This document shows positions 1 to 64,000 of a stretch of 64,000 bases of DNA, one piece after another (the first letter of the stretch is position 1; each line of letters begins with the position of its first letter). The position numbers and the translations under genes are program-made. The stretch comes from a virus: the IMG/VR virus record IMGVR_UViG_3300045960_000093, positions 1-64,000 of that record, one strand, 5' to 3'. The notes under the pieces are model-generated. The model saw nothing but the letters and a program-made list of their open reading frames with translations, was not told the DNA's origin and did not search any database.

Positions 1-794
1 GTCTGCGAGACCTGCTCCTGTTGTGTGGCAGAGACGCTCCCAAGAACATGGGAGAGCTGAACCAGTGGGTTGAGAAGTTTCAGCCCGACGTGTTGTACCT
101 GGACAGCTTCTACCACATCGACTCTGATCGCTCGGAGGGCATGACCGAGCGGTGGAAGCGGATCGCTGCCTTGGCGGAGGACGTGAAGAACTACGCCGAG
201 GAGAAGAACCTTCCGATCGTGGCGGTGCATCAGGCGAACCGCTTGGGCGAGAAGACGTACGGCAACACGTTGGCCGACATGGCGGACGCGGACGTCATCG
301 CTCGAGAGGCGGACCTCATCATCCGCATCGTCAAGAAGCCCGGCTCGGTCGACCTGCATGAGGACGACTACGAGGTCGAGTTCGATCGGCTGCTGCGGAA
401 CCGCTACCGGGTACGGCCTCGGGTTCCGCCGGGAGCTCCCACCATCTCGTTGCCGGACGATGACCCCCGGCTCCGGATGGACAAGGTCATGGACCGCATC
501 ACTTCCAGATCGGACCAGAACCAGGCACGTGTGGGCGCAGAGTTGGCGTGCGTTCTCGGTGGTAACCGAGAAGGCGTGCTCAACGCTTTTACCATTCGTG
601 CAATCCCGGGGTACAACTTTGACCTAATCGACGACCGGCCGTCGATGAAGGACATCCAGAAGTGGGTCAAGGAGGACGACAAGTCGGAGGACGACGAGCC
701 CAAGAAGGCCGTCCCGGTCAGCAAGGGTGTGAACGTCGAAGGCCTCTCGCAGGCGGTAGGTGCCGCGATGGGCGCTACCAAGGGTAGGTACTGA
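1..794 (+). CDS. Replicative DnaB-like helicase, C-terminal part (5' truncated by window edge)
   Basis: The 3' part of a RecA-fold replicative helicase of the DnaB/T4 gp41 type, which would unwind the fork and partner the primase encoded next. The frame is open to the first base of the window, so the N-terminal domain and Walker A lie outside. Visible are a Walker B-like strand ending 'VLYLDSFY' (nt 90-115), the following helix, and a sensor strand 'LPIVAVHQANR' (nt 211-243) corresponding to the DnaB H4 region. The last 70 or so residues are acidic and low in hydrophobics, like a flexible tail. Its stop overlaps the primase start in an ATGA junction. DnaB assignment rests on these motifs plus the primase neighbour; another RecA-fold ATPase cannot be fully excluded. 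Confidence 0.72.
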   Translation, partial: LRDLLLLCGRDAPKNMGELNQWVEKFQPDVLYLDSFYHIDSDRSEGMTERWKRIAALAEDVKNYAEEKNLPIVAVHQANRLGEKTYGNTLADMADADVIAREADLIIRIVKKPGSVDLHEDDYEVEFDRLLRNRYRVRPRVPPGAPTISLPDDDPRLRMDKVMDRITSRSDQNQARVGAELACVLGGNREGVLNAFTIRAIPGYNFDLIDDRPSMKDIQKWVKEDDKSEDDEPKKAVPVSKGVNVEGLSQAVGAAMGATKGRY

Positions 795-1882
795 TGCTGG
801 GTGCGGTAGCGGACCAGATTGCTCTGGAGAACCTCAAGCGGGTCAAGATCAAGGACGACTTCATCGCTTCCGCCTGCCCCTTTCACAAGGGTGGAGAGGA
901 GCGAAGGGCGTCGTTCTGGATCAACCGCGAGACGGGGGCCTGGGGCTGCTTCGCGTGCACGAAGCATGGCTCCAGTCTCAAGTGGCTGCTCAAGGACATG
1001 GGGCTCAAGAGCCTCAAGATCCAAGCGGTCATCGAAGAGGCTGAGGTCGAGGCCAAGAAGACCGAGAAGGTTCGGCAGGCCAAGGCGCGCCTGAAGTCTC
1101 GCAAGGACTTCAAGGGTGACCACATCCTGCCCGACTCTCTGCTGGGGGTCTTCGACTGGATGCCCCTGTCGCTCGTCGAGCAGGGGTACTCGCCGGAGCT
1201 CTTGAAGGAGCATGACATCGGGTACGACAAGCGGAACGACCGCATCACGTACCCGATTCGCGACCTGTACGGAAACCTGGTGGGCATCTCGGGTCGATCT
1301 ACCCGACCCGGCGAGGAGCCGAAGTACCTGGTCTACAACGGGCGCCGAACGCTGGACGGTAAGGAGGTCTTGGGGGAACTGGGAGAATGGTTCCCCGAGT
1401 ATTCGAACGATGGGATACGTGACCACTTGTGGCGGATGGACAAGTTCTACAAGCGCTTGTTCGAGACCAACAGCGGTCAGCTCGTCATCGTCGAGGGCTA
1501 CAAGGCGGCGCTTTGGATGGTGCAGCACGGATGGACGAACACCTGTGCCCTCATGGGCTCACGTATGTCGGCCACCCAAGAACGCATCGTCCGATCGTTG
1601 GGCGCTGAAACCTTCGTGCTGCTCGACAACAACTACGCAGGCAAAGAGGGAGCCAAAGACATTTGTCAGAGGCTCGCAGTAAGTTCCTTCCCGGTCTACC
1701 GGTGTCGGTATCTCGAGCATCATAGCGAGAACACCCAGCCGGACGACCTCACCGAGGCAGAACTCGAAGCAGTTCTTTGTAGCGCAACACGCGCAGGAGG
1801 CAGATTCTATGACCGACAGATACGACGATTGGGACGACAGCATCGCGCAGGACCGCCAGGGCGGCAAAAAGTCCAGCGGTAA
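794..1882 (+). CDS. DnaG-like primase (CHC2 zinc finger plus Toprim)
   Basis: Primase expected to lay down RNA primers with the upstream helicase. The N-terminus has a CHC2-type zinc finger with C28, H31, C52 and C55 ('CPFH' and 'CFAC'), and the middle part ('YPIRDLYGNLVGISGR') matches the DnaG catalytic-core N-lobe. A Toprim-like segment starts at about residue 230 ('VIVEGYKAALW') and includes 'VLLDNNYAGKEGA'. Toprim normally carries EGxxD and DxD; here the first Glu is kept, but the later acidic positions read A and N, so metal binding may be altered. It is 362 residues, shorter than bacterial DnaG, with no helicase-binding domain recognisable. Its last 74 bases overlap the next gene in another frame, and the last ~25 residues look like out-of-frame translation. 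Confidence 0.8.
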   Translation: MLGAVADQIALENLKRVKIKDDFIASACPFHKGGEERRASFWINRETGAWGCFACTKHGSSLKWLLKDMGLKSLKIQAVIEEAEVEAKKTEKVRQAKARLKSRKDFKGDHILPDSLLGVFDWMPLSLVEQGYSPELLKEHDIGYDKRNDRITYPIRDLYGNLVGISGRSTRPGEEPKYLVYNGRRTLDGKEVLGELGEWFPEYSNDGIRDHLWRMDKFYKRLFETNSGQLVIVEGYKAALWMVQHGWTNTCALMGSRMSATQERIVRSLGAETFVLLDNNYAGKEGAKDICQRLAVSSFPVYRCRYLEHHSENTQPDDLTEAELEAVLCSATRAGGRFYDRQIRRLGRQHRAGPPGRQKVQR

Positions 1883-3020
1883 GCGGTGGGCGTTCTTCCA
1901 CAAGCTCACCGACACTCCGGTGCGCGTGCACTTCTCGCACCCCGAGAGCCCGTACATCCACCCCAGCACGGGGTCGCAGCTGCCCTACCGGGTCGGTGCT
2001 CGGCACTTCATCCCGTACGGCGGCAAGCGCGGCAACGGGCAGATGATCGAGTGCGGCTACCCGCTGGGCCTGCCCTGCGTGGTGTGCGCGTACGAGAACC
2101 CCGGGGCCTATGAGCTCCAGAACATCCAGAAGCAGAGCATCGACGAGAAGGGTGCTCAGCTCTACGTCGCGGTGTCCGGCTGGGTCGAAGAGGAGTTCCA
2201 CCTCGTCGACGTGCAGAACCGGGAGAACCCCGCGGAGTCGCACAAGGAGCGGCAGCGCTGCTTGATCCGCGGCTGTCAGGACTGCCAGGACGGCTGGCCC
2301 AAGGTGTTCGGCACCCGGTTCTACACCGAGATGTCGGTCGCCCAGTGGGACAACGTCATCGCGGACCTGAACCGCAGCATCAAGAACAGCTTCTGTCGGT
2401 GCGGCGGCAAGATCTACGTGCCGTCGTTCTCGTGCCCGAACTGCCAGGTCATCATGGAGGATGTCGCGCTGACGTGCGAGCACTGCCATGCGACCAACGT
2501 GCAGATCGATCCCGAGTCCGACACGGCCGTCTGCATGAGCTGCCAGAGCCGGTGGTCCGCCGTCTACACGACCTACGTGGACCTGACCAAGCGCATGCAC
2601 GGTCGGTCGGTTTGCAAGAACTGCCACAAAGAGGTCAAGCCGGTCCCCAACCGGTGGTGCTCGACGCCCAACTGCCAGATCGATCCCTACGATGTCTTCG
2701 ACTGCCAGCTCGTGCTGCGCATGACGGGACAGAAGAAGGACCGCAAGCTGGTCGTGGACTCCTGCTCCATCCAAGAGCCGGACCCCATGCTGTTTGACCC
2801 GGCGTGGCAAGGCGGGGACGCCAAGGCGGGACAGGTCGTCGAGAACCATCGGAAGCCGATGGACTTGAACTACCTGCTCAAGCCGCTGTCGTCCGCCGAG
2901 CAGGCCAAGCTGCTCAACCTGCCCGACCCCTTCATGGCGATGGGCCGAGCCGCGGGCGCGGCCGCGTACGCGCGGTACACCCGTGACTCCGGCACCCCGG
3001 AGCCTGGGGCGGCCGAGTAG
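1809..3020 (+). CDS. Multi-zinc-ribbon protein, candidate ssDNA-binding replication protein
   Basis: A 403-residue protein with many Cys pairs: 'CVVC' near residue 93, 'CLIRGCQDC' near 155, 'CRCGG', 'CPNC', 'CEHC', 'CMSC' between about 195 and 245, then 'CKNC' and 'WCSTPNC'. These would form three or more zinc ribbons. The N-terminal part is basic and aromatic ('KRWAFFHKLTDTPVRVHF', 'PYRVGARHFIPYGG') and precedes the first CxxC, a layout reminiscent of T4 gp32-type ssDNA-binding proteins, which contain a zinc site. The position between primase and polymerase fits a ssDNA-binding role, but this is inference from layout only. The C-terminus is Ala/Gly-rich. The ATG at 1809 lies inside the primase gene after 'GCAGGAGGCAG', a good ribosome binding site, which fixes the start. 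Confidence 0.6.
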   Translation: MTDRYDDWDDSIAQDRQGGKKSSGKRWAFFHKLTDTPVRVHFSHPESPYIHPSTGSQLPYRVGARHFIPYGGKRGNGQMIECGYPLGLPCVVCAYENPGAYELQNIQKQSIDEKGAQLYVAVSGWVEEEFHLVDVQNRENPAESHKERQRCLIRGCQDCQDGWPKVFGTRFYTEMSVAQWDNVIADLNRSIKNSFCRCGGKIYVPSFSCPNCQVIMEDVALTCEHCHATNVQIDPESDTAVCMSCQSRWSAVYTTYVDLTKRMHGRSVCKNCHKEVKPVPNRWCSTPNCQIDPYDVFDCQLVLRMTGQKKDRKLVVDSCSIQEPDPMLFDPAWQGGDAKAGQVVENHRKPMDLNYLLKPLSSAEQAKLLNLPDPFMAMGRAAGAAAYARYTRDSGTPEPGAAE

Positions 3021-3352
3021 TGGGCTGGACCAAGCACCCTGAGGCGATTCGCTCGCTTCAGGGTGCCCGGTCCGAAGCGCTATCTGAAGTAAAGAAGCTC
3101 GCCAAGGCTTTGCGGTTTGAGCTGGACAACCCGAGTGACGTCCACGGCTTTGGCGTGCACGAGATCGCGCTCGGACTGTTCGATGAGCTACGGCGTTTCG
3201 TTCGCCTAAGGGAAGCGGTCGGCGGGGACCACGACGAGAGCGTCGGAGTCCACGTCGACCTCCTCCTCCAGGCCTTCCACTCATTCAAATGGAGCACGCA
3301 TGTCCGTTACGTTGAACCTCAGCGTGCCGAACCCCGAGTTCATCGACACTGA
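3020..3352 (+). CDS. Hypothetical protein, 110 aa
   Basis: Unrecognised small protein. It starts at a GTG that overlaps the upstream TAG by one base, and it fills the gap between the zinc-ribbon gene and the polymerase. The first 85 residues have credible composition: a predicted helical, charged segment ('SEALSEVKKLAKALRFELD') followed by 'HEIALGLFDELRRFVRLREAV'. The last 17 codons overlap the polymerase gene out of frame. No motifs or membrane segments are seen. A regulatory or accessory role in replication is possible from position alone. Confidence 0.5.
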   Translation: MGWTKHPEAIRSLQGARSEALSEVKKLAKALRFELDNPSDVHGFGVHEIALGLFDELRRFVRLREAVGGDHDESVGVHVDLLLQAFHSFKWSTHVRYVEPQRAEPRVHRH

Positions 3353-5585
3353 TGAGCAGGCCCAGGACTTCCTGGGTCAGTGTCTCCACAAGGTCCAGGC
3401 GGACCCTGGAGACTTCATCGGGTTCGACACTGAGACGACCGGCAAACGAATGCCGTTCACCGTAGGCACCAAGCGTCCGTTGGACTGGATGTCCGACACC
3501 GTGACGTTCTGGAGCCTAGCGTTTTTCGACCAGGGCATAGCCCGGAGGTTCTGCCTTCGCGGGGAGCACTTTCTGGGCTTCGCCCCTCTGCTCGAGAACC
3601 CGAACGCCTGGTTCGCGTGCTGGAACGCCAAGTACGACGGCCACGTCTCGTGGAACATGGGCATCAACATCTGGAACGCGCACATCGTCGACGGCCTGGC
3701 GCTCGCCGGCATGCACGACGAGAACAAGCTCCAGCGTGGCCTCAAGGTCTGCGCTCGTGACTGGTGCGGGCTCCCGATGACGAAGTACCAGGACCTCTTC
3801 GGAGACCGGGACGTACACGGCAACAAGATCAAGGAGTACGAGACCAGCCTGTACGACCTGCCGATCGAGAAGGTGATCGACTACGCCTCTTACGACGCCT
3901 ACGCGCACCTGATGGGATGCTACTGGCTTCGTGACCGGCTGTCGGCCGCTCCGATCAACAACCAGCTCGATGCCGAGGGTCGGTACCAGTACACGCTCTG
4001 GCACTACTTCCTCGACATGGAGATCGACATCACCGAGGTGCTGTGGCGCATCGAACGCCGCGGCATGCCGGTCGACATCGAGTACCTGAACACTCAGATC
4101 CCGATCATCGACGCCCAGATCCTCCAGCTCGAGATGGAGATCAACCAGTTCGCAGGGCGTCCGCTCAACATCCAGTCTCACCCGCAGCTCTCCAAGTTCT
4201 TCTTCGGTTCCAAGGAGGACGGGTACCTGGGCCTGACGCCCCTCAAGATGACGGGCGGCAACAAAGCCTCGGTCGACGAAGAAGTCATGGAGCTGCTGGG
4301 CGCCACCAACCTGCCGGTGGCGACCAAGATCCTGGAGTGCCGCAAGCTCTACAAGACCAAGAGCACGTACCTCGAGACGCTGCGTGACTTGGCGACGTAC
4401 TACCAGGATGGGCGCATCCACCCCAACTTCAATCAGTTCGGAGCTCGGACGGGCCGCTTCTCAACGGACGTCCCGAACAGCCAGAACTTCCCACGTCCGG
4501 ACAACGATGTGTTCGGTATCCGCAAGGCGTTCTTCGCGCCCCCGGGATGCCGGCTGATCGTCTCGGACTACGAGCAGTTGGAAATGCGCATCATGGCCCA
4601 CATGTCGGGCGACCCGAAGATGATCCAGGCCATCCAGGAGGGGAAGGATCTCCACTCCTTCACGGTCTCGCTCATCGAAGGTCTGCCCTACGAGGCCATC
4701 ATCGCGGCCAAGAAGGCTGAGAGCCCGACCCCCGAGCAGAAGAAGCTCAAGGGTCTCCGGCAGGACTACAAGGCCATCGGCTTCGGCATCATCTACGGCG
4801 CCGGCCCGCCCAAGATCGGGGAGCAGATCGACATCCCCGAAGAGGAGGTCAAAGCCAAGCGGGAAGAGATGCGCGTCGGCGATGACCGCTTGCACAAGAA
4901 GTACGACCGGAAGAAGAAGAAGAACCCACTGCTGACGTCGGACCAGATCTACACCGCGCTGGCCAGAGAGGCGATCGCGGCCGAGAAGATCGCGTCGTAC
5001 TTCCAGGCCTTCCCGAACGTCAAGCAGTATATGGAACAGGTCCCGCAAGAGTGCCGCGCCCTCATGGAGCGGGACTTCTGGGGCAAGCCGCGGTACCGCC
5101 CTGTCAACACCGCCACCGGGCTGCCGGTGATGGATGATCAGGAGTACGACTGGGACATGGGGGTGTGGTCTCCGGGTGCAATCCCGCTGACGCGCACCGG
5201 CCATCCCAAAGAGTTCGGGTTCGTCCAGACTCTGTGTGGTCGATACCGTCGGCTCGAGGACATCAACCACACAAGCTTCATGTACAAAGGTGAAGCGGAG
5301 CGGCAGGCCGTCAACACGACCATCCAAGGCTCTGCTTCAGACGTCATCAAGGCCGCGATGCTGCGAATCGAGCATCACCCCAGGCTCAAGGAGCTGGGGG
5401 CCGAGATGGTCAACCAGGTGCATGACGAGCTCGTCATCATCTGTCCCGCGGAGAACGTCGAGGAAGCGTCGGCGATCGTGCGGGAGTGCATGGAGCATCC
5501 GTTCTGCCAGGGAAAGGAAGCCCTGGTCGTGCCTTTGCCGGTCGATTTGAAGGTGGTAGATCGGTGGAACGAAGCCAAGGGATGA
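3300..5585 (+). CDS. polA-like: DNA polymerase, family A, with 3'-5' exonuclease
   Basis: The phage replicative polymerase. The N-terminal proofreading domain shows Exo I 'GFDTETTG' (about residue 41), Exo II 'CWNAKYDGHV' and Exo III 'YASYDAYA'. The polymerase domain carries 'GARTGRFS', motif A 'IVSDYEQLEMRI' (about 421-432), motif B 'RQDYKAIGFGIIYGAG' (about 487) and motif C 'VNQVHDELVI' (about 705), with the catalytic Asp of motifs A and C present. There is no 5'-3' exonuclease domain. At 761 residues it is longer than T7 polymerase, with a Lys/Glu-rich insertion after motif B ('DRLHKKYDRKKKKNP'). ATG 3300 lies inside the tail of the small upstream gene; the stop overlaps the next start (ATGATGA). 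High confidence. Confidence 0.97.
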   Translation: MSVTLNLSVPNPEFIDTDEQAQDFLGQCLHKVQADPGDFIGFDTETTGKRMPFTVGTKRPLDWMSDTVTFWSLAFFDQGIARRFCLRGEHFLGFAPLLENPNAWFACWNAKYDGHVSWNMGINIWNAHIVDGLALAGMHDENKLQRGLKVCARDWCGLPMTKYQDLFGDRDVHGNKIKEYETSLYDLPIEKVIDYASYDAYAHLMGCYWLRDRLSAAPINNQLDAEGRYQYTLWHYFLDMEIDITEVLWRIERRGMPVDIEYLNTQIPIIDAQILQLEMEINQFAGRPLNIQSHPQLSKFFFGSKEDGYLGLTPLKMTGGNKASVDEEVMELLGATNLPVATKILECRKLYKTKSTYLETLRDLATYYQDGRIHPNFNQFGARTGRFSTDVPNSQNFPRPDNDVFGIRKAFFAPPGCRLIVSDYEQLEMRIMAHMSGDPKMIQAIQEGKDLHSFTVSLIEGLPYEAIIAAKKAESPTPEQKKLKGLRQDYKAIGFGIIYGAGPPKIGEQIDIPEEEVKAKREEMRVGDDRLHKKYDRKKKKNPLLTSDQIYTALAREAIAAEKIASYFQAFPNVKQYMEQVPQECRALMERDFWGKPRYRPVNTATGLPVMDDQEYDWDMGVWSPGAIPLTRTGHPKEFGFVQTLCGRYRRLEDINHTSFMYKGEAERQAVNTTIQGSASDVIKAAMLRIEHHPRLKELGAEMVNQVHDELVIICPAENVEEASAIVRECMEHPFCQGKEALVVPLPVDLKVVDRWNEAKG

Positions 5586-6031
5586 TGACCATAACGGACA
5601 TCGCCAAGCTCGTCGCCGGCTCCGTCGGCTCCGAGCAAGGCGTGGCCTACGGCTTTGTCCGTGCGGTGTTCGAACAGATGGCAGCGGCCCTGGACTCGGG
5701 TGCGGAGATCCGCATCCGGGGACTGGGCCGCTTCTATTGGAGGCCGTTCCACAAGACCACGACGGTCACGGGCTCGCGCCGCCGCACATACGCAAAAGGT
5801 ATGAAGCTGCGGTTCGACCCGTCGGAGCAGCTCCGCAAAAGGAGAAAGATCATGAGCGAAGACGGAATGACCAAGTTGGGAGTAGTGCTGGATGACCAGA
5901 AAACGAAGACGGCCACCAACGAGCCGGAGTCTGAAGAGCGCGTTTGTCCGCTCTGCGGCAAGACTCTGGACGACGCTGGTGCTTGTCCGGAACACGGCAC
6001 AGAGCCTTTTGAGCCCGACACCGCCCCCTAG
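5582..6031 (+). CDS. HU/IHF-like DNA-binding protein fused to C-terminal zinc ribbon
   Basis: Residues 2-88 match the HU/IHF fold: 'DIAKLVAGSVGSEQGVAYGF' is the helical body, 'AEIRIRGLGRFYWRPF' the conserved G-x-G-x-F strand, followed by an Arg-rich arm ('GSRRRTY') and 'KLRFDPSEQLRKR'. HU proteins bend and compact DNA. Residues 91-149 form a second part with 'CPLC' (C122, C125) and 'CPEH' (C135, H138), a likely zinc knuckle. An in-frame ATG at 5852 (residue 91) sits six bases after AAAAGGAGA, so the zinc part may also be made as a separate 59-residue protein. ATG 5582 overlaps the polymerase stop. The HU call is strong; the fusion is unusual. Confidence 0.8.
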   Translation: MMTITDIAKLVAGSVGSEQGVAYGFVRAVFEQMAAALDSGAEIRIRGLGRFYWRPFHKTTTVTGSRRRTYAKGMKLRFDPSEQLRKRRKIMSEDGMTKLGVVLDDQKTKTATNEPESEERVCPLCGKTLDDAGACPEHGTEPFEPDTAP

Positions 6032-6032
6032 G

Positions 6033-6506
6033 GTGGACGAGCCCAACGGGTACGGCTGTGCGGATTGCAGGCTGGTCTACAGCCTCAACGTCTACGCGAC
6101 GGGAGACGACGAAGCTCGCTTCGCGTTCTGCCCACGATGCGGCCGCGTAGCACGACGCCTAGGTCGTCTGCCCTCTCTGGTAGAAGACGAAGGCGAGTTC
6201 TTCTTGATGGATGATGCCGGGTTCGGCACCGGACCCTTCAACACCGAAGACGATGCCAGGAACGATCTGTTGTCCTGGTTCGAAGGAAAGGAACGTCATG
6301 AGCGCACGAAAGAAAGAGCCGGTCGAGTCATCCTCCTCCGACGAGACCCCGAAGAAGCCAAAGGTCCAGGGGCCCAAGAAGGCAGCCCCCAAGACGGAGG
6401 CCAAGCCCAAGGGGCCGACGGCCAAAGAGATGGCCGAGGAGTTCGCGTACAAGATGGCGCACGACCCGGGCTACCGGGGAAAGGTGCAGGTAAGCCTCGC
6501 GAGTGA
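6033..6506 (+). CDS. Small zinc-ribbon protein, hypothetical
   Basis: A GTG two bases after the preceding stop opens a frame encoding 'CADC' (near residue 9) and 'CPRC' (near residue 32), a likely four-Cys zinc ribbon, then an acidic part ending in 'DDARNDLLSWFEG'. Convincing coding ends near 6297, where the recombinase gene starts in the +1 frame. The formal stop is only at 6506, so about 70 C-terminal residues overlap the recombinase and look like out-of-frame translation of its Lys/Pro/Ala-rich N-terminus. No function is recognised. Position next to the HU-zinc fusion and recombinase suggests a DNA-related accessory. Confidence 0.55.
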   Translation: MDEPNGYGCADCRLVYSLNVYATGDDEARFAFCPRCGRVARRLGRLPSLVEDEGEFFLMDDAGFGTGPFNTEDDARNDLLSWFEGKERHERTKERAGRVILLRRDPEEAKGPGAQEGSPQDGGQAQGADGQRDGRGVRVQDGARPGLPGKGAGKPRE

Positions 6507-7653
6507 CTACTCGTCGCCGTACTACCTGCGTAGGCCCACCGGAGTGTTGGGGCTCGACCTTGCGATGGGTGGCGGGTTCCCGGCCGGCGGAGGCGTCCAG
6601 ATCTTCGGGCCGGGCTCGGCCGGCAAGACCTACCTGGCGTTCCGCACGGCCGGGCAGGTGCAGAAGAACTACGGTGAGGACGCGATCATCGGTATCGGGT
6701 GCTCGGAGATTCGGCTCGACAAGGGCTTCGCCCGCCGCGCCGGCTTCTGCATCCCGTACTCCGATCGGGAGATCAACGACTACAACGCCATCAGGATCTC
6801 GCAGGGCTACCCGCCGTTCACTCCGGAGGAGCAGGCCGACCTGCGGATGCAGATCGGTCAGGTCGTGATGCTGGCCGGGGCCAATGGCGCCGAGCTCTTG
6901 GACTCGACGATCGCCCACATGCGGTACTTCCGCAGCTACAGCCAGCTCATCATCCTGGAGTCCCTGGGGGCGCTGTTGACCCCCGACCAGGACGAGAAGG
7001 ATGTCGGCGACCGGACGTACGGCGGCAGCTCGGGCATCATCACGACCTGGCAGAACAAGAACTACCCGCTCTACATGCTCGATGGCGAGGACGGCGAGAG
7101 CCTGAAGACGACCATCATCGGCATCAACCAGGTGCGCGCAGTGCTCGACGGGTCGCCGCATGGGCCCAAGACTCGGCCGGCCGCCGGCGCGTGGTCCTGG
7201 GTGCACGCGCAGTTGGTGAACCTGGAGCTGAAGATCGGAGAGCCCCTCTGGGTCGACTCTCAGCACACGGCCAAGAGCGGGCACGTGGTCAAGTGGGACA
7301 TCCGGAAGGGCAAGGCCGGCACCCACGATGGCATCCGCGGGGAGTACCTGTGGCACCATCTGCCGGGTCGGGACCCGGTCTTCTGGTCGGACGTCCAGAA
7401 TTCGTTCGCGGACTACGGTATCGACACCGTGCGCGAGCTCGTCGACACGTCGCGCAAGATGGACGTCGTCCTACAGGGCGGCGCCTACCTGACGTTCGAT
7501 GACGGCATCGGTCCTCAGGTTCGCGTCCAGGGCGAGCGCGGAGAGCCGGCGACCGAGAAGCTGGCCGTCATGGTGGCGAGCGACCCAGAGCTGGAGCTCC
7601 GGATTCGCAACGCCTGCCTGAAGAAGGCGAACCTGACGGTGCAGTTCCGATGA
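6298..7653 (+). CDS. RecA/UvsX-like recombinase
   Basis: Strand-exchange ATPase of the RecA/UvsX type, 451 residues. The N-terminal 60 residues are a Lys/Pro/Ala-rich extension. The core begins at 'RRPTGVLGLDLAMGGGFP', with Walker A 'GPGSAGKT' at about residues 104-111 and a Walker B-like strand 'QLIILESLGALL' near 214-225. Conserved 'GINQVRAVL' near 277 resembles the L2-adjacent 'NQ' signature of RecA and UvsX. The start ATG at 6298 is preceded by AAGGAAAGGA. The stop overlaps the next ATG (ATGA). It probably drives recombination-dependent replication together with the resolvases and nuclease downstream. Confidence 0.85.
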   Translation: MSARKKEPVESSSSDETPKKPKVQGPKKAAPKTEAKPKGPTAKEMAEEFAYKMAHDPGYRGKVQVSLASDYSSPYYLRRPTGVLGLDLAMGGGFPAGGGVQIFGPGSAGKTYLAFRTAGQVQKNYGEDAIIGIGCSEIRLDKGFARRAGFCIPYSDREINDYNAIRISQGYPPFTPEEQADLRMQIGQVVMLAGANGAELLDSTIAHMRYFRSYSQLIILESLGALLTPDQDEKDVGDRTYGGSSGIITTWQNKNYPLYMLDGEDGESLKTTIIGINQVRAVLDGSPHGPKTRPAAGAWSWVHAQLVNLELKIGEPLWVDSQHTAKSGHVVKWDIRKGKAGTHDGIRGEYLWHHLPGRDPVFWSDVQNSFADYGIDTVRELVDTSRKMDVVLQGGAYLTFDDGIGPQVRVQGERGEPATEKLAVMVASDPELELRIRNACLKKANLTVQFR

Positions 7654-8138
7654 AGACCACCCTTCACTGTTCGGTCTGCGGCTTCAACCAGGAGCTGAAG
7701 CCAAGCGAGTCCAAGACTCGCCGGCGATATGGGCTGGAGCCCAAGTGTCCCAAGTGCCACAGCGTCATGCAGTACAACGTGTCGGAGCTCGGCACTACGG
7801 ACAACCAGCGCCGCAGCCAGGCACAGGAGGAGCGTGTCGCAGCCAGGGAGGGGGCCAAGAGGCAAGCGGCCTCAGGCTCCCGCCCCGGCTACGAAGGTGA
7901 CGTCCGAAAGGTCGGCGCCTACCGAGGTGAGTGCAAGTTCACCAGAGCCAAGTCCTTCGCGCTCAAGCTCGAGGTGCTTCGCCAGCTGGAGATGCAGGCC
8001 GACTACGGGGAGCTCCCTGTTCTCGACCTCGAGTTCCAAGGCAACGAGGGTCACTGGCGCTACGTCGTACTGCCGGAGTGGGCCTACGAGATCCTCATGA
8101 AGGAGTCAGGGAGACGATGCAAGACACCAACGTCCTGA
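7650..8138 (+). CDS. PD-(D/E)XK Holliday-junction-resolvase-like protein with N-terminal zinc ribbon
   Basis: A 162-residue protein. C7, C10, C33 and C36 form a zinc ribbon. The C-terminal half has D84 in 'EGDVRKVG' followed by 'GECKFTRAKSFALKL' (E94, K96) and 'ELPVLDLEFQG...RYVVLPEWAYEIL'. The spacing of an Asp, an ExK pair and a helix of basic and hydrophobic residues resembles small PD-(D/E)XK endonucleases of the archaeal resolvase type found in phages. Nuclease function is inferred from this pattern; catalytic residues are all present. ATG 7650 overlaps the recombinase stop, and the end overlaps the next gene by 22 bases. Confidence 0.6.
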   Translation: MKTTLHCSVCGFNQELKPSESKTRRRYGLEPKCPKCHSVMQYNVSELGTTDNQRRSQAQEERVAAREGAKRQAASGSRPGYEGDVRKVGAYRGECKFTRAKSFALKLEVLRQLEMQADYGELPVLDLEFQGNEGHWRYVVLPEWAYEILMKESGRRCKTPTS

Positions 8139-8944
8139 GGACCTTGGAAGAGCTCGACTGGGCGCGGCAGAACAACCCTGCCGTGCTCGAGCACTACCTG
8201 GGTCAGGTCACCATCTTGGAGGACTTGAAGAAGTACCTCCGGTTCCTCGACGACAACGAGATCACCACCACCCTGACGACGGAGCTCAAGCGCCACAAGC
8301 GAAGAGAGAAAGGGATTCACCCGTCGTCGGCCTGCAAGAAGAACGTCTGCCTGCTCAAGCTGTACTACGAGTGCACGTTCGCCATCGAGCCGGCCAAGAA
8401 GTTCGACGCGCAGTCCCAGCTGACATGGGACATCGGCACCATGCTGCACGTCATGTTGCAGACGCACCTCAAGGCTATGTACGGGGAGCAGTTCCAGTAC
8501 GAGGTGCCGCTGCGTCGCGGGGCCATCAAGAGCAGCACCGATGGTCTCTTCTCCTTCACCAACTACCGCTTCATCCTGGAGATCAAATCCATCAAGGAGG
8601 GCGGCAACTTTGGGTGGGAGACCATTCAGGCGAAGCCCATGGAGGACAACGTCCGTCAGGCCCACTTCTACATGTGGCTGGCCAACGTCCCGATGGCGCT
8701 TCTGTTCTACATCAACAAGAACGGCAGCGAGTTCAAAGAGCACGCCGTCGTGTTCGATCCCGACACCTGGAGCGAGATCGAACGTGACGTATTGCAGCCC
8801 GTCGTCTCGACCGTCTACGAGAACGGGCCCATGGTGCCGGCCCGCCCGGGTTGGCACTGCAAGTGGTGTGACTTCGCGCACTCGTGCCCCGAGAGAGGAG
8901 GAAAGCAGGATGGCGACTCTGACTGGTCCGAAAAGAGGCCCTGA
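8117..8944 (+). CDS. RecB/Cas4-type PD-(D/E)XK exonuclease with Fe-S cysteines
   Basis: A 275-residue nuclease with the full RecB-family signature: H111, D142 ('TDGLF'), E155-x-K157 ('LEIKS') and Q181 to Y185 ('QAHFY'). Cysteines C73 or C78 near the N-terminus together with C248, C251 and C257 ('CKWCDFAHSC') follow the C...C-x2-C-x5-C pattern that holds a 4Fe-4S cluster in Cas4 and AddB. It likely resects or processes DNA ends for the RecA-like recombinase. There is no CRISPR array or other cas gene, so a phage recombination role fits better than adaptation. Start ATG 8117 follows AAGGAGTCAGGGAG; an upstream extension of the frame is out-of-frame translation of the previous gene. Confidence 0.85.
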   Translation: MQDTNVLRTLEELDWARQNNPAVLEHYLGQVTILEDLKKYLRFLDDNEITTTLTTELKRHKRREKGIHPSSACKKNVCLLKLYYECTFAIEPAKKFDAQSQLTWDIGTMLHVMLQTHLKAMYGEQFQYEVPLRRGAIKSSTDGLFSFTNYRFILEIKSIKEGGNFGWETIQAKPMEDNVRQAHFYMWLANVPMALLFYINKNGSEFKEHAVVFDPDTWSEIERDVLQPVVSTVYENGPMVPARPGWHCKWCDFAHSCPERGGKQDGDSDWSEKRP

Positions 8945-9725
8945 GGGTGGCCTCAGTACCGACATCGGCGAGATCGAAGCCATGGAGCGGTACAGCATCG
9001 TCAAGCGCGTCGAGGAGCGAATCGCTGCCTTCGGCATCACGGCGCCTGTCCGGCCCACCGTGTCCGAGGAGCAGGTCAGCTGGATACCGGGCTTGGAGGC
9101 AGGGAACTACTTCGACGGCCGGCTGCCGTCGGTAATTCGCCGGCTGTCTCTCGACCAGCTGTCCGAGCTGCTGGGCTTGATGTCTGGCTACTACGCCTAC
9201 CTGTCGTTCGTCACCAACCGGGCGGCGGCCGAGAGGTCGGAGGCGTTGCGCAAGAAGGAGTTCCTGTGGTCGTACATCCGAGACGCCGTCAAGCGCACGC
9301 CTGACGCCGCGACGGGGAAGCGGCCCACGGACCAGAGCGCGAGCGACGCTGTCCGCCACGACACCCGGTTCGTGATGGCCAGCGCCGCGTACGACGAAGC
9401 CAACTGCGTCTACGAGACGCTCAACGCCATGCTGAGGGTCACCGAGCAGGACATGAAGGTCATCTCCCGCGAGGTCACCATCCAGCAGATGAAGCTCTTC
9501 GACGGGTTCAAGGGAAGCAATCCGATGGTGGATGCTGCCCGGAGAGCCGCGCGCGAGGCGTACCAGGAGGAAGCCCATGGTGACATGGCCAGGGAATTCG
9601 CGAGGGACTTCAACCCTCGGCCCACCGCCGGGGGCTCCCACTATCCAGCTGGGGTCGAGACCGAGGGTGGCCCCGGTCCCGCACCTGCCCCGGTCGGCCG
9701 CCCGGCCATCACGCGCCGGCGCTGA
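8910..9725 (+). CDS. Hypothetical replication-region protein, 271 aa
   Basis: Unrecognised. The ATG at 8910 follows GAGAGGAGGAAA, a strong ribosome binding site, and overlaps the end of the nuclease gene by 35 bases. The protein is mostly alpha-helical by composition. Residues 70-180 contain 'LDQLSELLGLMSGYYAYLSF' and 'MLRVTEQDMKVISREVTIQQMK', and the last 60 residues are Pro/Gly-rich and disordered. Its place between nuclease and resolvase suggests a recombination accessory such as a mediator, but nothing in the sequence proves it. Confidence 0.65.
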   Translation: MATLTGPKRGPEGGLSTDIGEIEAMERYSIVKRVEERIAAFGITAPVRPTVSEEQVSWIPGLEAGNYFDGRLPSVIRRLSLDQLSELLGLMSGYYAYLSFVTNRAAAERSEALRKKEFLWSYIRDAVKRTPDAATGKRPTDQSASDAVRHDTRFVMASAAYDEANCVYETLNAMLRVTEQDMKVISREVTIQQMKLFDGFKGSNPMVDAARRAAREAYQEEAHGDMAREFARDFNPRPTAGGSHYPAGVETEGGPGPAPAPVGRPAITRRR

Positions 9726-10230
9726 GGTAGGGAGCTCCATCAAGCTGACGCTACCGCTGCCCCCCTCGACGAATCACATCTACACGAGGACTCGAGGGGG
9801 CGGTGTGTCGCTGACGCATGAGGCCAATCGGTTTCGGGAGAACGTCAAGGCGGCGGTTGTCCGGCAGCTCGTGCAGATCGCGAGCCTGCCGGTCGACCCA
9901 GAGACCGTCTACCGCGTCACTCTGCTGGCGTACTTCGACCAGCTCGAGAACCCGGGCTGGTTCAAGACCCTGACCAAGGGTCCGAGGAAGGGCGAAAGGG
10001 ACGCGAAGAGCCGGTATAAGGCTCTGGATATCGACAACCGAATTAAGTTTCTGCAGGACTGCGTGGTTCGGAGCGTCGGCATCCCGAATGACAGCCAGGT
10101 GTTCGAGAGCCGGCTGGTCAAGCTCGAAGATCCAGACAACCCTCGGGCCGAGGTCACCGTCGAGGTGAGGTCTCGGGACGACTACTTCCCGAAAGGAGGA
10201 CAGCATGGCCACCAAGCTACCGAACGTTGA
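9667..10230 (+). CDS. rusA-like: RusA-type Holliday junction resolvase
   Basis: The region from 9740 matches RusA: 'LTLPLPPSTNHIYTR' at the start, then 'KALDIDNRIKFLQDCV' and 'GIPNDSQVFESRLVKLED', which hold the conserved Asp residues used for metal-dependent cleavage of four-way junctions. The C-terminal beta strand 'AEVTVEV' is also typical. No ATG, GTG or TTG lies near the start of homology. The nearest conventional in-frame start is the GTG at 9667 inside the previous gene. A rare ATC at 9739 lies five bases after AGGGAG, so the exact start is unsettled. The stop overlaps the next gene by 26 bases. Confidence 0.85.
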   Translation: MAPVPHLPRSAARPSRAGAEVGSSIKLTLPLPPSTNHIYTRTRGGGVSLTHEANRFRENVKAAVVRQLVQIASLPVDPETVYRVTLLAYFDQLENPGWFKTLTKGPRKGERDAKSRYKALDIDNRIKFLQDCVVRSVGIPNDSQVFESRLVKLEDPDNPRAEVTVEVRSRDDYFPKGGQHGHQATER

Positions 10231-10540
10231 GGTCAACCTCGAGGCCCTCAACCACTCTGAGTTGGTGCTGCTGGCCAACTGGTGCATGTTGGGCGTGACG
10301 AGGGCCGACACGCGAGAAGCCATCATCCAGGCGTTGGAGACCATGACGCCGCTCAACACGGCGCCGGCGTTCTTCGACGAGGCGGACAGGATGAGCCGGT
10401 GGATTCAGTACCACTGGGACGTGTTCCGCATGCAGGTCGGCAAGCGCGTGTGCCCGAACTGCATGGAGTGCCGGGATTTGCAGAACCTGGACTGCTACCA
10501 GCACAACCGGCTCAACCTCGAGGGCGCCCGTCGTGGATGA
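10205..10540 (+). CDS. Small protein with SAP/HeH-like N-terminal motif and Cys cluster
   Basis: ATG 10205 follows GAAAGGAGGACAGC. Residues 10-45 ('LNHSELVLLANWCMLGVTR' followed by 'DTREAIIQAL') have the two-helix spacing of SAP or HeH nucleic-acid-binding motifs. The C-terminal end holds 'CPNCMEC' and a further Cys, a possible zinc site. 111 residues. A DNA-associated role is inferred from the motif-like pattern only. It overlaps the following gene by eight bases. Confidence 0.6.
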   Translation: MATKLPNVEVNLEALNHSELVLLANWCMLGVTRADTREAIIQALETMTPLNTAPAFFDEADRMSRWIQYHWDVFRMQVGKRVCPNCMECRDLQNLDCYQHNRLNLEGARRG

Positions 10541-11819
10541 GCTGATCCCCATCTGCTTGTATTGCAGCAAGCTGGTGCACTGCCCGCTCCTCTCCGACTC
10601 CGGAGGGAAGTGCGTGGAAGAAAGGCTCATCACGGCAGAGCGCTACCGTGAGTGCCCGGACTGGACTCCGATCCAGTACGCGAAGAAAAAGGTCAGAGAC
10701 AAGATGTACAACATCTCTGGGCTGGGGTATCTGCGATGCGCCCATTCGGAGTTCCCCGACCAGGAAACCAGCCTCACGCTAGACGAAGGAGCGCTGTATG
10801 CGATGATCATGGAACGAGAAAGGCCTGACTTCTACTCGATGCTCTACGAGGGCATCACGACAACGGAGCGCGACACGCAGCTTCGTTTCCAGACCGACGA
10901 GAACGGCCAGATCAAGGTCGTCGTAGGTCCGGACGGTACCGAGATTCCGCTGGTGCGGCCGAACTACGAGCTCATGGGGTACGCGATGGCCCCAGAGGGT
11001 CCGATCTGCGCCGGCCGCAACGTCATGTTCTCCAGCGTCAACGAAATCATCGAGCACATTCTGAAGACCGAGGTGGCGGCCGGTCTTGTCATCAAAGCCA
11101 AGAAACCAAAGGCGGAAACGCCCCAACCCGAGGAAAGGGAGACCGTAGATATGCCTCCAGCCAAAGGAACCCCAGTTCAGACCCGTGTTGTCACCAACCG
11201 TCCCGGCCCGAGCGTCGCCCCGACGCCCGGCAACGTCCGTCCGCCGGCGCAAGCCGCGGCTCCGGGCCCGCGTCGGGCCAACCCGAAGCCCCCGGCCGGC
11301 GCTCCCGCGCAAGCCGCGGCTCCGGCGCCGGCGTCGTTGCCCAAGCCCAAGCCGGTGCAGACCAGCGGCCCCGCGGTCGGTGGTCGGGTGTCGAATCCCG
11401 TTCGGCGTCCGGGGCCGCAGCCCCAGCCGCAGGTGCAGGAGCAGCAGGCTCCCGAAGAGGTCGCGGCGCAGTCGGCGATCGACCTCGAGGGCCTGGCCGT
11501 CATGACGGCGAACGTCATGGAGGCCAAGACGGCGGCGCAGATCGAGGCGCTCCGCGGCGAGCTCCTGGGCGCCATCGACCACGCCAAGAGCCAGCTGGCT
11601 GACATGCTGGCCATCGCGTTCGACATGGCGGTGCAGACCAACGGCACCTACCAGTACGCGCAGATGGACGACAAGAACAACTACGTGGTCGACGACCAGG
11701 GCAACCCCGTCATGGTGTCGCTGCCGCAGATCAGCCGCAAGAAGGGCCGTCTGCTCAGCTTCGCCGACCAGTCGGCCTACACGGCGCCCGACGAGGAAGG
11801 CCAAGCCCAGGGGGAATAG
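10533..11819 (+). CDS. Hypothetical protein with N-terminal Cys cluster and Pro/Ala-rich linker, 428 aa
   Basis: Residues 1-60 have C8, C11, C17 and C27 ('CLYC', 'HCPLL', 'KCVEE'), a likely zinc site. Residues 60-205 form an unrecognised globular part. Residues 206-310 are a long Pro/Ala linker ('APGPRRANPKPPAGAPAQ'). Residues 320-428 form a second folded part beginning 'AIDLEGLAVMTANVMEAKT', helical and then beta. An in-frame ATG at 11151 lies nine bases after AGGAAAGGGAG, exactly at the start of the linker, so a shorter 222-residue product from the same frame is plausible. The architecture of two domains joined by a flexible tether suggests a bridging protein; function unknown. Confidence 0.65.
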   Translation: MDELIPICLYCSKLVHCPLLSDSGGKCVEERLITAERYRECPDWTPIQYAKKKVRDKMYNISGLGYLRCAHSEFPDQETSLTLDEGALYAMIMERERPDFYSMLYEGITTTERDTQLRFQTDENGQIKVVVGPDGTEIPLVRPNYELMGYAMAPEGPICAGRNVMFSSVNEIIEHILKTEVAAGLVIKAKKPKAETPQPEERETVDMPPAKGTPVQTRVVTNRPGPSVAPTPGNVRPPAQAAAPGPRRANPKPPAGAPAQAAAPAPASLPKPKPVQTSGPAVGGRVSNPVRRPGPQPQPQVQEQQAPEEVAAQSAIDLEGLAVMTANVMEAKTAAQIEALRGELLGAIDHAKSQLADMLAIAFDMAVQTNGTYQYAQMDDKNNYVVDDQGNPVMVSLPQISRKKGRLLSFADQSAYTAPDEEGQAQGE

Positions 11820-11863
11820 CCCCTGCCCCGAACCACGGGGCCCCTGACACCGACGGCATCGTC

Positions 11864-12001
11864 GTGAGGTCAGAAGAGCTGTCCTCCATGCCGATGGAGC
11901 AGCTCCAAGCCCTCGCCGACGCCGTAGGCGTTGGGTACCTGGGCCTCGACGAAGAGGCCCTGAGGGCGAAGCTGGTTCTCGAAGGAGAGCCTGTTGTTTG
12001 A
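11864..12001 (+). CDS. Small HeH/SAP-like ORF or -1 frameshift extension of the preceding gene
   Basis: A frame encoding about 45 residues ('MEQLQALADAVGVGYLGLD' and 'EEALRAKLVLEG') that resembles a HeH/SAP two-helix motif. The GTG at 11864 lacks a ribosome binding site; ATG 11888 and ATG 11894 are alternatives. The frame is open upstream into the end of the preceding gene, and a run of five G (11810-11814) sits just before that gene's stop, so the segment could also be reached by a -1 slip. It ends four bases before a terminator hairpin. Coding is likely from composition, but the mode of expression is unclear. Confidence 0.4.
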   Translation: MRSEELSSMPMEQLQALADAVGVGYLGLDEEALRAKLVLEGEPVV

Positions 12002-12004
12002 CAC

Positions 12005-12044
12005 AAGCCCCCGCCTGGGTTCGCCTGGGCGGGGGCTTTCGTTT
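12005..12044 (+). terminator. Rho-independent terminator
   Basis: A perfect 11-bp stem (12005-12015 with 12028-12038, AAGCCCCCGCC paired to GGCGGGGGCTT) with a 12-base loop, followed by TCGTTT. It lies right after the small HeH-like frame and before the next start, so it would attenuate rightward transcription into the last two genes of this arm. Confidence 0.8.
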
Positions 12045-12053
12045 GGAGCGCCC

Positions 12054-12404
12054 ATGAGCACAAGACCACCGCTGCGGGGACCGAAAGGGCCCGACAACAT
12101 GCCGGAGGAGAGCACCGTCACTGGGGTTCAAGAACGGCGACAACCCGACAACGCACAGCAGCGCGGCGTTCTGGACGCCGTGCTCCAGGAGCGAGAGTAC
12201 CAGCGGCAGCGCTGGCACTCCGACCAGCACCACCAGCAGTCCGACTGGCTGGCCATCATGACGGTCTGGTTGGGCAAGATCGCCTCCGAGGCGCCGCCGT
12301 ACCGCGACCCCAGCAACCCCGAGGCCGCCAAGGCTTTCAAGAAACGCATCACGCAGCTCACCGCCATCGGGCTCGCCGCCCTCGAGGCCATGGAGGAGTC
12401 ATGA
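12054..12404 (+). CDS. Hypothetical small protein, 116 aa
   Basis: ATG 12054 lies nine bases after the terminator T-run; GGAG at 12046-12049 may serve as the ribosome binding site. The core 'VLQEREYQRQRWHSDQHH' followed by 'DWLAIMTVWLGKIASEAP' and 'ITQLTAIGLAALEAME' follows the layout of a widespread small phage family with an 'ERxxQ..rW' helix and a C-terminal helix, sometimes compared with MazG-like all-alpha pyrophosphohydrolases. The acidic catalytic pattern is not clearly present, so no enzyme activity is claimed. It overlaps the next gene by four bases (ATGA). Confidence 0.6.
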   Translation: MSTRPPLRGPKGPDNMPEESTVTGVQERRQPDNAQQRGVLDAVLQEREYQRQRWHSDQHHQQSDWLAIMTVWLGKIASEAPPYRDPSNPEAAKAFKKRITQLTAIGLAALEAMEES

Positions 12405-12739
12405 AGCGTGGCACCTACATGCTCAAGCCCGAGAGGATAAAGCTCGGCAAGCTGGTGAAGACGTACCTGTACCTGCGTGGTGGCACGAAGGACGAGACGG
12501 CCTTCTACCAGTACAAGATCAAGACCAAAGCCGGAGAGCTTCTGGTGTCGACCAACGATGACACCGGTGCGGTCTTCTGTCGGTTCTCCGATCCTACGGC
12601 CGCAAAGAACACCCTGAATGGGTATGGAGCTCTCCAGAGGCTCAACCCCTACTCGGGAAAGTGGAACTTCCACTGGAGCCGCATGGACGCCGAAGAAGCC
12701 TTCCAGCAGTTCAAGTACGAGCTCGACAGAGTGCTGTGA
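12401..12739 (+). CDS. Hypothetical small protein, 112 aa
   Basis: Last rightward gene of the arm. Basic, aromatic-rich and predicted beta plus alpha ('KTYLYLRGGTKDETAFYQYK', then 'KAGELLVSTNDDTGAVFCRF'). No recognisable domain. The start overlaps the upstream stop (ATGA), showing translational coupling. It is followed within ten bases by a strong terminator. Confidence 0.6.
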   Translation: MKRGTYMLKPERIKLGKLVKTYLYLRGGTKDETAFYQYKIKTKAGELLVSTNDDTGAVFCRFSDPTAAKNTLNGYGALQRLNPYSGKWNFHWSRMDAEEAFQQFKYELDRVL

Positions 12740-12745
12740 GGAACC

Positions 12746-12775
12746 GGGGGCGGGCAGCCGCCCCCATTCCTTTTT
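12746..12775 (+). terminator. Rho-independent terminator at the convergence point
   Basis: An 8-bp GC stem (12746-12753 with 12758-12765, GGGGGCGG and CCGCCCCC), loop GCAG, followed by ATTCCTTTTT. It ends rightward transcription seven bases after the last rightward stop. The leftward operon ends at 12780, so the two transcription units meet here. In the leftward direction the hairpin has no U-tract and is a weaker candidate. Confidence 0.85.
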
Positions 12776-12779
12776 AGCC

Positions 12780-13241
12780 TTATTTTGTGCCCAGGTAGAA
12801 GCCCAAGCCAACGGCGCCGGCGACCACCCCGGCGGCGCCCACGATGTAGGGCCAGATGGTGCCGCCTTCGCACTCGACCAGCTTCTTCTCGCAGGTGTTG
12901 AGGCTACCCTCGAGCCGCAGGCACCGATCGGCCAGGATCTTCTTGTCGGCCTGGAGGGCCACGATGATGGTGTCCTTCGCGTCCAGCGCCCTTTTTAGCC
13001 CTGCCGCGACCTCGGTGAGGTCTTGGACGTCGGCCCTCAGCTTGACGAGCTCTGCGTCGAACTGGGCGAGCTGGAGGTACTCGTCCAGCAGGTAGTAGCG
13101 GGCCCGCCCCACGCCCTGAACCTGCCCGTCGTGGCCGGGCGGCATAAGCTGGAAGGCCACCACGGTCTGCGCCTGAGCGGGCCGCGGGTCCGTCATCATC
13201 AGAACGAAGAAGGCCAGAGCCCACGTTCGGTTGGACAGCAT
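12780..13241 (-). CDS. Secreted coiled-coil protein with C-terminal membrane segment, possible lysis factor
   Basis: 153 residues from ATG 13241, which follows GAGGAAGTAGG. A signal peptide-like N-terminus ('TWALAFFVLMM', cleavage likely after 'AQA' near residue 24) is followed by a heptad-rich region ('LAQFDAELVKLRADVQDL', 'LQADKKILADRCLRLEGSL'). At the C-terminus lies a Gly/Ala membrane segment ('YIVGAAGVVAGAVGLGFYLG'). Cys residues near 'NTCEKKLVEC' could form a disulfide outside the cytoplasm. As the last gene of the late operon, next to two other envelope proteins, it may be spanin-like. No lipobox is seen, so the spanin role is inference only. Confidence 0.6.
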   Translation of the reverse strand: MLSNRTWALAFFVLMMTDPRPAQAQTVVAFQLMPPGHDGQVQGVGRARYYLLDEYLQLAQFDAELVKLRADVQDLTEVAAGLKRALDAKDTIIVALQADKKILADRCLRLEGSLNTCEKKLVECEGGTIWPYIVGAAGVVAGAVGLGFYLGTK

Positions 13242-13242
13242 C

Positions 13243-13659
13243 CTACTTCCTCGCGTCGACGACGATCTGGTCCCAGGACGTGATGCTGGAGAGCTCCTTG
13301 ACGTGCTCCTCGTGGGCGACCCGGCGGGCGTCCATCTCGTTCTGGAGCTCGGTGACACGGGCCATGGCGTCTCGGATGACCTCTTCGGCATCCTTCCGCT
13401 GGGCGTCGTTGTCGGCGAGCTTCGCGTTCTCGTGCGCCTGCCGTTCAGCCTCGAGCTGCTCCCGGAGCTTCCGGGCGGTCTCAGCCGCGGCGCGCTTGGT
13501 GAGCACCATCTTGATGCCCAGGATGGCGAGGATCAGAACGAAGATGCCGATGAAGAACGCCGCGACCGGCAGAGAGGACTTCTCCTCTGTGCCGGCCGCG
13601 GAGTCCAACAGCTTCTGCAGGCCGGTCTTTTCGGCCGGCTTGGGGTCTTGGTCCGGCAT
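13243..13659 (-). CDS. Membrane-anchored coiled-coil protein, inner-membrane spanin-like
   Basis: 138 residues from ATG 13659. A cytoplasmic-type stretch of 30 residues is followed by one strong membrane segment ('VAAFFIGIFVLILAILGIKM', residues 33-53). A long charged coiled coil comes next ('AAAETARKLREQLEAERQAH' to 'NEMDARRVAHEEHVKEL'). The layout of one N-terminal anchor and a periplasmic coiled coil resembles Rz-type inner-membrane spanins. It neighbours a secreted coiled-coil protein and a multi-pass protein at the end of the late operon, which fits a lysis cassette, though no sequence identity proves it. Confidence 0.6.
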   Translation of the reverse strand: MPDQDPKPAEKTGLQKLLDSAAGTEEKSSLPVAAFFIGIFVLILAILGIKMVLTKRAAAETARKLREQLEAERQAHENAKLADNDAQRKDAEEVIRDAMARVTELQNEMDARRVAHEEHVKELSSITSWDQIVVDARK

Positions 13660-13660
13660 G

Positions 13661-14224
13661 CTACTTCGCCGGGGCCGGCGCCGGGGGTACGGGCTTCTTC
13701 TGGACCAGCGCGACGATGACATCGAAGAGCTCGTGGATCGAGATGGCCAACGGTCCCGAGATGCCGAGCATGATGGCGCTCATCCAGTCCTCGCCGGCGG
13801 CGAAGTGCGATAGCAGCGTCACGCCGATACCGAGCACCAGGGTCGACAGTCTCAGCACCAGCTTGCCTTTCGCGCCCTTCCAGAACTCGCTCGTGAACTT
13901 CAGGCAACTGAGCAAGATCTTGAAGATGGCGGCCAGCAGACCCATGAGGGCCAGCCGAGCGGCCAGCTTGTCGCCGGCGCCCTTGGCGGCCTTGAGGACC
14001 TTGAAGGCCTCCGCGACGCCCTTGGCATCTGTCACGACGTCGTTGACGGTGATCTTGTCGCCTTCGACTTTGACGACGTCGGGGACCGCGGCCGGCTCGA
14101 CCGCCGGCGCCGCAGGCTGCTCGACGGCGGCCGTGGCTGGAACGGGGACCGGGGTTGCGGGGGCCTGCGCCAGCGCAATCGCGGCCCAGAGCAGAAAGGG
14201 AAGCGACAGCAGGGTCTTCTTCAT
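13661..14224 (-). CDS. Secreted or membrane protein with signal peptide and hydrophobic segments, possible holin
   Basis: 187 residues. ATG 14224 follows TAGGAGAG. A clear signal peptide (MKK, then 'LLSLPFLLWAAIALA') leads into a Pro/Ala-rich linker (residues 20-48). The C-terminal half has three hydrophobic stretches ('LALMGLLAAIFKILLSCL', 'LVLRLSTLVLGIGVTLLSHF', 'AIMLGISGPLAISIHELF'), and the tail is Pro/Ala-rich. Small multi-pass proteins at the end of late operons are often holins, but a cleaved signal peptide and linker are unusual for that class, so the call is tentative. Confidence 0.55.
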   Translation of the reverse strand: MKKTLLSLPFLLWAAIALAQAPATPVPVPATAAVEQPAAPAVEPAAVPDVVKVEGDKITVNDVVTDAKGVAEAFKVLKAAKGAGDKLAARLALMGLLAAIFKILLSCLKFTSEFWKGAKGKLVLRLSTLVLGIGVTLLSHFAAGEDWMSAIMLGISGPLAISIHELFDVIVALVQKKPVPPAPAPAK

Positions 14225-14233
14225 GGTTCTCTC

Positions 14234-14665
14234 CTAGGCCTCGGAGGCCTTCGCGGTTTCAGGCAACGGAGGCGTGGTGGGGCCGCGGCGCATGCCGGGA
14301 ACCGGCCCTTTGCGCTTCGCCGGCGTCGGTGGCACCGGAGGGGCGCTCTCCGAAGGGACCCCGTTGCCGGCCGGCGGCACGATGTCCTCTTCGAACTTCG
14401 AGGACGCCAGGTAGTCCAAGAGGCCGGTAGCCCGGCCCTGGATGTCGGCCGCCTGGAGCTCGAGCGAACGCAGACGGGCCTCGGCCTGTCGGATCTGGTC
14501 CCGCATCTGGCTGACGTCCTGCTGGACCTGATTGAGGCGCTGCGACTCTTGGCGGTACTTGGTCGCGATCCTCAGCTCTTCCTTCGACAGGCTCTTGGGG
14601 TCGCTCTCGGAGGTCTTCAGGACGTTTTGGATGTAGTTCTGGACTTGCTGTTGGTCGATCGGCAT
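14234..14665 (-). CDS. Coiled-coil protein, hypothetical
   Basis: 143 residues from ATG 14665, preceded by GGGAGA. Residues 20-85 form a coiled coil ('LNQVQQDVSQMRDQIRQAEA' onward), and residues 95-143 are Pro-rich and disordered. No signal peptide. It sits between the fibre accessory gene and the envelope trio and could be a virion or assembly scaffold; function unknown. Confidence 0.6.
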   Translation of the reverse strand: MPIDQQQVQNYIQNVLKTSESDPKSLSKEELRIATKYRQESQRLNQVQQDVSQMRDQIRQAEARLRSLELQAADIQGRATGLLDYLASSKFEEDIVPPAGNGVPSESAPPVPPTPAKRKGPVPGMRRGPTTPPLPETAKASEA

Positions 14666-14703
14666 GTGGTCTCCCGTGGTTATGGCCTTGGTCGGTCTCT
14701 ATC

Positions 14704-15051
14704 TCATTCGATGGTGCCTGACAAGATTCCCTTGGCGATCAGGTACTCGTACAGCACGCGCGCCGCGCCGGCGTAGATGGTCTCTTCCGCCTCAGGGAGC
14801 TCGGCCACCAGGTCGTCGTAGTCGGTCGTCGCCGGACCAGGCTCGGCCGGCTTGTTCTCGATGCAGACCGACGGCTCCAGCGACGCCTTGCCGCGAACCC
14901 ACGATCCGTCGACCACGTCACCGTACTCCAGGCGAACCTGAACGACCTTTGCGTGCAGGTCGATGCTGAAGCCCGTGATCTTGGCCCGAGGGTACGTCTC
15001 ACCCGGGTCCGAGCTACCCGGGTCGTAGGGAGTGGTCAAAAGAATCGGCAT
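14704..15051 (-). CDS. Fibre-accessory protein, paralogue B of a duplicated pair
   Basis: 115 residues from ATG 15051, preceded by TAGGAGA. Its N-terminus ('LLTTPYDPGSSDPGETY', later 'GSWVRG') matches the protein encoded at 19034-19363 ('LTTPIDPGSMDPGQTY', 'GSWRRG'). Both lie directly downstream of a giant fibre gene. The repeated fibre+small-protein order suggests a cognate partner such as a fibre assembly chaperone or tip protein. The C-terminal half ('YDDLVAELPEAEETIYAGAA') differs from its paralogue, as expected for partners of divergent fibres. Confidence 0.7.
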   Translation of the reverse strand: MPILLTTPYDPGSSDPGETYPRAKITGFSIDLHAKVVQVRLEYGDVVDGSWVRGKASLEPSVCIENKPAEPGPATTDYDDLVAELPEAEETIYAGAARVLYEYLIAKGILSGTIE

Positions 15052-15063
15052 CTCAGTCTCCTA

Positions 15064-18000
15064 TCAGGCCTGGCCGTCCGGAATCATGTCTTTTCCGTAC
15101 ATGTAGAGGCGAGCCCCACCGACCATGTAGACCGTGCCCGCCGTCGCCTTGGTCGACGTGAACTCTACCCAGTAGACGTTGCCGGCAACCGTCGTGTGGT
15201 TGCAGGTGATCGTCGAGGTGAAGTCTCCGACGGCGCTGGTAGCTGCGGCCGAGGCCACCAGAGTGGCGGCAGACCGCGAGTTCCAGGCGCGGCGGTAGAG
15301 GCTCACGGTCAACGTGTCGGTCGTGTACTGATAGTACGCCACGTCGATCGACACGATGGTGTGGCCCTGCGAGAGGCTCGGCAGATCCATCAGGTAGACG
15401 TTGCTCGTGTTGGTCGCGTCGTACACGAGCTCGTAGTACCGGTAGTTGAACGCATGATGCATCTTCTGCGTCGTCGAGACCGTGTCGCCCTTGGGGAAGG
15501 CGTACTTGTAGTAGTACAAGTCGACGTTCCCCTGGAAGTAGCTCATGTCTGGCGCGTAGAGGTAGCTCATCGCCTGGCAGTAACCAGACGACCATCGGAA
15601 CGCATCCACCATGGTGGCGTTCGATCCGGCGATGCCGGTTGCGTTCGAGGACTGCAAGTACCCGTAGGCGTAACCACCGCCGGGGTACGAGATAATGCGC
15701 TGCGCGTAGCCGGCCCCAATGCGCACCCAGCTTGCACCGTTGTAGTAGCAGTTGAAGTTGAGGCTCTTCTCGCCCCCATCATGCATCGAGCCGATGCTGC
15801 CAAACTGGATGGGGTTGTTGGAGTTGTTGCTGAGCGTGAGCAGGACGTAGGAGCTCGCCTGGTTTCGGAACGTGTGCAGGTCCGCGTCGTACCAACCGGA
15901 GTTCGCTGAGCCGTAGGACGCACCGTAGAGCTCGATGTGGGCGCCGGAGCTCTGGGCAGAGCCGCCGGACAGCACAAGCCCGCCGTTGTCCACGTCGCGA
16001 GAGATGCCCTGGCCCGTCATGACCTGTACTAGGCCGTTGTTTCGGCGGAAGCGGATTGAAGTCCCGAGCCAGGCCCCGGCGTCGTTGTAGCGATGCAACG
16101 TCATGTCGGAGCCAGCATCACTGCCGGTCTCTCCAGTGCCGTCACAGTTCCAGAACCAGCGTTGGTTGGCGCTGGTGGAGAAGATGACTCCTCGGTCGGT
16201 TCCGGCCGCCCCGTCTATGTAGAGGGCAACGGAACCCGTAGTCTTCAATCGGGCCGAACCGCCCACATCCAGCGGGTAAGCGGCCGACGAGCGGCTGATT
16301 CCCACGTAACCACCCGATGGGTTCAACAGCAGGTCGTACACCGTCGCGACGCCGTCAACGCGCTGGGAAGAGATGAAGCTCTGACCGCTCGAGAGCACAC
16401 CCAGGTTCAGGCCGTAGTTGTTCTCGTTCAAGATCGAGAAGTTGGTGCTTGGAGACCCGGCCAGCGGGTAAGCCGCCATCATCTCGGCAGTCGGAATGGT
16501 GATCGACAGCTTGCTCCTTGGGCTGTAGCTGCCGATTCCGTAGTTGCCTGGACCCTGCCAAGTCAAGTGCGTCGTCGACGCCGACGTGCTACCCGTCGTA
16601 GGATTCGCCGCCGTATAGAGAACGGCGTTCCACTGAGCGGTCAAAGTCGTGTTGGTCCAGTCGTCCGCGTCGAGCAGGAACGACAGCATCTTGGTCGTCG
16701 TCGCGTTCGACGCACGCCGGCGAATGATCTGCTGTCCATAGTTCCAGTTCATCGCCGACTCGTTCTGGTAGGCGATCGTGCTACGAATGGAGCCGGTCAC
16801 GTCGAGGTTGTAGCTCGGGGTGTTTCCGATGCCCACGTAGCCGTTGTCGGCGATCCGCATCCGCTCACCGGCAGTGAGCGTTCCGGCGGTCGTTGTCAGG
16901 AACGTGATGTACGTTCCCTGCGCACCCGACGTAAAGGTCTCCGCGGCCAGCACACGCATGCTCGCACGAGAAGCGGCGCTCCAGTTCGTACCATCATGCC
17001 CACCAGACCCGAAAATGCCCAAGATGGTTCCAGCCGTAACGGCGAGCGGTGAGGCGTAGGTGCCAAGCGAGCGGTAGGTGTTGAAGAGGGCTAGTGCTCC
17101 ATAGCTGCGGAGCCGCACAGAGGCGTTCGCAGCGGAGTTGTCGATCTGGATGCCGGTGGAATCCACCGTTACCAGATTCCAAGCCGTAGCACCGGCGTTG
17201 AATCGCCACGTGCTCGACGCGCGATCGAAGATCAAAGTGTCCGAGGTATCGAACCGGATGGTGGGGTTGCCGCTCTCCATCGCCAGAGAGAAGACAGGGT
17301 CGTACCCAATCTTCAGCGAGTTGGCCAGGATGTCGGTATGGTTTCCGGTCTCGTCGTGCTCTGAGTCTAGCCGGTAGTCCAGGTCCTCGAGGCTGAGCCG
17401 GTAGTCATCGTACAGCACGTCGGTCCACGAGCTCGCCGACGGCCCCAGGATGTTCTGGATGGCCTTCTGGATCTTGGCGTCCGTCTCCTGCATGTACCGC
17501 AGAGGAGCGGACGAGAAGGCCGCGGGGTTGTTCGAGATGCTGTCCAGGCTCGACTGGCGCCGGTAGATGACTTTGTAGGTCCCGGCCGGAAGCGAGAAGG
17601 TCGGCTCGACGTACGGCGTGTCGTAGAACGACCCGTTGTACCGCAGGTCGAACGTCCCCATCGAAAGCCCCGACGGGTTCAGCATCACGGGGCCGAAGTC
17701 CTCGGTGACGAGCTCGAGCGTGGTGTCGTCGATGATGGCCGACACTCGGTAGTTGCCGTTGTTGTTGTACGGCGCCGTGCCGGTGTGGCCCGCGATGATG
17801 AACTTGTCGCCGATGATGGCCTGGGTGGTGAACTCGAGCCCCGTGCCGGCGCAGACCACCCGGTTGTTGAGCTCGACGCGAACGACGGTTCCGGTCTTCT
17901 TGGAGCCGTCCAGGCCCTCAACACGGGTGCCGGCCGGGCCGGTCAGCAGACGGTTCACGCGGGCGGTGTCGACGACGAACGTCACGACGTCGCCAGTCAC

Positions 18001-19029
18001 GGCGGCGTTGACCTGTACGCGGGTCCCATCGGTGTCGACGTTGCGCACTATGACGATGGTTCCCGAGATGTACTTCAAGATCTTGAGCGGACGGTTGGCC
18101 AGCGTACCGAGCGCGCCGTCGCTCGACTTCACGTAGATGTCGCCCTTGACGTCTGCCGGGAGGAAGACCGACGTTCCCGCGGTCACCCGCTGTTCGGCCA
18201 TCGTGGCATCGTACGCAAACGTCAGCGAGACGCCGGCGTTGCGGACCGAGGTACTCTCGACCGCGATCTCGTCGCCGTTGGAGTCGAGGATCTTGACGAT
18301 GTCCTCGAGGTCGAACGGACTGGGCGCCGGCGCAGAGCCGGTGTGCACGACGTCCGACAGGTAGAACCCGGCTCCTGGGTTCGTCACGTCGGTCGAGATC
18401 GTCTCTGCCATCTGCTTCTTGCGCAGCAGCATGGCGCTGTAGTCGGCGTTGAGGGCGATCTGCATGACGGCGCGGTTGATGGTCCGCGCCTCCAGGCTCT
18501 CGCTCTCCGACAGGAGAAGCTGGCCCGGGTAGACACGCTGACGGTCAGGATCGAACTGGCTGGGGGACTCGATCTCTCCCGCGTAGCTCTCCGTGTAGCC
18601 GAAGAGGCCGAGCTTCGACAACGAGTCGTTGTCCGATGTGGTGTCGGGGAGGACCTCGAGATAGCTGCCCTCTCCAGTCGTCGGGCTCTCGAGCTTCAGG
18701 AAGCCGTTGTCCTGCTTGGCGACGTTGGCCCCCAAGGGGCCCGCCATCGTGATGGCGTTGATCTCCGTAACGACCTGCGCGAGCGACAACGTCCCGGCGC
18801 CGGAGGAGAAGGTGATCAAGATGTCGTCCACGGCATCGACGTTCATGTAGAACGTCTTGGCCCGTACGTCGAAGCCAGCGCCCTTGTCTTGTTGGACGCC
18901 CAGCAGCGCCGCACGGGTGCGGATGACGCGCGGTACCACCGATGCCTCGCTGGGAGTCGAGAACGCCGGCAGGACCGGCCAGCCGCCGATCAGACGAGGA
19001 GCTTCGACGTATGAGAACGGCATCGTCAT
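15064..19029 (-). CDS. Giant tail fibre/adhesin, copy B (1321 aa)
   Basis: A virion fibre likely to contact the host surface. The N-terminal ~600 residues align by eye with the fibre at 19374-24005 ('LIGGWPVLPAFS', 'LLGVQQDKGAGFDVRAKTFY', 'QFDPDRQRVYPGQL', 'RYMQETDAKIQKAIQNILGPSA'), so this is a conserved baseplate-attachment half. It includes one copy of the recurrent beta module ('GNYRVSAIIDDTTLELV', nt ~17690-17770). The C-terminal 700 residues are beta-rich with Gly, Ser and Tyr repeats typical of trimeric shafts and tips ('NGYVGIGNTPSYNLDVTGS', 'GGYAYGYLQSSNATG'). Unlike its paralogue it has no S74 chaperone domain at the end. Start ATG 19029; a second ATG lies two codons in. Confidence 0.85.
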   Translation of the reverse strand: MTMPFSYVEAPRLIGGWPVLPAFSTPSEASVVPRVIRTRAALLGVQQDKGAGFDVRAKTFYMNVDAVDDILITFSSGAGTLSLAQVVTEINAITMAGPLGANVAKQDNGFLKLESPTTGEGSYLEVLPDTTSDNDSLSKLGLFGYTESYAGEIESPSQFDPDRQRVYPGQLLLSESESLEARTINRAVMQIALNADYSAMLLRKKQMAETISTDVTNPGAGFYLSDVVHTGSAPAPSPFDLEDIVKILDSNGDEIAVESTSVRNAGVSLTFAYDATMAEQRVTAGTSVFLPADVKGDIYVKSSDGALGTLANRPLKILKYISGTIVIVRNVDTDGTRVQVNAAVTGDVVTFVVDTARVNRLLTGPAGTRVEGLDGSKKTGTVVRVELNNRVVCAGTGLEFTTQAIIGDKFIIAGHTGTAPYNNNGNYRVSAIIDDTTLELVTEDFGPVMLNPSGLSMGTFDLRYNGSFYDTPYVEPTFSLPAGTYKVIYRRQSSLDSISNNPAAFSSAPLRYMQETDAKIQKAIQNILGPSASSWTDVLYDDYRLSLEDLDYRLDSEHDETGNHTDILANSLKIGYDPVFSLAMESGNPTIRFDTSDTLIFDRASSTWRFNAGATAWNLVTVDSTGIQIDNSAANASVRLRSYGALALFNTYRSLGTYASPLAVTAGTILGIFGSGGHDGTNWSAASRASMRVLAAETFTSGAQGTYITFLTTTAGTLTAGERMRIADNGYVGIGNTPSYNLDVTGSIRSTIAYQNESAMNWNYGQQIIRRRASNATTTKMLSFLLDADDWTNTTLTAQWNAVLYTAANPTTGSTSASTTHLTWQGPGNYGIGSYSPRSKLSITIPTAEMMAAYPLAGSPSTNFSILNENNYGLNLGVLSSGQSFISSQRVDGVATVYDLLLNPSGGYVGISRSSAAYPLDVGGSARLKTTGSVALYIDGAAGTDRGVIFSTSANQRWFWNCDGTGETGSDAGSDMTLHRYNDAGAWLGTSIRFRRNNGLVQVMTGQGISRDVDNGGLVLSGGSAQSSGAHIELYGASYGSANSGWYDADLHTFRNQASSYVLLTLSNNSNNPIQFGSIGSMHDGGEKSLNFNCYYNGASWVRIGAGYAQRIISYPGGGYAYGYLQSSNATGIAGSNATMVDAFRWSSGYCQAMSYLYAPDMSYFQGNVDLYYYKYAFPKGDTVSTTQKMHHAFNYRYYELVYDATNTSNVYLMDLPSLSQGHTIVSIDVAYYQYTTDTLTVSLYRRAWNSRSAATLVASAAATSAVGDFTSTITCNHTTVAGNVYWVEFTSTKATAGTVYMVGGARLYMYGKDMIPDGQA

Positions 19030-19033
19030 GGCG

Positions 19034-19363
19034 CTATCCTACCGTGCCCGCGTACTCCGGCACCACGGACTGCACGGCGCTGTACAGGCTCCGCAGCATG
19101 GCGTCTTCGAACAGCTCTCCGTCGAGCGTTGGGAGAGCCTTGATGGCCTCGTACGAGGGAGTGGAGCTCGCGTCGACCACCACGTTGCGCCGAAGAGGAA
19201 GACCTCGGCGCCACGACCCCTCGAGGTAGCAGCCCACCTCCAGCGTGAGCGTGATGCACGGCAACAGGGGGTCGATGGAGATGAAGACGATGCGAACCTT
19301 GTTGTAGGTCTGCCCTGGGTCCATGCTGCCCGGGTCGATGGGGGTTGTGAGTGTGATGTCCAT
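19034..19363 (-). CDS. Fibre-accessory protein, paralogue A of a duplicated pair
   Basis: 109 residues from ATG 19363, preceded by GAGGAGACAG. It is paralogous to the protein at 14704-15051 over the first 55 residues ('LTTPIDPGSMDPGQTY', 'YLEGSWRRGLPL'). Located immediately after the 1543-residue fibre gene, it forms a fibre+accessory cassette that is repeated downstream. The likely role is fibre assembly or capping; no family is recognised. Confidence 0.7.
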   Translation of the reverse strand: MDITLTTPIDPGSMDPGQTYNKVRIVFISIDPLLPCITLTLEVGCYLEGSWRRGLPLRRNVVVDASSTPSYEAIKALPTLDGELFEDAMLRSLYSAVQSVVPEYAGTVG

Positions 19364-19373
19364 CGCTGTCTCC

Positions 19374-22300
19374 TCAGGCAGTCGCCAGTTGACGCTTCAA
19401 GTCCGCGACCTCAGCCTTGAGGCTCTGTAGGGCCTTGGTCAGTACTGAGATGATGGACGGCACGTTGAGCGTGGTCTTTTCGGAAGTCGCTACGAGCTCC
19501 GGCATCTCTTCGGCGATGAAGCCGGCCTTCGGGCCGTCCTCCAACGCGGTCTTGAACCGGAACGTCACCGGGCTCAGCTGATCGAGGATACGACCCGCAT
19601 CATCGGCCGAGAGCTTCTCCACGTCCTGCTTGAAGCGGATAGAGGAGCCAGGATTCCACTGACCGGTCGCGCTCAGGTTTGCCGTGGTATCGCCGTGCTG
19701 GATCGCGGGTTGTGTGGCAACCCCGCTGACTCGAGGGCTGTACACGATGATGCCGGCGGCTAGTCCGTTCCATCCGGCCGGCAAAGAGATGTAGTTGACG
19801 CTGATGCCGTAGGCGCGGTTGCCGGCGTTCACCCAGCTGGTGGAGAGCCCCGTGATGCTCATGCCGTAAACTAGGCCAGCGGACGTGATGGTATCGACGC
19901 GAACGCCGATCGCACCCTGCGTTGCCGCCGCCGTGATGTTGTAGAGCGACATGCCGTGCGTGAAGTAGGAGCCGGCGCCGCCCGAGATGTTTCTCGCCGC
20001 GAACCCTCCCATCCCGTACGTCCCGCCCGCCGTGCTGGTGATCCCGTCTAGGAAGACCCCCCACGCGGTACCTGTGTAGACATTTCCGGTGCCTTCCCCC
20101 ATGAACGCTGCCGCAAAGCTTCCCAGACACGACGCCGAGTGGAAACTATACGCGGTCATCGAGTTACCGGCGCTCTGCGAGTCCGAAAATCCGACAACAG
20201 CTCGGTACCCCTCGGCCGCGCTGTAGGCGAAGTTCGCCCCACAGGCAACCGTTGAGCGGAACCCGTAGGCGAAGCCGCCGACCGCGCTGCCGCCACCGTA
20301 CGGCTTTGCAAGGTAGACGTCACATCCGTAGGCGCTGGTGAACGTCGAGGTGCCGCCCGCATAAGGGCTGACGTTGATCTTCAAACCACTCAGGTTGGAG
20401 ATCGTGCTGTTGTAGCCGCTCCCAAACTGGGAGACATCGACCTGCTGCCCACAGATGGTGTCGAACAGTACCCCGTTCACGTCCGAAAGGTCGCGCTCCA
20501 CCTCGATGTACTGCCCGATGACACTTCCGGTCTGGCCGCCAGCCTGAGGGAACATGTTGCTGTAGCTGGTGTGGAGGTGCGTGAGATACCGCGTCTCCGA
20601 CGGAGTCCCGATCTGGAAATGCTTGTCGACGTAGAAGAGTGGGTACAGCGCGTTTTGCGAAGTCGAGTTGATGTAGAGGCCGCGCATGTTCCCGCTGGCG
20701 ATGCCCGGCATGAAGCAGAAGTTTCCGTACTCTCCGTTGTACGGGCCGCTGATGGGTCCATAGGTGCTGAAGATCAGATTGCCGACTCCCCGCTGCGCGA
20801 TCTGTGTGGTACCGGCGCTGCCACCGTTCCTAACGATCCTCAGCCCATACGTCGTGTAGGTGCTGTCACCCACCAAGTCGATGTAGGACGCCGCGTCGGT
20901 CGTCTGCCTACCACCAACACGAAGGTAGCTGTCTCCGCCAGCCGTCTCGTTGGCCACCCGAAGCGCAGCGTTGACGTCGAGTCGGTAGGTGGAGCTGATC
21001 GTCGTGTCCAACGACGAGAAGCCGATGCCGGCGTTTCCGCTGCTCTGCCCGACCAGAAGGGGCTGGTTGGCTGCCCCATTCGTCAGATAGAAATTTCCGC
21101 CAGACCGGATGCCGAACGTCGACGTCGTGCTGGGGCTCGTGGCCGTCATCGACAGGCTGTCGCCGTAGGCCTTCGTAGATACGAAGGCAGCGTTTCCGGT
21201 CGCGGTTCGCTGTACGGTGATCTGTCCGCCGTTCGTCGTATCGACGCTGACGATGACGTCGTTGTTGGCCCCGTTGTCTCGGAAGTTGAACGTCGAGGTA
21301 TTGGCGTCGCCTAGCACACGGAGGTCGGAGATCAGGCTCCACGTCGACCCGTTCCACCGCTTGAACTCCCACTTGGCGATGTGCTGTGTGGCCGGAGTCG
21401 TTCCGGTCTCCATGTCGAGCACCATCAATGGAGACCCGACGCCCTGGTACGAGGTACCTTGGTTGACGGACCCGCTGGGCCGATAGAACGCCGCGATCTT
21501 CCCAAGTCCCGAACTCGGACCGCTCACGGAGAACGTCGCGTTGTCGAGCGTTCCACCATTCACTGCCAACGGGGTTCCGATCCACGAGCTCGTCTGCCCA
21601 CGGATCTTCGACGTAGCACCCTGGAAGTTGGTGGCCAGTGCCGCTGGAGTAATGGACGCCGGGTTCCAGCTATAGCCGAAGTCCTCGTAGGCGCACGCCC
21701 CTGGTGTTCCGGTGTTGAGGTCGGTGACGAGCTCTTCCCAGACCGTCGGGTTGGAAAGACGACGACGGAACAGCACGTAGCGCGCAGCCCCGGCGACACG
21801 GTCCCACGTCAGCCGCACGTACTTGTCGTTCGAGGTTGGGACGACTGCCGGCTCCTCGGTCAGATTCGGCGGCCCGTAGGTACCGTCCGGTGCAACACCG
21901 GCCACGCGGTAGTAGTAGGTGTCGGCTGCCACGATGCTGGCGCCCGCGACAACGGTGGTGAACAAGAAGGCGTCGTAGGACTGCGCCATCTCCAGCGAGA
22001 AGGCCTGTCCGTTCCCTGCCCACAAGGATGTTCTCGGGTAGATGTTCGTGTGCAGCGAGCCGAAGTACCCGTCGGCACTCATATCGGACAACGTCACCGA
22101 GTCGGCGGCGTTTCGTAGGATCACCTTCAGGTTGTGGTTGGACTCGTCGGTCGCGGTGTTCCGAACGATGACGGTGTTGCCCGTGTTGCCGGGCTCCATG
22201 TTGATGACGTCAGGACGGATGGTGGCGTGGCGTCCGGAGTCGTTGTGGTGCTCGAGCCAGAACAGGTTGAAGATGTTCTCGAGGTTGCTCTCGCGGCTCC

Positions 22301-24005
22301 CGTACAGGTAGTCGGTGATGGTCGTCGCCGAAGGTCCGATGATGGCCAAGATGGCCTTCTGGATGGTCTCGTCGGCCTCCTGGCCGTACCGGAGGCTACC
22401 GCCGGCGAGCGCCGTGGCGTCGTCGGTCGCGGTCCGGATGGTCGACATGTCGTAGTAGACGACCCGAATCGTTTGCGGCGTGCTTGGGAACGTGCTCGGG
22501 ATCGCACCGTTGGGGAACGCCAAGAATCGGATGAACGGGTCACGCCAGAAGCGGCCATCCGTCGTGACCGTAACGGTGCCCAGAGAACCGCTGGTGCTGG
22601 GGTTCAGGTAGACTGGCCCGAAGTCGACGGACGCGAGCTCCAGGGTCCACTTGTCGACTACCTTGGTGACACGGTACGAGCCGGTGTTCGAGTACGGGAT
22701 GTTGGGGGCCGCGCCGGCCCACACCACCAGGTCGCCCTCGCGAACGATCGGCGCCGCATCGGTCCCGAAGTCGGCGCCGGCGCAGTAGATGCGGTTGTTC
22801 TTGTCGATCCGGGTGACCGCCGTGCTGGCCTGCTTGGTGCCGTAGGAGTTCTCGATCCGAACGCCGCCGAGCTCCGGCGCCTTGTCGTAGACGCCGTCGA
22901 CCAGGCAACGGACCGTCTGCACCTGATCGAGAGAGCCAGTGCGCCCCGACTCCGTGATCTGGTACTTGACCCCGGTGCCTGGTACCACCGGGTTGATGAT
23001 GACCTCGGTGGGGCTGTGGTACTCGATGATCTTGAGCAGCACCCCGTTCAACGCCGACGGGCCACCCGACAGGTTCGTGGGCTTGACGTAGTAGTCGCCG
23101 GTCTCGTGAATCGGAAGGAACGGAGCGCTGGCGGATGTGACGACCTGGTACAGCTTGTCGGAGTCCCACGCGAAGTTCAGGTCCGTGTAGGTCGTACCTT
23201 GGACGTCGTTCTCCTTGACGAGCTCTCGGCCATCGCTGTCGAGGATCGCGAACCACTTCTCCAACACCGAGGTGCTGGGCGCCGTCGCGTCACCCGTGTA
23301 GACCCAACCGGAGAGCTGTATGCCTTCCTGGTTCGGAGAGCGAACCGAGTAGGTCGTCTCCAGCTCGGCCCTCTTGGCGATGCGCTTCTTGTCGAGCAGC
23401 AGCCCCGAACGGTCGCTGTTGACCGCCAGCTGGAACGTCATGCGGTTGAACACGCTGGACTCGAACTGCTCACCCTCCATCCACGAGAGCTGACCCGGGT
23501 TGGCGACTTGGCGGTCGGGATCGATGTTCTGCGCCTGCCGGAGGTCACCGCCTCTGGAGACCGTTTCGGCAAACAGTCCGAGCTCCGACAGAACCGACGA
23601 GCCCGCGGTCACCAAGGTCTCGATCCGCAGGTAGCTGTTGGCCCCAAGGCGAGGGCTCATCAGACGCAGGAAGCCGTTGTCGTTGAACGCCACCACCTCG
23701 TTCATGCACGACGAGGAGTTGATGCGCGCCACGACCTGGTCGAGCGTGTGAGGGTCTGAGGACACGAACGAGACAGTCTTCTGGATGGGAGCGTACGGGA
23801 ACGCCGGGTCGTCGATCCACAGGTAGAACGACTTCCCCGACACGTCGAACCCCAACGGGGTCTCACGCTGAACGCCCAAGATGGTCGCTTGCGCGTTGAG
23901 CGTTCTTGGCAACGTGAGCGGGGTGCCGCCGGAGCTGTAGGACGGAAGGATGGGCCAGGAGCCCATCAAAGTGCCGACGTCAGTGTGTTGGAACGGTGCC
24001 GGCAT
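19374..24005 (-). CDS. Giant tail fibre with C-terminal S74 intramolecular chaperone (1543 aa)
   Basis: Fibre/adhesin. Its N-terminal ~600 residues are paralogous to the neighbouring 1321-residue fibre ('LMGSWPILPSYS', 'ILGVQRETPLGFDVSGKSFY', 'NIDPDRQVANPGQL', 'RYGQEADETIQKAILAIIGPSA'). A fibronectin-like segment lies near residue 700 ('YYYRVAGVAPDGTYGPPN'), followed by a long beta-rich shaft. The last ~85 residues are a peptidase S74 chaperone: 'SIRFKQDVEKL' (Ser and Lys of the self-cleavage dyad), 'GFIAEEMPELV' and a C-terminal coiled coil ('LTKALQSLKAEVADLKRQL'). S74 domains drive trimerisation and then cleave themselves off. Start ATG 24005 follows TAGGAGAG. Confidence 0.9.
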   Translation of the reverse strand: MPAPFQHTDVGTLMGSWPILPSYSSGGTPLTLPRTLNAQATILGVQRETPLGFDVSGKSFYLWIDDPAFPYAPIQKTVSFVSSDPHTLDQVVARINSSSCMNEVVAFNDNGFLRLMSPRLGANSYLRIETLVTAGSSVLSELGLFAETVSRGGDLRQAQNIDPDRQVANPGQLSWMEGEQFESSVFNRMTFQLAVNSDRSGLLLDKKRIAKRAELETTYSVRSPNQEGIQLSGWVYTGDATAPSTSVLEKWFAILDSDGRELVKENDVQGTTYTDLNFAWDSDKLYQVVTSASAPFLPIHETGDYYVKPTNLSGGPSALNGVLLKIIEYHSPTEVIINPVVPGTGVKYQITESGRTGSLDQVQTVRCLVDGVYDKAPELGGVRIENSYGTKQASTAVTRIDKNNRIYCAGADFGTDAAPIVREGDLVVWAGAAPNIPYSNTGSYRVTKVVDKWTLELASVDFGPVYLNPSTSGSLGTVTVTTDGRFWRDPFIRFLAFPNGAIPSTFPSTPQTIRVVYYDMSTIRTATDDATALAGGSLRYGQEADETIQKAILAIIGPSATTITDYLYGSRESNLENIFNLFWLEHHNDSGRHATIRPDVINMEPGNTGNTVIVRNTATDESNHNLKVILRNAADSVTLSDMSADGYFGSLHTNIYPRTSLWAGNGQAFSLEMAQSYDAFLFTTVVAGASIVAADTYYYRVAGVAPDGTYGPPNLTEEPAVVPTSNDKYVRLTWDRVAGAARYVLFRRRLSNPTVWEELVTDLNTGTPGACAYEDFGYSWNPASITPAALATNFQGATSKIRGQTSSWIGTPLAVNGGTLDNATFSVSGPSSGLGKIAAFYRPSGSVNQGTSYQGVGSPLMVLDMETGTTPATQHIAKWEFKRWNGSTWSLISDLRVLGDANTSTFNFRDNGANNDVIVSVDTTNGGQITVQRTATGNAAFVSTKAYGDSLSMTATSPSTTSTFGIRSGGNFYLTNGAANQPLLVGQSSGNAGIGFSSLDTTISSTYRLDVNAALRVANETAGGDSYLRVGGRQTTDAASYIDLVGDSTYTTYGLRIVRNGGSAGTTQIAQRGVGNLIFSTYGPISGPYNGEYGNFCFMPGIASGNMRGLYINSTSQNALYPLFYVDKHFQIGTPSETRYLTHLHTSYSNMFPQAGGQTGSVIGQYIEVERDLSDVNGVLFDTICGQQVDVSQFGSGYNSTISNLSGLKINVSPYAGGTSTFTSAYGCDVYLAKPYGGGSAVGGFAYGFRSTVACGANFAYSAAEGYRAVVGFSDSQSAGNSMTAYSFHSASCLGSFAAAFMGEGTGNVYTGTAWGVFLDGITSTAGGTYGMGGFAARNISGGAGSYFTHGMSLYNITAAATQGAIGVRVDTITSAGLVYGMSITGLSTSWVNAGNRAYGISVNYISLPAGWNGLAAGIIVYSPRVSGVATQPAIQHGDTTANLSATGQWNPGSSIRFKQDVEKLSADDAGRILDQLSPVTFRFKTALEDGPKAGFIAEEMPELVATSEKTTLNVPSIISVLTKALQSLKAEVADLKRQLATA

Positions 24006-24014
24006 CGAGCTCTC

Positions 24015-24608
24015 CTACACGAACCGGAAGTCCCAGCGAACCTCGAGGGTGAAGTCTACCGTCTTCGACAGCCCGTCGAAAGCTTTGTAGGCGATGACGG
24101 AGTTGTTCCCGCTGGTGGGATTCAACATCGTCGCGGACGGGAGGCCGATGGGGTCGTAGCTGACGTCATCGAACGCCCCGTTGTTGGCCGGGCTGACGTC
24201 AGCCAGAAGGGCAGCTTCCGAGACGACGACCGGGACGCCGGCGATCGTGATCTCGGACGTCCCGAACTCCTTGATGAAGCGCGCCGTCGTGCTGTTGGGG
24301 TACTCGACGGTCTGGATGGGGCGGATGTAGTCGGTCGAGGTGGCCAACGTGGGCTGCGCGAGCTTCGTGACGGTCGCGGACTCCAACTGCGACCCGATGC
24401 CTACCCCCATCCAACGGACTCGGCGATTCGTGTACGCGATGTCGGTCCCCGAGATGGTCTGCCAGGCAATCAGCTTCGCCAGCCAGTTCTTGCCGTTGGT
24501 CGTGAAGACGTTGTGGCCCTCGCGGTGCGAGCCGGGAACGATCTTGCCGCGCTCTCGCATGACCATCCAGATGTTGGCTTCGATGGAGATGTTGTCCGAC
24601 AGGCGCAT
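24015..24608 (-). CDS. Baseplate/fibre-linked structural protein, paralogue without the inserted module
   Basis: 197 residues, ATG 24608 preceded by AAGGGGT. Paralogous to the next upstream protein at 24619-25374 through 'RERGKIVPGSHREGHNVFTT', 'WMGVGIGSQLES' and the C-terminal 'VIAYKAFDGLSKTVDFTLEV'. It lacks the ~70-residue insertion present there. Similar short proteins beginning with an 'REGHNVFT' segment occur beside phage tail fibre genes; a connector or adaptor role is inferred from position. Confidence 0.65.
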   Translation of the reverse strand: MRLSDNISIEANIWMVMRERGKIVPGSHREGHNVFTTNGKNWLAKLIAWQTISGTDIAYTNRRVRWMGVGIGSQLESATVTKLAQPTLATSTDYIRPIQTVEYPNSTTARFIKEFGTSEITIAGVPVVVSEAALLADVSPANNGAFDDVSYDPIGLPSATMLNPTSGNNSVIAYKAFDGLSKTVDFTLEVRWDFRFV

Positions 24609-24618
24609 GATGACCCCT

Positions 24619-25374
24619 TCAGAACTTGAGCTGCCAGTAGATCTGCATGGTGTATTCCGCGATCAGCACCAGGCCCTCAAAGGACTTGTATGCCACGACT
24701 GGGACCAAAGATGAACGCTCGGAGAACTGCCACGTAACCCCCGTCTCCGGAGAGCCCCACAGCGCACTGGAGATCTCCAAAGAGGTTGGGCTGAGCACCC
24801 GGATGACGCGGTAGTTACCCGGATGGGCGCCGGTGGTGGCCCGAAACGGCTGCTCCTCGTGGATGGGTGTGAGGCCAGACAGCCCGGTCACCGTGGTGAC
24901 GCTTCCTACGCTGGCGGCAATCGAAGCTCCTGTTCCGCCCATCAACGGGCTCTGACCGACCGTGAGCCCGGCCTCCGAGATGATCTTCGGTATCGACGGC
25001 GTGAACAACGAAACGGTGAACGACGTGTAGGCCATCACCGACGACACCGTCGGGAACGACATCGCGATGATGGGCTTCCAGTATGCGCCCGCCGCGATAC
25101 CCGGCATCGCCAGCGGCGTCACGAGCCGCAGGACGTTCTTGTTCTCTAGCTGAGTGCCACTTCCGATGCCCATGTAGCGCAGCCGCCAGTCTGTGTGGGC
25201 AGCTTCCGCGGGTAGAGGATCGACGTCTGGGTCCGCGATGGTCTTCCAGCTCATCAGATAGGTGAGCCACTTCTCTCCGTAGGTGGTGAAGACGTTGTGC
25301 CCTTCACGCAGCGTACCGGGAACGATCTTCCCTCGTTCGCGGCAGAGCGCTCGGAAGTTGACGCCCTCCCTCAT
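24619..25374 (-). CDS. Baseplate/fibre-linked structural protein with inserted beta module
   Basis: 251 residues. Same fold family as 24015-24608 ('RERGKIVPGTLREGHNVFTT', 'YMGIGSGTQLEN', 'VVAYKSFEGLVLIAEYTMQI'). Between 'IISEAGL' and 'VVAYKSFEGL' it carries a segment of ~70 residues ('TVTGLSGLTP', 'HPGNYRVIRVLSPTSLEI', 'VTWQFSER') that is absent from its paralogue. The segment closely matches modules inside the 1288-residue protein at 25750-29616. The start overlaps the upstream stop (ATGA). Confidence 0.7.
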   Translation of the reverse strand: MREGVNFRALCRERGKIVPGTLREGHNVFTTYGEKWLTYLMSWKTIADPDVDPLPAEAAHTDWRLRYMGIGSGTQLENKNVLRLVTPLAMPGIAAGAYWKPIIAMSFPTVSSVMAYTSFTVSLFTPSIPKIISEAGLTVGQSPLMGGTGASIAASVGSVTTVTGLSGLTPIHEEQPFRATTGAHPGNYRVIRVLSPTSLEISSALWGSPETGVTWQFSERSSLVPVVAYKSFEGLVLIAEYTMQIYWQLKF

Positions 25375-25748
25375 GCCATCCTCCGCGACAGGACGAAGTT
25401 GTAGACCTCGGGGCCTACCGTCAGCGTCTCATAGACCGTGATGACGGTGTCCGTCACGGACCTCACGGTCAGCGTCATGCCGTTGTTCGGGCCGCTGCCG
25501 CCGTCATCTAGGCCCGAGATGATGTCCCCTTGCCGAATGCCGAGCTTGTTCGGGGCCAGCGTAGCCGGGCCCCAGAACTCGTACGTGGTTCCCGTGTAGG
25601 CTGGATTCCGAATGAGCGTGTGGGTCCCGTTGGCCACCAAGCCGTTTCCGTTGAGGCCGGTGCAGACGAGCTCGATGTCGAAGCGCTCTGTAGGCGACAG
25701 CTCGGAGAAGCGCTCGAAGAAGGATCGGTGGATGGGGTCTATCGCCAT
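25371..25748 (-). CDS. Small tail structural protein with divergent beta module
   Basis: 125 residues. The N-terminus ('MAIDPIHRSFFERFSELSPT') is followed by a beta-rich part ('GDIISGLDDGGSGPNNGMTL', 'VRSVTDTVITVYETLTV') that resembles a shortened form of the recurrent beta module of this region. It sits between the 1288-residue protein and the adaptor pair, with 1-4 base junctions on both sides. Function unknown; a baseplate part is likely. Confidence 0.6.
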   Translation of the reverse strand: MAIDPIHRSFFERFSELSPTERFDIELVCTGLNGNGLVANGTHTLIRNPAYTGTTYEFWGPATLAPNKLGIRQGDIISGLDDGGSGPNNGMTLTVRSVTDTVITVYETLTVGPEVYNFVLSRRMA

Positions 25749-25749
25749 G

Positions 25750-28700
25750 TTACGGCCCCACCTGCAGGTACAGCGTCGCCTGCCCGTCCCCGGTGTCGGA
25801 AGTTGCCGAAGGCCGATCGATCACAACGTGCCCAGCGTCGACGTACTGCGTGATCATAAACGTCCCATCATTCGACGGGTTCTGCGAGTTGCTGACCGAA
25901 ACGAAGGTACCAACCATCCCGGGAGTGAAGACGCCTTGAATGCTCCCCAACCCGATGTCGAGGACCTCGAGCTGGACGTCCAAGCCGGCGACGGTGCGAG
26001 CTCCGTAGACCAGCCCGTGCTGTAGCGACGGCCGAACGATGCGAAAGGTTTGACCCGACGCTACCGAGGTGAGGGCCGCATCGCCATCGGCGCGGCGCAG
26101 TTGCCCGCCGGTGTCCGTCAAGTACGGCGGCCGCGGCCGATACCGGACGTTGACGTTGGGGCCAAAGCTGTCGGCCCCGGTCCCGTACGGGCTGTAGATC
26201 GCCACCGAGGTGGGGCTCAAGTAGCTGACGATCTTGTACGTCCCCGGGTGGTCGGAGTTGGTGATCTCCAGATACCAGCCGACGTCGTTGGCCGTCATGC
26301 CGCTCAGACCCGTGATGGGCATCGTACCGGTCAACCAGGTGAGGCTCGACGGCCACACGCGCTCCACCACATCCAGCACGTACTCCCCAAGGTTCGGCCC
26401 ACTCTCGATCGTCAGATGGTCCCCGACCTGTACGTCATTCGACAGCAGGGCCGCCGAGGCGCTGCTCGCGAGACCCGTGGCGTCGGTCTCCAGGTCGGTG
26501 CCTCGCAACAGAGTTCCTGACTGACGACGAAGGACCGAAGCCGTCAAGAGCTGAGTGCCGCTGTAGGAGAACAGGCCGCTATCGAGTAGCGGGTAGTTGA
26601 GCGAAGCGAGCTCCGACAGAGGGGCCGCAGAGCGCAGCACCGCGGTGTTGGGGTTCACGACGGTCAGGATCTCGTACAGCCCAGGGTTCAACATGCCGGC
26701 GCCAGGTTGCCCGGCGTGGATGTACAGCAAGTCCCCCTCGACCTCTGGCAGGCCTCCAGCCGCGGCCTGACGCCCTCGTGCACCACCCCACCCCGTCGCG
26801 GAGGTGGCCACTACCCATGGAGCATTTTCGGCGGTCACGACGTCCCGCAGTGTCTTGAGGATTCTGGTCTGGAACGGGCGCGACCCCAGGTTCCACAGGA
26901 CGGCGCCTTGGTGGTTGTCATCGGTCGCGCGGTTCGTAGCCTCGAGCCCTGTGACGTTGTCGTAGAGCTTGATCCTGATGGCGCCGCCGACCGTGTCCGC
27001 AACCTCGATGTCGTCCGCGACCGAGTGGACCAGAGTGGCGATGACCTTCGTGTAGGTCGGCTTGATGGACCGGATGAAGTCCAAAGCAAACTGGACGTCC
27101 GAGGAATCGAACACCGAGCTGTCGATCAGGATCTTGAACACGAAGTACTTGAGGATCTCCAACCCGAACAGCGAGCGCTCCCACCACATCGGGGTCTTGA
27201 CGTAGTCCTGGACGTCAACGCCCTTGCAGATCGCCGCGTAGGCCTCGATGGTGTCCCCGGCGTTGTAGGGGTTGCCGGTCGCCGGGTTGGTCTCGAGGCC
27301 CACGGACATCGGGTAGAAGTAGACTCGTCGGTTGCCGGTCGGTTTCCAGTTCAGGTCCAGGTCTTCGATGAGCAGCCGGCCCAGCGCTTTCCCTTGGCTG
27401 TCCGTGGTGAAGTTCGCCTGGTGCTCGAGGATCAGGCCCTTCTCGTCCGTGAACGGGAGGCCCAGCAAGATCTGCATGCCGAGCCGAAGGTTGTTGACCG
27501 TGGGCCCGTTCGTGTAGGCGAACACCAACCCTTTGACGGCGCTCAGGTAGGGCGCCCGAGTCTTCTTGGCCGTCAGGTCGTTCCGGTTCAGGCGGACCAG
27601 GCGACCGAAGTTCTCTTCGATCCGGTCAGAGTTGTCGAGCAGCGCGAGCTCCGACCAGAACTCCTCGGGCGACGGGGCCTTGGGAGAGAACAGCTTGTTG
27701 ACGAACGTCAGGGTCCCGTTCTCGATCGTGTAGTCCAGGTTCTCAAGCAGAATGGTCGGAGGGTCGGCCGGCGACTCCTGCAAAGCCGGTAGGCTGACCA
27801 GCGTGGGGTCGATGGCGACCGCCTTGTTGTGCAGCACGGTCTTCGCCCGCATCGAGATCTTGTACTCACTGAAGCGCCGCTGCACGAGGTTGATGCCCGG
27901 AGGGATGTAGGCGATCAGAGTCTCGGCCATCGCGGCGATGTCGCGGTCCGACGACTGGGCAGGCACCATCCTCAGATCGACGACGAGCTGCCGGAACAGC
28001 GCCCGCTCAACATCGGCCCCTTGGCGGCCCCGCTCCACCCAGGAGATCGCCGGGTTGCCGCTGTCGGCCCCGACGGCCAGGGGATTGCGGATCGTGACGG
28101 TGTTCTCGTCGACGTACGAAACGACCTTGTACCGGCCGGGGTTGTCGCCGTTCAGGATCTCCAGCCAGCTGCCAACGCTGGTGGGCCGCATGCCCGACAG
28201 ACCGCTGACCGTTACGACGCCGCCGGATGCCACCACGCTGGCCGCCGAGCCGGAGTTGGTCGGCTCCGAGAGGTCGTCGGTGGTGAACTCGAACGACAGA
28301 CGATCTCCAGCGGCCCCAACGACGCGAGCTCGGAGCTCCGCGCTGATCTTCGCGTCATGGCGCGTCACCTCGAGGACCAGAACATCACCCGCCGACACGC
28401 CGCGGGCCTGGAACTGGGCACCTGGGACATGCAGAAGATGCGACAGCCGCCAGCTGGCCCCGACGATGCCGTCTGACAGCGTCGAGTTTCGTAGGAACAC
28501 CACCGAGTACGGGCGGCCGATAGCGTACGACTGCGCGGTGCCGGTCTTGAAGCTGGGAACCGGTCCACCGGGGGGATCGGCCAGGTAGGCGACCGCGACT
28601 TGGGTGGTCGACACCGTCTTGACGAGGTACGTGCCGGCGTTCTCCCCGCTGCGAATCACCAGACGGTCACCGGCTTGAACGCCTGCCGCTATGAAGTCGG

Positions 28701-29616
28701 TCGGGAGCTCGATGGTGCCCGTCGAGGTCAGGATGTTGCTTCCGAGCGTCGTGGCGCCGTCGGTGTCGGAGGACAGCAGCAAGCCCTTGTTGGCAACCCG
28801 CTCGATGATGTGCCCTTGGCCGTTGACGCACAGCAGCCGGCCCTTGGCGCCGAAGTTGCCGTTGAGGTTCGTGAAGTCCGTCCGGTCGCCGTCGCCTGGG
28901 TTCCCGAGGGGGACGTAGAACACCGTGGTGTTGCCGGTACCGGGGGTCTGGCCGATGTTGCCAGACCGGCCGTTGAGGCCGGCGTCGGTCTTGCCGACGA
29001 TGATGCGCTGGTCTGTGTAGGGCGTCAGGTCGGTGCGCATCGAGACGCGCTGCCACCGGCGCTGCTTGGTCGTCTGGATGGTGGCCAGCGACTTGTTGAG
29101 GTCGTGGTCCCACAGCGTGATGACCTCGGCGCCGAGCTCCTGGATGATGCCGGACCAGATGGTGGTGAGCTTCTCTCGGTCCTCGACGAGGTTCCAGAAG
29201 TCCGAGATGTAGTTCCACAGGAACTGGGCGTCCGGGACGATGTTCTCCCCGACGGGGACCTGGCTGTACTGGATGGTGACGCTGGCCGAGACGGGGTCAC
29301 TGGTGAGCTCGCCGTCATCGACGGTGAGCGCCACCACGTAGGTTCCGACCTTGTCGGGGATGAACGAGACGGCGGCCGCGCGGGGCCGGATCTCTTTGAA
29401 ACCGGAGGTCTCTACTTCGCTACCGAGCGGGGTCTGAGCGAACTTCCAGTGGTAGTTGAGCGGCGTCCGCTCGGGGTCGTAGCTCTTGCGTCCATCGAGC
29501 TGGATGATGGAGCCCAGCAGCGCACTGACCCTCGTAAGGGCCAGCTGCGCCACAGGCTTCTGGTTCTGTGGCCCGACCGTGAAGGTCGTGAACTTTTGAG
29601 AACTTTCGCCGCTCAT
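25750..29616 (-). CDS. Large baseplate/tail protein with PKD-like N-terminus and several beta modules (1288 aa)
   Basis: Residues ~15-115 resemble a PKD/Ig-like domain ('LGSIIQLDGRKSYDPE', 'YHWKFAQTPLGS', 'GTYVVALTVDDGELTSDPVS'), followed by 'FLWNYISDFWNLVEDREKLT'. At least four beta modules follow: 'AGDRLVIRSGENAGTYLVK' (nt ~28600-28690), 'VSGLSGMRP' to 'PGRYKVVSYVDENTVTI' (~28030-28220), 'ITGLSGMTANDVGWYLEI' to 'TYKIVSYLSPTSVAIY' (~26140-26330) and 'FTPGMVGTFVSVSNSQNPS' (~25800-25930). The middle ('EEFWSELALLDNSDRIEENF' and onward) is unrecognised. The size, position and Ig-like/beta composition point to an external baseplate or side-fibre hub. Confidence 0.75.
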   Translation of the reverse strand: MSGESSQKFTTFTVGPQNQKPVAQLALTRVSALLGSIIQLDGRKSYDPERTPLNYHWKFAQTPLGSEVETSGFKEIRPRAAAVSFIPDKVGTYVVALTVDDGELTSDPVSASVTIQYSQVPVGENIVPDAQFLWNYISDFWNLVEDREKLTTIWSGIIQELGAEVITLWDHDLNKSLATIQTTKQRRWQRVSMRTDLTPYTDQRIIVGKTDAGLNGRSGNIGQTPGTGNTTVFYVPLGNPGDGDRTDFTNLNGNFGAKGRLLCVNGQGHIIERVANKGLLLSSDTDGATTLGSNILTSTGTIELPTDFIAAGVQAGDRLVIRSGENAGTYLVKTVSTTQVAVAYLADPPGGPVPSFKTGTAQSYAIGRPYSVVFLRNSTLSDGIVGASWRLSHLLHVPGAQFQARGVSAGDVLVLEVTRHDAKISAELRARVVGAAGDRLSFEFTTDDLSEPTNSGSAASVVASGGVVTVSGLSGMRPTSVGSWLEILNGDNPGRYKVVSYVDENTVTIRNPLAVGADSGNPAISWVERGRQGADVERALFRQLVVDLRMVPAQSSDRDIAAMAETLIAYIPPGINLVQRRFSEYKISMRAKTVLHNKAVAIDPTLVSLPALQESPADPPTILLENLDYTIENGTLTFVNKLFSPKAPSPEEFWSELALLDNSDRIEENFGRLVRLNRNDLTAKKTRAPYLSAVKGLVFAYTNGPTVNNLRLGMQILLGLPFTDEKGLILEHQANFTTDSQGKALGRLLIEDLDLNWKPTGNRRVYFYPMSVGLETNPATGNPYNAGDTIEAYAAICKGVDVQDYVKTPMWWERSLFGLEILKYFVFKILIDSSVFDSSDVQFALDFIRSIKPTYTKVIATLVHSVADDIEVADTVGGAIRIKLYDNVTGLEATNRATDDNHQGAVLWNLGSRPFQTRILKTLRDVVTAENAPWVVATSATGWGGARGRQAAAGGLPEVEGDLLYIHAGQPGAGMLNPGLYEILTVVNPNTAVLRSAAPLSELASLNYPLLDSGLFSYSGTQLLTASVLRRQSGTLLRGTDLETDATGLASSASAALLSNDVQVGDHLTIESGPNLGEYVLDVVERVWPSSLTWLTGTMPITGLSGMTANDVGWYLEITNSDHPGTYKIVSYLSPTSVAIYSPYGTGADSFGPNVNVRYRPRPPYLTDTGGQLRRADGDAALTSVASGQTFRIVRPSLQHGLVYGARTVAGLDVQLEVLDIGLGSIQGVFTPGMVGTFVSVSNSQNPSNDGTFMITQYVDAGHVVIDRPSATSDTGDGQATLYLQVGP

Positions 29617-29625
29617 TCCAGCTCA

Positions 29626-30357
29626 TCAGGCGGAGTAGAAGCACTCCAACCAGTCGACGTACGTTTCATACAGGGACCCGGCGCCGGCGTCTACCTGCGC
29701 GCCAAAGCCGACGCCCGCATAGGCCGGGACGTTGTCCACGAGCTCCGAGATCGCCGCTACGCCGCCACTGATTCGCGTCCACACCGGACTCGGCGGCGGA
29801 TTGACGTAGGGGTCGCTCTCGAACACCTGCAAGTAAGCATCGCCGTTGGGCTGCCGCAAGAAGTCCAGGCGCAAGTGACGCCACTTGTAGCCGCCCAGGG
29901 AACCCGAGACCGGGGTTCCAGACCAGAGAGAGGTCTGCACGCCGGCGACCGTTCGGTAGAGGTTCAGGTTCCACTGGGGAATGGTGCCGTCCTGCCAAAG
30001 CGCCAAGTGGTACCCGTTGTTGGAGATCGCCTTGGTGCTCGAGGCCGTGCTGGGCACCGCATCATCCATCCGGACCCCGAGGATCGCACACTGATTGCCA
30101 GGGTTGCGAAGCCCGAGATTGAACAGCCCACGAACGCTGACGTCTTTCTGCGTGGTGAACTGCGCGGCGTCGACACCGTTGTACTTGAAGCGCACCCGGC
30201 CCTCTCCAGAACCGCCGGCCGAGATGTCGACCTTCCGGCACCAGGTGTCGAACGACAGCTTGTTGCCCGGGACGTTCACGTGCTGGAAAGCGTTGTGAAC
30301 GATGTTGGTGTTGGCCGGCGCTATGGCGGCCAAGATGTTCCAGTCGCTCGCACCCAT
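29626..30357 (-). CDS. LamG/concanavalin-like adhesin protein, first of three
   Basis: 243 residues from ATG 30357, preceded by AGGAGA. The beta-rich sequence has a jelly-roll-like rhythm ('YHLALWQDGTIPQWNLNLYR', 'KWRHLRLDFLRQPNGDAYLQ') and ends 'YAGVGFGAQVDAG...ETYVDWLECF'. This final 'GVGFG...VDW' pattern is typical of concanavalin-like lectin domains. The next two genes encode proteins of similar size and design. A surface-binding appendage tip is likely; the ligand is unknown. Confidence 0.6.
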   Translation of the reverse strand: MGASDWNILAAIAPANTNIVHNAFQHVNVPGNKLSFDTWCRKVDISAGGSGEGRVRFKYNGVDAAQFTTQKDVSVRGLFNLGLRNPGNQCAILGVRMDDAVPSTASSTKAISNNGYHLALWQDGTIPQWNLNLYRTVAGVQTSLWSGTPVSGSLGGYKWRHLRLDFLRQPNGDAYLQVFESDPYVNPPPSPVWTRISGGVAAISELVDNVPAYAGVGFGAQVDAGAGSLYETYVDWLECFYSA

Positions 30358-30366
30358 GTCGATCTC

Positions 30367-31128
30367 CTACGTCAAAGTCCCATACCGGAACGAGATGTTA
30401 TTCCAGAGCGTGACCCCACCGCCACCACTACCGCCCGACACCGCGATACCCATCCTGTGTTGCCCAGAAACGTACGGAGCGAGGTAGTCTCGACGGTCGG
30501 TAGAAGGCCATGTTCCGAACGCCGTCCACGCGGACCAGCCAACGTCGTTGATCGTGGTCAGCCGAGTCGCGGTAGTGTTGTAGCGATAGTAGAAGCGTGT
30601 GTTGGGCACGTCTCCCGAGTGCGTATCATCGAAGCCGCACGCCACCTCGAGCTGGACGAAGTAGCTGTTGAAACGAGGAATCACCACCGCCGAGTTGGCC
30701 CACGCGCTTACCGTCTGACCATCGCTGACGCGATGCGCGTACAGGTATTGGTCCCCCGTCAGATGACTCCCACTGAAGCCGAAGAGGAGCCCCGTGACAC
30801 TGGTGCCGTAGCCGACGATTGCTCCCGACAGGTTGGCGATTCCTTGCATCCAGAAGCCGCATGGTCCGTTGACGGTCGAACGGTTGCTGATGCACCCGCT
30901 GGCGATCTGGTACTTCGCCTTCGATGCTGCGGCGTCGAGCCCGTTGTACAGATACCCCAGGAGGTAGTACCCGCCCGAAGACTGCCGTGACCAGTGGTAT
31001 GAGGTACTGCCGCCACCCGCCGGAGCGATGCTGCATCGGCCCTCGTTCCAGTTGCGCGCCGCGGCGTCGAGCCCCGTGCTCCCGGCGGCATCCTTCCAAG
31101 TCCACCTGGTGAAGTCGCCGGAAGCCAT
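30367..31128 (-). CDS. LamG/concanavalin-like adhesin protein, second of three
   Basis: 253 residues. It starts 'MASGDFTRWTWKDAAG' and has a jelly-roll-like core ('YHWSRQSSGGYYLLGYLYNG', 'PRFNSYFVQLEVACGFDD'). The ending 'HRMGIAVSGGSGGGGVTLWN' matches the Gly-rich closing strand of its two neighbours. It shares 'YNGLDAA' with the 29626 protein ('YNGVDAA') and 'GYLYNG' with the 31128 protein ('GWLYNG'). The start overlaps the upstream stop (TGATG). Likely an adhesin. Confidence 0.6.
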   Translation of the reverse strand: MASGDFTRWTWKDAAGSTGLDAAARNWNEGRCSIAPAGGGSTSYHWSRQSSGGYYLLGYLYNGLDAAASKAKYQIASGCISNRSTVNGPCGFWMQGIANLSGAIVGYGTSVTGLLFGFSGSHLTGDQYLYAHRVSDGQTVSAWANSAVVIPRFNSYFVQLEVACGFDDTHSGDVPNTRFYYRYNTTATRLTTINDVGWSAWTAFGTWPSTDRRDYLAPYVSGQHRMGIAVSGGSGGGGVTLWNNISFRYGTLT

Positions 31129-31841
31129 CAGTCGATCCCCATGTTGATCCGGACCTGGTCGAAGTACACGTAGCAGTTGGTGAAGTCCGGAGAGCTTCCG
31201 CCGACACCGGCGTGCGCCACCCCGAAGCCCCAATAGCCAGGCTGGTTGGTCACCCCGCCGTGTCCGCTGTCGGTCGCGACCGTTGCCCACGACGTCCACC
31301 CGGCGGAACCAGGAGACGACAGCGCGGTGCCGTTGTTGTACCGCTGCTCGAGCAGCACGTTGCTCGAGACGTTCTTCGCACGAATCTCGAACTGGCACAG
31401 GCCGGGACTGTCACCGTTGAGCTTCGGGATCGTCCAGGTACTGCCTACCTGGGCAAAGACCCCGGACAGCACTCGGTACAGACGAACGTTGAACGGACCA
31501 ACGCTTCCCGTCGTAGCGGCCTGGAACAGGCCGGCGAAGTAGCAGTTGAGGTGCGTCGCGAGCGTGGGAGTGGCGCTCTGCTGTCGAATCCATACTCCGT
31601 AGAGGTCGTAGAGGTTCCCCGTGGTGCCGGTGCGAAACGCTCCAGAGATCGACCCATCGCGCAACGGGAAGTTGCCAGCGAACGAGGGACCGTTGTAGAG
31701 CCAACCGACGATCTGCCCGTTGACCTTACTGCCGAGCCGCATGAAGGCGCTGTAGCCCGAGCCGCTGGTCAGCGTCCCGCCACCGCGCTCACGAACCCCC
31801 ATCGGCGGGGCTTCTCGAAAGTTCCAGTTCGCGATCGACAT
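31128..31841 (-). CDS. LamG/concanavalin-like adhesin protein, third of three
   Basis: 237 residues from ATG 31841. Core 'IVGWLYNGPSFAGNFPLRDG', then 'HLNCYFAGLFQAATTGSVGP', 'VRLYRVLSGVFAQVGSTW' and the closing 'GYWGFGVAHAGVGGSSPDF' with 'VYFDQVRI', again a lectin-like jelly-roll ending. It follows the 1199-residue adhesin gene with a one-base overlap, so the four genes are translationally linked. Probable receptor-binding or glycan-binding appendage. Confidence 0.6.
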   Translation of the reverse strand: MSIANWNFREAPPMGVRERGGGTLTSGSGYSAFMRLGSKVNGQIVGWLYNGPSFAGNFPLRDGSISGAFRTGTTGNLYDLYGVWIRQQSATPTLATHLNCYFAGLFQAATTGSVGPFNVRLYRVLSGVFAQVGSTWTIPKLNGDSPGLCQFEIRAKNVSSNVLLEQRYNNGTALSSPGSAGWTSWATVATDSGHGGVTNQPGYWGFGVAHAGVGGSSPDFTNCYVYFDQVRINMGID

Positions 31842-34800
31842 CAGGCTAACCCCGGACCCTTCAAGTAGCACATCATGGCGCCCCACGTCGTGCCTGCGGT
31901 GATCGAAGCCTGTGACTGCTGCGACGCTCCGGTGTGCCCAATCACTCCGATGCGCGCTGCGCCTTGGATGTAGTAGCCCGGGTAGTTGTTGAAGGCGTTG
32001 AAGGAGCCGCCCGGAGCTCCAAAGACGTCGGTGTTCTTGTACGAGCGGAACAGCGCGATGGCGAGGCCGTCGCTTGCCGTGGGCGCCACGGCACCCGTAT
32101 CGGCCGTTGTTGTAGTCCCAGTCACCAGCGTGCCGGTGACGTCGAGGAGCTCGGCGTTGCCGGTCAAGATGGTCTGCATCACGATGACGTTCTTGTTGGA
32201 CGAAGCGAACGACGCCGTCGGGGTGCCACTCGGTGTGACCACAGTCTTGTTCGTTACCGTCCATACCTCGAAGCGGAACTTGCTGTCGGCCGACAGTACG
32301 TTCACCCGCTGTACCGGGGTCCCAAAGCCGGCGTTGGAGATCCCGGTGCATGCCGACATATCCTGCGCGCCACTGTAGTTGGCGTGCAGGATGAAGAAGT
32401 AGGTCGTCCAGCCGAAGATGCAGCCGCCTCCGTAGAAGCCGAACGTTGTGTTGCCGGGGTACAGGTCACCGTACCGACCGCCCCAGCCGTCGGAGCCCGG
32501 CTGTGGGCCGTTGGTGCCGAAGTTGGGCCACCCATAGGCGGCGCCATTTGCCAGAGTGGCAAAAGGCTCGGGAGAAGAAGCCACCGGGTAGTTGTTGAAG
32601 CGGGTGTCGTTCCACGTCAAGCCGTAACCGTCGGTCGGCTGAATGGCGTTGTTGATCCACGACTGGACGTTGAAGTTCGCGTACTCCTCGAACTCCTCGA
32701 CGCTCGGGTTGTCGGAGAACGCCGCCCAGGGCGTCCACTCGACCTCGAAGGCTTCGTAGTAGACCGGGGTTGCCGTGTTGAACCGAGAGGCTGTTCCACT
32801 GTAGCTGGAGTGGATGGCGCCCACGCCAGACCAGTTCTGCTCGAAGTCGTCCCTTGGATTCGTGGTGTCGAAGATCGAAGCACTGGTGGCCGTCGTGCTG
32901 GTGTGCAGCGGTCCCGCATCGGCCCACTCGTCTTCGAAATCCTCCCATGACGTGTTGGCTGTATCGAAGCGACCCGCGGTACCCACGAACGTCGTGTGCA
33001 TAGGGCCAGCATCCGGCCAGCCGCCATAGGGCACACTGGCGTCGAAGTCCTCTTGGTCGGCCACCGGGTCGTTGAAGTGTGAGGCCTCGACCGCCAGGCT
33101 GTCGGTGTGCAGCGGGCCGGCGTCGGGCCAGCCATGCTCGCAGCTGTCCTCGTAGTAGATGGAGCCCGTGAAGATAGCGGGCAAGCCGACGAAGTTGTTG
33201 TTCTCGTAGCTGCGTGCGTTCGCGATGTAGTTGACCGAGTAGTTGACCCGCGCCAGCGCTTCCGCTTCGGTCAACACCGGCCGCAGACAGACCTCCAACC
33301 CGCGAGAAGTGGAGATCAGAACGTGTGAGACCTGACTGACTGTCTTGGCGTAGTCCCCGAAGTGCCCGATCACCAAGCGCGGGTATCCGGAACCGTCTGA
33401 GGGCGCGTAGGGGAACGACAGCTGATCGAACGACAGCGTGGGCCGATCGGACTCGTTCAAGTACAGGTTCAGCTGACCGCGGAAGGTCCGCTCCAGGCGG
33501 TAGAGGGTGAACCTCGTCCAGTCCACGATGGCGAACGTAGCGGCCACCGAGGACACGCCGGCGCGGATGAGCTCCAGGTTCTCCACGGGGTCCGCAACGG
33601 TCTGTAGGAACACGATCTTGCCGTAGGGCGGCCCCATGTCGGCGAAGATCAGCGCGGTCTGGTAGGTGTCGTCGATCAACGCGGCGCGGAAGCCTGTCAG
33701 GTGTCGAGTGGGGGACACGACGTCGCTGCTGGCATAGGACTCGACGCGAGCTCGGAACTCCAACGCGACCCCGTTGCTGGGTCGCATGCCGGCCGTGTAG
33801 TCGCGTCGGATCTGAACTTTGCCCGCCTCCGTCTCATCGGCGTCGGTCAACGTTCCGTACTCGTCACCAGCCGTGATGGTGCCGTTGCCGTCCTTGGCCC
33901 AGCCTGCCGGCAGCGGCGTCACGATCTGGTCGGTCGTGAGGCCACGAACGGCCGTGGAGTACCGAAGCTTGTAGACGCAGAGGCGCGCTGTGGCGACACC
34001 GACGTTGGCGTTGTGGAGGAAGCCGAGCCCCGGCCCCGGCATGCTCGAAGCCGGCAAGGCCGAATAGGCCATGCCGAGAACGTACGTTGGTATGACGCTC
34101 ACGCCGTCATCGATCAGGCAGTACAAGGAGACGGCGTTGTGGTCTGGGTCGAATACGATTCGATAGGTGGTGGGGTTCACAAAGGACTGTTGAGCGGCCG
34201 CGTAGGAGATCAACTGTTCGGGGTTCGGGGTGTCCTTCAAGAACCCCACGTACTGCGTGCCCTGGACGTCTTGGAGGAACGCCAGTCGTGCACTGCGGAC
34301 ACCGTCGTCGACGTAGAACTCGACCCCTGTGGTCTCGACCCCTACGGCTTGCGAGAAAGACTCCACGGAAGCCTTGAAGTCGAACACAGTCTGGGACGAC
34401 ATCGCAGGCTCGGAGCGGTAGTACCCAACGCTCTTGGTGGCATCTCGCCGCTCCACGGCCAGATGGTCACTCTCCAGGAAGGCATCACCCCCGATACTCC
34501 CGAACGAGCTCGGCAGCGAGTTCCACGGCGTTTCATGGTGCTCGGGTAGCGCGGTCGGCCGGTAGAGCATCGCCTCGTTGGTGTGAAAGAACCCTTCGAA
34601 GGCGCCACACACGATGCCCTTACGAATCGGCGCCGTGGTGAGGTTGTAGAGCGCCGCGAACTTCCAGCGGCTGATGCTGGTGGTCTCGGACGCGATGTGA
34701 CCGAAGAACGCCTGCGGGACTTCTTCACGCTGCTCTTCGGTCGGGAGCTCGGAGAAGTCGCTGATCTTCCCGTCGATCAGCAGCGTGTCACCGGCGTCGG

Positions 34801-35440
34801 TACCGCTGGAAGCGTACAGACGGACGACGTCCATCGCGGGGTACCACAAGAGCTTGAACGTCACCCACACGTCGTCCCAGTCGATCAAGCAGGCGTAGCT
34901 GGCGCTCGGCGGCGTCGTCGCTAGACGCGCGGCGCTGTGCATCTCCACACGATGGGTGCCCTGCTCGTACAGCTTGACCGCAACGCCCTTCTTGCCGGCC
35001 AGCAGTCCGAACGCGACCCCCGAGAAGTCGTTGTAGTAGGTCGCCTCTACGGCGTTGAGGCGGACGGTGAACTCCGCCATCAGTGGACCGTCGACCTCCG
35101 CTGGCGCCTCCAGGCCCCCGAAGAAGTACGTGGCCTCTTGGATCTGAGGGAGCGGCGTCACGGCCTTCGTGAGGATCAACTCGCCTTGCCCACCGATGGC
35201 GCGCTCCGCCGGCTGGTAGGGCGTCGTCCCGCCGTAGCTCTCCAGGCGGAAAGTGAAGTCGGTCCTGGCCTCGGGGAACACCTGTCCGGTGTAGTAGATC
35301 GGGCCCTCTCCGTAGAAGAGGTCGACGCTGTCTTCCAAGACCTCGGTGCCGGCGATCCGCAGGCCGAACCGAACGCTATCCCGTACGCCGGCGATGGCAC
35401 CCTGTGAGGGTCTCCGGTTGATGATCTGGGGAGTTGACAT
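31841..35440 (-). CDS. Large tail adhesin with lectin-like domains and W-x-x-AGPLHT repeats (1199 aa)
   Basis: Three or four lectin-like beta-sandwich segments can be seen in the first 780 residues ('DDVWVTFKLLWYPAMDVVRL', 'TTYRIVFDPDHNAVSLYCL', 'DWTRFTLYRLERTFRGQLNL'), each a strand pair describing a ligand-binding jelly roll. At residues ~770-905 a tandem repeat follows with 'GWPDAGPLHT', 'GWPDAGPMHT', 'EWADAGPLHT', 'NWSGVGAIHS' and a last 'EWTPW'. The C-terminal 250 residues are beta-rich with aromatic and Gly clusters ('YSGAQDMSACTGISNAGFG', 'NKNVIVMQTILTGNAELLD') like a lectin tip. Start ATG 35440, with GAGGGG nine bases upstream. It is read leftward, away from the inserted rightward gene. 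Confidence 0.75.
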   Translation of the reverse strand: MSTPQIINRRPSQGAIAGVRDSVRFGLRIAGTEVLEDSVDLFYGEGPIYYTGQVFPEARTDFTFRLESYGGTTPYQPAERAIGGQGELILTKAVTPLPQIQEATYFFGGLEAPAEVDGPLMAEFTVRLNAVEATYYNDFSGVAFGLLAGKKGVAVKLYEQGTHRVEMHSAARLATTPPSASYACLIDWDDVWVTFKLLWYPAMDVVRLYASSGTDAGDTLLIDGKISDFSELPTEEQREEVPQAFFGHIASETTSISRWKFAALYNLTTAPIRKGIVCGAFEGFFHTNEAMLYRPTALPEHHETPWNSLPSSFGSIGGDAFLESDHLAVERRDATKSVGYYRSEPAMSSQTVFDFKASVESFSQAVGVETTGVEFYVDDGVRSARLAFLQDVQGTQYVGFLKDTPNPEQLISYAAAQQSFVNPTTYRIVFDPDHNAVSLYCLIDDGVSVIPTYVLGMAYSALPASSMPGPGLGFLHNANVGVATARLCVYKLRYSTAVRGLTTDQIVTPLPAGWAKDGNGTITAGDEYGTLTDADETEAGKVQIRRDYTAGMRPSNGVALEFRARVESYASSDVVSPTRHLTGFRAALIDDTYQTALIFADMGPPYGKIVFLQTVADPVENLELIRAGVSSVAATFAIVDWTRFTLYRLERTFRGQLNLYLNESDRPTLSFDQLSFPYAPSDGSGYPRLVIGHFGDYAKTVSQVSHVLISTSRGLEVCLRPVLTEAEALARVNYSVNYIANARSYENNNFVGLPAIFTGSIYYEDSCEHGWPDAGPLHTDSLAVEASHFNDPVADQEDFDASVPYGGWPDAGPMHTTFVGTAGRFDTANTSWEDFEDEWADAGPLHTSTTATSASIFDTTNPRDDFEQNWSGVGAIHSSYSGTASRFNTATPVYYEAFEVEWTPWAAFSDNPSVEEFEEYANFNVQSWINNAIQPTDGYGLTWNDTRFNNYPVASSPEPFATLANGAAYGWPNFGTNGPQPGSDGWGGRYGDLYPGNTTFGFYGGGCIFGWTTYFFILHANYSGAQDMSACTGISNAGFGTPVQRVNVLSADSKFRFEVWTVTNKTVVTPSGTPTASFASSNKNVIVMQTILTGNAELLDVTGTLVTGTTTTADTGAVAPTASDGLAIALFRSYKNTDVFGAPGGSFNAFNNYPGYYIQGAARIGVIGHTGASQQSQASITAGTTWGAMMCYLKGPGLA
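32720..33160 (-). repeat. Tandem W-x-D-A-G-P-L-H-T protein repeats
   Basis: The Trp codons of successive units lie at 33128-33130, 33017-33019, 32924-32926, 32831-32833 and 32735-32737, i.e. 37, 31, 31 and 32 residues apart. Each unit has an acidic F/E segment before the Trp ('DFEDEW', 'DFEQNW', 'AFEVEW') and a Thr/Ser-rich part ending in F-[DN]-T. The DNA copies have diverged, so the repeat is old at the nucleotide level but conserved in protein. Confidence 0.75.
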
Positions 35441-35462
35441 CCTACGGAGCCCCTCTTACGGT
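35434..35462 (+). promoter_or_regulatory. Candidate sigma-70-type promoter for the rightward gene
   Basis: TTGACA (35434-35439, a perfect -35 box) is followed after exactly 17 bases by TACGGT (35457-35462), which keeps the three most conserved -10 positions. A start of transcription about seven bases after the -10 would fall at 35469, the A of the rightward ATG. The -35 overlaps the start codon of the leftward 1199-residue adhesin gene. A match like this can occur by chance in a window this size. Confidence 0.4.
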
Positions 35463-35468
35463 TCGAGA

Positions 35469-35813
35469 ATGTTCGAACCTATGGACCCGGACATCGCCCG
35501 AGCCCTCATCGCTGAGGAGCCCGACACCCTGACCGAAGCTGCTCGAAAGGAGGCCGAGCTCTACGCCAACATCGCGTGTCCCATGTGTTACCAGAACGGG
35601 GCCGAAAAGAGAATTCCCCCTCCTCGCTTTGAGATCTCGGAGGATGGGCTGCCTCAGTTGGCGAGCTCGTCGTTCTCTCCGAATCGGCCGCTGCCCGTGG
35701 GCTATGCCCACTGCCTGCACTGCGGTACCGATTTCGATCCCCATAGCGGCCTCATCCGTCAAACCGACGTGTCGCTCATTGCTGGTCCAGAGTCAGACCC
35801 TCGTTCAACTTAG
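35469..35813 (+). CDS. Zinc-ribbon protein on the opposite strand, possibly leaderless
   Basis: 114 residues, the only rightward gene in the 51-kb leftward block. It has an acidic helical N-terminus ('DIARALIAEEPDTLTEAARK') and two Cys pairs, 'CPMC' (near residue 37) and 'CLHC' (near residue 83), giving a probable zinc ribbon. No ribosome binding site precedes ATG 35469 or the alternative ATG 35481. Its last 38 bases overlap the 3' end of the baseplate J gene antisense. The opposite strand across 35442-35762 also has an open frame but with implausible Arg-rich composition. Function unknown; a small regulatory or anti-host protein would fit its separate control. Confidence 0.6.
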   Translation: MFEPMDPDIARALIAEEPDTLTEAARKEAELYANIACPMCYQNGAEKRIPPPRFEISEDGLPQLASSSFSPNRPLPVGYAHCLHCGTDFDPHSGLIRQTDVSLIAGPESDPRST

Positions 35814-38800
35814 CGAAGAAGGCCGAGATGCGACCGGTGCCGTGGTACGGCACCGTGTTGAGGCCACCAAGCTGGTCCTCCGTCCGATCGACGACCAGCC
35901 GACGGTCCAGGTCATGCGTCACCGCGGACAGCTCGATGGGGTGCCGAATCGAGTCCGCCCCGCGGCGAGTCAAGAAGGCCTCGAGATCCGACACCTCGAG
36001 CTGCGCCTCCGCGCCCAGCGTGTTGATGTAGTCCTCGAGGACCGGCCCGATGACGTCCGGCGACGGCCCGCCACCGTAGATGAAGTTCACGTACACGTAC
36101 GACGGCAGGAAGTGACGTGCCAACGGATTGGCGTTGATCGGGCGGTCGGTGTCGGACCTCAGCAGGTCATGGACCAGCCGAGTCACCACCGAGGTCTCGT
36201 ACATCACCTTCAGGTTGCGGCCGCTCACCTCGCTGCGGTTCTCCGGGCTGTCGCTGTTGCCCACCGGAAGGAACCGACGGTCGAACAGCAGCGACACCTG
36301 CTCGAACGGAGAGAACGTCAGGTTGCTGTTGTCGACCGCGTAGGTGTAGCCGTCGATCGACACCTTCCCGTCCTCAACGAGCGCCAGACGGGCGTTGCGT
36401 TCGATGTTGTACTCGTCGCCAGAGCCGTCGGACTCCACCTGAACGTCGGCGTAGTAGAACGACCCATCGAAGTTGTTCTGCATCTCGGTCGAGCTGAGCC
36501 GGTAGACCTTGGGCCGCAGCAACCGGTAGAGCGCCCGGTCGCTGGGGTAGAGCTTGCCGTTCGAGCTCTCGAACCCGCCGACGGTCAACATCGTCCGTGA
36601 CCCGTGGATACCTCCCCGAATGCGGAACGGGTTGCCGGTGACCAGCACCTGGAAGCGGTTGTTGGGGTTGTTGGCGATGTCGACGTAGTCGGTGCCGGTG
36701 CCCACGATCGTATAGACCCCACGATTCGGACCGCTCAGCACCTCCAGACGATCTCCGACGTTGGCCCCCGTCATGCTGGTGGAGCCGTCGGTGCGCACCA
36801 TACGGATGTTGAACCCACCCTGCGCCTCGGTGGTTCCGCGCATCACGCCGGTCATGGACTCCGACATCATGGTCGCTACCTGGGTGACGGCCACTTGCGT
36901 CGGCACCGAGGTGTAGATGTGGAACGGCTGCTCGATGTTGTCCTTGGACTCCGTGCGGAGCCAGGTGAACCGGCCGATGTCGAAGCAGTCGAAGTCGGCC
37001 CCGCTGGTCGCCTCGATGTTGGTGAACGAGACCTTGAGGGTCGCCCTGCCGGGCGACGGGTACGCCTGGATCTCGTAAGCCCCGTCGATGTCATCGCGGG
37101 TCGACTCGAAGATCGTGATGTAGTGCCCGACCGTCGTGCCAAGCCCGCCGGCGTCGGTGGTGTCGTAGAGATCCGTGGTCCCCGTACCGGCATAGAACCG
37201 TTGCAGCGCCCAGGGCTGCCGCGGCGTGACGTCCATGCCTTTGATGGTCTGGGTCGTAGAGGTCAGCACCCGGTCGAGCCGTAGTGCCTTCGCACTCTCG
37301 ACGCTCTCGATGATGTATTCACCAGCATCCGGCCCGCTGTCGATCACCAGTGTCTGCCCGGCCAGCGGGTAGATGCGGTCCATCGCCTGGAAGTCGATGG
37401 TCGAGATCGAGGGGATCTCGATGCGGTTGCTTCCCGTCACGGACCGTAGCCCGGCGGGCTTGCCGAAGATACCGAGCTCCTCGAAGGTAGCACTGACCGA
37501 GGTGGCGGTGGCGCCCGTCGGAATCACCAACCCATCGGGGTTGTCGATGGTGGCCGTGGTGCCGGCAAGACCGATCACGCGGAAGAACTGGCCGTCGGAG
37601 TCCAGACGAATCCATCGGTTGACGTACAGGTTGGTCGCGTCGTCGAACACGACCGTCGTGGTACCGTTCCAGGTCGCCGTTCCATCTCCGTCGGCCGGCC
37701 TGACGCCTCGGAAGGGGATCTGCTCGTTGACCTCCAAGATGTCACCCTCGTTGAGCTCCAGGCCGAACACATCGGGGTGGTTCTCGTCGGTGAGCTCCAC
37801 GATGGACTTGAAAGCCGCGGCTGTCGGCTCATAGACGCTCGTAACACGGATGTCTCGGAGCTTCGTCTCCGTCGCTCCTGGAGACGGCAGCAGGCGGAAC
37901 CCATCGACCTGAGAGAACCGGAAGCTGCGGGGGGTTCCGACGTCCTCGTACTTCATGCGGGCGCCCGTCAGCCCTGTTGGAATCTCGACCGAGGTGGGGT
38001 CGAGGAAGTACAGCCGAGCTACGCCCGACGACGGCAGGCCGAGCGTGTAGTGCACTCCGGTGCTCAAGTCGATGAACGGGGTGCCGCCGTCGGCCGAAAC
38101 CGCGACTTGGATGACGTGCGCGTTCCCGAGCACGTTGATGGCCTCCACCGTGTAGGTGCCTTGGCTGGTCGTGTTGATGACGTTCAGGCGCCAACCGGGG
38201 ACGACGCCTTCCGCGGGGAAGTCGACGTCGTCATCCTGGAGGTAGTAGCGCCCCAGGGCTCCATCTTGGATGACACCTCGGAAGCTTTCGACCTGGATAC
38301 CTTCGGCCCGATTGGAGAACACGCCAACGGCTCGAATGTCGGCGGTGGTTCCGTAGGGGATCTGGATGCCGGTCGGCTGGGAGTTGGAGTCCAGCAGCTC
38401 GACGGACTTGACGCGAACGAGCGGCCGCTCGATGCCCGTGAAGGCACGGTAGACCGAGAACTTCTGCGAGAACCCCGTGTTGAGGGGGGCGGTGTCGAGC
38501 AACAGCGCCGTTCCGGTCACCGACGTGACGCCGTACTTCCCGGAGTTGTCACCTTCCAGGATCTCGAGGGTGTCACCGGACGACACACCGGCCAGCAGGA
38601 AGTTGGTCTCGCCGGCGGACGTTACGGTCTTGTCGCCTGCCGTGGTGTTGAGGTCTTGCCCGAGGAAGATGGTGCCGAGGGGGATCTTCACGACCTTCGG
38701 GGACACCAGGTCGACGTTCAGCTCGTCGTCGAGCCGATAGCGCAGGCCGCTGCCATCTCCGGTGCCGGAGGGGGTCGCGTTCTTGGTCAGGTTCCGGTCG

Positions 38801-40770
38801 AGCAGCAGGGTGTCGTTGTCCGCCAGGGAGTTGAGGATTCTCCGAATCGAGTAGATGCCGGCGTCCTCACCGGTCTCGATGACCACCGAGTCACCGACCT
38901 TGGTGCCCAGCGCGGCGAAGTCCTTTCCGGTTTCGAGGCCCCACGAGTTCGTACGAGAGGCGTCGCGGTCTCGTACCTGCGGCTTGGAGGTCGTGTTCTC
39001 GATGACCCGGATGTCGGTGTCGAAGGACAGGTTCGTGCCCAACGAGTAGATGCTCCCGGTCTCTTGGTTGACGAGCTCGAGCTTGACGCGAACACACCGC
39101 TCTGGAGAGCCGCCGTGAGCGGTGGTGTACTCCTGGTCCATCACGGCCAGGATCTTGAGGGTCGCTTGTCGGCCCGACTCCAGGATCTGCACGTACCGGC
39201 CCACGTCGTCTGCCGTGAACTTCCACGGCACCAGATCGCTGTCCGCGCCCGGGTCCCCGCCACCACCGGCGCTCGGCTCGTACTGCTTGATCAGCACCTC
39301 GTTGTTGGTTGCGAGGGCGACCCCGAAGCGATCGAGTCCGGTCCGCATCAGAACATCGGTCAGCTTCTCGGTGATAAAGACGAACTTGTCGTCCTCGCCA
39401 CCGAACGACTCCAGGTCCACCCCGAAGTGAAGCGGCAGCCCGTCCCGGATGCCTTCCAGAGTGATCTCCTTCTGGACCGGCTGCCCGGCGCGGACGTACA
39501 CGTCCAGCGCACCGCCGATGTGCACCTCGTTGTCGTTGATCTCGATCGTGCCAGCCTGGGTCTTGGGCCCCAAGATGCCGCCCGGGATGTCGGAGATCGT
39601 GATGGGGCCGGACGGCTTGCTGATCGTCAGCGCCGGCGAAGGCATGGGGAACGTGACATCTGGCGTCACGATCAAGTAGTCGGCCCCGACGAACTGGACC
39701 GTGTGCTCGAAGATTTGCCCTGTGGTCAGGTTGACCTGGGTCGCCAGGTCTCCCTGGGCCACACCCACCTCGGCGAACGTGTCTTTGAAGCCACTCCCGT
39801 TCAGCACGATGATGCCGTTGGTCGGGTTCTGAAGCTCGATTCGATTCCCTGCCGACGGTGACTCTACGACGGCGAGCGCGTAGGCGTTCGGTCCGGTGCC
39901 GCCCTTGATGATGTCGCGTTCCATCTCGACATCGCCAAAGCCGATCGTCTGGATGAGCCGGATGCTCTCGAACACGTCGGTCAGCCGAGCGTTGATGCCG
40001 CGGAACGTGACCAACGACTTCTCGGTCAGGCTGTTTTCCACGCGCTCGATGAAGTCCGTCGTGGTCTCCTTGTCGTCACCCTCCTCGAAGCTGGCCTTGT
40101 TGGTGACCTTGATGACCTCCGGGGCGTTCTCGATCCCGGACAGGACGTTGGCGTCGATGTTGTACTCGGTGCCCTGCTGTTCCGCGCGGACGATGATGTC
40201 TTGGTAGTAGAGGTTGTCCTCGATGTTGAACAGCATGTTGTCGGCCGAGATCGCTTGGTTCTCAACCGGCATGTAGCGATGGCCACTGGGGTCGAAGCAG
40301 AGGTTGTTGGGGGAGATGATGCTGTTTCGGGGAGCCGAGAAGTACAGCCTGGCGAGTCCGACGGCATAGCCGCCCAGCCGGCGGCGAACGAAGAAGTTGG
40401 CGCCGAGGTTGTCGGCCTCTCGTTCGTTCAGGACCTCGGGGTTGGCGAGCGATTGGTTGTTGGAGATCTGGCGGATCTGGCGGCGGAACGGCTCCAGCAA
40501 GATCGTCATGATCTTGACCGCGTAGTCGTCCATCGGCTCCCCATCCTGCATGACCAGCTCGGGGAACTCGGTCTTCAACCGACGAATGATGAAGTCCCGG
40601 AGTGGGGTCTCGTAGGGGTCGGGCCCAACGCGATCGATCAGCGGCTGGATGACGGTGCTGTAGAACTGCGAGCCCGAGCTCGTGTCAATCGAGGGGTCCC
40701 ACGACTTGACGCGCTCCTGGAGGAACAGGGTGAGATCGTCGATATCGTTTACGCCCGTGTAGCTGGACAT
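35776..40770 (-). CDS. Baseplate J-like protein with embedded beta modules (1664 aa)
   Basis: The N-terminal 300 residues follow the baseplate J/gp47 pattern: an 'NDIDDLTLFLQERV' start, a helical region, 'READNLGANFFVRRRLGGYA', 'VIVRAEQQGTEYNIDANVLSGIEN'-like beta part (nt ~40150-40230) and 'DFIERVENSLTEKSLVTFRGINA'-like helix. The C-terminal 130 residues ('NFIYGGGPSPDVIGPVLEDY' onward) look like the J C-terminal domain. Between lie six or more beta modules with the 'GDxLxIxxGxxxGxY' motif, for example 'SSGDTLEILEGDNSGKYGV' (nt ~38510-38600), 'KVGDSVVIETGEDAGIYSI', 'LAGQTLVIDSGPDAGEYII' and 'NVGDRLEVLSGPNRGVYTI'. At 1664 residues it is several times the usual J length, from these insertions. 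It forms the wedge of a contractile-tail baseplate. Confidence 0.85.
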   Translation of the reverse strand: MSSYTGVNDIDDLTLFLQERVKSWDPSIDTSSGSQFYSTVIQPLIDRVGPDPYETPLRDFIIRRLKTEFPELVMQDGEPMDDYAVKIMTILLEPFRRQIRQISNNQSLANPEVLNEREADNLGANFFVRRRLGGYAVGLARLYFSAPRNSIISPNNLCFDPSGHRYMPVENQAISADNMLFNIEDNLYYQDIIVRAEQQGTEYNIDANVLSGIENAPEVIKVTNKASFEEGDDKETTTDFIERVENSLTEKSLVTFRGINARLTDVFESIRLIQTIGFGDVEMERDIIKGGTGPNAYALAVVESPSAGNRIELQNPTNGIIVLNGSGFKDTFAEVGVAQGDLATQVNLTTGQIFEHTVQFVGADYLIVTPDVTFPMPSPALTISKPSGPITISDIPGGILGPKTQAGTIEINDNEVHIGGALDVYVRAGQPVQKEITLEGIRDGLPLHFGVDLESFGGEDDKFVFITEKLTDVLMRTGLDRFGVALATNNEVLIKQYEPSAGGGGDPGADSDLVPWKFTADDVGRYVQILESGRQATLKILAVMDQEYTTAHGGSPERCVRVKLELVNQETGSIYSLGTNLSFDTDIRVIENTTSKPQVRDRDASRTNSWGLETGKDFAALGTKVGDSVVIETGEDAGIYSIRRILNSLADNDTLLLDRNLTKNATPSGTGDGSGLRYRLDDELNVDLVSPKVVKIPLGTIFLGQDLNTTAGDKTVTSAGETNFLLAGVSSGDTLEILEGDNSGKYGVTSVTGTALLLDTAPLNTGFSQKFSVYRAFTGIERPLVRVKSVELLDSNSQPTGIQIPYGTTADIRAVGVFSNRAEGIQVESFRGVIQDGALGRYYLQDDDVDFPAEGVVPGWRLNVINTTSQGTYTVEAINVLGNAHVIQVAVSADGGTPFIDLSTGVHYTLGLPSSGVARLYFLDPTSVEIPTGLTGARMKYEDVGTPRSFRFSQVDGFRLLPSPGATETKLRDIRVTSVYEPTAAAFKSIVELTDENHPDVFGLELNEGDILEVNEQIPFRGVRPADGDGTATWNGTTTVVFDDATNLYVNRWIRLDSDGQFFRVIGLAGTTATIDNPDGLVIPTGATATSVSATFEELGIFGKPAGLRSVTGSNRIEIPSISTIDFQAMDRIYPLAGQTLVIDSGPDAGEYIIESVESAKALRLDRVLTSTTQTIKGMDVTPRQPWALQRFYAGTGTTDLYDTTDAGGLGTTVGHYITIFESTRDDIDGAYEIQAYPSPGRATLKVSFTNIEATSGADFDCFDIGRFTWLRTESKDNIEQPFHIYTSVPTQVAVTQVATMMSESMTGVMRGTTEAQGGFNIRMVRTDGSTSMTGANVGDRLEVLSGPNRGVYTIVGTGTDYVDIANNPNNRFQVLVTGNPFRIRGGIHGSRTMLTVGGFESSNGKLYPSDRALYRLLRPKVYRLSSTEMQNNFDGSFYYADVQVESDGSGDEYNIERNARLALVEDGKVSIDGYTYAVDNSNLTFSPFEQVSLLFDRRFLPVGNSDSPENRSEVSGRNLKVMYETSVVTRLVHDLLRSDTDRPINANPLARHFLPSYVYVNFIYGGGPSPDVIGPVLEDYINTLGAEAQLEVSDLEAFLTRRGADSIRHPIELSAVTHDLDRRLVVDRTEDQLGGLNTVPYHGTGRISAFFAKLNEGLTLDQQ

Positions 40771-40778
40771 TGGTTACC

Positions 40779-41435
40779 TCACAGTTGCAGCGCGGTCACG
40801 GCGTCGGCCCCGGCCATGCTCTGTAGTCGAACTTGCACGCGGGCCTCCATCTGGGCCTCGTAGATGGCCACGTCGACCAGCGTAGCGGCGTAGAGCCGCT
40901 CGGACAGTTGAAGGTCGGTTTGGTTGGCTTGCGCGGTGCGGATCTGAGACGACGTCGTGTCGATGGACCGAGTGATCGATGCGTAGATGGGCTGCATGTC
41001 ACGGGTCGTCGTGACCCGGCCGGCGAGCTGCTGGAGCCCACCGCCCCGTTCGGGGTTCAAGGCGTCGGAGCCGGGCGACTGCAGAATCCACTTGGTGAAC
41101 AGCTGGACCAGCTTCAGAAGGCCGTCGACCTTTCGGGTCTTGTCGCCGATCTCGAACGAGAGCTTCGATGCCGCGGCCTTCCTGGTGAAGTTCGTGCTGA
41201 TGATCTGGATGGTCGAGATGCGGCCGATGTCCTCTGGCACCTGGGCGTAGATGGTCTTCTTGTCGACGATCATGAACTCCGGCACATCGGAGTCGTTGAT
41301 CAACACCCGCGAGGCGCTCGACAGGTCCTCCCCCTTGATCTCGAGCGTGGGCGGGTACAGCCCCGGGACGAACTGAGGGATCGACTGCACGACCAGAAGG
41401 TCCCGAAAGCGTATGACCTCAAGCTGGTAGGCCAC
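40779..41435 (-). CDS. Baseplate wedge protein, gpW/gp25-like C-terminal domain
   Basis: 218 residues from a GTG at 41435 with AGGAGAGGA upstream. The N-terminal 100 residues are beta-rich ('LYPPTLEIKGEDLSSASRVL', 'VDKKTIYAQVPEDIGRISTI'), resembling an IPT/TIG-type Ig domain. The C-terminal half ('TKWILQSPGSDALNPERGGG', 'GLQQLAGRV', then 'LYAATLVDVAIYEAQMEARV' and a final short strand) follows the gp25/gpW wedge pattern of a Pro-Gly turn, 'P..G.GL' and a helix. The J-like gene follows immediately, the usual gp25-J order in contractile tails. Confidence 0.7.
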   Translation of the reverse strand: MAYQLEVIRFRDLLVVQSIPQFVPGLYPPTLEIKGEDLSSASRVLINDSDVPEFMIVDKKTIYAQVPEDIGRISTIQIISTNFTRKAAASKLSFEIGDKTRKVDGLLKLVQLFTKWILQSPGSDALNPERGGGLQQLAGRVTTTRDMQPIYASITRSIDTTSSQIRTAQANQTDLQLSERLYAATLVDVAIYEAQMEARVQVRLQSMAGADAVTALQL

Positions 41436-41447
41436 AGTCCTCTCCTG

Positions 41448-41942
41448 CTACCCCGTCGTCGTAGCGATTCCAGTGTCCGGAACCGTGCTGTCGAGGGGTT
41501 CAACATACTCTGCGTAGTTGGCAACTTCAATCGGCTGCGCGGCCGAGATCTGCGTCACCACGTCCGAGATCGAGTTCACGATGGCCATCAGGCGGTCCAT
41601 CTTAGTCGGTCGACCCAGCTCCGTACCAGCCAAGAAGTCTGCCGTCTTGGAAGGGGCCGGCGGCTGAGCGCCCGCCGGCGGCGGCTTGTTGGGGTCGAAC
41701 GAGTAGGGGTCGTACTGGGCGGCCGACGTCTTGGAGCTCTCACCGTTGCGAAGGATCTGGTAGCTGATCAGCTCCTCGTACGTCACCGTCGCGAACGCTT
41801 GGTTGACCTCTGCGCTCCGGATGAACGCGAAGGCATCCGCCACAACGTTTCGCAGTACCTTGGAGGCGGCCGGCTCCAGGTTCTCGGCGATCTCTTGGTT
41901 GTTCTCAACCGCGACCTGGTTGAACTCGATGTCGCTCGGCAT
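41448..41942 (-). CDS. Hypothetical baseplate-region protein, 164 aa
   Basis: Mostly helical: 'NQEIAENLEPAASKVLRNVV' and 'LMAIVNSISDVVTQISAA' flank a Pro-rich centre ('PNKPPPAGAQPPAPSK'). ATG 41942 directly follows the stop of the 1018-residue protein. It sits between that protein and the gp25-like gene, so a structural or assembly role is likely. No family recognised. Confidence 0.6.
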   Translation of the reverse strand: MPSDIEFNQVAVENNQEIAENLEPAASKVLRNVVADAFAFIRSAEVNQAFATVTYEELISYQILRNGESSKTSAAQYDPYSFDPNKPPPAGAQPPAPSKTADFLAGTELGRPTKMDRLMAIVNSISDVVTQISAAQPIEVANYAEYVEPLDSTVPDTGIATTTG

Positions 41943-44900
41943 CTATTCCTCCACCAGCTGCGGGTCTTCCACGTCGGAGAAGTCCGTCTCAGGATTGGTC
42001 CCCGTCTGAATGCTGACCGCCAGGTTGTGCGACCGCGCCACGCCCTCTTGGGTCTGTGACACCCTCGGCAGATCCCTGACCACCGCCCTCGAGGTGGCCA
42101 GCAGGTTCCCTGCGTAGGACCCCGTCTCATCGGTCGTTCCGAAGAACGCTTCGATCTTCGCCGAAGTCAGCAGGTCCGCAGCCCGCTCGTACTTGCGGTC
42201 CAAGAAGGCCTCCAGCAGGTCGTCGATCGCCTTGACGGAGTCGACGGAGTACGACGTCAGGATGCTGGTCAGGTTGTCGGCCGCCGTCGGCACGGTCGCC
42301 GAGTACTCTGCGGCCCGCAGAGGCGTCGCGGTCAAGATGGACAGCAGGTCGGTCATCATGCGCTTGGTTTGGTTGCGCGACGACTCGAAGTTCTGACCCG
42401 GCAGCATGGCGGCCACCAGCGCATAGGCCAGCGCGTCCAAGCTCACATCGTACTGGTTCTTCTTGAGCAGGCTGCTGGAGGTCGTGAAGGTCACGAGCCG
42501 GTCATGCAGCGCGTTGTAGCTGCTCGAGGCCGTCCCAACGATCTCGAATCCAGCATCGACCAGGTTCGCCGGGACGCCAGAGGCCAACGTCAACAGGGTT
42601 CCGTTGGAGGCCAGCACCGTGTAGAGGTCGGCCCACCCAAGAATGCGTAGAACGTCTCCCTCGGCGACCTTGGTGAACGACAGTAGCTCCCCTTTGCGGT
42701 TGACGGCTTCGAAGCCACACAAGGTCCCCCGGTAGGTGTCGGCGACCAGACCCATCTCGGCCGGGCTCGACACGACCTGAACCGAAGAGCGGCTGTTGAT
42801 CAGCAACGAATAGATGAGGACCGTCTCTCGGAACACCCGATACCGCAGGCCTTGCTCGCTGGCAGAGAACGTCCCATCCATCTCGAGCTGGAGCTGGTCG
42901 TTGTTCACGTAGGAGATGCGGTAGCGGCCGGAGGCTGTCCCATCCAGGATCTCTACCTGGTCACCAGCCGCGACGCCCAGCGTGCTGTACAGGAGGCCCG
43001 ACTCGTCTTGAACGACGTTGTCGTCGTACATGGATCGAAGCGTACCCTCGTACAGTACCTGCTCCTGCGTGGACGCCATGCCGTTGTACGGAAGCCCGTA
43101 CTCGGTGATCAGCTCGGCCAGCACCGAGGCGGACAGGAAGTTGTTCAGGGCGTATCGCGGGTCCAGACGCTCTCCGAGCACGAACCCGAGCTCTCCATGC
43201 CCGGACAGAGCAACTGTCGTCGGCGCCCCGGCGGAAGGGAGACTGGGCTGTAGGAAGGAGTCCACAATCTGAAGATGCCGACGCCACCGGCTCCGCAGCT
43301 CCAACGAGAGCTTGGTCGGGTCGCCAGGGCTCGACACCGGGCGGACGTACCGCCGCAGGGACCACCACGGCATGTTGGTGTCTTCGATGGTGTTGATCGA
43401 CGCGATCACACTCGACACGCTGGACGAGGCGGATGGCAGCGTTGCGGTCTTCTGCGCGGGGCACACCTGAACCTTGGTGTTGGCCGTCGGAGAGACGCCC
43501 AGCGCCGGCGACCACCACAGCCGCACGTTGGGGTCCCCGTTGTAGGTCGCGAAGATCGTCACCGTGTTGCCGGGGAACGTCATGCCGGCGTCGTAGTCGT
43601 CCAGCATCACGGTGTTCCCCGACACGTAGGACAAGATCTCCCGGCGGTCCCCTGACGCATTCTTCACGTAGCCGCCCACCATGCCGGGGCTGAACACGCT
43701 CGTCGTGGTGATGAGCTGGCCCGATGACGGCGTGTAGGACAACATCACGCCGGTGCCTTTCTGCGTGATGTCGGTGATGACTCGAGGGTACAGGTTGCTA
43801 CCCGACAAGGCGCCACCGGTGTCTCGGAACAGCAGCGGGGCCCCAAGGTGCCGGAACCCCAGCCACATCCCTGAAGCTCCTGGAGTGAACAGGCAGGAAG
43901 AAGTTGAGTACACGGTGTTCACCGTGCCGTCGTAGAAGTTGGGGTCGAGCAGGACGTGTAGGTGGTTGTTCAGGGTATCGAGAGAGAACGGCTCTTGATT
44001 GCGCCCCACCAGGCAAGGGCCGCGCACCTGGTCGACCGGCACCGAGACTGAGCTCTCCCCGTTGAACGCCAGCACCAAGGGGGCCGAGACCGGCAGCGTC
44101 CAAGGCCCCGGCGCCGTCGTTACCTGTGCGGCCGACCCCGTGGGGCCCGAAAGGCCGCCCTCATCCAGGACCGTCGTGTCACCGACGGCTCGACCAAGAT
44201 GTGACAGGCCTACCGGGACAGGGTCCACTGGGCTGCGGTACCGAACGTCCGACGGGTCCGAGAAGGTGCCGATGATGTTGACCGCCGACTTGTTGGCGAG
44301 CGCCTTGAGTAGCGTGCGGCGGCTGGCCTCCAGGTTCTGTGCGCCGGTCGCCGTCTCGGTGAACGCCATCATGTCGTCGAGGTTCTTGCGCACCCCGGCG
44401 AGCGCGGCCGTCGAAGCCTTGGAGGCGATGTCCAGCGCGTTGAACGAGGTCAGCAGGTCACGTAGATCGGTGACGGCTGGCAGCAGGCGGTCGTGCATCG
44501 CCTGAAGATCCTTCAAGTCGGTCTTCAGGATGGTGCGGGCCTCCTCCTTCGGGTGCACGAAGTCCTGCGTGCGCTGTGACACCGTGTTGCCGTAGAACTG
44601 CGCCGCGTAGGATGCCATCTGCCGGTCGAAGCGATCGGTCTCTGGCCGGCCCGTCAGGCTCTGTGCGGCATCGAGAGCCAGAACGGTCGTCTTGGCGTTG
44701 GACAGCGTCGTCGTATCGGTGACGGGCTGACCGCGCTGGCTCAGGTCGTCCAGTGCAACCAGCATGTCCTCGACCAACGCAACCTCCTGGGTCACGATCG
44801 ACCGGAGCTTGTTGGCCGCCAGCTGCGCGACGTAGAAGATGCCGTCGGGGGCGAACAGGAACGTCAGCGACGCCATGTCGAGGAGCTGTTCGTACTCCTC

Positions 44901-44999
44901 ACGGGTGTTGAGGTTGCCACCGTTCCTAGACGGAGTGAGCCGGGCTCGAAAGATCAAGGAGAGCTCGTTGAGGAGCTCGGCATCCGTGTAGATCGCCAT
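41943..44999 (-). CDS. Large baseplate-associated structural protein (1018 aa)
   Basis: The N-terminal 230 residues are alpha-helical ('TDAELLNELSLIFRARLTPS', 'LAALAGVRKNL'-type heptads), the middle is beta-rich and the C-terminal 150 residues are helical again ('VKAIDDLLEAFLDRKYERAA'). The middle has two segments like the recurrent modules: 'FSPGMVGGYVKNASGDRREI' with 'LSYVSGNTVMLDD' (nt ~43610-43710), and 'VAAGDQVEILDGTASGRYRI' (nt ~42900-42985). It is transcribed directly before the gp25- and J-like genes, which places it in the baseplate. No enzyme motif is seen. Confidence 0.7.
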   Translation of the reverse strand: MAIYTDAELLNELSLIFRARLTPSRNGGNLNTREEYEQLLDMASLTFLFAPDGIFYVAQLAANKLRSIVTQEVALVEDMLVALDDLSQRGQPVTDTTTLSNAKTTVLALDAAQSLTGRPETDRFDRQMASYAAQFYGNTVSQRTQDFVHPKEEARTILKTDLKDLQAMHDRLLPAVTDLRDLLTSFNALDIASKASTAALAGVRKNLDDMMAFTETATGAQNLEASRRTLLKALANKSAVNIIGTFSDPSDVRYRSPVDPVPVGLSHLGRAVGDTTVLDEGGLSGPTGSAAQVTTAPGPWTLPVSAPLVLAFNGESSVSVPVDQVRGPCLVGRNQEPFSLDTLNNHLHVLLDPNFYDGTVNTVYSTSSCLFTPGASGMWLGFRHLGAPLLFRDTGGALSGSNLYPRVITDITQKGTGVMLSYTPSSGQLITTTSVFSPGMVGGYVKNASGDRREILSYVSGNTVMLDDYDAGMTFPGNTVTIFATYNGDPNVRLWWSPALGVSPTANTKVQVCPAQKTATLPSASSSVSSVIASINTIEDTNMPWWSLRRYVRPVSSPGDPTKLSLELRSRWRRHLQIVDSFLQPSLPSAGAPTTVALSGHGELGFVLGERLDPRYALNNFLSASVLAELITEYGLPYNGMASTQEQVLYEGTLRSMYDDNVVQDESGLLYSTLGVAAGDQVEILDGTASGRYRISYVNNDQLQLEMDGTFSASEQGLRYRVFRETVLIYSLLINSRSSVQVVSSPAEMGLVADTYRGTLCGFEAVNRKGELLSFTKVAEGDVLRILGWADLYTVLASNGTLLTLASGVPANLVDAGFEIVGTASSSYNALHDRLVTFTTSSSLLKKNQYDVSLDALAYALVAAMLPGQNFESSRNQTKRMMTDLLSILTATPLRAAEYSATVPTAADNLTSILTSYSVDSVKAIDDLLEAFLDRKYERAADLLTSAKIEAFFGTTDETGSYAGNLLATSRAVVRDLPRVSQTQEGVARSHNLAVSIQTGTNPETDFSDVEDPQLVEE

Positions 45000-45479
45000 T
45001 TACGCCGTCGCTTGCCACTGTACCTTCGGGACCGTGAACAGGAACGTCTCGCGGCGGATGACCTTCGGCTTCAGCTGCTCCCGGTAGCTTTTGGCGTACT
45101 TGTAGAGGGGAAGAAACGGTGCCGCGAAGTTTTCGCTCTTCCACCTTTCTGTCTGCTCGGCGGTTGCCGAGATGACGTCGAATACGAACTCTTCGCGCAC
45201 CTGAGAGGTCTCGATCTTCTTGACGTCGGCGCGGGTCAACGTCGTCACCTTGCGACGCAGGTAGTCGGGGTCCCACCCGAACAGCTCGCAGACCTCATCG
45301 AACGCGAAGCCGTTCTCGTACCTCTGGTTCGGGGTGAAGATGTACTGGAAGGCGCGCTTCCATTCGAGCGAGTGCTGCCGCACCCCACGGTACAGCACGT
45401 AGTCGAACACCGCTCTGCGCAGCACGGAGGCCCATAGCATCTTGTCTTCGAAAGGGACGTTGCGCGCGTACACGTACAT
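45000..45479 (-). CDS. Small HTH-like protein within the tail gene cluster
   Basis: 159 residues from ATG 45479. The segment 'LWASVLRRAVFDYVLYRG' is followed by 'FDEVCELFGWDPDYLRRKV', whose spacing matches a helix-turn-helix of the kind found in small phage transcription factors ('..fsfe.iC..lgldp..lR..i'). The C-terminal half is basic and aromatic. It ends with TAA directly abutting the next ATG. A DNA-binding regulator is inferred; a structural role cannot be excluded given its neighbours. Confidence 0.55.
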   Translation of the reverse strand: MYVYARNVPFEDKMLWASVLRRAVFDYVLYRGVRQHSLEWKRAFQYIFTPNQRYENGFAFDEVCELFGWDPDYLRRKVTTLTRADVKKIETSQVREEFVFDVISATAEQTERWKSENFAAPFLPLYKYAKSYREQLKPKVIRRETFLFTVPKVQWQATA

Positions 45480-45480
45480 A

Positions 45481-46755
45481 TCAGGTCACCGTTATTGTTG
45501 GGGTTGACGGCAGGATGACGAGATCGGGAATCGGAGGAGTGCGGGGAGCCGCGGTACCGGTGCCGCGCGTCACCACGATGTCCGTGGTGCCAACCCCGAC
45601 AGGCGAGACCAGGAGATGCCCGTCGTCCGTCACCTGTACGACGGCCACGGTTTCGTCGACCGTGAAGACCAGGAGCGCCGACAGCGCCTCCTTGCCTTCC
45701 ACGTTCTCTTGTTTGTTGGAGGCGGTGACCGTGAGGGTGAGGGTCGCCGAGGGTCCGCCGACGACCAACGGGATCGAGGTCTGGTCGAACTCGATCATGG
45801 TGACGTAGGGGTACAGGACGTCGACCAGCAGCGCGCCGGCCTCGTCGGGTACCCAGATGGACGCCAGCGGGTTGGTGAAGGGCTCCGACATGCCGGCGAT
45901 GAAGACGTCGAAGACGCCGCGGCGCGGGAGCGAAAGGTCCGCTGAGCCGTTGGAGTCGGTCTTGGCCCGCACCTCGGACAGCACCATGCTGTTGCCGATG
46001 ACGCTCGGCTCTCCGCTGAACGGAAGGCCACTGATGACGCGGCTCGGGTAGCCCTCACGAGGGCGGAACACGAGCTCGAGGTCGCGGATCGGACGATTCG
46101 CCGAGTCGACGAACTTGCCGGTCAACCGGCACATCAACGGGTCCCCGGAGACCGGGAGCACTTCGGGCACCACCAGGAAGTCGAAGATGTTGGTGTTGGG
46201 CGGTGACACGGGGTCCAGGACGTAGATCTCCTGGGTCGTCCCGTTCGGGATGTTGCTGCCCAGCGGAGGATAGAGACGCACGACGTACCGCAGTCCTGGC
46301 GTCGCGGCGCCGACGAGCACGATGTCAGCCTCTCCGTTCGCGTCGGTCTCGAGCTCCGTGACGAAGATGTCCGAGGAGTCGAACAGCCGAAGTCTGACGC
46401 CCTCGACGGGGTTGGGCGTCGGCACCATGTCGTCTTTCGTGACGAGCCGGACCTGTTGGCCGCTCATCCCAACGTGACCTACGAACTGGTGGGTGACCGG
46501 GGTGCCCGGCGGGTCCACGACCGAGATGTCGAACCAGTTGTTGGGGCCGAAGGCCGAGCCCTGCTTGTAGAGCTGGACCTTGTACGCGGTGCCGCCGGCG
46601 CTGCCGTCCAGCGGGAACATGATCTCCCCGGCCCCGTCCGTCAGGCCCTCGGTCAGGTAGGCCAGCGCGGGGGTGAAGAGCATGACGCGAACACCGGAGA
46701 TCGCCACAGGGACGACCTGATCATCGACGGTTCGGATGGTGACCTGTACGCTCAT
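45481..46755 (-). CDS. Ig-like repeat adhesin/tail protein (424 aa)
   Basis: Several carboxypeptidase-regulatory/Big-type beta sandwiches in a row: 'VPVAISGVRVMLFTPALAYL', 'LTDGAGEIMFPLDGSAGG', 'VEGVRLRLFDSSDIFVTELE' with 'TDANGEADIVLVGAATPG', 'DSNGSADLSLPRRGVFDVFI' and a C-terminal Big_2-like domain ('ATLTLTVTASNKQ' to 'VVQVTDDGHLLVSPVGVGTT'). Such domains decorate phage tails and may bind cell surfaces. The start overlaps the upstream stop by one base. Confidence 0.7.
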   Translation of the reverse strand: MSVQVTIRTVDDQVVPVAISGVRVMLFTPALAYLTEGLTDGAGEIMFPLDGSAGGTAYKVQLYKQGSAFGPNNWFDISVVDPPGTPVTHQFVGHVGMSGQQVRLVTKDDMVPTPNPVEGVRLRLFDSSDIFVTELETDANGEADIVLVGAATPGLRYVVRLYPPLGSNIPNGTTQEIYVLDPVSPPNTNIFDFLVVPEVLPVSGDPLMCRLTGKFVDSANRPIRDLELVFRPREGYPSRVISGLPFSGEPSVIGNSMVLSEVRAKTDSNGSADLSLPRRGVFDVFIAGMSEPFTNPLASIWVPDEAGALLVDVLYPYVTMIEFDQTSIPLVVGGPSATLTLTVTASNKQENVEGKEALSALLVFTVDETVAVVQVTDDGHLLVSPVGVGTTDIVVTRGTGTAAPRTPPIPDLVILPSTPTITVT

Positions 46756-47699
46756 CAGACAGTCCTACGTGGTGCGGCCGGGAAGTTGACCTCTACCACA
46801 CGGAACGGGTCTGGGGCAGCCCCGAGCTCCTGCAACAGATCGAACTCCGGTGTGTTGGGCACTTGAATCTCCCGGATGACCGAGGTGCCCTCGAACACGA
46901 CCTTGATCTTCAGGCCGCGCACCAGCACGACCTCAGCTTGCCCGGCGTTGTCGGTCTTGATGGTGATGGGCTTCCTCGCCAGCGCGACCTGGAAGCCTTC
47001 GACGGTGAACGGCTCGTGGATGGTGTAGAACGTGATCTCCTGGTCGGGGACCGCGACGCCGGCGCCGTCGACCAGCTTGACCATCGCCTTGCTTAGCTTG
47101 TCGGCCGTCAGCATCGTGCTGGCGGCGCCCTGGAACGGCTGCGAGTCCTGGCTCTCCAGCAGGTTGGTGGTGTTGAAGAACTGGGCCTTGTAGTAGTAGC
47201 CCGGCTCCCCGTCGTCATCCTGGTAGCTGTAGATGCCCTGTCCGGCGATGAGCTGGATGTGGGCGTCCTCTCCGATGTCCCGGGTCCCGGTAATCCAGCC
47301 GAAGTCCGCCGCGGCCGCGCCGCCCGTGATCTCGAGCTTCGACTTCGTGCCGGTGAGGGTCGACGTCAGATGCAGCACGCCGGCGATCTCCGACGCCACC
47401 GTGGCGCCGACCGCAGCGTTGATCTGCGGCGCGACGGCCGCGGCCGACAACGGGTTCGTGCCGGTGAAGATGATGCTGACCTCTGGGTTCATGTCGACCT
47501 TGAGCTTCAAGGTCTTGCTGACCACCGACCACGGCCCCGCGATCGGAGGCTGAAGGTGCGCCGGCTTTGGCGACAGGTCGGTGATGAGCCCGTAGGTGCC
47601 GTCGATCCCGGTGATCGACCGCTTGATGCGGATGACGTCAAACGACGCCATGACGGACGTGACATCCGTTACCGTGATGGTCAGTTGAGTGACGCCCAT
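46755..47699 (-). CDS. Tail protein with Ig-like/carboxypeptidase-regulatory C-terminus (314 aa)
   Basis: The N-terminus ('LTITVTDVTSVMASFDVIRI') and middle ('LKLKVDMNPEVSIIFTGTNP') are beta-rich. The C-terminal part ('SKAMVKLVDGAGVAVPDQEI', 'TIKTDNAGQAEVVLVRGLK') has the same regulatory-Ig signature 'TD..G.A.v.L' as the next gene. ATG 47699 follows GTGAGGTAGTCG. A structural adhesin of the tail is likely. Confidence 0.65.
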   Translation of the reverse strand: MGVTQLTITVTDVTSVMASFDVIRIKRSITGIDGTYGLITDLSPKPAHLQPPIAGPWSVVSKTLKLKVDMNPEVSIIFTGTNPLSAAAVAPQINAAVGATVASEIAGVLHLTSTLTGTKSKLEITGGAAAADFGWITGTRDIGEDAHIQLIAGQGIYSYQDDDGEPGYYYKAQFFNTTNLLESQDSQPFQGAASTMLTADKLSKAMVKLVDGAGVAVPDQEITFYTIHEPFTVEGFQVALARKPITIKTDNAGQAEVVLVRGLKIKVVFEGTSVIREIQVPNTPEFDLLQELGAAPDPFRVVEVNFPAAPRRTV

Positions 47700-47707
47700 C
47701 GACTACC

Positions 47708-47977
47708 TCACTTGCCTATGTTGGGCTTCAGCACCCCTCCGCCCGAGATGGTCGGAGGCGCGGCCGCCGGCGTTGTGGGCGCCGAGGCGCCGCCTGTGAT
47801 GGCAGGGCTGGAGACACCAGCTCCGCTGATACCCGGGCCCGGTGGCGCCGCGTACGCCGAGCCTATGAGCTCCGGCTGAATGGATTCGCTGCGAGAAACG
47901 ACCGGCCCAGCCCCAAAGACCTGCGCGCCGCCGGCGCCCAGCATCCACAGGTATCCGCGGGTGGCCAGTTGGATCAT
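47708..47977 (-). CDS. Small Pro/Gly-rich protein, 89 aa
   Basis: The N-terminal 30 residues are hydrophobic with Gly ('YLWMLGAGGAQVFGAGPV'). The rest is Pro/Ala/Gly-rich and disordered ('ISGAGVSSPAITGGASAPTT'). ATG 47977 overlaps the upstream stop by four bases. Coding is supported by the tight junctions on both sides; function unknown. Confidence 0.5.
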   Translation of the reverse strand: MIQLATRGYLWMLGAGGAQVFGAGPVVSRSESIQPELIGSAYAAPPGPGISGAGVSSPAITGGASAPTTPAAAPPTISGGGVLKPNIGK

Positions 47978-48714
47978 AGGACCTTCTTCAGGGAGAACCG
48001 ACGAACCACGTTCAGCCCTGCGTAGGTAGCCTCGATGCCGTACTGTTGCGTCAGGCCCACGGTCTCACTGCCCCCCGGGTTGATCGGCACGTTGGCCGCA
48101 GAGTCGAAGACCCGCAGGCGCGCCGACGTGAGCTGACCGAGTGTATCGTAGGTCTGGTTGTCCAGGATAGCGTTCTGGTGCAGCAGCCCCAGCACACGAG
48201 CGAGGTCGGCCGTCATCTGCGCCAGAGGAGCGGTGATCTCCGACGTGCTCTCGTCGAGTGCATCTCGGATGGCCTCGAGGCTGGCCATCGACTGCTGGAA
48301 GGTCTTGCTGCCGTCCTTGTTGAGGATGCGGTCCATGAGGCTGCCCGTGACGACCAGAGCGGGCGTCAGCGTGGGGGCCTGGTCGATCTTCTGAACCTGT
48401 GCGCGGGCCGCGACCGCAACGTCGTTGGTGAGCTCGTCGACCGAGGCGTACTGGGCATGCCAGATGTCCCGGTTGAACGAGATGGCGACCTGGAGCTCGT
48501 ACACCCCCAGAGTATCGGGCGTGAAGCTCGTCTTGTACTCGCCCGTGGAGCCGATTTCGGAGATGGTGACCGGCAGGGCCTCGACGGCCCCGTTGACGAA
48601 GACGGTGCTGCTGAAATCCCCCGACCCTAGACCAGACCGCTTGGTGAACCCGTCATCCTCGAAAGCTGGAAACTGGTCAACGACTGGGGTGCCTCTCTCC
48701 ACTTCACGGGTCAT
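47974..48714 (-). CDS. Hypothetical tail-region protein, 246 aa
   Basis: The N-terminal 95 residues are a beta domain with 'GEYKTSFTPDTLGVYELQV', an Ig/filamin-like ending. Residues 100-190 are helical ('MASLEAIRDALDESTSEITA', 'APLAQMTADLARVLGLLHQN'). The C-terminus is mixed. The start overlaps the preceding stop (ATGA). A structural role is likely from position; no family recognised. Confidence 0.6.
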   Translation of the reverse strand: MTREVERGTPVVDQFPAFEDDGFTKRSGLGSGDFSSTVFVNGAVEALPVTISEIGSTGEYKTSFTPDTLGVYELQVAISFNRDIWHAQYASVDELTNDVAVAARAQVQKIDQAPTLTPALVVTGSLMDRILNKDGSKTFQQSMASLEAIRDALDESTSEITAPLAQMTADLARVLGLLHQNAILDNQTYDTLGQLTSARLRVFDSAANVPINPGGSETVGLTQQYGIEATYAGLNVVRRFSLKKVL

Positions 48715-49061
48715 TGACCATTCTTTACCGCAAGATTGAGTGCAAAGGCTACATCATGTAGCGCACCGCTGACCTCTCGCATCCGTCGCCGGCGGTGCTC
48801 TTTCCAGAGGTTCGAGACCTCCTTGGGTTTCAGCTTCTTGCGTTTGATCTCCTGTTCGATCAGGAGCTCGTCGAGCTGCGGTTCCGTCAAGACACCCTGC
48901 TCGAGCAGGATCTTCCCCAACGGCAAGCGCTCCTCTTGCTTCCTGAGCGCGTCCGCAACCTGCTCTCGGGTCGCATAGCCTTTGGCTATCGCCAGGTTTC
49001 CGATCGACGTTGGGTCCTTGTACGGGTCCTTCGACGAACCGTTCACCTTGGAGATCGACAT
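48711..49061 (-). CDS. Protein with tandem MshEN/GspE-N-like motifs
   Basis: 116 residues from ATG 49061, preceded by GGAGGAA. Two consecutive motifs, 'IGNLAIAKGYATREQVADAL' plus RKQ (residues 20-43) and 'LGKILLEQGVLTEPQLDELL' plus IEQ (residues 48-70), follow the LG-x2-L-x2-x-G-x5-QL-x3-L-x2-Q pattern of MshEN/T2SS ATPase N-terminal domains. Some MshEN domains bind cyclic-di-GMP. The rest is basic ('KRKKLKPKEVSNLWKEHRRR'). It has no ATPase domain. It could sense a host nucleotide or act as a small adaptor; binding is not shown by the sequence. Confidence 0.6.
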   Translation of the reverse strand: MSISKVNGSSKDPYKDPTSIGNLAIAKGYATREQVADALRKQEERLPLGKILLEQGVLTEPQLDELLIEQEIKRKKLKPKEVSNLWKEHRRRRMREVSGALHDVAFALNLAVKNGQ

Positions 49062-49071
49062 GAGGTTCCTC

Positions 49072-49305
49072 CTACCGCCGCGGGAAGCGAGTCTCGAGGG
49101 CCTCTTTGAAAGACCGGAGGGCATCCCGTACTTCGACCAGTACGGTAATCATGACCTTGCTCTCTTCTTTGTCGGCCGCGGCCTGCTCTTTGGCGTTCTG
49201 GCGGTTCTCGTTCCGCTCCTGCCAGTACGCCCAGCCGAGTACCGCAATGGCGAACACATAGATGCCGTGCTCCTTCAGAATCAGGCCGATGACGTCCCAG
49301 GTCAT
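49072..49305 (-). CDS. Single-pass membrane protein with coiled coil, 77 aa
   Basis: One N-terminal membrane segment ('HGIYVFAIAVLGWAYW') is followed by a charged coiled coil ('QERNENRQNAKEQAAADKEE', 'LVEVRDALRSFKEALETRF'). ATG 49305 is chosen over GTG 49314 because AGGAAAGG sits eight bases before it. The small size and layout fit a holin-associated or spanin-like protein. It is encoded immediately after the papain-like peptidase in the direction of transcription. Confidence 0.6.
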   Translation of the reverse strand: MTWDVIGLILKEHGIYVFAIAVLGWAYWQERNENRQNAKEQAAADKEESKVMITVLVEVRDALRSFKEALETRFPRR

Positions 49306-49373
49306 ATTGTGCACCTTTCCTGCTGAACAGAGCTAGTATCGCCCGCCACCCTCGAAAAGATCCAGAGAATTCA

Positions 49374-49877
49374 CTACTTCTTGATTTCCGGGAAGAAGTC
49401 TGGGTGCTGCTCGCAGTACTTCAGCGCGGATTCCGGATCGGTGTAGTCGGGGTCGAACTTGTCGGTGTCGGGAAGACGCTTCGAGGACTTGAACACCTTG
49501 ACGGCGAGCTCGGAGCAGAAGTCACCCTTGGTGCTGTGGAACGGGTGCCGGATCTTGTGCTTGAAGACGCGCCAGATGATGAGCCAGAGGCCGAAGATCG
49601 CCAGGCCTTCGAAGGCGTACCACTTCCCGATCTCCTGTCGGTTGGCCTTGAAGCAGTCCTCGATGTCGAACCGGCACTCGAACTCCTTAACGATGTTGTG
49701 GCGCGACCGCTCGGCCGGTCGCTGGAGCACCATCGGCCACGTGGCCTCGGTGGACCACTCGCCGCCCCATGTGACCGACGGGTGCTGGAAGAAGCAGTGG
49801 CTGGTACGGCCTTTGGTGAGCCGGCGGATGATGCGGCCGATCCAGGTGTTGGAGGCTGTGAAGACGATGCGAATCAT
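49374..49877 (-). CDS. Permuted papain-like cysteine peptidase/amidase
   Basis: 167 residues. H27 in 'TSHCFF' followed by C121 in 'KGDFCSELAVKVF' gives the His-before-Cys order of permuted NlpC/P60-type (YiiX-like) papain-fold enzymes; 'GRTSHCFF' and 'FCSELA' are the usual surrounding words. A hydrophobic helix (about 91-105, 'GLAIFGLWLIIWRVF') is typical of this group and may associate with membrane. Members act on peptidoglycan, lipids or proteins. Flanking membrane and coiled-coil genes could make a lysis or envelope-penetration set. Start ATG 49877 overlaps the preceding stop. Confidence 0.7.
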   Translation of the reverse strand: MIRIVFTASNTWIGRIIRRLTKGRTSHCFFQHPSVTWGGEWSTEATWPMVLQRPAERSRHNIVKEFECRFDIEDCFKANRQEIGKWYAFEGLAIFGLWLIIWRVFKHKIRHPFHSTKGDFCSELAVKVFKSSKRLPDTDKFDPDYTDPESALKYCEQHPDFFPEIKK

Positions 49878-50134
49878 GTGTGCGCCTTTGCTTTCTTCTT
49901 CTTGGGCTTGGTGATGTGTTCGAGGATCTGGGTTATGCCCTCTTGGAGCTTCACCATCTTGTCGGCGACATCCGTCTCGAACCGCACGATCTCCTGCTGG
50001 ATGTTGTGAAGGAGCTCCACCTGTTCCTCCCCTTTCTGCACGGACCGAGCCCGGCAGGCCTGGAAGTCATCCTGGAGAACCAGCAAGCGCGGATAGATAT
50101 CTGCGGGGTCCATCGAGCCATTACCGTTTGCCAT
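49874..50134 (-). CDS. Small coiled-coil protein, 86 aa
   Basis: Heptad-rich ('VELLHNIQQEIVRFETDVAD', 'MVKLQEGITQILEHIT') with a Lys-rich end (KPKKKKAKA). ATG 50134 follows GAGG; a GTG at 50137 is an alternative. It overlaps the peptidase gene (ATGA). It could be a cytoplasmic oligomerisation partner; function unknown. Confidence 0.55.
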   Translation of the reverse strand: MANGNGSMDPADIYPRLLVLQDDFQACRARSVQKGEEQVELLHNIQQEIVRFETDVADKMVKLQEGITQILEHITKPKKKKAKAHT

Positions 50135-50149
50135 CACGTACCTCGTGCA

Positions 50150-50362
50150 TCATGAGAATCGCGCCGTAACCGTGTCGATCGCTTTCCGTGCCTGCTCGAT
50201 ACACGTCCTGCAGATGAACACCCCTGTCCCACCGATACGAATGCCGCGAACCGCGGGAGTCAGCTTGATCTCGCAGACCCCGCAGTAGGCGTCCCCGCAA
50301 AGGCTCGTGCCGTTGGGTGGCCAGACCGTTAGCGGCGCGGCCTGTTGTCCAGCAGGTACCAT
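50150..50362 (-). CDS. Small ClpX-type zinc-finger protein, 70 aa
   Basis: C27-x2-C30 and C51-x2-C54 with 'CGVCEIKL', 'RIGGTGVFICRTCIEQARKA' follow the ClpX zinc-binding domain pattern (C..C...l..G....iC..C). In ClpX this domain binds adaptors and substrates; here it stands alone without the ATPase. ATG 50362 lies inside the end of the upstream membrane-protein gene (34-base overlap) and is the only usable start near the domain. A small adaptor that interferes with host Clp proteolysis is possible but inferred. Confidence 0.55.
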   Translation of the reverse strand: MVPAGQQAAPLTVWPPNGTSLCGDAYCGVCEIKLTPAVRGIRIGGTGVFICRTCIEQARKAIDTVTARFS

Positions 50363-50640
50363 ATGCCCAGCACTCCTATGACGCAGGTGAGAGGGTCCGA
50401 GATCCACGAGTTCCACCAAGACTCCGGGTCGAGCCATCGGTCAGGCCACAGACGGAACGCGACGAGCTCCTCGAACACCTCCCACCCGAAAGCGAACAGC
50501 AGGCAGGAGAATAGCGCCACCCACTTGTTGACCTTCAGTCCCCACAAGCTAGAGCCCATGAAGACCCAGAACGCCAAATGCGGCAGCGTCCAGACGTCGA
50601 AGAACGAGTACCCGGTGATGGGCAGCAACCAATGGAACAT
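50329..50640 (-). CDS. Small Trp-rich multi-pass membrane protein, 103 aa
   Basis: Three likely membrane segments: 'LPHLAFWVFMGSSLWGLKV', 'WVALFSCLLFAFGWEVFEEL' and 'LTCVIGVLGIWYLL'. A conserved-looking acidic pattern 'WEVFEE' sits inside the second segment, and 'WWNSWISDPL' precedes the third. The acid-in-membrane pattern is reminiscent of VanZ/DUF2585-like families, without proof. ATG 50640 follows the preceding stop by three bases. A holin or membrane-modifying role is possible. Confidence 0.55.
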   Translation of the reverse strand: MFHWLLPITGYSFFDVWTLPHLAFWVFMGSSLWGLKVNKWVALFSCLLFAFGWEVFEELVAFRLWPDRWLDPESWWNSWISDPLTCVIGVLGIWYLLDNRPRR

Positions 50641-50642
50641 CG

Positions 50643-51359
50643 CTACACCGACTTCCTTCTGGCGATCGCCAGGTCCCAACCTACCTTCAAGGTCTTGCCG
50701 GCGTCCGCGTTGTAGACCGTCACGCGGAAGAACCACTCCGGCAAGATCCACTTGGGTTTGATGTTCTCCACGATGAACTCGCGCATCCCAGCATCCAGCA
50801 CCAGGTGGAGGTCCGCGAAATGTCCGAGCTCGAGCTCGGCGTCGAAGAGGTTGTACTTGGCCTTCTGCGGCTCTCCCGGGGAGACCGTACCCTTTCCGAT
50901 CCACGGGTCCGAGTAGTCCCAGAACCCGCTCATCGCGTTGGTCTCGTCATCGTTGGCCGGGACCGGTACCAGGGTGGTTCCGAGGTTCTTGCCGCCATCG
51001 CCGGCCGCCGGCACGATGATGTTGAACCCGTACGGCGTCGAGACCGCGTTGGCGTTTCCGTTGCCCGCTGCGTCGGTCACGACGGTTGCCGGCGCTCTGG
51101 CCTCCATCTTGACCCAACTGCCGTAGCCGCCGCCCACCCACATGAGATGGCCGCCGGCCAAGAAGATGCCGTCCTGGAATGAGAAGTCCATCGACGCGGT
51201 GCCGACGCCTTCCTTCGATAGGCCGAACAGGTCACCGGCGTACCGAACGCCGCCGGCGTCGCCGCGGCCTGCGAAGTTGAGCAGCACCTCTCCGGGGAAG
51301 ATGTTGGGCAGGTAGAACGGCTTGCCGTCCGCCGCCACGGGACCGAATGACCCCATCAT
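50643..51359 (-). CDS. Virion structural/appendage protein, 238 aa
   Basis: Beta-rich with Gly and aromatics ('GEVLLNFAGRGDAGGVRYAG', 'FQDGIFLAGGHLMWVGGGYG') and a C-terminal strand set ('MREFIVENIKPKWILPEWFF', 'RVTVYNADAGKTLKVGWDL'). ATG 51359 overlaps the stop of the upstream gene; a longer open frame before it is out-of-frame translation. Most likely part of the fibre/appendage group with the next two upstream genes. No family recognised. Confidence 0.6.
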   Translation of the reverse strand: MMGSFGPVAADGKPFYLPNIFPGEVLLNFAGRGDAGGVRYAGDLFGLSKEGVGTASMDFSFQDGIFLAGGHLMWVGGGYGSWVKMEARAPATVVTDAAGNGNANAVSTPYGFNIIVPAAGDGGKNLGTTLVPVPANDDETNAMSGFWDYSDPWIGKGTVSPGEPQKAKYNLFDAELELGHFADLHLVLDAGMREFIVENIKPKWILPEWFFRVTVYNADAGKTLKVGWDLAIARRKSV

Positions 51360-51847
51360 AGCTTGATCCCCTGTAGGAACATCTCGAGGTACGAGATGCT
51401 GCGTAGGTCGTCTCGAACAGTCGCCCGCACGAAGTCGTCGTTGGGGAAGGCACCTTGCTTCACCAACCGCATTCCCGGCGGGATGAAGATGAAGATCTGC
51501 ACCAGCGACGTCGTTCCCGAGATGATGTTGAATCCGCCCTGCGGAGTTGAGATCTCGATCAGATCCCTGGTGCGCTTCAAGGTCCCGAACGAGAAGCTGA
51601 CGTCCCCGTCTTTGGCCTCGAGCAGCAGTCCGTTGGTCAGCGTTCCTACGGCGTCCGCAAGGAACTTGTTGCCGATCGCCGGAGTTCCTGTGAACTCCGC
51701 GATCAGGCACATCGAGTGGATCTCAACGTCCAGGTCGTTACCCGGCGAGTAGGAGAACACCACAGGGGTCGACGAGCCGTTGACCGCCATGTTGGCGCTG
51801 CCGCCGTTCTTCAGCGGTGCGTTCCAGAGTTTCGATACCTCACCCAT
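51356..51847 (-). CDS. Virion structural/appendage protein, 163 aa
   Basis: Beta-rich ('SSTPVVFSYSPGNDLDVEIH', 'NGLLLEAKDGDVSFSFGT') ending 'TVRDDLRSISYLEMFLQGIK'. This design resembles small head- or tail-decorating proteins of large phages ('...pg..~~i~~v~~~i', '..i.r.Dl..l..l...v.G'). The start overlaps the upstream fibre stop (TGATG), so it is translationally coupled to it. Function inferred from position only. Confidence 0.6.
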   Translation of the reverse strand: MGEVSKLWNAPLKNGGSANMAVNGSSTPVVFSYSPGNDLDVEIHSMCLIAEFTGTPAIGNKFLADAVGTLTNGLLLEAKDGDVSFSFGTLKRTRDLIEISTPQGGFNIISGTTSLVQIFIFIPPGMRLVKQGAFPNDDFVRATVRDDLRSISYLEMFLQGIKL

Positions 51848-53583
51848 CAGGTCACCTGCTCGTAGTAGTCAAAGCTTCCGTAGTAGGTTCTCGACGACGT
51901 GCTGTCCGGCGACACGTACATCTCGACTCTTGCCGGACCAACGACGACGATCGGGGTCGCGTAGGCGCGGGTCGATTGTCCGCTGGACGGAGCACGTAGC
52001 AGGTCGGAGATCTGGAGCTCCGTCGCGTTAGGCGTCAGCGGGTACGCCGCCTTTATCAGGAAGCCCGCGGTGTCGGCGCCCTTGATGCCTCCCAGCATCC
52101 CGGTGATGAAACAGGTGTAGCCGGCCGGGACATAGTGGTTAGAGGCCGAGAACGTCTGGTTGGAGCCGGCCGCGATGCTCCAGATCGTAGCGCCGCCACC
52201 ACCCGTCGCGGCTTTCAACGAGATGATGCCGGCGTTCGAACCGCCGCTGCCGACTGTCATGACGTCCATCTTCTCTACGAACCGAATGTTGGTCGCCGTC
52301 GTATTGACGGGCGTCGTGCCGTTGAGCGTCACGGTCTCCGTGTAGGGGCCAGCCAGAGTGTTGTCGAAGTAGGTGATCTTGACGGTACGAGCGCCGGTGC
52401 CGGCCGCCGCATCGGCCGCGCTGGAGGACACGATGGAACGCTGTGCCGCGCTGGCCTGCTCGGTGTAGACCGTCTCGTTCAGCTCTACCACCGTAACGGC
52501 CGACAGCACGGTTCTTCCGAACGCGAAGCCGCGACGAATCGCCGTAGTTCCGGCCGCGGCCGTGACAAGCCGACCTTGTGCATCGGTGAGCAACGCCTGT
52601 ACGTGGTTGGTGTCGTCCACGCCGCCGATCTGCACGGGATTTCCGACCGGTGTTGCGCCGTCCGCCGCCAACCCCTCAACCTGCTGACTCCCGCCCTCTC
52701 CGCCGCCCCAGGTGTAGACATCCAAGGCCTGGTGGTTCGCATCGACGACCGAGCTCGTCACATCCGCCGGCGTCGTCGCCCCCTTGGTACCACCACGCAT
52801 GATGGTTCTCTGGGTGCCGTCGGTCTGCTGTGTGGACTTTGCCAACGAGCTGAGGGCAGCGTCGAGGAAGGGGTTCTTGATCGACGCCTGCCCGCTGGAG
52901 TCCACCTCCAAGGCGTTGCCCGCCGGGCTCACCACCTGTGTCTTCTGTGCTCCGCTGGTTTGGTTCCCAGACGTCGACGGAGACACGAAGTTCGCCCCAT
53001 CGGACAGCCGCACGGAGTTCGGGCTGGCGGCCGTCGTGTGCTCCTGCGACGGAGAGGCCGGGATGTTGTCCGTCTTGGCCTTGATGAGCCCTAGCGTGGT
53101 TTCCGTCGCCCGAGTGCTCAACGCCGCATCGAGGTTGTCCGTCTTGGCCTTGATGCCACTGAGCGGGGTGTCGAGGTTGTCGGTCTTGGCCTTGACCAAG
53201 CCCAACGTCGTCTCCGTCGCGCGCGTGCTGAGCGCCGCATCGAGATTGTCGGTCTTGGCCTTCACGAGCCCCAACGTGGTCTCGGTCGCACGAGTGCTGA
53301 GGGCGGCATCCAGGTTGTCGGTCTTGGCTTTCACCAAGCCGAGCGTTGTCTCGGTGGCCCGTGTACTGATGGCTGCGTCGAGGTTATCGGTCTTGGTCTT
53401 GATGTTGCCGAGCGTCGTCTCCGTGGCGGCGCCGGCGGGAAGCGGAAGAGACTCTGCGCTGACGGGCTGCGTGACGCCACTACCGTCTGTGGCCAAGCCG
53501 TTCGGCGTGACGGTCGCGGTGTTGGTACCGTCGCTGATCTTGACCGGCGGGGTTCCCTCAAGCTCTGCGATGACGAGCGGCAT
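51847..53583 (-). CDS. Tail fibre with 23-residue helical repeats (578 aa)
   Basis: The N-terminal 55 residues include 'VKISDGTNTATVTPNGLATD', a common fibre-attachment motif. Residues ~55-170 are tandem copies of 'TETTLGLVKAKTDNLDAAL' plus STRA, predicted to form a long trimeric coiled coil. The C-terminal 300 residues are beta-rich ('TVKITYFDNTLAGPYTETVT', 'TNIRFVEKMDVMTVGSGGSN', 'AYATPIVVVGPARVEMYVSP') and probably form the tip. The start overlaps the preceding stop. Receptor specificity cannot be told. Confidence 0.75.
   Translation of the reverse strand: MPLVIAELEGTPPVKISDGTNTATVTPNGLATDGSGVTQPVSAESLPLPAGAATETTLGNIKTKTDNLDAAISTRATETTLGLVKAKTDNLDAALSTRATETTLGLVKAKTDNLDAALSTRATETTLGLVKAKTDNLDTPLSGIKAKTDNLDAALSTRATETTLGLIKAKTDNIPASPSQEHTTAASPNSVRLSDGANFVSPSTSGNQTSGAQKTQVVSPAGNALEVDSSGQASIKNPFLDAALSSLAKSTQQTDGTQRTIMRGGTKGATTPADVTSSVVDANHQALDVYTWGGGEGGSQQVEGLAADGATPVGNPVQIGGVDDTNHVQALLTDAQGRLVTAAAGTTAIRRGFAFGRTVLSAVTVVELNETVYTEQASAAQRSIVSSSAADAAAGTGARTVKITYFDNTLAGPYTETVTLNGTTPVNTTATNIRFVEKMDVMTVGSGGSNAGIISLKAATGGGGATIWSIAAGSNQTFSASNHYVPAGYTCFITGMLGGIKGADTAGFLIKAAYPLTPNATELQISDLLRAPSSGQSTRAYATPIVVVGPARVEMYVSPDSTSSRTYYGSFDYYEQVT
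53066..53430 (-). repeat. 69-bp tandem repeats coding for coiled-coil units
   Basis: The word GTCTTGG recurs at 53072, 53141, 53183, 53252, 53321 and 53390, i.e. spacings of 69, 42, 69, 69 and 69 bases. The unit codes for 23 residues; the 42-base unit is a 14-residue partial copy. The near-identity of some copies points to recent unequal exchange. Confidence 0.85.
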
Positions 53584-54107
53584 CAGACGTTCCTCACATA
53601 GGTGGCGCTCACCACGTTACCGCCCGAGCGCGTGTACGTCACGGTCAACTGTGCCACAACGGTCACCCCGTCAGAATCGAAGATCTTCCGGACCTCCGCG
53701 TCGACATGCCCACCACTGCGCGTGTAGTCGATGGACTTCAAGAGCTTCGACGTCGCGTGGTTGGTCCAGCTCTCCTGACTGACCTGGCCACCCGTCCTGC
53801 TGATCGCGTAGTCGTAGTTGACCGAGTTGGGTTCGCTGTCCAACAGGAAGTCGTAGATGCTGAGCCCGGCCGCCGACGCCAGCTCGGCCAAGGTCTTGTG
53901 ACCCACGATGGGGTCTACGAAGCAGAGGTTGTCGCTGGAGTCGCGCTCAGTACGAACCGTCGAGTCGTCGCTAGTGGAGTGCTGGTACGCGATGCCGCGG
54001 CAATCGACGTAGTCCTCGTTGCGATCCAACGCGGTGGGAAACTGGTCAGTCTCATCACCGCCGGATGCGACGCTCTCTATCTTGAGAGGTTGGACTCGGT
54101 CGATCAC
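53583..54107 (-). CDS. Hypothetical structural protein, 174 aa
   Basis: Starts at GTG 54107. Residues 60-110 contain 'PIVGHKTLAELASAAGLSIY', and the C-terminal part has two similar beta stretches ('IDYTRSGGHVDAEVRKIFDS' and 'LTVTYTRSGGNVVSATYV'), suggesting an internal repeat or beta-hairpin set. It lies between two fibre genes. Likely an appendage component. Confidence 0.6.
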   Translation of the reverse strand: MIDRVQPLKIESVASGGDETDQFPTALDRNEDYVDCRGIAYQHSTSDDSTVRTERDSSDNLCFVDPIVGHKTLAELASAAGLSIYDFLLDSEPNSVNYDYAISRTGGQVSQESWTNHATSKLLKSIDYTRSGGHVDAEVRKIFDSDGVTVVAQLTVTYTRSGGNVVSATYVRNV

Positions 54108-54193
54108 GGCGGCGCCTCACGAAAAGTGGGGCGGAGATGTGCTCACCTCAGCAACCGTGGTGGTACTACCACGCGCCCCAGTTCAGCTCCGGC
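54108..54193 (-). other. 86-base gap with a small inverted repeat
   Basis: Untranslated interval between two fibre-region genes. It contains CGTGGT and ACCACG (54156-54161 and 54168-54173) around a six-base loop. In the leftward direction no U-run follows, so it is not a clear terminator; it may affect mRNA stability. No promoter-like boxes are evident. Confidence 0.35.
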
Positions 54194-55597
54194 TTACGCC
54201 AGCTTCTTGCCGTAGTCGACCACGTGGACCCAGAGGTCCGTGGCGTTCATCGCGTAGCCGCACAGGATCACGCGGGTGTTGCCGGTCGGCAGCGCGGTCC
54301 CGATACCGCCAGTCGCCTGGAGGTAGTACGGGGTGCCGGCGGTCGCCGTCGAGATGGCGCCGAGGATCTCGCCCACCGCGACGATGGTCGCCGGGTTGCC
54401 CACGGTGTTCTGCGTGACTTCCGACACACCGATGACGCGCGACTTCGCGTCGTTGTCGGCCCGCGCCTTGCCAACGCGGTCGTTGGTCGCCGACCAGTAG
54501 ACCGCGTCCGCCTTCGCGATGGCCTCGGCGACCGCGATGTCGGCCGCGACCTTCTTGATCTTGGCGTGGGAGTGCAGCAGGTCCGCGTTGCTGCCGTCCG
54601 TCAGGTCGTCGAGGTTCGGCGCCGTGACGGTGGCACCCACCGCGGTACCCGCGATGGTGAACAGAGCCGGGAGACCCAGCACCTTGAGACCCGTGCCGCT
54701 CTTGGACAGCGTCGAGCCGTCCAGCAGAACGTCCGCACCCGCCGCCGTGACGGTGAGCGGGCCGGCCGGGTCAGGCAGGAACGCCAGACCCTTCGCGCCC
54801 GCGGTACCGGCGAGCTGGAGGCCCGGATACGGCGTGACGCCGAGAGAGTACGTCGACAGCTTGACGTTGGTCGACGCCGAGTTGCCCACGACCTCGATGC
54901 CGTCGCCGTTCTTGACGGCGATCGTGGTGCTGTTGGGCTTCCACAAGCCCGCGCCGGCCGTGATGCTGGCCAGGCCGGTGAACTCCACCCAGTTGGCGCC
55001 GTCGTACGTGAAGCCCAGGTTCAGGTACTGGCTGTTCGGGCCGTTGACCAGGAAGGCGTCGCCTTCCGTCGGGGCCGTGAACGTCCAGGTGTTGGTGCCG
55101 CTGTTGTAGTACGCGGTGTTGTTGTTCTTGCCCGCGAACGATCCGGCCGGCGTGGTCGCGCTGTTGGCCGAGACGGCGACCCAGGTAGTGTTCGGCGGCT
55201 CACCGCCCGAGTTGGCGATGATGACCTGCCAGGCGGTCCCGGTCCACTCGATGATGTCGCCGTTGTTGTAGGTGCCGCCCCAGTTGTTGACCACGTAGGC
55301 GTCGCCCTTGACGGGGCCGACCGGCGGGCTGCCGCCCATGTCGGAGTCGTCGATCATGTTGAGCACCGCGACGGGGTGCTTCCAGTGGATGCCGGCCGCC
55401 ACGGCGTCGAGCTGCGCCTTGGTGACGGCGTCCTGCGGGTCGACGGCATCCCCCATGCCGGTGACCTTGTAGGTCCCCATGGCGATGTTGCCGCCCATCG
55501 TCAACCCACCGAGGGTCATGGAGTCGGACGTCGACATCTCCTGAGCGAAGCCTTCGCCAGCGCCCTGGGACAGGAACAGTGGTTTACGCGGTGCCAT
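54194..55597 (-). CDS. Fibre/structural protein with a C-terminal cap-like beta domain (467 aa)
   Basis: The N-terminal 80 residues ('NIAMGTYKVTGMGDAVDPQD', then 'AVTKAQLDAVAAGIHWK') are the repeated 'VTGxxDPxDAVTKxxLD' fibre motif. A beta domain follows with 'YVVNNWGGTYNNGDIIEWTG' and 'GAGLWKPNSTTIAVKNGDGI'. The C-terminus ('VYWSATNDRVGKARADN', 'VAVGEILGAISTATAGTPYY', 'VILCGYAMNATDLWVHV') resembles a small beta-barrel collar or cap found in many phage tail proteins. ATG 55597 follows AAGGAGAAG, a strong ribosome binding site. Likely a fibre or appendage. Confidence 0.75.
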   Translation of the reverse strand: MAPRKPLFLSQGAGEGFAQEMSTSDSMTLGGLTMGGNIAMGTYKVTGMGDAVDPQDAVTKAQLDAVAAGIHWKHPVAVLNMIDDSDMGGSPPVGPVKGDAYVVNNWGGTYNNGDIIEWTGTAWQVIIANSGGEPPNTTWVAVSANSATTPAGSFAGKNNNTAYYNSGTNTWTFTAPTEGDAFLVNGPNSQYLNLGFTYDGANWVEFTGLASITAGAGLWKPNSTTIAVKNGDGIEVVGNSASTNVKLSTYSLGVTPYPGLQLAGTAGAKGLAFLPDPAGPLTVTAAGADVLLDGSTLSKSGTGLKVLGLPALFTIAGTAVGATVTAPNLDDLTDGSNADLLHSHAKIKKVAADIAVAEAIAKADAVYWSATNDRVGKARADNDAKSRVIGVSEVTQNTVGNPATIVAVGEILGAISTATAGTPYYLQATGGIGTALPTGNTRVILCGYAMNATDLWVHVVDYGKKLA

Positions 55598-55644
55598 GAT
55601 AACTTCTCCTTGCGCTGCAGAGCCCTAGAGCTCGTGGTTGAGGG

Positions 55645-56079
55645 TCACTCTTTCTTCGGAGCTTGTCCGCGAATGACCCGGGTATCCGGGTCAATCGTCA
55701 TCGTGGTGGGGTCGAGGTTGAACTTCTCGGCGATGCTCTTGACGAGCGCCTCGTACTCCGGCTTCATCCGCTCGACGATCGCCTGGAGGCGCGCCTTCTC
55801 GAGCATCTTGAGCCGCTTGAGGTCCTGGGCGTCGCGCTCGGCCTTGTCGATCTCGAAGTCGGCGAGCCGCTGGCCTTGCAGCGAGTTCCGGATCTCGACG
55901 TCGATCCTGTTGAACTTCAGGGCCTCGATCTCCGTGAGGCGCATCACGCTCTCCACGGCATCGGCGTCGCCCAGGTGCTTCTTGCAGTAGGCGCCTGATA
56001 CACGCTTCCGCGTGCAACCCGGATGGTCACAGGTCTTCTTGGGTTTTGCCGCTGCGTCCATGCTGCTCGTATCCGTCAT
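55645..56079 (-). CDS. Zinc-binding coiled-coil protein, 144 aa
   Basis: The N-terminus has C17, C22, C32 and H35 ('CDHPGCTRKRVSGAYCKKH'), a compact zinc site. Residues 40-115 are a long charged helix ('DKAERDAQDLKRLKMLEKAR'), and the C-terminus is 'NLDPTTMTIDPDTRVIRGQ'. ATG 56079 follows AAGGGAGA. Position suggests a role in fibre assembly or a virion-linked regulator; function unknown. Confidence 0.6.
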   Translation of the reverse strand: MTDTSSMDAAAKPKKTCDHPGCTRKRVSGAYCKKHLGDADAVESVMRLTEIEALKFNRIDVEIRNSLQGQRLADFEIDKAERDAQDLKRLKMLEKARLQAIVERMKPEYEALVKSIAEKFNLDPTTMTIDPDTRVIRGQAPKKE

Positions 56080-56154
56080 GTTGGTCTCCCTTTTGTGCCC
56101 GGCCTTCGGGCGTCAGATTTGAGGATAACAGCCTCGAGGTATCGTGCAAAGAGT
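56080..56154 (-). promoter_or_regulatory. 75-base intergenic gap with a hairpin before the zinc coiled-coil gene
   Basis: The gap holds a five-base inverted repeat (GCCCG 56097-56101 with CGGGC 56107-56111) just upstream of the ribosome binding site of the next gene. A poor sigma-70-like pair lies further upstream in the leftward direction (TTGCAC, 16 bases, TATCCT). The hairpin could tune translation of the next gene; the promoter is weak and unproven. Confidence 0.25.
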
Positions 56155-56592
56155 CTACTCGATCCGCTTGATCATCAGGAAGTTGGGACTCAGCAGCACC
56201 TCCGAAGACCCCATCGCGGTCCCCATCGGTTGCACCATCGCGTAGCTGTCCGGCGCCGGAGCCGGCATTGGAAGGTCATGGGAAAGCCGGCCATCCATGG
56301 TGACGAACAACGACTTGGGGAACGTCAGCCCGGTGAACAACCCCTGGAGCTCACCAAGGCACTGCACGACGCAGTGCGTGCTGTCCGTCTTCTCGGTCAC
56401 CACCCCCAACGCCGGCATCTTGACGATGTTCGATGGGTCAGCGCGGTCAACCTGGTAGTACTCATCGACCTTGGGACCCGCGATGTAGACGCAGTAGCCG
56501 ACCGCCAAGCTCGGCGGGCAGGTCGCTTTGAACGACTTGCCCGGAAAGAGCTCGATGGAACGAGCTATGCTGAGCGGGTTCAGTAGGTCCAT
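56155..56592 (-). CDS. Small virion protein with cap/collar-like beta domain, 145 aa
   Basis: 'ATCPPSLAVGYCVYIAGPKV', 'MPALGVVTEKTDSTHCVVQC', 'FPKSLFVTMDGRLSHDLPMP' and 'YAMVQPMGTAMGSSEVLLSP' follow the repeating strand pattern of phage tail cap or collar domains ('..~vy~...g~l~...P....vq~iG.a.s..~~.~.p'). The same design closes the fibre at 54194-55597. ATG 56592 has no strong ribosome binding site. Probable structural component. Confidence 0.6.
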   Translation of the reverse strand: MDLLNPLSIARSIELFPGKSFKATCPPSLAVGYCVYIAGPKVDEYYQVDRADPSNIVKMPALGVVTEKTDSTHCVVQCLGELQGLFTGLTFPKSLFVTMDGRLSHDLPMPAPAPDSYAMVQPMGTAMGSSEVLLSPNFLMIKRIE

Positions 56593-56604
56593 GTCGCATT
56601 CTCA

Positions 56605-56856
56605 TCAACCACCAGGCGCTCCCCCGATGCTCCCGAAGAGGACGTACTGGTCGATCTCCTCCTTCAGGGCCGAGACGGCCTGCTCGAGGTTCGCGTCCCC
56701 CGCCGCCGTGGCGCCGCGGCCCGTCAAGACCGAGCGCAGGAACAGCGTCTCGTTGTCCAGCCGGGTCTTCTCTTTCTGCCCCCACTCCTGAACGGCCGCC
56801 AGAAGGGCGTTCAGATTCGCATCTCGAGAGGTTTTGTCCGGAGGCAGCGTGGCCAT
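56605..56856 (-). CDS. Small helical protein, 83 aa
   Basis: Charged helical sequence ('LNALLAAVQEWGQKEKTRLD', 'DANLEQAVSALKEEIDQYVL') ending 'GSIGGAPGG'. ATG 56856 directly follows the sigma-factor-like gene stop. Function unknown; tight coupling suggests co-expression with the sigma-like protein. Confidence 0.55.
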   Translation of the reverse strand: MATLPPDKTSRDANLNALLAAVQEWGQKEKTRLDNETLFLRSVLTGRGATAAGDANLEQAVSALKEEIDQYVLFGSIGGAPGG

Positions 56857-57627
56857 CTACATGTACCTCTTCACCTTCTCGGCGATGCTGTTCTTGATGC
56901 GCGTGACCTTGGAGGCGTTCCAACCCTGCTTCTTGGCGATCTCGCCAGGCCGCAGCTTCTCCTTCCCGCCGTCTCCGATCAAGTGCTCGTAGACCAGCAG
57001 CTCCTCGTTGTCGAGCTGTGGCTTGATGAGGCGCAGCACCTCGGTCTCTCGAGACGGCATGTTGACCGCGGGGTCGAAGCCACTCGTGTAGCCCGACGAG
57101 TACAGGGCCTTGCGGTTCTCGGCCTGCATGCGACCCACTTCGGCCGGGGCCCAGCCGAGATGCTCGGAGATCTCTCGCGTCGTGGGGTCTCTCCCGAACT
57201 GGTCTTCGAGCGTCGAGACCGCGTTGTCGAACAGACCCTTCTGGTGCCCGGTTCTCGTCTCTACGATTCGCGCCGGGTTCTGGTAGGTCGTCAGGTACCG
57301 ATTGGCTTTCAGCAGCCGCTGCGTCACCCAGGTTCCCAGCGCGGCCCCCTTGGTGGGGTCGTAGGTCCGAGCGGCGTTCAGGAACTGGTTGTTGAACTCC
57401 GCGTGCACCACGGCCGGCGGCAGATCGACGTTGCGTGCCCAGCGGTCGGCCTTGTTACGGATGAGGCCTCGGAACTGCTGCAACAGTGGGCGGAAGTGCG
57501 CGGGGTCTTCACCGCTGTTCTTCCACGTCTTCCAGAGCTCGAGATCCTTCTGTCGGCGCTCAGGAAACGCGGTCTCTTTCTTGGCGCCCTCTTTGAGGAG
57601 CTCCAGGATGTCGTCCCATTCGGTCAA
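56857..57627 (-). CDS. RNA polymerase sigma-70-like factor in the late structural operon
   Basis: 256 residues from a TTG at 57627, with GAGGGGG upstream. A region 2-like part covers residues ~48-115 ('LLQQFRGLIRNKADRW', 'AARTYDPTKGAALGTWVTQR'). A region 3-like helix-turn-helix covers ~138-168 ('TLEDQFGRDPTTREISEHLG' and 'WAPAEVGRMQ'). A region 4-like HTH covers ~198-256 ('LVYEHLIGDGGKEKLRPGEI', 'AKKQGWNASKVTRIKNSIAE'). This is the standard order of group 3/4 sigma factors. It would direct RNA polymerase to phage promoters, or it may be carried in the virion given the structural neighbours. Domain signs are good, but promoter recognition residues cannot be judged by eye. Confidence 0.7.
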   Translation of the reverse strand: MTEWDDILELLKEGAKKETAFPERRQKDLELWKTWKNSGEDPAHFRPLLQQFRGLIRNKADRWARNVDLPPAVVHAEFNNQFLNAARTYDPTKGAALGTWVTQRLLKANRYLTTYQNPARIVETRTGHQKGLFDNAVSTLEDQFGRDPTTREISEHLGWAPAEVGRMQAENRKALYSSGYTSGFDPAVNMPSRETEVLRLIKPQLDNEELLVYEHLIGDGGKEKLRPGEIAKKQGWNASKVTRIKNSIAEKVKRYM

Positions 57628-57642
57628 GGGGCCCCCTCACGT

Positions 57643-58272
57643 TTACCGGCGCCCCAACACCCGCTGGACGTCCCCTGAACCCTCGTCCGCCGTGCTCGGA
57701 TCGTGGTCCTTGTCCTTGTACTTCCGGGTGATGCCTTCCCGGTTCTCGAACATCTGGTCGAGGTACGGCTGCCAGCTCTGCTTCACTTCCTTCTCCATCC
57801 GAGGAGTCGGGCAGGGGCACATCGACGTGACTTCGGGCTCCGGCTTACTGGCCGGCATCTTCTCCGCTCCGTTGTCGTTGAGGATGCCCTCGGCGTCGAC
57901 CAGGCCAGCGGTTGGCGGCTTGTCGGAGGCGGCGTGCTTCTTGAGGTACTGGACGAGCGGGTCGTTCTCGATCATGAGATCCACCGAGCCTTTCTTCGTC
58001 TTCATTCCGGGAACCGGGCCCACCTCGGCGCTCGAAGCGCGCGGGCGTGCCTTGGGCAACGTGCTGAAGGCCTTCTCGCCGCCCTTCGCCACGCTGCCTT
58101 TCGCGATCGCCGTCCCGGCCTTACCCGCCGTCGACGCCGACCCCGCGATAGCCTGCACGGCTTTGATGGCCTGGCCCTTCTTGAGCAAGGTGTCGACCCG
58201 GATGGGGCGACGGCCCTTTCGAGTCTGCTGGTAGTGCGCCATGCGCTTGGAGGCCGACTCTTTGTCCATCAT
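57643..58272 (-). CDS. Basic disordered protein, 209 aa
   Basis: Highly basic and Ala/Gly/Ser-rich ('MAHYQQTRKGRRPIRVDTL', 'AGKAGTAIAKGSVAKGGEKA') with one CPCP motif ('VTSMCPCPTPRMEKEVKQSW') and no obvious fold. The start overlaps the previous stop (ATGATGG). Possibly a packaged or DNA-associated protein; function unknown. Confidence 0.55.
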   Translation of the reverse strand: MMDKESASKRMAHYQQTRKGRRPIRVDTLLKKGQAIKAVQAIAGSASTAGKAGTAIAKGSVAKGGEKAFSTLPKARPRASSAEVGPVPGMKTKKGSVDLMIENDPLVQYLKKHAASDKPPTAGLVDAEGILNDNGAEKMPASKPEPEVTSMCPCPTPRMEKEVKQSWQPYLDQMFENREGITRKYKDKDHDPSTADEGSGDVQRVLGRR

Positions 58273-58601
58273 GGCACTTTCTGCTTTCTGGTCTCTGCAT
58301 GACGCAGACGGTCCCGGGCCTTGTTCTCCATGCGCTTGACGAGATGCAGCCGTAGCGCCGGAATGAGCGCCCCACCGGCTGTACCACGCAGCACGCTACC
58401 CACCAACCACTTCGCCTTCGAGTTGCCTGGAGACACCACGTGCCCCGACTCGATCTTGTTGGCGACGGCCCGAATGGCTGGGTAGGAGACGGCGCCAAGG
58501 CCCGCGTACTGTGCGTACAGCTTGCCCTCTTCCTTCTTCGTCATCTGAACGGCGATCTTGGTCAGCTCGTCGACGAAGTATGGAAAGATGCCGTCGGTCA
58601 C
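58269..58601 (-). CDS. Hypothetical helical protein, 110 aa
   Basis: Starts at GTG 58601, overlapping the previous small gene's stop. 'YFVDELTKIAVQMTKKEEGK' and 'AKWLVGSVLRGTAGGALIPA' suggest an amphipathic helix and a short Gly/Ala hydrophobic hairpin that could touch membrane. The C-terminus is strongly basic. No family recognised. Confidence 0.55.
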   Translation of the reverse strand: MTDGIFPYFVDELTKIAVQMTKKEEGKLYAQYAGLGAVSYPAIRAVANKIESGHVVSPGNSKAKWLVGSVLRGTAGGALIPALRLHLVKRMENKARDRLRHAETRKQKVP

Positions 58602-58747
58602 TTCACCAGGCCCATCTTCCGATTGCGCTCGTCCTTCTCGGGGCTCTGGAGCCGCTCGTTGCGCTTCTCGACCTTCTCCTTGACGCGCTTCATGAACAAG
58701 GAGTCGGGCTTGACGGTCTCGGGCTTCTTCTCGTTCTGGTCTGCCAT
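58598..58747 (-). CDS. Very small charged protein, 49 aa
   Basis: Composed almost only of charged helix ('ADQNEKKPETVKPD' then 'LFMKRVKEKVEKRNERLQSP'). ATG 58747 is chosen over ATG 58753 because AGGAG lies seven bases before it. Its stop overlaps the next GTG by four bases and its 5' end lies three bases from the previous stop, which supports real translation in this tightly packed operon. Function unknown. Confidence 0.5.
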   Translation of the reverse strand: MADQNEKKPETVKPDSLFMKRVKEKVEKRNERLQSPEKDERNRKMGLVK

Positions 58748-58749
58748 TG

Positions 58750-59349
58750 TCATGCTCCTGATCTGACCACCACCTCGGGTTCTTCCATCTCGTAGGCGGC
58801 GGGGTTGGGTTCCTCGGTCGGCTCTTCGTCCTGCGTCAGCAGGCTGGAGAACGGCCGCTCGGTCCTCTTGTCGATCTCCTCTTCGCGGGCCTGCAAGGCC
58901 TTGTCCCGGATGTCGCTGAGCTCATCAAAGAACGACGATGTCATATCGGCGAAGTTGGGCATCTTGGCCCCCACTTTTACCTTGTTCTGACGGAAGCCGG
59001 CAATGTGTTTGCACTCGTGCCCCGGGTCCACGCTGGACTTGAACCGCCAGTCGTTGCACGTGCAGGCCAACCGGCCATCGGGGGTCTTGCGGATCTCGTA
59101 GGTCTTGCTGGGACTCGTGGAGCTCTGAACCTTCCCAAGGGGCTCTGCTTTGGCGAGATCGTGCAGCGACTGCGCGTGTTGCACCAGCTTGGCGTCCGCC
59201 CCTGGGTGCTTGGACAGCGCGTCGATGAAGCCCTGCGACTGCGCGCTCCGGACGAACTTGTCCCAGCGCTCGTTGCCGGCTCTTGGAGAGAAGTGGTACT
59301 CGACCCTTCGCTTCTCCCGGCTGTCCGCCATGCGACCAAAGACGCCCAT
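58750..59349 (-). CDS. SWIM zinc-finger protein, 199 aa
   Basis: The motif C96-x-C98 ... C113-x-H115 ('LACTCNDWRF', 'PGHECKHIAGF') is the SWIM zinc finger CxCx(n)CxH with n=14, preceded by 'KTYEIRKTPDGRLACTC', a usual SWIM lead-in strand. SWIM domains bind DNA or proteins in SWI2/SNF2 and transposase-like proteins. The N-terminus has basic helices, and the C-terminal 70 residues are acidic ('DEEPTEEPNPAAYEMEEPEV'). It is unusual among tail genes. ATG 59349 follows the previous stop by three bases. Confidence 0.7.
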   Translation of the reverse strand: MGVFGRMADSREKRRVEYHFSPRAGNERWDKFVRSAQSQGFIDALSKHPGADAKLVQHAQSLHDLAKAEPLGKVQSSTSPSKTYEIRKTPDGRLACTCNDWRFKSSVDPGHECKHIAGFRQNKVKVGAKMPNFADMTSSFFDELSDIRDKALQAREEEIDKRTERPFSSLLTQDEEPTEEPNPAAYEMEEPEVVVRSGA

Positions 59350-59352
59350 CGT

Positions 59353-59565
59353 TTACCCGCGCTGCATCTTCCGCATCTGTTCGGCCATCATGATGTCGTC
59401 GATGCCACGCTTGCCCGCCAGCGCGGCCGCGGCCCCGCCGCCGACGAGCGCGAGGGGCTTCTTGTTGGCCTTGAGCCACGGCATCGCAACGTCCGTCACG
59501 TAGCCGGCCCTCTTCACGATGTCGTCGATCTCGTCCAAGAAGCTGCCGATGTTGATCCCGTCCAT
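59353..59565 (-). CDS. Small membrane-linked protein, 70 aa
   Basis: An acidic N-terminal helix, a Gly/Ala hydrophobic segment ('PLALVGGGAAAALAG') and a short basic end. ATG 59565 follows TAGGAGAGGA, a strong ribosome binding site. Function unknown; possibly a membrane-inserting or tail-tip minor protein. Confidence 0.55.
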   Translation of the reverse strand: MDGINIGSFLDEIDDIVKRAGYVTDVAMPWLKANKKPLALVGGGAAAALAGKRGIDDIMMAEQMRKMQRG

Positions 59566-59575
59566 TGGTCCTCTC

Positions 59576-62500
59576 CTAGCTGCCCATCATACCTCGGCTG
59601 ATCTTGAGCTCCGCCATGTAGGCGCGCACTCGAGCTCGCGATCGGCCTCGCGGGTCGTAGCTGCTGTTCAACGCTCGCTTCTCCTGCTGCTTGTTCAACA
59701 CCCCGGGCCTCGTCACCGCCGCCGGACTGGCTTCTCCAGGCATCAAAGCCCCCAGAGCATCGCCGCCAGCCAACACCTGATCGCCGACCCGCTTGGGCCG
59801 CTGCACCTCGGTATTGTAGTCTCCGTAGGCTCGGCTATGGAAGCCTTCGATCATCGCCGACGGGTCTTCGACCAACCCGTTCGGGGCGAACTTGAGGTTG
59901 GCGCTCCCGAGGATCTCCGTCATCGAGGCAATCGGCCTGGTCGTGAACTCTCGAATGAATTCGTGTACCTCGGCGCTTCGGTCCTTCATCATCCCGTACA
60001 CGATCGAGAGCCCGTCGATCGTCTCCTCGACGCTCCCCGGCACCACGGTGTACACCTCGCCTCCAGGTACACCTTCGACCGATGCCGTGCCTTCGCCCTG
60101 CGTGGTATCGACCTTGCGCTGCGCGTCGGTCTTCTGTCGCTTGAGCAGAGTGTCCTGCGTGGCCTGCCCGATGCTCTTGTCGTCCGTGATGGCGAACGTC
60201 CCAAGCAGCGGGTAGTAGACGGCCTCCGTGATGCTGTCGTTGCCCCAGACGTCTGCCTGCATCCAGCGCGGCCGCGCCTTATCCTCGAAGGCCAGCGTCG
60301 ACCTCTTGAACCGCCCAGTCGGAACCCGCTTGGAGAACTCGATCACCAATGACTCGGGCAGCGTCACGGTCCCGTCGGCGCTCTTGTGCGCCTCGTAGTA
60401 GTCGGCGGACAGCCCCAGCCCCTCCGTGACTTCCTGCTCGGTGGCTTTCCACGAGCCGGGATCGGTGACGCGGGTGATCTTCCCCAGGTCCTCGACATAC
60501 AGGTTGGGCTTCAGCTTTTCTTCTGACCACCGGCGCGTCAGCTCCAAGAACAGCTCGCGCTTCCGGTACGCGACGGCGTACTTCGGGTCTTGCGCCAGCT
60601 TCTTCATGCTGAAGAGTTCCGGCTCCGCTTCGACGTCGGCCGTCTCCTCTTCGGTCATGACGCCCAGAAACTCGTCGTCCAGGCCACGATGCGTTCGGAC
60701 GTAGGAGAACCCGACGCCTGTGGCGCCGCCGCTCTGGGAGACCGAGTGGTTGATGTTCACGATCTTCCCGATGAACTGCGTCGGCAGCATCCGACGACCA
60801 AGCGCCTTCTCCAGAGCCTCGACGACAGCCGGCGCCGGCGCCGAGCGGTCTATGATGACCGACGGCAGGCCCAGCACCAGGTTGGGCATGAAGACGCCCT
60901 GGATGGCCAGGTTCCGGCTCGACCAGCGGTGCAGGAAGAGCTGGAAGTTCGCCAGGCGCTGCAAGTAGTTGACCTTCTGAAGCTTGGACAGCTCGGCTTG
61001 TGACTTCGACTTCGAGGCCGCCAGGATGCCCCAGCGGTGGCCGTCGCTGACCCACTCGAGCTTCGGGACGATGCCAGAGTGGACCTCGTGTGGCAGCAAG
61101 ACGCGAGCTCCGCGCCCGATGGTCGCGCCCAGCGACTGCCCTCTGGCGTCCTCGATGTTGGGGGCGAAGTAGAACCGGCCGAACAGCTTGGCGCCGGCGG
61201 CGCCACCACCCACGATGGCACTCAAGCCGCCCTGGCAGGCCAGGCGTGTCACCTCTCGAGCGAAGTTTCGGCTGTAGGTCAGCGTGTAGTACTGGTCCGG
61301 GAAGATGACGTTGCACCGCGGCGGGGAGACGAAGAACACCTCGGGGAAGAACAGCTGGTTGAACAGATGCCCACCGGCCGGGACCTGCACCTTCTTGGGC
61401 ACCATCTTCCGAGCTCTGTGCTTCAGGCCCAGAAGGTCTGCGATCTCTTGGATGGAGCCCTCGAGGGAGCTTCGAGCATCCTTGGCGATCGTCGCATAGT
61501 TGCCGATGGCTTCTTGTGGGCTGTTCGGCAGAGCGTTGAACGCCGTCTTGATGCCGGCCGAGACACTCTGGATGGTGCCGGACAGCGAGGCCTTGTCATC
61601 GGTCGTCAGAGCGTTGACGAGCCCGGTGGTGTGGCGGATCGTTTCGTCGACTGGCACGAGGATCTTCTTGGCCGCCACCAGGGCCTCGGCCGACGCCCCG
61701 CCGGTTTGCGACATCAGCGACATCGCCTTCAGCAGCATCAACGACGACTTCCCGCACTCCGTGATGATGTACTTGAGGTCTTCCTTGATGATCCGGCCGG
61801 ACGCCTGGTCGGTGAAGATCGTCGCCGGGACACTGACGCGCCGCGAGGCGTCACGGTAGCCGGGCGGCTGATAGTGCGCGCACGGGTTCGGGTAGAGGTT
61901 GTGGAACACGTACTTGCAGACGTGCATCAAGATCTCGCGGAACGACAGCAGCGTCCCCATCGAGCTCATGCCGTTGCGCATCCAGTTGTAGAACGCCTTG
62001 CCGCTGTAGATCTGCGCGGAGGTCTTGTCGGCCTCAATGGCACCCAGCATCCCAAGGAAGTTGTACCGGAGCTCCGCGATGCTGAAGAAGTCGTTGACGC
62101 CGTTGTAGCCCTCTTGGCCGGAGCCGCGGTGCTTGATGCCACCTACGGCCTCGAGCAGGTGGATCATGCCGCCCAGGAGGCCTTGGCACTGCTGGTACTC
62201 CGGGGTCAGCGGCTTGCTGGTCAGCAGCCGACCGATGGTCCACTGCGTCCCCTTGGCGACGTTGTCGAACAACCCCTCGCCGGCCTCGAGGAACTGGTGG
62301 ACCTTGTCCGTCAGTCCATCGCCACCGACCGAGTAGTCGGCGAACCACTGGTAGCAGGCGTCCCAGTAGGATGAGAGATCGATGCACTGGAGCACCAGCT
62401 GACGCGCGCTCGAGGTCTTGTTGTACGTGTAGCCGATGACCTCTCCGCTGAACAAGAGCTTGTAGCTCCAGTCCGAGGCCTCGTACCGGTCGATCTCTTT

Positions 62501-62764
62501 CTCGGTCGCGCTCACCCGCCCCATCCGGGCCGTCGTGCCCGCGGCCTCCTCGGCCTTCTTGATGTCCTGCGCGGTCAGCGTCTCCAGATAGAAGAGGTGG
62601 ACCAGCGTGCGTGGCAGCAGGTTCAACGACATGTCGGTCGGGATGATCTGAATCGACGCCTGAGCGGGCTGGTCCGGCACGCTGTTCACCTGCGCCGCGA
62701 TGACCGGCACCTCGATGCCCTCCAGAAACAACCGGAGGCCTAGTGGGGCAGCTTGTACGCTCAT
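59576..62764 (-). CDS. Large baseplate hub/tail-spike-hub-like protein (1062 aa)
   Basis: The N-terminus ('LRLFLEGIEVPVIAAQVNSV', 'PAQASIQIIPTDMSLNLLPR', 'LVHLFYLETLT') and 'KLLFSGEVIGYTYNKTSSAR' with 'LVLQCIDLSSYWDACYQW' show the beta-sandwich start of tail hub proteins (T4 gp27, Mu gp44, VgrG-like), in which a tube-like ring is followed by an 'F.G.v' second strand. The remaining 800 residues are unrecognised, with a beta/alpha mix and long basic sections. The start overlaps the upstream stop (ATGA). In a contractile tail it would connect tube to baseplate. The hub call is by pattern, not by alignment. Confidence 0.6.
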   Translation of the reverse strand: MSVQAAPLGLRLFLEGIEVPVIAAQVNSVPDQPAQASIQIIPTDMSLNLLPRTLVHLFYLETLTAQDIKKAEEAAGTTARMGRVSATEKEIDRYEASDWSYKLLFSGEVIGYTYNKTSSARQLVLQCIDLSSYWDACYQWFADYSVGGDGLTDKVHQFLEAGEGLFDNVAKGTQWTIGRLLTSKPLTPEYQQCQGLLGGMIHLLEAVGGIKHRGSGQEGYNGVNDFFSIAELRYNFLGMLGAIEADKTSAQIYSGKAFYNWMRNGMSSMGTLLSFREILMHVCKYVFHNLYPNPCAHYQPPGYRDASRRVSVPATIFTDQASGRIIKEDLKYIITECGKSSLMLLKAMSLMSQTGGASAEALVAAKKILVPVDETIRHTTGLVNALTTDDKASLSGTIQSVSAGIKTAFNALPNSPQEAIGNYATIAKDARSSLEGSIQEIADLLGLKHRARKMVPKKVQVPAGGHLFNQLFFPEVFFVSPPRCNVIFPDQYYTLTYSRNFAREVTRLACQGGLSAIVGGGAAGAKLFGRFYFAPNIEDARGQSLGATIGRGARVLLPHEVHSGIVPKLEWVSDGHRWGILAASKSKSQAELSKLQKVNYLQRLANFQLFLHRWSSRNLAIQGVFMPNLVLGLPSVIIDRSAPAPAVVEALEKALGRRMLPTQFIGKIVNINHSVSQSGGATGVGFSYVRTHRGLDDEFLGVMTEEETADVEAEPELFSMKKLAQDPKYAVAYRKRELFLELTRRWSEEKLKPNLYVEDLGKITRVTDPGSWKATEQEVTEGLGLSADYYEAHKSADGTVTLPESLVIEFSKRVPTGRFKRSTLAFEDKARPRWMQADVWGNDSITEAVYYPLLGTFAITDDKSIGQATQDTLLKRQKTDAQRKVDTTQGEGTASVEGVPGGEVYTVVPGSVEETIDGLSIVYGMMKDRSAEVHEFIREFTTRPIASMTEILGSANLKFAPNGLVEDPSAMIEGFHSRAYGDYNTEVQRPKRVGDQVLAGGDALGALMPGEASPAAVTRPGVLNKQQEKRALNSSYDPRGRSRARVRAYMAELKISRGMMGS

Positions 62765-64000
62765 ACGACTGGCTTGATCTCCGCGTCGACGTCACCCGCC
62801 GGCATGATGCCCGACGTGTCTTGTGGACTCTTCGGGGCCTTCTGTGGGCTGCCATACACCAAAGCCAGAAGCGCTGCACGCTCTTCGGCCGTCAAGGTCT
62901 TCCGCTGGATGATGCCCTCCCCGCCGTAGACGTCCTCGATGGACTTCGGGGATACCTGGGCGCCGACCTGGGCGAAGTACTCGGGCTCCGTCATGGGGCG
63001 CGTCTTGGTGCCGGTGAAGATGCTCTTGACGTCGGAGCTGGTCAGCAACGATGTCGCGGACGGCCCGTAGACCTGCTCCGGCTCTGCTTCTGGGATGATG
63101 CGACCAACAGGTGCGGACTCCACGATCTCCCTGGTCACGATGATGGCCTCGTCGGGGGCCATGGTCTCGCGCTCGTAGTACGTCTGCTGCGTCGTGTACT
63201 CCGGCGTGGTGCGGCCCACCGGCGTCGAGACCGTGACGGGCTTCGTCTCGATCACCTCTTCGGACGCCGTATCACGCTCGCCATAGGCGTCGTCCAACGC
63301 AGACTTGACGGCGTCCTCGTTCCCCGAGGCCAAGCCCTGGACGAGCGTAGCGGCTTCCTCGGCCGCGGCCGCGTCCTTGGCGCGCTGCTGCTCCATGAGG
63401 GCCGCGTAGTCGGCGTCTTGGTAGGCCGCTTCGTAGTTGCGGTCCCGGTAGGAGTCGGTCGGTGAGCGATACGAGCTCTCGGTGTAGACCTCTGCCACGG
63501 CGGCCGAGCGGGCTGCCGAGCCCGTCTCCAGGACCGGCTGGTCTTCGGGTGCCAGTGCGGCCTCGCTGTACACCACGTCGGACCCGGCCGGCCCGGTGTT
63601 GAACGCACGACCGGTCTGCGAGATCCCTGAGCGATCGCTGGCCAGCTTGTTGTAAGAGAGGTAGTCCGTCGACAGGTAGACGTCGCCGATCTTGGACTCC
63701 TCGGTGAAGTTGTCCTTCACCTCGCTGAACATCGCATCCAGCGTACGGCCTCCCGCCGTACCGATGAACTTCCCGATCGGGTTGAGACCGTTCACCACCC
63801 CCAGCGCCACCAGCTCCAGCTGGTTGGGGGCGACGCCCAACAGCGTGTTGGATACGGTCCCCAACGGGTCGGAGATGAAGCCAGCCACGGTGGTCACCAA
63901 AGAGAAGCTCGACCGCAGGAAACCGATGACGTCCGCGGCGTCTCCGTACAGGCCCTCGGCCTGCTGCGCCATCGTGATGGCAGCCAGCGTGGCCTGACGC
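62761..64000 (-). CDS. Tail-associated protein, truncated at the right window edge
   Basis: The leftward frame is open to base 64000, with no ribosome binding site before the first ATG (63972), so the gene most likely begins outside. Visible are a hydrophobic N-terminal part ('FSLVTTVAGFISDPLGTVSN', 'LVALGVVNGLNPIGKFIGTA') and a long Glu/Ala/Tyr-rich middle with repeated 'VTVSTPVGRTTPEYT' and 'IVESAPVGRIIPEAEPEQV' segments. The C-terminal 'LTAEERAALLALVYGSPQK' follows. Position just before the hub-like gene suggests a tail or tape-measure-linked protein. Function unknown. Confidence 0.6.
   Translation of the reverse strand, partial: RQATLAAITMAQQAEGLYGDAADVIGFLRSSFSLVTTVAGFISDPLGTVSNTLLGVAPNQLELVALGVVNGLNPIGKFIGTAGGRTLDAMFSEVKDNFTEESKIGDVYLSTDYLSYNKLASDRSGISQTGRAFNTGPAGSDVVYSEAALAPEDQPVLETGSAARSAAVAEVYTESSYRSPTDSYRDRNYEAAYQDADYAALMEQQRAKDAAAAEEAATLVQGLASGNEDAVKSALDDAYGERDTASEEVIETKPVTVSTPVGRTTPEYTTQQTYYERETMAPDEAIIVTREIVESAPVGRIIPEAEPEQVYGPSATSLLTSSDVKSIFTGTKTRPMTEPEYFAQVGAQVSPKSIEDVYGGEGIIQRKTLTAEERAALLALVYGSPQKAPKSPQDTSGIMPAGDVDAEIKPVV

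Follow-up and report, generated by a model that had tools for sequence, protein, structure and literature searches.

The tail genes of this virus carry many copies of a short beta-rich module, which probably represents a beta-barrel domain family that has spread through these genes, is gained and lost as whole units and would have an accessory role at the virion surface. The sequence analysed (hereafter, the window) corresponds to bases 1–64000 of a 68,210-base virus record, and its tail genes are located on the minus strand. The baseplate J-like protein (BpJ; 1664 aa, 35776–40770, minus strand) matched the PHROG baseplate wedge profile phrog_6 (E 6e-15, residues 49–251), and by this match its scaffold is classified as a Baseplate J / T4 gp6-like wedge protein. 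In addition, p218 matched phrog_2669 (baseplate protein), the C-terminal end of the 1543-aa fibre is a Peptidase_S74 chaperone, and the N-terminal start of the 1288-residue protein (p1288) gave a weak PKD match. The 251-residue protein (p251) and p197, which matched phrog_5417 (annotated as of unknown function), are adjoining paralogues (24015–25374); the pair is also found in the relatives G001, G004, G005 and G007, and a single copy in G006. The close relatives (G001–G007) are uncultivated contigs of 106–202 kb. Identity of their main proteins with those of the window was 67–77% for G001 and about 45–55% for G004–G007, G002 and G003 being more distant (30–36%). The G001 orthologue of the 1199-aa protein (p1199) has 1986 aa, with an N-terminal extension of ~1240 aa without counterpart in the window (locus L001, 4041–10001).

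Six module copies were found in BpJ, six in p1288, and one in each of p251, the 1018-aa protein (p1018) and two fibres (Table 1). The initial annotation had described a strict pattern, which was located at residues 465–528 (nt 28033–28224) and 1096–1158 (nt 26143–26331) of p1288 and at residues 157–217 (nt 24724–24906) of p251. The looser forms, reported there at least six times in BpJ, correspond to six copies by profile. For p1018, where one or two copies had been proposed, one is secure and the others are weak. The single copy announced in the 1321-aa fibre has moderate support; the window fibre scores low and the orthologues carry the case, and the copy of the 1543-aa fibre had been overlooked. 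The 125-aa protein, regarded as a probable carrier, is unproven: its profile scores were 4.4–7.1 bits against 6.1 for the decoy, although hhalign gave 80% with p1288 module A. This protein is similar to the C-terminal portion of a G004 protein of 374 aa and, in G006 and G007, is apparently fused onto the orthologue of p1288 (loci L015 16404–17528, L080 5239–10035 and L082 5278–9543).

Table 1. Module copies and related features of the window.
Feature	Position	Strand	Remarks
p1288 module A, type I	28519..28728	-	residues ~297-366; profile searches
p1288 module B, GLSGM type	28021..28254	-	residues ~455-532; entire unit missing in G004, G006
p1288 module C, divergent	26617..26784	-	residues ~945-1000
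p1288 module D, first part	26347..26487	-	residues ~1044-1090; profile searches
p1288 module E, GLSGM type	26131..26337	-	residues ~1094-1162; nested between strands 3 and 4 of module D; missing in G004, G006
p1288 module D, second part, past nested insert	26023..26127	-	residues ~1164-1198; inferred from module D being continuous in G004, G006
p1288 module F, divergent	25765..25953	-	residues ~1222-1284
p251 module, GLSGM type	24712..24927	-	residues ~150-221; insert in p197-like scaffold; missing in G004, G005, G007 orthologues
BpJ module 1	38725..38949	-	residues ~608-682; profile searches
BpJ module 2	38437..38637	-	residues ~712-778; profile searches and local model pLDDT ~70-80
BpJ module 3	38044..38238	-	residues ~845-909; profile searches
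BpJ module 4	37228..37428	-	residues ~1115-1181; profile searches
BpJ module 5, divergent	37006..37188	-	residues ~1195-1255
BpJ module 6	36616..36813	-	residues ~1320-1385; profile searches
BpJ, other ~70-aa unit, not detectably the module	37495..37698	-	residues 1025-1092; missing in G004, G005, G007
p1018 module	42828..43016	-	residues ~662-724; leave-out profiles
1321-aa fibre module	17689..17829	-	residues ~401-447; support moderate
1543-aa fibre module	22614..22775	-	residues ~411-464; support chiefly via orthologues
125-aa protein, possible module	25404..25535	-	unproven
p1199, empty site near residues 522-546	31841..35440	-	GLSGM module in G005, G007

Homology between copies was studied by a design that avoids circularity, in which a profile trained on one protein family was tried on the others, with shuffled and reversed sequences as decoys. 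A profile made from the three strict copies only scarcely reached the looser ones, with a top score of 9.2 bits where decoys attained at most 3.8, and was rejected as a search tool because it was too narrow for them. With decoys peaking near 9 bits, the BpJ-only profile recovered p1288 at 33.5 bits (iE 3e-11) and p1018 at 25.5 bits, and the p1288-only profile recovered BpJ, p1018 and p251 at 31.7, 23.5 and 16.0 bits, respectively. In wider leave-outs (decoy maxima 3–8.5), the starting seed of which included p251 and p1018 rows and the model of which was rebuilt on training rows alone before scoring, p1018 reached 35.7 bits, p251 22.1 and the insert of the p1199 family 43.5. The best fibre orthologue scored 20.7 bits in these leave-outs and the window fibres just 11.3 and 6.1, so that membership of the latter rests on the orthologues and on profile-profile comparison, which gave 91% between fibre and p1288 module A. 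The hhalign probabilities were 82–98% for most cross-protein type I pairs, and the four non-module controls stayed close to 0 save for one value of 27%. The claim of a module repeated across several tail proteins was thus confirmed, the cross-protein profiles being far above shuffled decoys. The profile search across the genome and related phages that had been suggested as a check also gave cross-protein matches above decoys. Pairwise identity of most type I copies is low (about 15–30%), and scanning with the full 36-row alignment revealed no conserved stretch. At the DNA level, modules B and E of p1288 were the only similar window copies (73% over 84 bases) and, as a consequence, the copies are not recent duplicates. 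Taken as sequence evidence, these data indicate that the repeated words are homologous and belong to one module shared by at least four protein families plus the fibres.

The comparison of relatives revealed empty sites with contiguous flanks at the positions of p1288 modules B and E, of the p251 module and of the p1199 insert. The window, G001, G005 and G007 have module B; G004 and G006 lack it, and at this site the scaffold runs uninterrupted in G004 (...FEFTLQDLSTAATT-VDRALFRDL...) and is likewise continuous in G006. Module E occurs in the window, G001 and G007 and weakly also in G005, and is missing in G004 and G006. As strands 3 and 4 of module D follow each other without a break in these two phages, the alignment reads E as nested inside D. 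The p251 protein consists of a p197-like scaffold with an inserted module, which is lacking in the G004, G005 and G007 orthologues and in the paralogue p197. The reverse holds for p1199: a B-type module occupies one site of the orthologues from G005 and G007, where the window, G001, G004 and G006 have none. Finally, in G006 the B, E and p1199 sites are empty and p251 has no orthologue; this phage possesses a B-type copy within an unrelated 497-aa protein encoded at a locus far away. Compared with the window copy, the B-type unit together with its N-terminal linker shows 51–56% identity in that 497-aa protein and in the p1199 orthologues from G005 and G007. B-type copies have in common the barrel plus about 14 residues of upstream linker, and across different host proteins they conserve a loop (GADSGNPxIxW) and a turn (NGDNPGxY). 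Since an entire unit can be there or missing while the scaffold stays continuous from one relative to another, the module acts as an independent domain, and the initial proposal of one domain recurring in unrelated scaffolds stands in this respect.

At the GLSGM sites, gain is more probable than loss, as module-free scaffolds include the paralogue p197 and more basal phages; the tree polarising gain has a long-branch outgroup and support of 77–82. It could further be speculated, with low probability, that the GLSGM unit and its linker (NSGSxASIVxSGGVVTV) form a lineage-specific mobile cassette of ~80 aa that jumps repeatedly between tail genes, its own family included, by a recombination route sparing frame and scaffold.

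Internal indels of at least 45 aa were surveyed in seven tail protein families from six phages. The module was inside 17 of 24 indels, counted by holder and therefore non-independent, against 6.7 expected by random placement, and none of 2000 trials reached 17. When indels were merged by eye, eight of 11 distinct sites contained the module (P about 0.003 at a mean null rate of 0.28, by our own arithmetic), and the other three had no detectable module. BpJ residues 1025–1092 are a second kind of beta unit with whole-unit presence or absence between relatives; this stretch was rejected as a further module copy, as hhalign gave at most 5%.

The model of p1288 module B, built from 36 rows, predicted a small all-beta barrel of ~70 residues with five main strands (8–12, 25–28, 35–44, 47–51 and 67–70; pLDDT 79, pTM 0.69). 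AF2 prediction of BpJ 600–1400, made with a shallow alignment, was of low confidence (pLDDT 32), with the exception of the region around residues 694–777 (pLDDT about 70–80), in which the last four strands follow the same order as in p1288 module B. The best match of the sequence profile against PDB was the KOW domain of Spt5 (4ytl, E 0.002), which is weak, single and split into two stretches. Foldseek search of PDB with the p1288 B model placed N-terminal barrels of F1/V1 ATPases at the top, together with 4hiz, the phi92 endosialidase, at non-significant values (E 0.03–0.11), the viral BFVD returned many phage tail proteins, also non-significant (E 0.02–0.2), and nothing under E 0.001 was found in either database. 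No Pfam family was above the cut-off for 36 modules (best E 0.0055, isolated chance-like matches), and a NCBIfam search on five host proteins gave no family match for the module. The predicted fold is a small all-beta barrel.

Every match of the genome-wide profile search in G001–G004 was inside the tail gene cluster. A frozen profile gave 142 matches of at least 12 bits and zero decoys in 59 further viral loci, a few of which overlap phages of the training set; all these matches were in homologues of BpJ, p1288, p1018 or p1199 or in unlabelled ORFs of those loci. G006 showed two extra matches near a fibre-type gene, and some distant relatives had matches in other large unlabelled ORFs. In the distant relatives G018 (172187–175039) and G019 (171342–173291), open frames of ~2,050–2,110 aa that lie far from the baseplate J gene hold four modules each. 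Among the three named phages tested, the only match was a single one in gp236 of Salmonella phage Arash (OQ632216.1, 167633–167803; E 3.7e-5), a structural protein encoded close to the gene of the PAAR tip; the genomes of Vibrio phage D181 and Bacillus phage G gave zero module matches. A tblastn search for the module in cultured phages produced no match, p251 as query found no relative in the viral contig collection, and B-type copies in IMG/VR were found only within this phage group. A bacterial source for the GLSGM unit was also considered and none was detected in the bacterial and archaeal genome collection at the sensitivity used.

The modules are dispensable at given sites, and because orthologous scaffolds lack them they would not be core structural elements. 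Values of dN were 0.11–1.05 against dS of about 0.8–2, which is near saturation, and dN was below dS in each copy with computable dS. The modules appear to be under purifying selection and thus do not look like debris. The rate of change was ~2 times that of the scaffold in p1288 modules C–F and in the p1018 and p251 modules, which also fits relaxed constraint. We propose that small independently folding beta-barrel domains of ~60–85 aa would form a family in one phage group and would have spread by duplication and recombination through baseplate and fibre genes, whole units being repeatedly gained or lost in loops of otherwise conserved scaffolds. The inserted barrels would stand out from the surface of baseplate and fibres as accessory decorations, and their most likely partners in weak contacts would be the host envelope or adjoining tail parts. 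Surface decoration is the most likely role, and it is probably weakly adhesive.

Weak binding to the host surface is the leading guess among roles, and bracing and neutral accretion still compete with it. The inserted barrels may tentatively be supposed to bind host-surface glycans and to be swapped because host surfaces change, as in evolved Dit and BACON. The whole-unit differences between close relatives, the loop and turn conserved in B-type copies across host proteins and the adsorption promoted by Dit insertions (PMC10688798) are in favour of this; however, no carbohydrate-binding family of Pfam or NCBIfam was matched, and most copies are in the baseplate J-like protein rather than at fibre tips. 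It is somewhat doubtful that the barrels serve to take up space and broaden a large baseplate, or to hold adjoining proteins together. The length of BpJ varies among relatives between about 570 and 2332 aa, with the modules between conserved N- and C-terminal regions, and a domain inserted in the A-1(L) wedge is the anchor for the hub and the long tail fibre (PMC10966104), but close relatives have the same scaffolds without the unit, and module position and number vary. Neutral accretion, by which any small domain with its ends close together is tolerated in surface loops without selected function, is unlikely: it agrees with a module nested in a module, with the fast change of several copies and with the insertion of other indel units, but not with dN below dS wherever dS was computable, for which folding constraint alone could suffice. 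Convergence of generic beta-rich sequence without homology, to which the low identity of type I copies and the Foldseek results might point, is very improbable given the leave-out tests, the decoys and the non-module beta-rich controls.

The decorating barrel family proposed here was compared with known systems. Tail and baseplate proteins are commonly mosaics of domains (PMC10684548). According to PMC9022992 (citing Fraser 2006), Ig-like domains (Big_1, Big_2, I-set and FN3) are found in phage structural proteins belonging to five functional classes and are small, often dispensable and promiscuous beta domains of fibre, baseplate and other virion proteins. The module resembles them in its presence in several unrelated virion proteins, but it has no Pfam match to these families, belongs to a different sequence family, and is often a loop insertion, mostly in baseplate and fibre-type proteins. 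BACON domains of crAss-like and other gut phages are also small repeated tail-protein domains subject to horizontal transfer and duplication (PMC6949934); the module differs in lacking a BACON profile match and in occurring as scattered single insertions and not just as tandem arrays. Evolved Dit is a tail protein with inserted carbohydrate-binding domains, which some relatives have and others lack (PMC10688798), and the same unit-wise presence or absence in orthologous scaffolds was found for the module. However, the adsorption role of the siphophage Dit was tested, whereas the module is in several proteins around the baseplate-wedge (gp6/J-like) protein and would have the role inferred above. 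The module has in common with KOW/SH3-like barrels the GDxLxIxxGxxxG motif and possibly a small barrel, about 60 residues long, but the Spt5 match is weak and single and the structure search ranks the ATPase barrels (E 0.03), not KOW. The endosialidase beta-barrel (phi92 4hiz and BFVD entries so named) is likewise a small phage tail barrel, with a TM-score of about 0.55 by query length; its E values are non-significant and the module has no Pfam match.

These Ig-like (PMC9022992), BACON (PMC6949934) and carbohydrate-binding (PMC10688798) precedents make promiscuous tail domains a known principle, and not the new architectural principle that the initial annotation had suggested. What is new, as far as the searched libraries and papers show, is the domain family and its site-by-site record: an unlabelled family in large phage baseplates, the explicit filled and empty sites of which among relatives offer a clean natural system for studying the entry of domains into structural proteins and the effect of inserts on adsorption.
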